Positions 1-19,782 of a stretch of DNA of 19,782 nt are shown piece after piece; the stretch's first letter is position 1, and every line of letters begins with the position of its first letter. A model generated the notes under the pieces. It was given only the letters and a program-made list of their open reading frames with translations, was not told the origin of the DNA and did no database searches. The DNA lies in assembly GCA_030597485.1 (NCBI GenBank), contig JAUVRU010000006.1, forward strand, positions 1 through 19,782, in the 5' to 3' direction. This stretch comes from Anaerolineae bacterium. GTDB lineage: Bacteria > Chloroflexota > Anaerolineae > 4572-78 > NAK82. The position numbers and the translations under genes are program-made.

Positions 1-40
1 CGCTCCCCTGCCCCTCTGCTCCCTGTCCTCTGCTTCCTGC
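1..40 (+). repeat. Degenerate TGCTCCC heptamer repeat inside coding sequence
   Basis: Positions 17-37 read TGCTCCC, TGTCCTC, TGCTTCC in 7-base register, preceded by looser CT-rich heptamers and followed by TGC. It resembles the reverse complement of the G-rich units at 15173-15207. It is translated in gene 1 as a Pro/Leu-rich stretch (PLLPVLCFLL) within a membrane region. The array may continue upstream of the window. Confidence 0.45.
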
Positions 41-1599
41 TGGGACTGGTCCCGCCAGCACTGCTGCTGGTGGGCTACAACTGGGCCCGCAGCGGCCATC
101 CCCTGCAGACCGGCTATGACCTGACCATCTTCTCGCCGGCGGTGTGGTGGGGTCTGTACAAGCTGCTGTTCAGCCCGCTGCGGGGGCTGTTTGTCTACTC
201 GCCACTGCTGCTGTTGAGCCTGCCGGGCCTGGTGTGGCTGTGGCGAAGGCACCGGCTGGAGGCGGCCCTGGTGGAGGCGGTCGCTGGTGTCACCGTGCTT
301 CTCTTCTCTGCCTGGACCTCGGGCGAAGGGCTGAGCTGGGGCTCGCGCTTCCTGATACCGGTGGTGCCATTGTTCTGCCTGCCGCTGGCCCCGGTCGTGG
401 AGCGGGCGATGGGGGGGTCCCTTGTCACCGGCGCGTTACTCATCGCGTTGGGGCTGCTATCGGCGGTCATCCAATTCCTGGGTGTGGCTATCAACCCCTG
501 GATCTATCTGGGGCAACTGCAAGCTGATCTTGGGGGCGAGTTTTTCTTGGAGAAGACGGCGGCCATCACGAGTTTCATCTACACGCAGCCCATCGGACAG
601 ATCCGACATTGGGCGCTGGCCAACTCCGACGTGGCCTGGTGGCAGTCGTGGGGTTTTGATGCTGTCGCCCTTGGCCTTTGCCTGTTCCTGATACTGGTCG
701 CCATCGTCAATCTCAGATGGCAAGGCCGGCGTTCCCCGTCAATTGTCAGTCTGATGATCCCTCTCGTCCTGGTTCTGCCCATCACGTATGTGCTGCTCAC
801 TCGCTATTACGACAGCGACCGTCAGTTTGGGCCACCGGACGATGCCTACACCGGTGCGCTTCACAGCGCCGTGGCCCAGGGGAGCCCAGGGGACGGGATG
901 GTGACGGTAGCCCCATACCATTATCACGTGGCCATGAACCGCTTCAAGGCACGGGTCCCAATCGTGGGCTTTGCCCGCCAGGTCCCTCCCCTTCCGGAGA
1001 CAGCACTGCCACTGCTGGCGGACACTGGGCGGGGTGAGAATGTGTGGATGGTGACCAGCGGCTTTCCGCCGGCTGCACCAGACAACGCGGTCGAGCGATG
1101 GCTGGCCCTCAACGCCTTCAAAGCCAGTGACTGGTGGCTTGACGACGTGCGTCTGGTGGGCTACGCCACCGGCAAGGGGCAATCTGTCACCACCCGAGTG
1201 GTAAACGCCAGGCTGGGCGACGAAGTGGTTCTGACCACGGCCAGCGTGTCCGAATCGGCTCAAGCCGGACAGTCCCTGGCCGTGGAGTTCTCCTGGCTGG
1301 CCCTCAAACGACCAATCGCCGACTACAACGTCTTCCTGCAACTGCTCACCAGCGGCGGTTTGCCAGCAGCCCAACACGACAGCCCCCCCAACGGCGGCTA
1401 CACGCCCACCTCCGCATGGTCCGCTGACCAGGAGGTGGCAGATCGCCATGGCCTGATCTTGCCCTCGGACTTGCCAGCTGGTGACTACCGGTTGATAACG
1501 GGTTTGGTCAACCCGGCTACCGGCCAGCGGCTGCTGGTGGGTCCCGGTCAGGATTTTGTGGGATTAGGCCCCATCGCGATAGAATCGGGCGATCAATGA
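1..1599 (+). CDS. GT-C glycosyltransferase-like membrane protein with one C-terminal beta module (5' end missing)
   Basis: The reading frame is open from the first base, so the N-terminal half, including any catalytic acidic motif, lies outside the window; 532 codons are visible. The membrane part shows several hydrophobic segments and the stretches YNWARSGHP, FSPLRGLFVYSPLLLL and SWGSRFLIPVVPL, a pattern I know from large bacterial GT39-like proteins. Visible residues from about 378 to the end form one beta-sandwich module of the type repeated throughout this window (LVGY, DYNVFLQLL, DLPAGDYRLITGLVNPATGQRL). The stop TGA overlaps the ATG of the next gene (ATGA), which suggests translational coupling. 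The first 40 or so bases are a heptamer-like repeat that is translated here. A membrane glycosyltransferase role is inferred from fold and context; donor and acceptor are unknown. Confidence 0.8.
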   Translation, partial: RSPAPLLPVLCFLLGLVPPALLLVGYNWARSGHPLQTGYDLTIFSPAVWWGLYKLLFSPLRGLFVYSPLLLLSLPGLVWLWRRHRLEAALVEAVAGVTVLLFSAWTSGEGLSWGSRFLIPVVPLFCLPLAPVVERAMGGSLVTGALLIALGLLSAVIQFLGVAINPWIYLGQLQADLGGEFFLEKTAAITSFIYTQPIGQIRHWALANSDVAWWQSWGFDAVALGLCLFLILVAIVNLRWQGRRSPSIVSLMIPLVLVLPITYVLLTRYYDSDRQFGPPDDAYTGALHSAVAQGSPGDGMVTVAPYHYHVAMNRFKARVPIVGFARQVPPLPETALPLLADTGRGENVWMVTSGFPPAAPDNAVERWLALNAFKASDWWLDDVRLVGYATGKGQSVTTRVVNARLGDEVVLTTASVSESAQAGQSLAVEFSWLALKRPIADYNVFLQLLTSGGLPAAQHDSPPNGGYTPTSAWSADQEVADRHGLILPSDLPAGDYRLITGLVNPATGQRLLVGPGQDFVGLGPIAIESGDQ

Positions 1600-4382
1600 G
1601 ATCTTCAAACAGGTCCCAGGCGCTGATCATATCCGGTCTGACACTGGTGGCCTTTCTGCTGCGAGCCTACCGGCTTGACGCCCAGAGCTACTGGATTGAC
1701 GAAGGCTGGACCATCTACTACGCTAATCTGTCCCCCGCCCAGCTGTGGCACGTGTTGCAGACCACCAAGATCGTGCCGCCGTTGTATCACTTCACCACCC
1801 TCTATTGGAGCCGGCTGGTGGGTGACAGCGAATACGTGTTCCGCTTCTGCTCGCTGGTCTTCGGGGTGATGAGCGTGCCGCTCACGTACCGCCTGGGCAA
1901 AGCGCTGGGCGACCGCCGCCTGGGCATAGTGGCAGCCACGCTGATGGTGGTAGCGCCTTATCAGGTCTGGCACAGCCAGGATGCGCGCAACTACACCATG
2001 CTCACGGCCGCATCCATCATGAGCATGTGGGGCTTCGTCAACATGTGGCAGCGGGGCGGCTGGAAATGGCGGTTGATGTACGTCATCGGCACCGAATGGG
2101 CGCTGATGACCCACTACCATGCGGTGGTGATCATTGGCATCCAGGGACTGTTCCTGCTGTTGACCTGGCGCCGCCATTGGCGCGACTACCTGACGTGGGG
2201 CGGCACGCTGCTGATCGTGCTCCTGATATTCGGGGCCTGGCTTGTCTTCGGCATGAGTCTGCTGAAAAGCTACCTGAACTGGATTCCCCAGCCCACGCTG
2301 TGGGCATCCTACGCTCGCAGCGTCATTGCCTACAGCGTGGGCGAGCTGGTGCCCCGTCCCCAGGCTATCCCGTTGGCGCTGGCCTTCGTGGCCGTCTATG
2401 TCCTGGGCCTGGTTTACGCCAGCCGCCGGACGTGGGGCATCTGGCGGGGACGCGAGATGGTCGGGTTTCTGCTCGCCTACACCCTGGCCCCCAACCTGGC
2501 CGCCTGGCTGTATGGCGAGATCCGTACGCCGGTATATCTGGAGCGATACCTGATTCCGGTACAGGTGGGCTACCTGTTGCCGATTGGCCTGGGGGTGCTG
2601 GCCGTGGCCGACGGTCTGCGCTCCAGCCTGATGCGGGATACGGCGCAGCGGCGGCTTCTGCCCACAGCAGCCGCCAGCGTCCCCCTCTTGCTCCTGGTGG
2701 GTATCAGCGGCTGGGTGCTCTGCCACCACTATGCGGACCCGGCCTACGCCAAACCTGACTGGCGGGCGGTGGCCCAGACCGTTGAGGACTTCGAACTGGA
2801 GGGGGATGCGGTAGTCATTACCGGCGACGGGGGCGCCAGGGTGCTGCGTTACTACTACGAAGGCAATCTGCCGATTTACACCGACTTCGACACGCCCGTT
2901 CCCCCCGACGACCAGGCTCGGCAGATCATCGGCAACATAGCGGCCGGGCATAATCGCATCTGGTACTCTCCCTATGGCGTTGACATCGACGCCACCCTGG
3001 AAAGCTGGCTGGCCGCCAACGCTCATCCGGCCTGGCAGAACTGGATTGGCCGCAAGCGGCTGGTCTTGTATGCCACCAACACCACCGCCGCAGCCCGGCC
3101 GCAGGCGGGCGATACCATCTTCCCGGAAGGCTGGCCCTGGGAGGCCGGTGCACAGGGCCCCGCACTGAGATTGATGGAGGTGACGGTGCCCAGCCAGCCC
3201 ACGGCGGCCGGTGACGTCCTGCCCATCACCCTTGTCTGGAAGGCAACCGGCAACCTGGAGGGGGACACCCAGCTGTCGCTGCGCCTGGTCAACAGCCGGG
3301 GAGACATGTTCGCCCAGGCCGACTGGCCGCCGCTGGCGGCGGCCGGGGGCACCTCTGCCTGGCAACCCGGCCAGCCGGTGACCGATCGACGCGGCCTGTG
3401 GCTGCCAGCCGACACCCCGCCGGGCGCCTATGGCCTGCAACTGGTGGCGTACCAGCCGGCAACAGGTCAATCGCTGGGCCAGCCGGTTGCCATCGCCCAT
3501 GTCGAGGTGGCCCCGGCCACAATCGTGGCGCCGTTGCCCGCCTTGTCCATTCCCAACTCGACACAGCAGCCGGTGGGCGACCTGACGCTGGTGGGCTACG
3601 CGCTGCCGGAAAGCTTGCAGCCGGGAGAGGAGATGTGGCTATGGCTATATTGGCAGGCCGGGCCAGGGGATGGCTCCAACCTGGCGACGGACAGCATTAT
3701 CCGATTGACACTGACCGGCGACAGTGAGTCCGCGACGGAGGAGTTGCTGCTGATTGATTCGGTAGGGCCGTTGGAGGGCTGGCTGCCGGGCCAGGTGCGC
3801 CGGGCGGTATATCACCTGCCCACCAGCCCCCGGCTGACGGGCAAACGAGCGACGGTGGAGGTGGCTCTCATCTCACCACCGTCTTCGGAGCGCTCCCAGG
3901 CCCAGGTGCAAGGCATGGCCACCCTGCCCTCCATCGGGCTACGGCAGCGCTCGCGCCAATTTGAGGAGCCGACCGTGAGCCAGCCCACCGAATTCCGCCT
4001 GGGCAGCCCGCCGGTGGTCAGCCTGATCGGCTATGACCTGCCAGTCGAACCCACGGCACCGGGCGATACACTTCCGGTCACGCTATACTGGCAGGCGGAG
4101 GCCGAGATGGAAACCGACTACACGGTGTTTGTCCAGGTCCTGAGCCGCGACTGGCAGGTGCTGGCTCAGTTAGATCGGCAACCGCTGGGGGGCAGAGCGC
4201 CCACCAGCACGTGGCTGGCTGGCGAAATCTTGACCGACCCCTACCACCTGAGTCTGCCAGCCGATCTGCCCCCCGGCGACTATCGCGTGATCACCGGCAT
4301 GTATGATCCCCATAGCGGGCAGCGGCTGCCCGTATCGAGTGGCGGAGATTTCGTTGAGCTGGGAGAGGTGACGGTGCGATGA
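1596..4382 (+). CDS. GT39/PMT_2-like membrane glycosyltransferase with three C-terminal beta modules
   Basis: Predicted GT-C enzyme of 928 residues that would transfer a sugar from a polyprenyl-phosphate donor at the outer face of the membrane. Residues 1-380 form a multi-helix domain. The expected catalytic Asp-Glu lies in the first outer loop (D35-E36 in WIDEGW), followed by PPLYHFTTLYWSRLVGDSEYV and HSQDARNY (126-133), both typical of the PMT_2/GT39 group. Residues about 380-500 are an outer linker domain starting with KPDWRAVAQ. Three beta-sandwich modules follow at about 520-640, 655-785 and 800-928; the last is the best match to the window consensus (LIGYDL, PGDTLPVTLYWQA, DYTVFVQVL, LPPGDYRVITGMYDPHSGQRLPV). 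The start is the ATG within the ATGA overlap with gene 1. The stop TGA lies at the first unit of the heptamer array that follows. The exact sugar and acceptor cannot be read from sequence. Confidence 0.88.
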   Translation: MRSSNRSQALIISGLTLVAFLLRAYRLDAQSYWIDEGWTIYYANLSPAQLWHVLQTTKIVPPLYHFTTLYWSRLVGDSEYVFRFCSLVFGVMSVPLTYRLGKALGDRRLGIVAATLMVVAPYQVWHSQDARNYTMLTAASIMSMWGFVNMWQRGGWKWRLMYVIGTEWALMTHYHAVVIIGIQGLFLLLTWRRHWRDYLTWGGTLLIVLLIFGAWLVFGMSLLKSYLNWIPQPTLWASYARSVIAYSVGELVPRPQAIPLALAFVAVYVLGLVYASRRTWGIWRGREMVGFLLAYTLAPNLAAWLYGEIRTPVYLERYLIPVQVGYLLPIGLGVLAVADGLRSSLMRDTAQRRLLPTAAASVPLLLLVGISGWVLCHHYADPAYAKPDWRAVAQTVEDFELEGDAVVITGDGGARVLRYYYEGNLPIYTDFDTPVPPDDQARQIIGNIAAGHNRIWYSPYGVDIDATLESWLAANAHPAWQNWIGRKRLVLYATNTTAAARPQAGDTIFPEGWPWEAGAQGPALRLMEVTVPSQPTAAGDVLPITLVWKATGNLEGDTQLSLRLVNSRGDMFAQADWPPLAAAGGTSAWQPGQPVTDRRGLWLPADTPPGAYGLQLVAYQPATGQSLGQPVAIAHVEVAPATIVAPLPALSIPNSTQQPVGDLTLVGYALPESLQPGEEMWLWLYWQAGPGDGSNLATDSIIRLTLTGDSESATEELLLIDSVGPLEGWLPGQVRRAVYHLPTSPRLTGKRATVEVALISPPSSERSQAQVQGMATLPSIGLRQRSRQFEEPTVSQPTEFRLGSPPVVSLIGYDLPVEPTAPGDTLPVTLYWQAEAEMETDYTVFVQVLSRDWQVLAQLDRQPLGGRAPTSTWLAGEILTDPYHLSLPADLPPGDYRVITGMYDPHSGQRLPVSSGGDFVELGEVTVR

Positions 4383-4499
4383 CAGATGACAGATGTCAAA
4401 TATCAAATGACAAATCACAAATGACAAATGGCAAAGACCAAATGACAAATAGCAAAGGCCAAATAACAAATGGCAAATGGCAGATCACAAATGGCGGAT
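4381..4499 (+). repeat. 17-unit heptamer tandem repeat, consensus RRCAAAT
   Basis: Seventeen consecutive 7-base units run in unbroken register from 4381 (GACAGAT, GACAGAT, GTCAAAT, ATCAAAT, GACAAAT, CACAAAT, GACAAAT and so on to GGCGGAT). The last four bases of each unit are mostly AAAT; the first two vary. The array begins on the last two bases of the gene 2 stop codon and ends within the first codons of gene 3, so it fills the whole spacer and contains both candidate in-frame ATG starts of gene 3. It resembles the short tandemly repeated repetitive (STRR) heptamers described in cyanobacteria. A second block of the same family lies at 5820-5861. Confidence 0.9.
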
Positions 4500-6980
4500 C
4501 AAGAGAATAAGAACCAGAATGTGAAACTTGATTGGGCTGTGGTTGGCCTGCTGGCCCTGCTGGTGGGCCTATTCTTCTGGCGCATTCTGACGCCGGACCT
4601 GACCGATCGGGCCAGCTTCCCGACCGGCGACTTTGCCCGCCAGTTCTGGGCCTTCGCCACCTTCGAGGCGCGCGAGCTGGCAGCCGGCCGGCTGCCCCTT
4701 TGGAATCCCTACACCTACGGCGGCGCGCCTTTCTGGGCAGACATCCAGAGCGCAGTCCTCTATCCACCCAGCCTGGTGACCCTCATCCTGTCCGGTGCCG
4801 GGGAGATCTCTCTGTTCGCGCTGGAGCTGGAGGCAATTGTCCATTTCTGGCTGGCCGGGATGTTCACCTATCTGCTGGTGCGGCGATTGACTGGGCACCG
4901 GGGAGGGGCTTTGCTGGCGGCCATCATCTTCACCTTTGGCGGCTACCTGACCAGTTACCCCAGCCAGCAGCTGGCCGTGCTGGAGACCGACGTGTGGTTG
5001 CCATTGATCCTCTATTGCGCCGACCGGGCACTGGTAGACAGGTCGGGAGAGAAAGCCAGGCTGCACCCAGCAGGGGGCGTGAATTGGGCCTACCTGTTGC
5101 TGGCCGGCCTGGCGTGGGGAATGGCTCTGCTGGCCGGTCATCCCCAGAGTGCTATGCTTGTGTTCTATGCTTTCACGGCGTATGTGGCATTCATATCGCT
5201 GGCGTATCGGAGGCGTGGAATCAACGAGTCAGCGAATGAGCGAGTCAGCGAGTCAGCGAGTCAGCGAGAGGGCGAATCACCGAGTCAGCGAGTCAGCGAA
5301 TCAACCAATGCGATTGCGAGCGCATCTACGGAGACAAGCCATCGCTCATTCGCTCATTCGCTCATTCGCTCATTCGCTTATTCGCTGACTCGCCCATTCG
5401 TCCATTGGCTGGTGATCGTGGGCATCGGGCTGGGGCTATCGGCGGTGGCCTGGCTGCCCGCTCTGGAGTATATGCGGCTGTCGGTGCGCGCGGCCGGCTT
5501 CTACGACGAAATGTCGGGAGGCTTCCCCCTGTATGACTCGATCCAGATGCTGCTGCCGGGCGCGGTCAGCCCGTACTCACCGCTGTACGTAGGCGTTCTG
5601 CCGCTGCTGCTGGCGATATGGGCGGCTCTGACGCTGCGCCGGCGGGAGACGATATTCTGGGGGGGCATGGCGGCCGTGGCTTTCCTCCTCTCATTTGGCG
5701 GTGAGAGCTTCCTCTACACACCTTTCTACCTGTTGGTGCCCGGCTTCTCCATCTTCCGCGGCCAGGAGCGAGCGGCGTTTCTGTTCAGCTTCGCCCTGGC
5801 GGTGCTGGCAGGATATGGGTTCAAATATCAAATGGCAAATGCCAAATGGCAAATGTCCAAACTGCGGCGGGTGGTGGGCTGGCTGTTGGTGGGATCGCTG
5901 GGAGCCGTGGTGCTGTTCTTCTACGGCCTGAACAGCACCGGATGGCAGGAGGACAGCCCGTTCCACTTCCTGCTGAGCCGCAGCGTGTGGCTGGCTCTCA
6001 TGCTGGCGATGGCTTGGGGACTGATACGGGCGAGCGAGGGCGGGCCTCGGGGGAACGGGCGGCTGAGGGGTCGGTTCTATGTGCCCCTGATAGGGCTGGG
6101 CACCATGCTGCTGGTCACGTTGGACCTGTTCACCATCAACTGGAAGACCAATGTGTACCCGGCACTGCCCGAAACCCAGACCGTGCCCCCCGCGGTCGTG
6201 CAGGCGATCTACGACGACGTGACTCAGGGCCAGGCCTTTCGCGTCTACAATGAGTATCGCGTCTACGAGAACTACGGCGTGCCTTTCAGCCTGGTGGATG
6301 CCTGGGGCGCCAGCCCCCTGCGCCTGGCCGGTTACGACGATCTGTACCGGTCGCTGCGAATGGAACGGGTATGGCAGCTGCTCAACGTCAAATACGTGAT
6401 AACCTGGCGAGAGGAACTGTACGCCCCGTCTCAGATTATCTATCAGGAGCCGACCGACCACGACGTGACCTACGTCCACCGGCTGGATGAAATTGCCCCC
6501 CGTGCCTGGTTGGTATACCATGCGGAGGAGATCGGCGATGACGATGCCCTGGCTCGTCTGGATGCCTTTGAGTTTGATCCGGCACGTGTTGCCCTGGTGC
6601 CCCCGGGCACGCGCCTCGTGCTCCAGCAGCCGCCCGGCGATCGCCCGGACGAGGGCTCTTTCCGAGAGGGAAGCGTAGCGGTGACAGGCCGCACGCCAGG
6701 CTCCGTGTCATTGAGCATTGATGCGCCGGCTGACGGTCTGCTGGTGCTGAGCGAGATCCACTACCCCGGCTGGCGGGCCATGGTGGATGGCAGCGCAGTA
6801 CCTGTCATACGAACGGATCACATCTTGCGTGGCATCCCCGTCCCGGCCGGGAAGCATCAGGTGCAGCTGGTTTTCCGACCGGTGACGTTCACCGTGGGCG
6901 CTGCCCTCAGTGGCATCACACTGGGAGCGCTGGCGGTGGCCGGGGTGTGGGTTTGGCTGCGGAAGCGGCCACGGACGTAG
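4470..6980 (+). CDS. YfhO-like membrane protein (GT-C related)
   Basis: Predicted polytopic protein of 836 residues resembling the YfhO family (PF09586), whose characterised Bacillus/Listeria members act in glycosylation of cell-surface polymers. Evidence: an N-terminal helix, then the loop TGDFARQFWAF (D54) with PLWNPYTYGGAPFWADIQSAVLYP, which is the family hallmark; many later helices; WQLLNVKYVI; a C-terminal outer domain with LSEIHYPGWRAMVDG and PAGKHQVQLVFRP (about 758-804), and a last helix ending in a basic tail. It is the only complete gene here without the beta module. Both in-frame ATGs (4470 and 4491) lie inside the heptamer array. I kept 4470 because AAAGG sits 11 bases upstream, but 4491 (829 residues) is equally possible. 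Residues about 251-312 and 451-464 are translated short-repeat DNA. Those blocks add a hydrophilic Ser/Glu/Arg loop and a short KYQMANAKWQM segment between helices. Confidence 0.85.
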   Translation: MANGRSQMADQENKNQNVKLDWAVVGLLALLVGLFFWRILTPDLTDRASFPTGDFARQFWAFATFEARELAAGRLPLWNPYTYGGAPFWADIQSAVLYPPSLVTLILSGAGEISLFALELEAIVHFWLAGMFTYLLVRRLTGHRGGALLAAIIFTFGGYLTSYPSQQLAVLETDVWLPLILYCADRALVDRSGEKARLHPAGGVNWAYLLLAGLAWGMALLAGHPQSAMLVFYAFTAYVAFISLAYRRRGINESANERVSESASQREGESPSQRVSESTNAIASASTETSHRSFAHSLIRSFAYSLTRPFVHWLVIVGIGLGLSAVAWLPALEYMRLSVRAAGFYDEMSGGFPLYDSIQMLLPGAVSPYSPLYVGVLPLLLAIWAALTLRRRETIFWGGMAAVAFLLSFGGESFLYTPFYLLVPGFSIFRGQERAAFLFSFALAVLAGYGFKYQMANAKWQMSKLRRVVGWLLVGSLGAVVLFFYGLNSTGWQEDSPFHFLLSRSVWLALMLAMAWGLIRASEGGPRGNGRLRGRFYVPLIGLGTMLLVTLDLFTINWKTNVYPALPETQTVPPAVVQAIYDDVTQGQAFRVYNEYRVYENYGVPFSLVDAWGASPLRLAGYDDLYRSLRMERVWQLLNVKYVITWREELYAPSQIIYQEPTDHDVTYVHRLDEIAPRAWLVYHAEEIGDDDALARLDAFEFDPARVALVPPGTRLVLQQPPGDRPDEGSFREGSVAVTGRTPGSVSLSIDAPADGLLVLSEIHYPGWRAMVDGSAVPVIRTDHILRGIPVPAGKHQVQLVFRPVTFTVGAALSGITLGALAVAGVWVWLRKRPRT
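5225..5400 (+). repeat. Octamer tandem repeat in two inverted blocks, inside gene 3
   Basis: Ten 8-base units in register from 5225 to 5304 (consensus CGAGTCAG / CGAATGAG) are followed after about 40 bases by seven units from 5345 to 5400 reading CTCATTCG, CTTATTCG, CTGACTCG, CCCATTCG, which is the reverse complement of the same unit. Bases 5225-5247 pair with 5370-5392 at 20 of 23 positions, so a long stem is possible. The block stays in frame in the YfhO-like gene. The left arm encodes Ser/Glu/Arg-rich sequence (ANERVSESASQREGES) and the right arm encodes the periodic SFAHSLIRSFAYSLTR. Confidence 0.88.
5820..5861 (+). repeat. Heptamer repeat (RRCAAAT family) inside gene 3
   Basis: Units TTCAAAT, ATCAAAT, GGCAAAT, GCCAAAT, GGCAAAT and the degenerate GTCCAAA run in register for 42 bases. 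Bases 5821-5840 match 4396-4415 in the upstream spacer array at 19 of 20 positions. Forty-two bases is a whole number of codons and yields FKYQMANAKWQMSK between two hydrophobic segments of the YfhO-like protein. Confidence 0.85.
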
Positions 6981-6985
6981 GGAGT

Positions 6986-7093
6986 GTCATTGATCTGTAC
7001 CTGTTGGATACCGGCGAACGGGTTACGGTCCTGCGGGAAGGCGTGCAGGCAAGCAACTTCGTTCACGTGGATGGCGTGGTGGCGGTGAGATGA
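6986..7093 (+). pseudogene. Possible remnant of a beta-module C-terminus
   Basis: The spacer between genes 3 and 4 contains an open stretch in a different frame from both neighbours' coding sequence, with no good start codon. It translates as VIDLYLLDTGERVTVLREGV and continues QASNFVHVDGVVAVR to a TGA at 7091-7093. This lines up with the end of the window's modules, for example VITGMYDPHSGQRLPV followed by FVELGEVTVR and a stop in gene 2. The TGA sits one base before the gene 4 ATG, the sort of tight junction seen after other module-bearing genes here. I read it as the tail of a deleted or replaced gene. The match is short and divergent, so chance is not excluded. Confidence 0.45.
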
Positions 7094-7094
7094 C

Positions 7095-9548
7095 ATGAGC
7101 GAGACAGTCGGCCAACCTTACCCCCGCAATCACCGCCGGCTGATCCTGGTCGTGTCGGTATTGATAACGTTGGCGGCCATCTTCACCCACCTTCATCGCC
7201 TGGGTGATCTGTGGCCGGTCCCCTACTTCGACCCGGCCTACAACGGCTTGGACGCGCTTCGTGTCATCCGGCGGGGGATCATACCCATCTTCTTCCCGGC
7301 CAACGGGGGACGGGAGCCCCTGTCAATCACCCTGCAGGCTCTGTCCATGGGGACTTTCGGAGTCAACAGTTGTGCCCTGCGTCTCCCCGGCGCGCTGGCC
7401 GGCGCGCTGGCGGTGCCAGCCCTGTTTGGCCCGGCCCGCTCGCTGTGGGGAAAGGAAGAGCGTCTGCCGGCCGATTGGGCCGCAATCTGGGCCGCTCTGG
7501 GACTGGCGCTGTCGGTGTGGCACGTCAGCCAGGCCCGGCTGGGCCTGCGCACGGCACTGCTGCCACTGGCGTCCATCGCTACCATGTGGCTGTTCGTCGA
7601 CGGCTGGCGCCGGGCCAGTCTGCCCCGGCTGGCGGCGGCAGGGGCGCTGCTGGGCGTGACAGCGTACACATACACCGCCGCCCGGTTTCTCCCCTTCGTG
7701 CTGGCGCTGGCTGTCCTGCCCGAGCTGCTGGCGAAACGGACGGCGAGAGATGTCCCCCGGCGTCGGCGTTGGCTCGGATTCGGCCTGCTGGCGCTGACAG
7801 CACTCGTGGTTTTTGCGCCCCTGGGTTGGTATTACCTGGACCACCGGGCCATGTTCGCCGAGCGAGCGGCCAGCGTGATGGTGTGGAATGTGTGGCAGCC
7901 CGGCTTGGGCACCACCCTGGTTGAAGAGATAGCCTTGAACGTCTGGCGCACGGTTTCCTGGTTTGCCCGTTTCCCCGTGCCCAACTTCGCCGCCATGGTG
8001 GTGGGACTGGGGGTGGCCCTCGTCCACCTGCGCCGCCTGGAGTACCGGCTGCCGGCTATTTGGTGGACCGTGATGCTGCTGCCGGCCATTCTCACCATTG
8101 AAACGCCCCACCTGATGCGTTCCCTGGGGGCAGCCCCCCCCACTTATCTGCTGATGGGACTGGGACTGGCAACCCTCGCCAGCTGGATCAGCCAGCGACG
8201 GACGATTCCCCCGGCCGCCATCGGGGTCGCTGGCCTGGTGGTCATCATCGTCAGCAGCGTCCCATCTCTGTGGGGGTATTTCCACCCGACGGAGAAGGAC
8301 AGCCTGACCGAGATAGGAGCCATGGCCGTGACCCTGACCGACCAGGCGCAGGAGGGCGTTGTCTATCTCCCTCTATCGGCCTATGCCAACCCCAGCCTGC
8401 GTTTCATGCTGGCGCAGTCGTTCCAGCGCCGGGCTGACTGGTCCGTCAGCGAGGAGATCGCCCGGTCGCATCTGGTTCAACGTGACCGGGACTCAGACTC
8501 CCGGGTGATGGTACGCCTGTCGCCCGATGGCTGGATAACCCTGTTGCCGCCCGTGGACGCCGACTGGCTGACAGCGCGGCAGCAAGGCTTGGGGCAGGGG
8601 GAGCCGATCATCGACCACGACGGCACTGTGATTGCGCATTCCTTCGCCCTGCCGGCATCGGCCGACCCGTCTCAGCATCTGGTGCAGCCAGACTTCGACG
8701 CCAGCGCTCGTGTCTCGGGGGTGGCTGAGCTGGCTGGCTACAGCCTGGACACACCCGGTCAGGATGGCGACCTGCCGCATCTGACGCCCGGTGGCCCCCT
8801 CTGGGTTACCACCTTCTGGAAAGCGATGGGCCAGGCGAGTGAAGACTACGACTTGACGGTCTATTTGACTGATGATTCCGGCCGGCGCTGGGGCGCGGCC
8901 AGCGGTCCGCCGCTGGCAGGGACCTATCCCACCAGTATGTGGCGTCCTGGCGAGCGGGTGGTGGATGATCGCCTGCTGTGGGTATATCCCGAGGCAACGC
9001 CCGGCCGATACTGGCTGGACGTGGCCTTCTACGACTATACCACCGGCTCGCGTTTGCCGGTGGCAGGCGGTACAATGCCCGACACCATTCGGCTGGGACC
9101 GCTCAAAGTGCCAGCCCCACCCTTGACAGAACCACCGGACGACACACAGCCTCAGCCGGCCCGCTTCGGAAACGTGGCCCGGCTGTTGGGCTATCAGTTG
9201 ACCCAACAGCCAGACGGCCTGACCCTGGATCTGTACTGGCAGGCCGATACGCCGGACAGACAGGATTATACCATCTTCGTCCACGTGCTGGACGCACAGG
9301 AGAGCGTGGCTCTGGGTCACGACACCCAGCCAGCGGATGGGAGCTACCCCACCGGCATCTGGGAGCCGGGGGAGGTCCTTGTCGACCGGCACGTTCTTGA
9401 CACTGGCAGCCTGCCGGCAGGCGAATACCGGATCGAGATCGGCATGTATTCGTTGGAGACGGGTGAACGCCTGCACGTGGCCCTGCCCGACGGGACACAA
9501 GAGCCAGGCCGTCGCCTGGTGTTGAGCGACCGAATCAAGATACAATAG
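7095..9548 (+). CDS. GT39-like membrane protein with two C-terminal beta modules
   Basis: Predicted GT-C protein of 817 residues. The first helix spans about 15-31. The first outer loop reads PYFDPAYNGLDALRVIRRG, where the related gene at 18372 reads LSLDESVNGLDALQLWRTR. Asp46 is therefore kept but the following Glu is Pro, which may weaken or change catalysis. Further family marks are VWHVSQARLGLRTALLPL (142-158), YTYTAARFLP (191-200) and ETPHLMRSL. Helices run to about residue 395 and an outer linker to about 525. Two beta modules lie at about 530-671 and 690-817; the second carries LLGYQL, LYWQAD, DYTIFVHVLD, YPTGIWEPGEVLVDRHVLD and YRIEIGMYSLETGERL. The ATG at 7095 has GGTGA six bases upstream and lies just after the module remnant. 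Glycosyltransferase activity is inferred; substrates are unknown. Confidence 0.85.
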   Translation: MSETVGQPYPRNHRRLILVVSVLITLAAIFTHLHRLGDLWPVPYFDPAYNGLDALRVIRRGIIPIFFPANGGREPLSITLQALSMGTFGVNSCALRLPGALAGALAVPALFGPARSLWGKEERLPADWAAIWAALGLALSVWHVSQARLGLRTALLPLASIATMWLFVDGWRRASLPRLAAAGALLGVTAYTYTAARFLPFVLALAVLPELLAKRTARDVPRRRRWLGFGLLALTALVVFAPLGWYYLDHRAMFAERAASVMVWNVWQPGLGTTLVEEIALNVWRTVSWFARFPVPNFAAMVVGLGVALVHLRRLEYRLPAIWWTVMLLPAILTIETPHLMRSLGAAPPTYLLMGLGLATLASWISQRRTIPPAAIGVAGLVVIIVSSVPSLWGYFHPTEKDSLTEIGAMAVTLTDQAQEGVVYLPLSAYANPSLRFMLAQSFQRRADWSVSEEIARSHLVQRDRDSDSRVMVRLSPDGWITLLPPVDADWLTARQQGLGQGEPIIDHDGTVIAHSFALPASADPSQHLVQPDFDASARVSGVAELAGYSLDTPGQDGDLPHLTPGGPLWVTTFWKAMGQASEDYDLTVYLTDDSGRRWGAASGPPLAGTYPTSMWRPGERVVDDRLLWVYPEATPGRYWLDVAFYDYTTGSRLPVAGGTMPDTIRLGPLKVPAPPLTEPPDDTQPQPARFGNVARLLGYQLTQQPDGLTLDLYWQADTPDRQDYTIFVHVLDAQESVALGHDTQPADGSYPTGIWEPGEVLVDRHVLDTGSLPAGEYRIEIGMYSLETGERLHVALPDGTQEPGRRLVLSDRIKIQ

Positions 9549-9705
9549 GTAGCCTAGCCACCGGACACCTCGGTTGTATGGCTGCAGCAGGACGCAGATA
9601 AACGCAGATGCACGTCGATTGTTCTGGATTTTCTGTGTCAATACCTACGGGAATCAGCGAAAAGCTGGTCCCATCGAAGACTGTCAGGCAGCTGGATAGG
9701 TAGCG
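9549..9705 (+). repeat. 157-bp spacer with a degenerate dispersed repeat (ACGCAGATAA type)
   Basis: The only direct repeat seen is ACGCAGATAAACGCAGATGC from 9592, two near-copies of a 10-base ACGCAGAT unit. The bases after it (GATTTTCTGTGTCAAT, then GGGAATCAGCGAAAAGC) look like a worn copy of a dispersed element I associate with Chloroflexota and other environmental genomes, which typically pairs ACGCAGAT repeats with an ATCTGCG-rich arm. I see no convincing promoter, terminator hairpin or RNA gene. This is the longest spacer in the window, so a promoter for gene 5 is possible but unsupported. Confidence 0.4.
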
Positions 9706-11694
9706 ATGACTGTGAAGCTCAGGTCAGACAATCACCAGGCATTTCTCTACCCGACAACCATCCTTGCGCTCACGTTGCTGGCGTTTGGGCTGCGCCTGAT
9801 CACGCTGGACCGGTTCAGCATGCGCGGCGATGAGGCGTTCGACGTGCTCATTGCCAGCCAATCGCTGGCGGCCATCATCGATCAGCTGCGGACCGTGCAT
9901 CCGTACCCACCTCTGTTCTACATGGGGTTTCACCACTGGCTGAAAATGGCGGGCAGCAACGAGCTGGCAGCACGCTTCACCGCCGCTGGCTTCGCCACGT
10001 TGATCGTGCCCGCAGTTTACGCCTTGGGGACACAACTGTTTGGTCGTCGCGTGGGCCTGATAGCTGCGCTGCTGGCCGTGGTGAATCCCTTCATCCAGTG
10101 GTGGGGTCAGGATACTCACTTCTTCGCCTGCATCTTGGCGCTGATCACCCTTCTTTACGCGGCGGCCCTGCGCTTCTGGAAATCGGAGCGTCCCACGGGA
10201 AGAGCTGGAGGACAACCCCCAGGCAGGCTGGGGCAGGCAACCGCTCTGTACATCGTGGTGGCGTTGCTTTGCTTCTTCACCTATTACTTCTCCCTCTTCG
10301 CCTGGGGCGCGCTCAACTTGGTGGCAGTCGTGTATACATTGCGGGGCCGGTGGTCGCGCTGGCTGATCTATCATTGGTGGGGAGCGCAGCTCCTGGTAAT
10401 CCTCCTCTACCTGCCGTGGCTGTTGTATTCCCTGCCGTTCACCGCCACCTTCGTGCAGCCATGGGTCAACCCGGCCCGGCCGGCGGCCATACTGTGGCGC
10501 ACGCTGACTGCCTTCAGCCTGGGGTACACGGAGCATTTCTTCGCCTGGGCTCGAGGCGCTATCCCCTGGTTGGCCGGGTTCTCTGGGGTGATATTCGTGC
10601 TGGGGATCGGATTGAGCTGGAAGCGACCTGCTCTGCGATCAGCCATGGCTGTCACGCTGACGCTGATCTTCGCGCCGCTGGCTGTCATCTATCTTGCTTC
10701 CTTCAACCGGCCGCTGTACGACGAGAAATACGTCATCATCCTGCTGCCCCTCTACCTGGTTGTCCTGGCCGTGGGCATACGAGAGTTGACACGCCGCTGG
10801 CGATCGGCAGGCCAACTGGTGGTCGTGGCGGTTGTCGTGCTTATGTCGTTCGCCACCTTTCAGTATCAGTTCAACGAGAATGCTGCCAAGAGCCCCGACT
10901 GGCGGGAGGCGCTGGCGTACGTTCACCACCAGGCCCGACCAGGCGACTTGATCATTCGCAATTTCCCCGAGCCGTCGGTGCTCTATTACAATGACGGGGC
11001 GTTGCCGATCAAGCTGATCCCATCCACCGCCCGCCCCAGCCCCGCCCAGACCGCAGCCGAGATGGAACGCGCGGTGGCTGATTATGACCGGGTCTGGCTG
11101 GTTCCCTTGATCAGGCCGTGGTGGGATCCAGACGGGAGTGCGCCGGCCTGGCTCGACCGGCACGCGGACCGGGCGCACCAGACCTTTTTCCGGGGAGTGC
11201 ACGTGGCCTTGTGTCTCACCCCATCGAGCTGGCTTGCGGCCATGACCCCGCAGCCGGTCACGGTGGCGGAAGGCATTCAGCTGCTGGGTTTCCGGATGGC
11301 GGACGAGGCGGAGGGCCAGCGGTCGGCTCTGTCACCAGGAGACACGCTGCATCTCAGCCTTTACTGGCAGGCCGACGGCCCCACCGACACCGCCTACACC
11401 GTTTTCACCCACCTGGTGGGACCGGACGGGCAGGTGTACGGCCAGTGGGACAACCCGCCGGTGCGAGGCACCTACCCCACCACTGAGTGGCAGCCCGGCG
11501 ACAGGATAGTGGACCAATACGAGATCCCCATCGACGCTGCCGCCCCAGCCGGCACTTATCAATTGCTGGTCGGTTTGTACGACCCGGTTTCCGGCGCCCG
11601 ACTGCCGGTGCTGGCCGGGCATACTACCGGCGACACCGAAGGGACACAAGCGAGGGACCACATCGTGCTGGACCAGGAAATCGCTGTCCAATGA
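9706..11694 (+). CDS. GT39/PMT_2-like membrane glycosyltransferase with one C-terminal beta module
   Basis: Predicted GT-C enzyme of 662 residues, the most compact and canonical in the window. The first helix is at about 14-31. The catalytic acidic pair is D42-E43 in SMRGDEAFDVL, followed by HPYPPLFYMGFHHWLKMAGSNELAARF (65-91) and WWGQDTHFF (132-140), the usual PMT_2 succession. Helices continue to about residue 395; the outer region opens with SPDWREALAYVHHQARPGD, as in gene 2. One beta module fills about 513-662: LLGFRM, SPGDTLHLSLYWQAD, AYTVFTHLVGPDG, YPTTEWQPGDRIVDQY, GTYQLLVGLYDPVSGARLPV. The stop overlaps the next start (ATGA), suggesting coupled translation with the DUF2142-like gene. 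The donor is probably a polyprenyl-phosphate sugar, by family; the acceptor is unknown. Confidence 0.88.
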   Translation: MTVKLRSDNHQAFLYPTTILALTLLAFGLRLITLDRFSMRGDEAFDVLIASQSLAAIIDQLRTVHPYPPLFYMGFHHWLKMAGSNELAARFTAAGFATLIVPAVYALGTQLFGRRVGLIAALLAVVNPFIQWWGQDTHFFACILALITLLYAAALRFWKSERPTGRAGGQPPGRLGQATALYIVVALLCFFTYYFSLFAWGALNLVAVVYTLRGRWSRWLIYHWWGAQLLVILLYLPWLLYSLPFTATFVQPWVNPARPAAILWRTLTAFSLGYTEHFFAWARGAIPWLAGFSGVIFVLGIGLSWKRPALRSAMAVTLTLIFAPLAVIYLASFNRPLYDEKYVIILLPLYLVVLAVGIRELTRRWRSAGQLVVVAVVVLMSFATFQYQFNENAAKSPDWREALAYVHHQARPGDLIIRNFPEPSVLYYNDGALPIKLIPSTARPSPAQTAAEMERAVADYDRVWLVPLIRPWWDPDGSAPAWLDRHADRAHQTFFRGVHVALCLTPSSWLAAMTPQPVTVAEGIQLLGFRMADEAEGQRSALSPGDTLHLSLYWQADGPTDTAYTVFTHLVGPDGQVYGQWDNPPVRGTYPTTEWQPGDRIVDQYEIPIDAAAPAGTYQLLVGLYDPVSGARLPVLAGHTTGDTEGTQARDHIVLDQEIAVQ

Positions 11695-14600
11695 CGGCCG
11701 ACACGAACAGGCGCCAGATTGTTCAGCCGGAAGGCGAGCAGTCCTGGTCGACGCGTGCCCGCAGAAGAGCGACAGGTCACTGGCAGCTCATCATCGTTCT
11801 GGTTCTGTTTGTGTGCCTGGCATCCGGGTACAGCCTGATGCTCCCGCTGGGGGAAGCGGCCGACGAAACCGATCACTTTGCGTTGGTGCGTTTCATTGCC
11901 GAGTGTGGACGGCCGCCCCTCACCATTGAAGAGCGTCACGCCATAGGCCCCAAGGGAGATGCCTCCCCCATTTATCACGGCCTGGTGGCCCTGCTCACCC
12001 AGCACGTGGATGTCTCCGCCTTGCCGGCCTTGCCCGACACCCAGGCGCGCCCGGAGCGTTTCATCCCCACCGATGGGTTCCGCGCCAATCGGATCTTTCA
12101 CACGGAGGATGAGGCATTCCCCTTCCGTGGCATCGTGCTGGCCTGGCATCTGGCGCGGCTGGCATCCATTCCCCTGGGGGCAGCCACAGTGGTGGCCGCC
12201 TATATCACCGCGTTGGCGATATATCCCCACCGGCGTTACTTCGCGCTGGCGGTTGCCAGTTTCGTGGCCTTTCTGCCCCGCTTTGTGATTGGCAGCGCTG
12301 TGGTCAATGACGACAATCTGGTGGTGCCACTGGTGGCTTTTTCGGTATATTGCCTGGTTCGGGTAGCCCAGGGTGACCGGAGCCGCCGTACCTTCATCGT
12401 TCTGGGCGCGCTGATGGGCGGGGCGGCCATCACCAAATACCACAGCCTTCTTCTGGTACTCGAATTGATCGTCGTGTTGGCCGTCCTGGCCTGGCGCAAC
12501 CACAGGAAAGCGGGCACCGCAGCTGGCGACGGGCCATCTCTGCTGGGCCGCCTGGGCTGGAGTCTGCTTGCCTTCGGGCTGGTGGCCGGGTGGTGGTTTG
12601 CGTTCTTGATGATCCAGTTCAACCAGGTGGCGGAGCTGGGATGGATAGGGGGCCTGATGGCCCCCCTGGGGGACCCGGTGGTCACCAGCGGCTTTGGGCG
12701 GGTACTCGACCTCCAGCCAGGTGGCACGCCCAGTTATGAATTCGGATGGGGTGACTGGGCGGACCTCTTGTTCCGCTCCTTCTGGGTCTCCTATGCCTGG
12801 CTGCACCTGTTTGCCACGCCAACAGTCTACTGGATTCTGGGGTTCTTCTGCGTGGTGGTCCTGCTGGGGCTGCTGAGGCCCGTCTGGTGCCGCGTGTTTC
12901 CCGGAAGGAAACCCTCCGGGCCGGCACCGGCGTCTGGCTGGCGGCTTGACGTGGCGGTGCTGGCCCTGCACCTTTTCGTCTACCTGACCGTCATCGTCAT
13001 GCGCTATTTGCTCAGACCCGCCCGCGAGACGGGCCAGGGACGACACCTCTATCCGGCGCTGACGTCGGTGGCCTTCTTCTTCACTCTGGGATTGGCCAAC
13101 AGCTGGGAGATGATCCGCTGGTCTCTGGGCAAACGGCCAGGCGATCGCTGTCACGCTGAGGGCACCGGCCGCCTCAAGGGAGAGGCCGGGCTGGCGTTGG
13201 GCATCGGCGGCGCCTTGTTTGCCCTGAGCCTGTTGGCCCTGCCGGTGTTCATCCTGCCGGAGTATCATCCCTACCTGTCCATCGTTACCGCCCGGCCGGC
13301 CGACGTGACCATACCCCACCGCCTGTCAGTCAGCTTCGCTGACGGGCTGGAGCTGGCCGGTTACCGTGTGGACAAGCCGGAGGTGAGGGCCGGTGACCCG
13401 GTCTCAGTCACCCTGTATTGGTATGCGGATGCCAGACAGGAAAGGGACTATCTGGTCGAGGTGTGCCTGCGTGATGACCGCGACCAGATGGTGACCTGCC
13501 GTCGGGGACATCCCATTGACGGTCGCTACCCGATGCGGGCCTGGGAGGTTGGCTACCTGATCCGTGACCAGGTGGATGTGCCCACTCCCGACTGTGTGCC
13601 GACGGGCGACTATGAGCTGGTCCTGTCCCTGCTGCCCCTGCGCCTGGACACGGCCAACACCGCCGTTGACTGGCAGAGCGCCCAGAGGCTGGTGGCGGAA
13701 GGCCATAATCCGGTGTCGCTGGGGAAGGTGACCCTGTTGGCCGCACCCGGGGCTGTCGCCGGCGGCACCCGGTCCCCCGGCGACGAATTCAGCCTGTGGG
13801 CAGGGGATGAGCTCCACGACGGTGAGGGAATCGGGTTGGACCAGATGCGACAGCAGCTGACGGTGATCACATACCAGCCCGCCAGGAGCGACAGCGCGGA
13901 GGAGGCATCAGACATCGGGGGCGGGGATGCCAGCCCGGTGCGCCTGGTGCCAGCCGGCGGGCACACCCAGGCCATCCCCGACTGGCTTCCAGTGGCCCAC
14001 TTCACGGAAGAAACGTCCCACCTCAGTTATGACTGCCCGGCGGGGTATAGAGCCACCACATACAACTTCGTCCTGGACCCGGCAGTGAGGCCGGGACGGT
14101 ATCACCTGGCGATAGGTGACGAGGTTCAAGATGATTGGCCCATCGACGTCGCCACCCGATTTCGGGCTTTCCGCCCGCCATCCGACATACCCTATCGGTT
14201 GGATGCTTCCTTCATGGCCCAGGCAGGCGAAAGCCCGCCTCGGTTGCAGCTGCTGGGGTATGACATGGATCGGTCGCCCCGGCGGCCGGGAGATGTCGTG
14301 CCCATCACTGCCTACTGGCAGTCGCACCAGACAATGCGCCAGCATTACGTGGTATCCTTCTACCTGCTGGACCCCCTGATGCAGCCGTGGGGACAGGTGG
14401 ATTGGACCCTGGGAGGGCATTACCCCAGCGTGTTGTGGGCGCCCGGAGAGAGCGTGGATGAGGCGTACCCGCTCCCTATCGGCAACCGGACCCCGCCCGG
14501 CCTGTACACGATCGAGATGAGCCTGTACGAATACGTGGCGCCACCCAGGGGCGAAACCGGCGACGGAGCCAGCACCTCCCCGTTGCGCTTCCTGCTGGTC

Positions 14601-15122
14601 ACCACGCCGGTCAGCCCGGAGCCAGCCGAGCACCTCTACCTGGAACGGGTGCGGGTGATGGACCCCGCCGAAACCACATCACCTTCTCATCCAACGGCGT
14701 TTGAACTGGGCGACCAGATCCGATTGTTGGGTTACGACGTGCCAGCCGACTCGATGGGGCAGGGTGAAACGCTGGACCTGGTCCTTCACTGGCAGGCAAC
14801 CAGCCCCCCGGCGAGGGACTATACCGGCTTCACCCAGCTCATCGGGCCAGATGGACTGGTGTGGGGACAGAAGGACAACCAGCCCCAGGCGGGACGTTTC
14901 CCACCGACAAATTGGGACTTGACAACCAAGGTGGTCGATCGCTACCACATCCCCTTGCAGGAGGGGGCTCCTGTCGGTCAGTATCGGCTGCTGGTGGGGA
15001 TGTATGAGCTGACGACGGGAGAGCGGCTGCCGGTTGTGGGCGAAGCCGGGAATCGCCTGCCTGACGATGCTATCCCCTTGATCACGATCACCGTTGAGGA
15101 AGGCGGGGGCAGTGGTCAGTAG
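11691..15122 (+). CDS. DUF2142-like membrane glycosyltransferase with four outer module positions
   Basis: Predicted protein of 1143 residues. The frame is open upstream to 11487, but I chose the ATG at 11691 because it gives an ATGA overlap with gene 5, has AGGA 12 bases upstream, and begins directly with a short basic tail and the first helix (about 32-48); the upstream extension is only an Arg-rich out-of-frame reading of the gene 5 module. Membrane-half marks are LGEAADETDHFALVRFIAE (acidic pair D58-E59), IFHTEDEAFPFRGIVLAWHLARLAS (135-159), GSAVVNDDNL (201-210) and GQGRHLYPAL (448-457), resembling the DUF2142 (PF09913) group. Outer modules lie at about 547-683, 695-830 (divergent, without the YWQA core), 835-985 and 1000-1138. 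The last ends in RLPDDAIPLITITVEE, then a Gly-rich GGGSGQ tail whose TAG stop is formed by the heptamer repeat. It is a paralogue of the next gene. Confidence 0.86.
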   Translation: MTADTNRRQIVQPEGEQSWSTRARRRATGHWQLIIVLVLFVCLASGYSLMLPLGEAADETDHFALVRFIAECGRPPLTIEERHAIGPKGDASPIYHGLVALLTQHVDVSALPALPDTQARPERFIPTDGFRANRIFHTEDEAFPFRGIVLAWHLARLASIPLGAATVVAAYITALAIYPHRRYFALAVASFVAFLPRFVIGSAVVNDDNLVVPLVAFSVYCLVRVAQGDRSRRTFIVLGALMGGAAITKYHSLLLVLELIVVLAVLAWRNHRKAGTAAGDGPSLLGRLGWSLLAFGLVAGWWFAFLMIQFNQVAELGWIGGLMAPLGDPVVTSGFGRVLDLQPGGTPSYEFGWGDWADLLFRSFWVSYAWLHLFATPTVYWILGFFCVVVLLGLLRPVWCRVFPGRKPSGPAPASGWRLDVAVLALHLFVYLTVIVMRYLLRPARETGQGRHLYPALTSVAFFFTLGLANSWEMIRWSLGKRPGDRCHAEGTGRLKGEAGLALGIGGALFALSLLALPVFILPEYHPYLSIVTARPADVTIPHRLSVSFADGLELAGYRVDKPEVRAGDPVSVTLYWYADARQERDYLVEVCLRDDRDQMVTCRRGHPIDGRYPMRAWEVGYLIRDQVDVPTPDCVPTGDYELVLSLLPLRLDTANTAVDWQSAQRLVAEGHNPVSLGKVTLLAAPGAVAGGTRSPGDEFSLWAGDELHDGEGIGLDQMRQQLTVITYQPARSDSAEEASDIGGGDASPVRLVPAGGHTQAIPDWLPVAHFTEETSHLSYDCPAGYRATTYNFVLDPAVRPGRYHLAIGDEVQDDWPIDVATRFRAFRPPSDIPYRLDASFMAQAGESPPRLQLLGYDMDRSPRRPGDVVPITAYWQSHQTMRQHYVVSFYLLDPLMQPWGQVDWTLGGHYPSVLWAPGESVDEAYPLPIGNRTPPGLYTIEMSLYEYVAPPRGETGDGASTSPLRFLLVTTPVSPEPAEHLYLERVRVMDPAETTSPSHPTAFELGDQIRLLGYDVPADSMGQGETLDLVLHWQATSPPARDYTGFTQLIGPDGLVWGQKDNQPQAGRFPPTNWDLTTKVVDRYHIPLQEGAPVGQYRLLVGMYELTTGERLPVVGEAGNRLPDDAIPLITITVEEGGGSGQ

Positions 15123-15207
15123 ACAGTCGTCAGTAGACAGTAGACAGTCGTCAGTAGACAGTAGACAGTAGACAGCAAGGAGCAAAGAGCAGGGAGTAGG
15201 GGACAGG
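15117..15207 (+). repeat. 13-unit heptamer tandem repeat, CAGTAGA grading into GAGCAGG
   Basis: Thirteen 7-base units run in unbroken register: CAGTAGA, CAGTCGT, CAGTAGA, CAGTAGA, CAGTCGT, three CAGTAGA, then CAGCAAG, GAGCAAA, GAGCAGG, GAGTAGG, GGACAGG. The first unit supplies the last codon (CAG) and stop (TAG) of gene 6, and the array fills nearly the whole spacer up to ten bases before the gene 7 ATG. The first eight units are almost uniform, suggesting recent expansion; the last five are diverged and resemble the reverse complement of the repeat at the window start. Confidence 0.92.
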
Positions 15208-15217
15208 CTCGGGGCAC

Positions 15218-18200
15218 ATGGAAAGACACAGGACAGCGTCCAATCGGGGTTACCTGACGTTGCTGATGGTGATGGTCATCTTCCTGGCCGTCACCATCAG
15301 CTATGGTCTGCTGAACCCGTTGGGCGAGGCGCCGGATGAGATTGCCCACATGGACTTGATCCGGTACATCGGCCAGGAAGGCCACCTGCCACGCACATAC
15401 GACGAGCGCTACGCGGCCGGGTACAAGTCGGACTCGCCCATGTTGTATCACGCCCTGATCGGCGCGGCCACGGCGTGGGTGGACTACGACGCCCTTCCCC
15501 GGCTGAAGGTCAACAGCGCCACTCCCCGCCGTTTGCTCATTGAGGACGGCCTGTCACCCTTTGCCGTCATCCATACCGATGACGAGGCATTTCCCTTTCA
15601 AGGTATCGTGCTGGCATGGCACCTGGCGCGCCTGGCCTCCACCTTGTTCAGCGCCGGAACGCTGGTCGTCATCTACCTGATTGTGTTGACCATCCGGCCC
15701 GACGATCGGTGGCTGGCGCTGGGGGTGACGGCCGTGGTGGCAGCCCTCCTCCAATTCCAATTCATCGCCTCGGCCGTCAACGACGACAATCTCTTGGGTC
15801 TGTTGTCTGCGCTTTTCACTTTATGGCTGCTGCGAACCTGGCAGCGACCTGGCAACTGCTGGAACTATGCCTGGCTGGGTCTCTGGATGGGGTTGGCGGT
15901 GACGACCAAATACAGCGTGGTGCTGCTGCCACTGCTGGTCGGTGTGGTGCTGGTCCTGGCCGTCCGCCGCGGGTTGCTCGACTGGCAGGCTGCGGTGGGG
16001 CGGTTCTTCCTCTTTGGGGCAGCCATGGTTGTGAGCGCCGGATGGTGGTTCGTCTACGTTGTATGGCACTTAAACCAGGTGGAGACGCTGGGCCCGGTGG
16101 CCGGGCTGGTCAAGCCCTTCCTGGCCGGCGGTCCAGCCGACGCCAGCATGCGACAGGTGGCAGCACTCGTCACCGGCGGAGCCATCCCGGCCGGGAACAT
16201 CCTCAAGCCGGGCGGCGCCACCTGGTGGGATTGGGGGGTCAGCCTGTTCCAGTCTTTCTGGATGGCCCCCGGCCAGATGGGTCCGGTCGCCAGCAGTGCC
16301 TTTTCCATCGGTTTCCTCATCCTGTCGCTGGTGGCCGCCGGCGGTCTTGTGCGTGCCTGGCAGCGCCGGCCCGATTCCCCCCACCAGACCGGTGTCGGAT
16401 GGGCCCTCATCAGCCTGCTGGCACTTGTGATCCTGTTGCTCCTCCCCTTGCCCATCCTTCGCTTCTACCTCACTGGCAATCCAGCCGAATCGGGGCAGGG
16501 ACGACACATCCTGTTTCCGGCCGCCGCCGCCGTGGGACTGCTGCTGACCGTGGGAGTGTCCTCCTGGTTTGCGCCAGCCCGGCGGCGGTGGGTAGGGCTG
16601 AGCCTGGCGGCGGTGCTGCTGGGGTTCAGCCTCACCAACTTCTTCGGCTTCGTGCTGCCCGCCTTTCCCCAGCGGCTGCCGGTGCGCACCTCGGCCGATG
16701 CCGCCCAGGGCGTGCCCGATCCAGTGTACCTGGCCTTTGGATCCTCAATGGAACTGGTGGGTTTTCAGGTGGGGGAAACAAACCAGCACGGCGTGCTGCC
16801 GGTCACTTTGGTGTGGCGCAGCCTGGAGTACGCCGACCAGGATTATCTGGTTGGCTTGTCAGCGGTGGACGGGGCAGGCAGGGTGCGGGCCCAATGGATC
16901 GGACACCCGGTTGACGGTCGTTATCCCACCCGTGCCTGGGACCCGGGCGACGTGGTCTGGGATACGATCTGGCTGCCGCTGGCAGGCGTTGAACCGGGCG
17001 ACTACGAGTTGCGCCTGCGCCTTAATCCAGCCCCCGCACCGGAGGGCACGTTCTCCGATGCGGAAGATGCGGTGTTACTGACCCAGGTCACCCTTCCCTC
17101 TCACACCGCCCGTTCTCCGGCATACATCCTGAATCTGCCCGACGGCTCATCTGCCGGTTTCGACGTGTGGCAGGGCGGTGAACCGATGACCGGGATGCCC
17201 AGCTACCGCTACCGGGCCACCATCCCGGTGACGCTGGCCGAAACCGGCGGCGACCAGACCGCCGAGACGGAGGTGTCGCTGGTTGGTCCCGACGGCGCAG
17301 AGCAGTTGCCCACGACCCGGGCTGGCACGATATCCATCTTCCTGGTGGGCGCTCGCTGGCCGGGCGGGGAATACCGGCTGCGCCTGCGCAGGGGGGACAC
17401 GGTGGTGGACAGCCAGCCTGTGCTCCGGGCTGCAGTGCGCCAGCGCGACTTCGCCGTGCCGCCGATGGCGACCGAGGTGAGGGCCAGCTTTGGCGACGAG
17501 GTGATGCTGCTGGGGTTTGACTTTCCCCAGCGAAAGACACAGCCAGGCAGCACCCTGCCCATTACCCTGTACTGGCAGGCGCAGGGGGCCGGGCAGCGGC
17601 ACTACGTTGTCTTCAACCATCTGCTGGACAGCGACCTGCGCCAGTGGGGCGGGCGCGACCGGGTGCCCAGGGACTATTACAGCACCGCGCTGTGGGCACC
17701 GGGAGAGGTGGTACGTGATGCGTATCCGGTGCCGGTGGATTCGGGTGCGCCCCCAGGCATCTACCGCCTGGACGTGGGTCTCTACACGGAGGTGGCCGGC
17801 CAGGCCCATCCCGTGCCCCTGGTAGCAGACGGAGTGGTGCTGGATGCCAACAGCGTCACCATCGCCTCCATCAAGGTGGGCGGGCCGCCAGCCGGCGTGA
17901 CGGTAACGAACCCGGCGCCGGGGTATCCTCGGGACGACAATCTGGGCGGCTTGATCACGCTGCTGGGCTATGACCTGGACCTGGGACCGGAAGCGCTGAA
18001 CCTGACCCTGTACTGGCGCTGCGACGCGCCCCCCCCGACCGATTACACCACCTTCGTGCACGTGCGCGCCGCCGAACCGGCGGCCATCGTGGCCCAGAGG
18101 GACCGGCCGCCGGCCGGTGGTGCCTACCCCAGCTCACTGTGGGACGTGGGCGAGGTCATTCGCGATCCTATCCGGGTGCCCATCCCCCAGCCGGTGCCAG

Positions 18201-18331
18201 CGGGCGAGTACCAGGTGGTCGTGGGGCTGTACGACCTTGCCAGCGGCATGAGGTTGCCGGTAGCGGATCCGGCAAACGGAAGTCGGTTTCCAGACGACGC
18301 TATCCCCCTGACGACCATCGCCTTGGAATGA
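15218..18331 (+). CDS. DUF2142-like membrane glycosyltransferase with four outer module positions, paralogue of gene 6
   Basis: Predicted protein of 1037 residues with the same plan as its upstream neighbour. Membrane half: first helix about 12-31, LGEAPDEIAHMDLIRYIGQEG (D40-E41), VIHTDDEAFPFQGIVLAWHLARLAS (117-141), ASAVNDDNL (184-192) and GQGRHILFP (426-434). Long blocks such as DEAFPF-GIVLAWHLARLAS are nearly identical to gene 6, so the two arose by duplication. Outer modules lie at about 505-627, 633-745 (divergent, as in gene 6), 755-887 and 905-1037; the last ends in RFPDDAIPLTTIALE, an ending shared only with gene 6. The ATG at 15218 is the first plausible start after the heptamer array. 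I see no clear Shine-Dalgarno sequence at normal spacing; the repeat's GGGAG is 20 or more bases away. The function is inferred as lipid-linked sugar transfer onto a surface glycan. Confidence 0.86.
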   Translation: MERHRTASNRGYLTLLMVMVIFLAVTISYGLLNPLGEAPDEIAHMDLIRYIGQEGHLPRTYDERYAAGYKSDSPMLYHALIGAATAWVDYDALPRLKVNSATPRRLLIEDGLSPFAVIHTDDEAFPFQGIVLAWHLARLASTLFSAGTLVVIYLIVLTIRPDDRWLALGVTAVVAALLQFQFIASAVNDDNLLGLLSALFTLWLLRTWQRPGNCWNYAWLGLWMGLAVTTKYSVVLLPLLVGVVLVLAVRRGLLDWQAAVGRFFLFGAAMVVSAGWWFVYVVWHLNQVETLGPVAGLVKPFLAGGPADASMRQVAALVTGGAIPAGNILKPGGATWWDWGVSLFQSFWMAPGQMGPVASSAFSIGFLILSLVAAGGLVRAWQRRPDSPHQTGVGWALISLLALVILLLLPLPILRFYLTGNPAESGQGRHILFPAAAAVGLLLTVGVSSWFAPARRRWVGLSLAAVLLGFSLTNFFGFVLPAFPQRLPVRTSADAAQGVPDPVYLAFGSSMELVGFQVGETNQHGVLPVTLVWRSLEYADQDYLVGLSAVDGAGRVRAQWIGHPVDGRYPTRAWDPGDVVWDTIWLPLAGVEPGDYELRLRLNPAPAPEGTFSDAEDAVLLTQVTLPSHTARSPAYILNLPDGSSAGFDVWQGGEPMTGMPSYRYRATIPVTLAETGGDQTAETEVSLVGPDGAEQLPTTRAGTISIFLVGARWPGGEYRLRLRRGDTVVDSQPVLRAAVRQRDFAVPPMATEVRASFGDEVMLLGFDFPQRKTQPGSTLPITLYWQAQGAGQRHYVVFNHLLDSDLRQWGGRDRVPRDYYSTALWAPGEVVRDAYPVPVDSGAPPGIYRLDVGLYTEVAGQAHPVPLVADGVVLDANSVTIASIKVGGPPAGVTVTNPAPGYPRDDNLGGLITLLGYDLDLGPEALNLTLYWRCDAPPPTDYTTFVHVRAAEPAAIVAQRDRPPAGGAYPSSLWDVGEVIRDPIRVPIPQPVPAGEYQVVVGLYDLASGMRLPVADPANGSRFPDDAIPLTTIALE

Positions 18332-18360
18332 CCGTGGCATTGCTGCGGCCACCGATCACT

Positions 18361-18364
18361 GAGG
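18361..18364 (+). promoter_or_regulatory. Ribosome-binding site of gene 8
   Basis: GAGG seven bases before the ATG at 18372, within the 40-base spacer after gene 7. It fixes the start of the last gene and suggests independent initiation rather than stop-start coupling. Confidence 0.5.
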
Positions 18365-18371
18365 ATGAAGA

Positions 18372-19782
18372 ATGATGCCAGGCAAGGAGACCGAGGCACC
18401 ACGGCATAGGTCAGGTGGCAGAACCAGCGGCTGGCCTGCGCTGATCACCCTGTGCCTGGTGATAACAATCGCCTTTGGGCTGCGCCTCATTGAATTGGAC
18501 AGATTGCCCCTCTCCCTGAGCCTGGACGAGAGCGTCAACGGCCTGGACGCCCTGCAGCTGTGGCGCACCCGCTGGCTGACGCCCTTTTTGCAGAACAACT
18601 TCGGCCGGGAGACACTCTTCTTCTACGTCCAGGGCGTCGTTCTGTGGCTTTCCGGCATATCTATCTTCTCCCTGAGATGGGCATCAGCTGTGATTGGCGT
18701 CCTGACCATACCGCTGCTGTACCGGGTGGGTCAGCGGATGGGGCTGGGCAGGCTGGTTTCCTCGACACCGCTCGGGCCGGGGATGGTGGGCTTGTTGGCC
18801 GCCACCGGCCTGGCAGTGTCATACTGGCATCTGTATTTCAGCCGGGTTGCCCTGCGCGCCATCCTGCTGCTGCCACTCTTGCTGGCCCAGGTGTGGTGTT
18901 TCTGGAATGGCTGGTATCCCCGGCAGACGGGGCCGACGGTTGGCAGGTGGCAGCGCTGGCGCTGGCTGGCGGCCGCCGGACTGCTTCTGGGGATCAGCTT
19001 CTACACCTATCTGGCAGCCCGGCTGCTGCCGGTTGTGTTTGCCGTCTTCGTCATCGTGGAGTTGATACGGAACAGGTCGAACCGCAAGGTGCGATTGGGT
19101 GGCCTCTTGGTATTCGGGACTGTCGCCGGAACCGTGAGCATTCCTCTGATCCTGTATTTCATTCGGAATCCCCAGGCCATGGCCAGCCGTGCCCAGGCCA
19201 TTTCCATCCTCAACGGTGGCGCCTTTCTGCCAGCGCTGGCCGGCAATGCCCGGCAGGTGCTGTTCCTTCACTTCGGAGGCGGCTGGTGGTTGGGTCACTG
19301 GCCGACGCTGAATGTCCTGTCGGGGGTCGGCTTCCTGGTCGGTCTGCTGGTCTGTCTGTCCCGCATCAGGCGGCCAGCGTCGCTCTTCCTACTCTTGTGG
19401 TGGGGGGTGGGTTGGGCACCGACCTTGCTCTCGCAGCAGCACTGGGATCGGGTGACCACCATCTTGCGGGGTGTGGTGGCCTGGCCGGCCACCTTTCTGC
19501 TCTCGGCCGTTGGCCTGACGACGCTGGTCTGGCTGGCGTTCACGTGGTTGCGGCGACTGATGGGCTATCCGCCGCCCCCCGCCGGCCTGGCCAATAGCCG
19601 TAAGTGGTTGGCCGTACCGGTCGGATTCCTCCTGTTTGCCGGCCTGGCCACTGTTCACAACTATTCCCTCGCGTTTCCCAGCACGCAGGACCAATCGAGC
19701 GGCCAATCGTCGTCCAGTGCCGGCTACCTCAAGGGCCAGGGATATCAGCTGACACTGACACCAAACAGATTCTATGCCAACC
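18372..19782 (+). CDS. GT39-like membrane glycosyltransferase, 3' end outside the window
   Basis: The frame is open from the ATG at 18372 to the last base, giving 470 codons of an incomplete protein. GAGG lies seven bases upstream of the ATG, the best ribosome-binding site in the window; a second ATG follows immediately. Residues 21-40 form the first helix. The acidic pair is D52-E53 in LSLDESVNGLDALQLW, then RETLFFYVQGVVLWLSGISIFSLRW, YFSRVALRAILLLPLL (155-170) and GISFYTYLAARLLP (207-220). These line up closely with gene 4 (NGLDAL, LRTALLPL, YTYTAARFLP), so the two are paralogues. Helices run to about residue 436, and a Ser/Gln-rich stretch (STQDQSSGQSSSSAGYLKG) begins the outer part. Beta modules would be expected beyond the window edge but are not seen. 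A longer open stretch in another frame over 18560-19597 is a shadow of this gene. Confidence 0.85.
   Translation, partial: MMPGKETEAPRHRSGGRTSGWPALITLCLVITIAFGLRLIELDRLPLSLSLDESVNGLDALQLWRTRWLTPFLQNNFGRETLFFYVQGVVLWLSGISIFSLRWASAVIGVLTIPLLYRVGQRMGLGRLVSSTPLGPGMVGLLAATGLAVSYWHLYFSRVALRAILLLPLLLAQVWCFWNGWYPRQTGPTVGRWQRWRWLAAAGLLLGISFYTYLAARLLPVVFAVFVIVELIRNRSNRKVRLGGLLVFGTVAGTVSIPLILYFIRNPQAMASRAQAISILNGGAFLPALAGNARQVLFLHFGGGWWLGHWPTLNVLSGVGFLVGLLVCLSRIRRPASLFLLLWWGVGWAPTLLSQQHWDRVTTILRGVVAWPATFLLSAVGLTTLVWLAFTWLRRLMGYPPPPAGLANSRKWLAVPVGFLLFAGLATVHNYSLAFPSTQDQSSGQSSSSAGYLKGQGYQLTLTPNRFYAN

Follow-up and report, generated by a model that had tools for sequence, protein, structure and literature searches.

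A C-terminal Ig-like module on GT-C glycosyltransferases and PASTA receptors of Chloroflexota, with distinct terminal and inner copies

The findings presented here describe a family of modules with a predicted beta-sandwich fold that follows the membrane block of GT-C glycosyltransferases in Chloroflexota and is the distal ectodomain of PASTA receptors as well. Copies differ according to their place in the array: on the tree the terminal ones separate from the inner ones, and one face of the sandwich is specific to the terminal type. We propose that the terminal copy is a head that would bind an envelope ligand while the inner copies would form a stalk, and we put the probability of this reading at about one half. 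Judging from the fold, the face and the hosts, the head probably binds a glycan.

The window, that is, the whole stretch of DNA analysed (19,782 nt, positions 1-19782 of contig C83 of a 2.94 Mb genome that is 71.65% complete), contains eight ORFs, all on the same strand:

1-1599, + strand: g1, cut by the window start, without PMT_2 match
1596-3140, + strand: GT-C membrane part (PMT_2) of g2 (ORF 1596-4382), PF13231 E 6.5e-13
4470-6980, + strand: g3, YfhO-type GT-C without module, PF09586 E 1.9e-20
7095-8700, + strand: GT-C membrane part of g4 (ORF 7095-9548), PF13231 28.0 bits (cut-off 26.1)
9706-11250, + strand: GT-C membrane part of g5 (ORF 9706-11694), homologous to the N-terminal half of g2 (E 6.5e-31)
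11691-13322, + strand: GT-C membrane part of g6 (ORF end 15122), PF13231 E 2.3e-10
15218-16720, + strand: GT-C membrane part of g7 (ORF 15218-18331), a g6 paralogue (g6-g7 E 1e-70)
18372-19781, + strand: g8, a GT-C protein truncated at the window end, with module-bearing relatives

By their ORF coordinates g1 and g2 overlap, and the likely start of g6 is an ATG at 11691, which would make it overlap the stop codon of g5. GT-C glycosyltransferases use lipid-linked sugars outside the membrane, their donors being polyprenyl-linked, and we know of no characterised GT-C enzyme in this group. When the window proteins were scanned, g2, g4 and g6 exceeded the PMT_2 (PF13231) cut-off of 26.1 bits. In the genome scan g5 was marginal (26.1 bits), and g7 and g8 reached 27.2 and 26.4 bits there and 22.4 and 21.6 bits in the window-protein scan. 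Foldseek with full g7 matched its membrane half to Pmt4 (target TM 0.56) and ArnT with a probability of 1.00, and ranked several complement proteins, which matched the Ig arrays, above both. The N-terminal halves clustered as g2/g5, g4/g8 and g6/g7 with g1 separate, indicating that several lineages of GT-C enzymes carry modules. The last residues of g8 resembled, by eye, the start of a two-module ORF of 464 residues on contig C60 (L077), so that g8 probably carries modules too. With 36 PMT_2 matches, 31 of them over the cut-off, the GT-C repertoire of the same genome is very large. One Anaerolineae locus (L032, CSMAG_674) had close homologues of g2, g3 and g4, and a full-length GT-C alignment (A8) was built with 13 homologues trimmed before their modules. 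Among 99 of the 233 non-module ORFs of loci L032-L073, chosen by us, the 25 most frequent of 217 neighbour families (PTPS_related 5, YfhO 3, PMT_2 3, GT2 2, the rest mixed) revealed no clear pathway.

The initial annotation had placed 15 modules in the window, besides a likely remnant for which it gave no position. In order to judge each of them independently, a profile HMM of the other 14 positions was run against each position in turn, with the following results:

1204-1587, + strand: m1, single and terminal copy of g1, E 5.3e-25
3147-3518, + strand: m2, inner copy 1 of 3 in g2, E 2e-25
3564-3947, + strand: m3, inner copy 2 of 3 in g2, the weakest confirmed, E 5.9e-9
3990-4379, + strand: m4, terminal copy of g2, E 1.2e-42, predicted structure with pLDDT 98.1
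8703-9116, + strand: m5, inner copy of g4, E 1.6e-28
9156-9545, + strand: m6, terminal copy of g4, E 1.2e-29
11254-11691, + strand: m7, single and terminal copy of g5, E 6.9e-38
13326-13742, + strand: m8, inner copy 1 of 4 in g6, E 1.4e-25
13773-14180, + strand: m9, position 2 of g6, unconfirmed as a module, no match
14214-14624, + strand: m10, inner copy 3 of 4 in g6, E 4.6e-25
14697-15101, + strand: m11, terminal copy of g6, E 1.1e-33
16727-17101, + strand: m12, inner copy 1 of 4 in g7, E 1.3e-22
17114-17452, + strand: m13, position 2 of g7, unconfirmed as a module, 6.5 bits (shuffle level)
17480-17881, + strand: m14, inner copy 3 of 4 in g7, E 3.8e-33
17933-18328, + strand: m15, terminal copy of g7, E 5e-32

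Thirteen of the 15 positions scored between 35 and 144 bits (E from 5.9e-9 down to 1.2e-42), whereas among 400 shuffled window proteins the top score lay between 5.4 and 10.1 bits. The proposed set thus held for these 13, and m9 and m13 were set aside as unproven. These two showed no mutual similarity (BLASTP E 0.35), more than half of m13 fell under pLDDT 50 in the AlphaFold2 model of g7, and both matched in the full-profile and own-genome searches only with profiles that include them. The HMMs also bore out that six of the eight proteins (g1, g2, g4, g5, g6 and g7) end in a module, with boundaries within about 10 residues of those first drawn, except for 1132-1596, which narrowed to about 1204-1587.

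The module was widespread in the phylum. With no more than 13 candidates scored in each genome, it was present in 131 of 301 Chloroflexota genomes, the own genome counted, and in 79 of the 216 good ones. The own genome had 59 module places, 44 on 25 contigs besides C83 and 15 on C83 that include m9 and m13, matching by construction. Pieces counted, at least about 30 module ORFs were observed in this genome. A species-wide scan (one genome per species, bacteria and archaea) gave 82 pattern matches and from these 44 loci, all Chloroflexota-named; it relied on two short peptide patterns, and carriers in other phyla are possible. Viral contigs, plasmids and phages gave no module match. In three module genes we noticed a single in-frame TAG (L036:6150-6152, L076:6428-6430, G166:C1:429283-429627), which could reflect sequencing error, decay or readthrough.

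The 44 named loci carried 124 modules on 73 ORFs (37 single, 21 double and 15 triple), and none of the 73 had a hydrophobic segment beyond the last module. Twenty additional stretches, taken from 16 genomes across the phylum, contained 21 module ORFs; in 20 of these at least five hydrophobic segments preceded the module, and two of them had tails of 175 and 182 residues past it. On 20 of the 25 other contigs of the own genome, some examined in part, there were 26 module ORFs, 25 of them unlike L092, which encodes a Ser/Thr kinase with PASTA repeats. The profile search of Chloroflexota genomes that the initial annotation had suggested as a check found the module mainly on GT-C enzymes, an outcome that the annotation had named as support, but PASTA receptors have to be added to the hosts.

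In L092 (L092:2394-4226, minus strand; G000:C509) the kinase is followed by two PASTA repeats, and the last 130 residues are the module. When 199 genomes of the class were searched with the PASTA-plus-module part, at least 48 had a match spanning both, by our own tally of rows covering query positions 1-5 to 254 or beyond. In the best 20 loci (L180-L199), a C-terminal module and PASTA repeats were present in all 20 and a Ser/Thr kinase domain in 13; the seven loci lacking the latter include four 5'-cut fragments (L190, L191, L192 and L199) and three ORFs of 578-771 residues from one genus code (L194, L195 and L196) that combine PASTA and module with no Pfam kinase match. The last three could be kinases in decay or another kind of receptor. 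One family code (f2) accounts for all nine genomes of the class that gave no match to this query. The listed genomes of f2, f5 and f12 were also without the module in the 301-genome survey, for which loss or early branching could account in f2. The PASTA receptor modules form one clade (SH-aLRT 99) and retain the terminal-type face residues described below, in common with GT-C modules. In PASTA kinases the part after the transmembrane helix lies outside the cytoplasm, as do GT-C C-termini; since both face outward, the module is extracytoplasmic. Being the C-terminal ectodomain of PASTA receptors too, it is not just a GT-C accessory.

The single recurring beta-sandwich fold first proposed from the window was recovered by the leave-one-out profiles and the predicted structure alike, the latter (m4) being an Ig-like beta sandwich. 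No named family was found for the module, in line with the initial annotation, which had recognised none: Pfam and NCBIfam searches of the eight window proteins gave no family above its cut-off within the module, and Pfam on the 15 modules gave none above cut-off, the eight families with matches including no CBM. Titles and abstract openings listed from the open-access literature gave no description of it. The best match in a PDB sequence search was a laccase (E 0.0034), next came a transglutaminase Ig domain and RbmA, and we discarded all three as identifications because such matches are too weak alone. The strongest profile match was DUF4832 (PF16116; hhalign 96.7% over 119 columns, 5 rows), whose cut-off of 29.2 bits was not reached (3 of 15 modules matching, best E 0.0095; m1 12.2 bits). 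For fn3 (PF00041) hhalign gave 1.4% (22 rows), and no Pfam fn3 match occurred among the 15 modules. Wzt_C (PF14524; cut-off 30.4 bits) likewise had no match among them, and scored below cut-off in L077 (16.9 bits) and L114 (19.7 bits). In structure comparison the module shares the beta-sandwich fold of the Wzt carbohydrate-binding domain, with the Wzt match lying within 1 Z of GH2 Ig-like domains and RbmA. A distant relationship to the Wzt_C domain and the DUF4832 C-terminal domain is part of the explanation that we favour, and sequence comparison suggests that the three may form an undescribed clan. The DUF4832 C-terminal domains of loci L123-L127 look distantly related to the module, above all that of L125 (E 9e-6 with the module profile).

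The position of a copy within its array proved to be informative. A profile built from the window's terminal modules gave the terminal copy the top score in all 11 own-genome proteins with several modules, where 5.0 were expected, and in 11 of the 13 named proteins outside the seed set, where 5.8 were expected. With an inner-module profile the terminal copy was best in 9 of the 11 (p 0.002) and in 8 of the 13, the latter not significant against the 5.8 expected (p 0.24). On a tree without seeded proteins (110 modules, 67 from multi-module proteins, m9 and m13 omitted), the last/inner label needed 10 changes, compared to 22.3 in free shuffles (minimum 17) and 21.6 in within-protein shuffles (minimum 15). 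On a tree with the seeded proteins, m9 and m13, whose branch support is poor, the corresponding values were 8, 39 and 37.9; comparison of the two trees indicates that seeding sharpened the contrast. Single-copy modules joined neither class, requiring 19 changes as terminal and 17 as inner on the unseeded tree, and 16 and 20 on the seeded one.

We then compared residues between 75 terminal modules (single copies counted) and 40 inner ones from proteins not seeded by pattern. To obtain this set, the seeded ORFs of the 44 named loci, 3'-open ORFs and the L092 kinase were removed, as were three ORFs out of 78 whose tail exceeded 60 residues. Core residues were equal in terminal and inner copies (W34 0.93/0.89, W75 0.97/0.92, L12 0.93/0.95), while T45, F47, Y105, D62, R112, G103 and H49 (numbered as in m4, which has Q in place of H49) were 0.3 to 0.5 lower in inner copies. 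The mean loss was 0.235 on the outward C/C'/F face, -0.026 on the A/B/E sheet and 0.038 in the core, the assignment of sheets and faces being based not on coordinates but on the DSSP string combined with the strand order that is usual for Ig/FnIII domains. The face differed from the A/B/E sheet and the core with p 6e-4 and 1.5e-3, values that are rough, as all p-values here, because the sequences are related.

This face coincides with the sugar-binding sheet of Wzt. The available part of the Wzt study (PMC9445017) places the sugar on strands 3, 4, 6 and 7, bonded by the side chains of Asn313 and His350, with a methyl pocket of Leu300, Thr346, Ala348 and Trp362. By alignment to these residues as given there, the m4 equivalents are 62 (Asn313), 105 (His350), 49 (Leu300), 101 (Thr346), 103 (Ala348) and 115 (Trp362). 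Of the 123 positions, the nine with the largest losses included four of these six (p 2e-4): 105 ranked third, 62 fourth, 103 sixth and 49 ninth, with 115 at 35 and 101 at 92. Positions 107 and 117, outside the face strands, were also among these nine, and the core residue V46 was tenth. Asn313, His350 and Trp362 of A. aeolicus are themselves unmatched, their equivalents being D62, Y105 and a non-aromatic V115; positions 62 and 105 are conserved in the modules with these other residues. Judged by conservation alone, five contact equivalents did not differ significantly from other outward positions (p 0.11); the loss test used six because position 115 was added after the Trp362 alignment.

Altogether, these results are consistent with a mechanism in which the module is carried distally by GT-C glycosyltransferases and by PASTA receptors that are mostly Ser/Thr kinases, and the C-C'-F face of the terminal copy (F47, H49, Q60, D62, G103, Y105 and R112; m4 numbering) would bind an envelope ligand. 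The ligand would most likely be a glycan or a glycan-bearing polymer that serves the GT-C enzymes as acceptor or arises as their product. Inner copies, which keep the sandwich core and have often lost the face, may serve as a stalk setting the distance between head and active site. Glycan holding, as suggested earlier for the modules, would agree with the conserved face and with a fold like that of Wzt. Of the two roles it gave to copy number, reach agrees with inner copies keeping their core, and processivity by multivalency is less likely, since a row of equivalent binding copies is hard to reconcile with inner copies losing the face.

A different use of the same face would be protein-protein contact, with terminal modules docking onto the GT-C body, the PASTA receptor or each other, so that envelope glycosyltransferases would be assembled into complexes and no sugar bound. 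Multi-Ig (complement) proteins made up most Foldseek rows listed for full g7, the FnIII domain of RbmA is one of the closest folds, and a face common to receptor and GT-C modules is what a common partner or homotypic contact would produce. However, the coincidence with the Wzt sugar-binding sheet and hosts that make or sense envelope polymers argue against it, and we regard this explanation as a serious rival, if on the unlikely side. That all copies are inert spacers, the terminal one being conserved merely as a chain cap, appears quite improbable: inner copies do keep the core and vary elsewhere, but terminal conservation is concentrated on one face rather than on the other sheet, and a cap alone would not lead one to expect this face on PASTA receptor modules. 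Binding of a lipid or a lipid-linked donor (polyprenyl-phosphate sugar) in the manner of ML/NPC2 domains is very improbable, because, although such domains came first in Foldseek with the module (NPC2 on top with E 6e-6, Der p 2 and GM2-activator within the first 50 matches) and GT-C donors are polyprenyl-linked, query TM-scores of ML-type matches were just 0.44 to 0.60, the ML family was far below its cut-off (E 0.32; 0.054) and the losses fall mainly on the outer sheet face rather than the core.

If the terminal copy is indeed a glycan-binding head, the receptor head may sense the polymer that the GT-C enzymes bind and extend, because the same face residues are kept in both. One recognition head on GT-C "writers" and on a PASTA "reader", usually a kinase, could then close a feedback loop from envelope glycan to phosphorylation, which we consider decidedly doubtful, its odds being lowered by the 3 of 16 uncut receptors without a kinase domain. 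A small, soluble and confidently predicted outer head shared by these proteins offers a handle on what the GT-C enzymes act on, and its presence on PASTA kinases links glycosyltransfer to envelope signalling and suggests the first residues to change. For membrane enzymes with repeat arrays, the contrast between a conserved terminal head and worn inner copies suggests a design rule that can be put to the test.

Several known systems resemble parts of this arrangement. The N-terminal region of DUF4832 proteins is glycosidase-like; their C-terminal domain follows a different N-terminal region from the module, and the modules stay below the DUF4832 cut-off. Wzt_C is, in the available part of its description, the beta-sandwich carbohydrate-binding domain of O-antigen ABC transporters (PMC9445017). 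It forms a strand-swapped dimer and lies C-terminal to the ABC ATPase of Wzm/Wzt in the cytosol, whereas the module has no ATPase, lies outside the membrane, scores below the PF14524 cut-off, differs in its contact residues and occurs in arrays; the hosts found were multi-TM GT-C-like ORFs or PASTA receptors, not Wzm/Wzt ATPases. In mycobacterial EmbC an outer beta-sandwich C-terminal CBM on a GT-C enzyme aids acceptor binding, but, according to the accessible text, this CBM is a large jelly roll with a calcium site and a second subdomain, unlike the module (PMC3044687). EmbC was not among the matches listed in the PDB sequence and structure searches with the module. PglB/AglB/STT3, ArnT and Pmt4 are alike in the GT-C membrane half (Pmt4 and ArnT by Foldseek), and their outer domains have other folds than the module. 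The YfhO-like GT-C "component 27" resembles g3 by its YfhO Pfam match, and the available text of its report (PMC10584680) contains no mention of the module and no word beginning with "chloroflex". Listed titles and abstract openings of the open-access PASTA literature gave no description of a module after the last PASTA repeat. PknB/StkP-type PASTA kinases share with the receptors described here the order of kinase, one transmembrane segment and PASTA repeats, and differ in that here the module comes after the last repeat.
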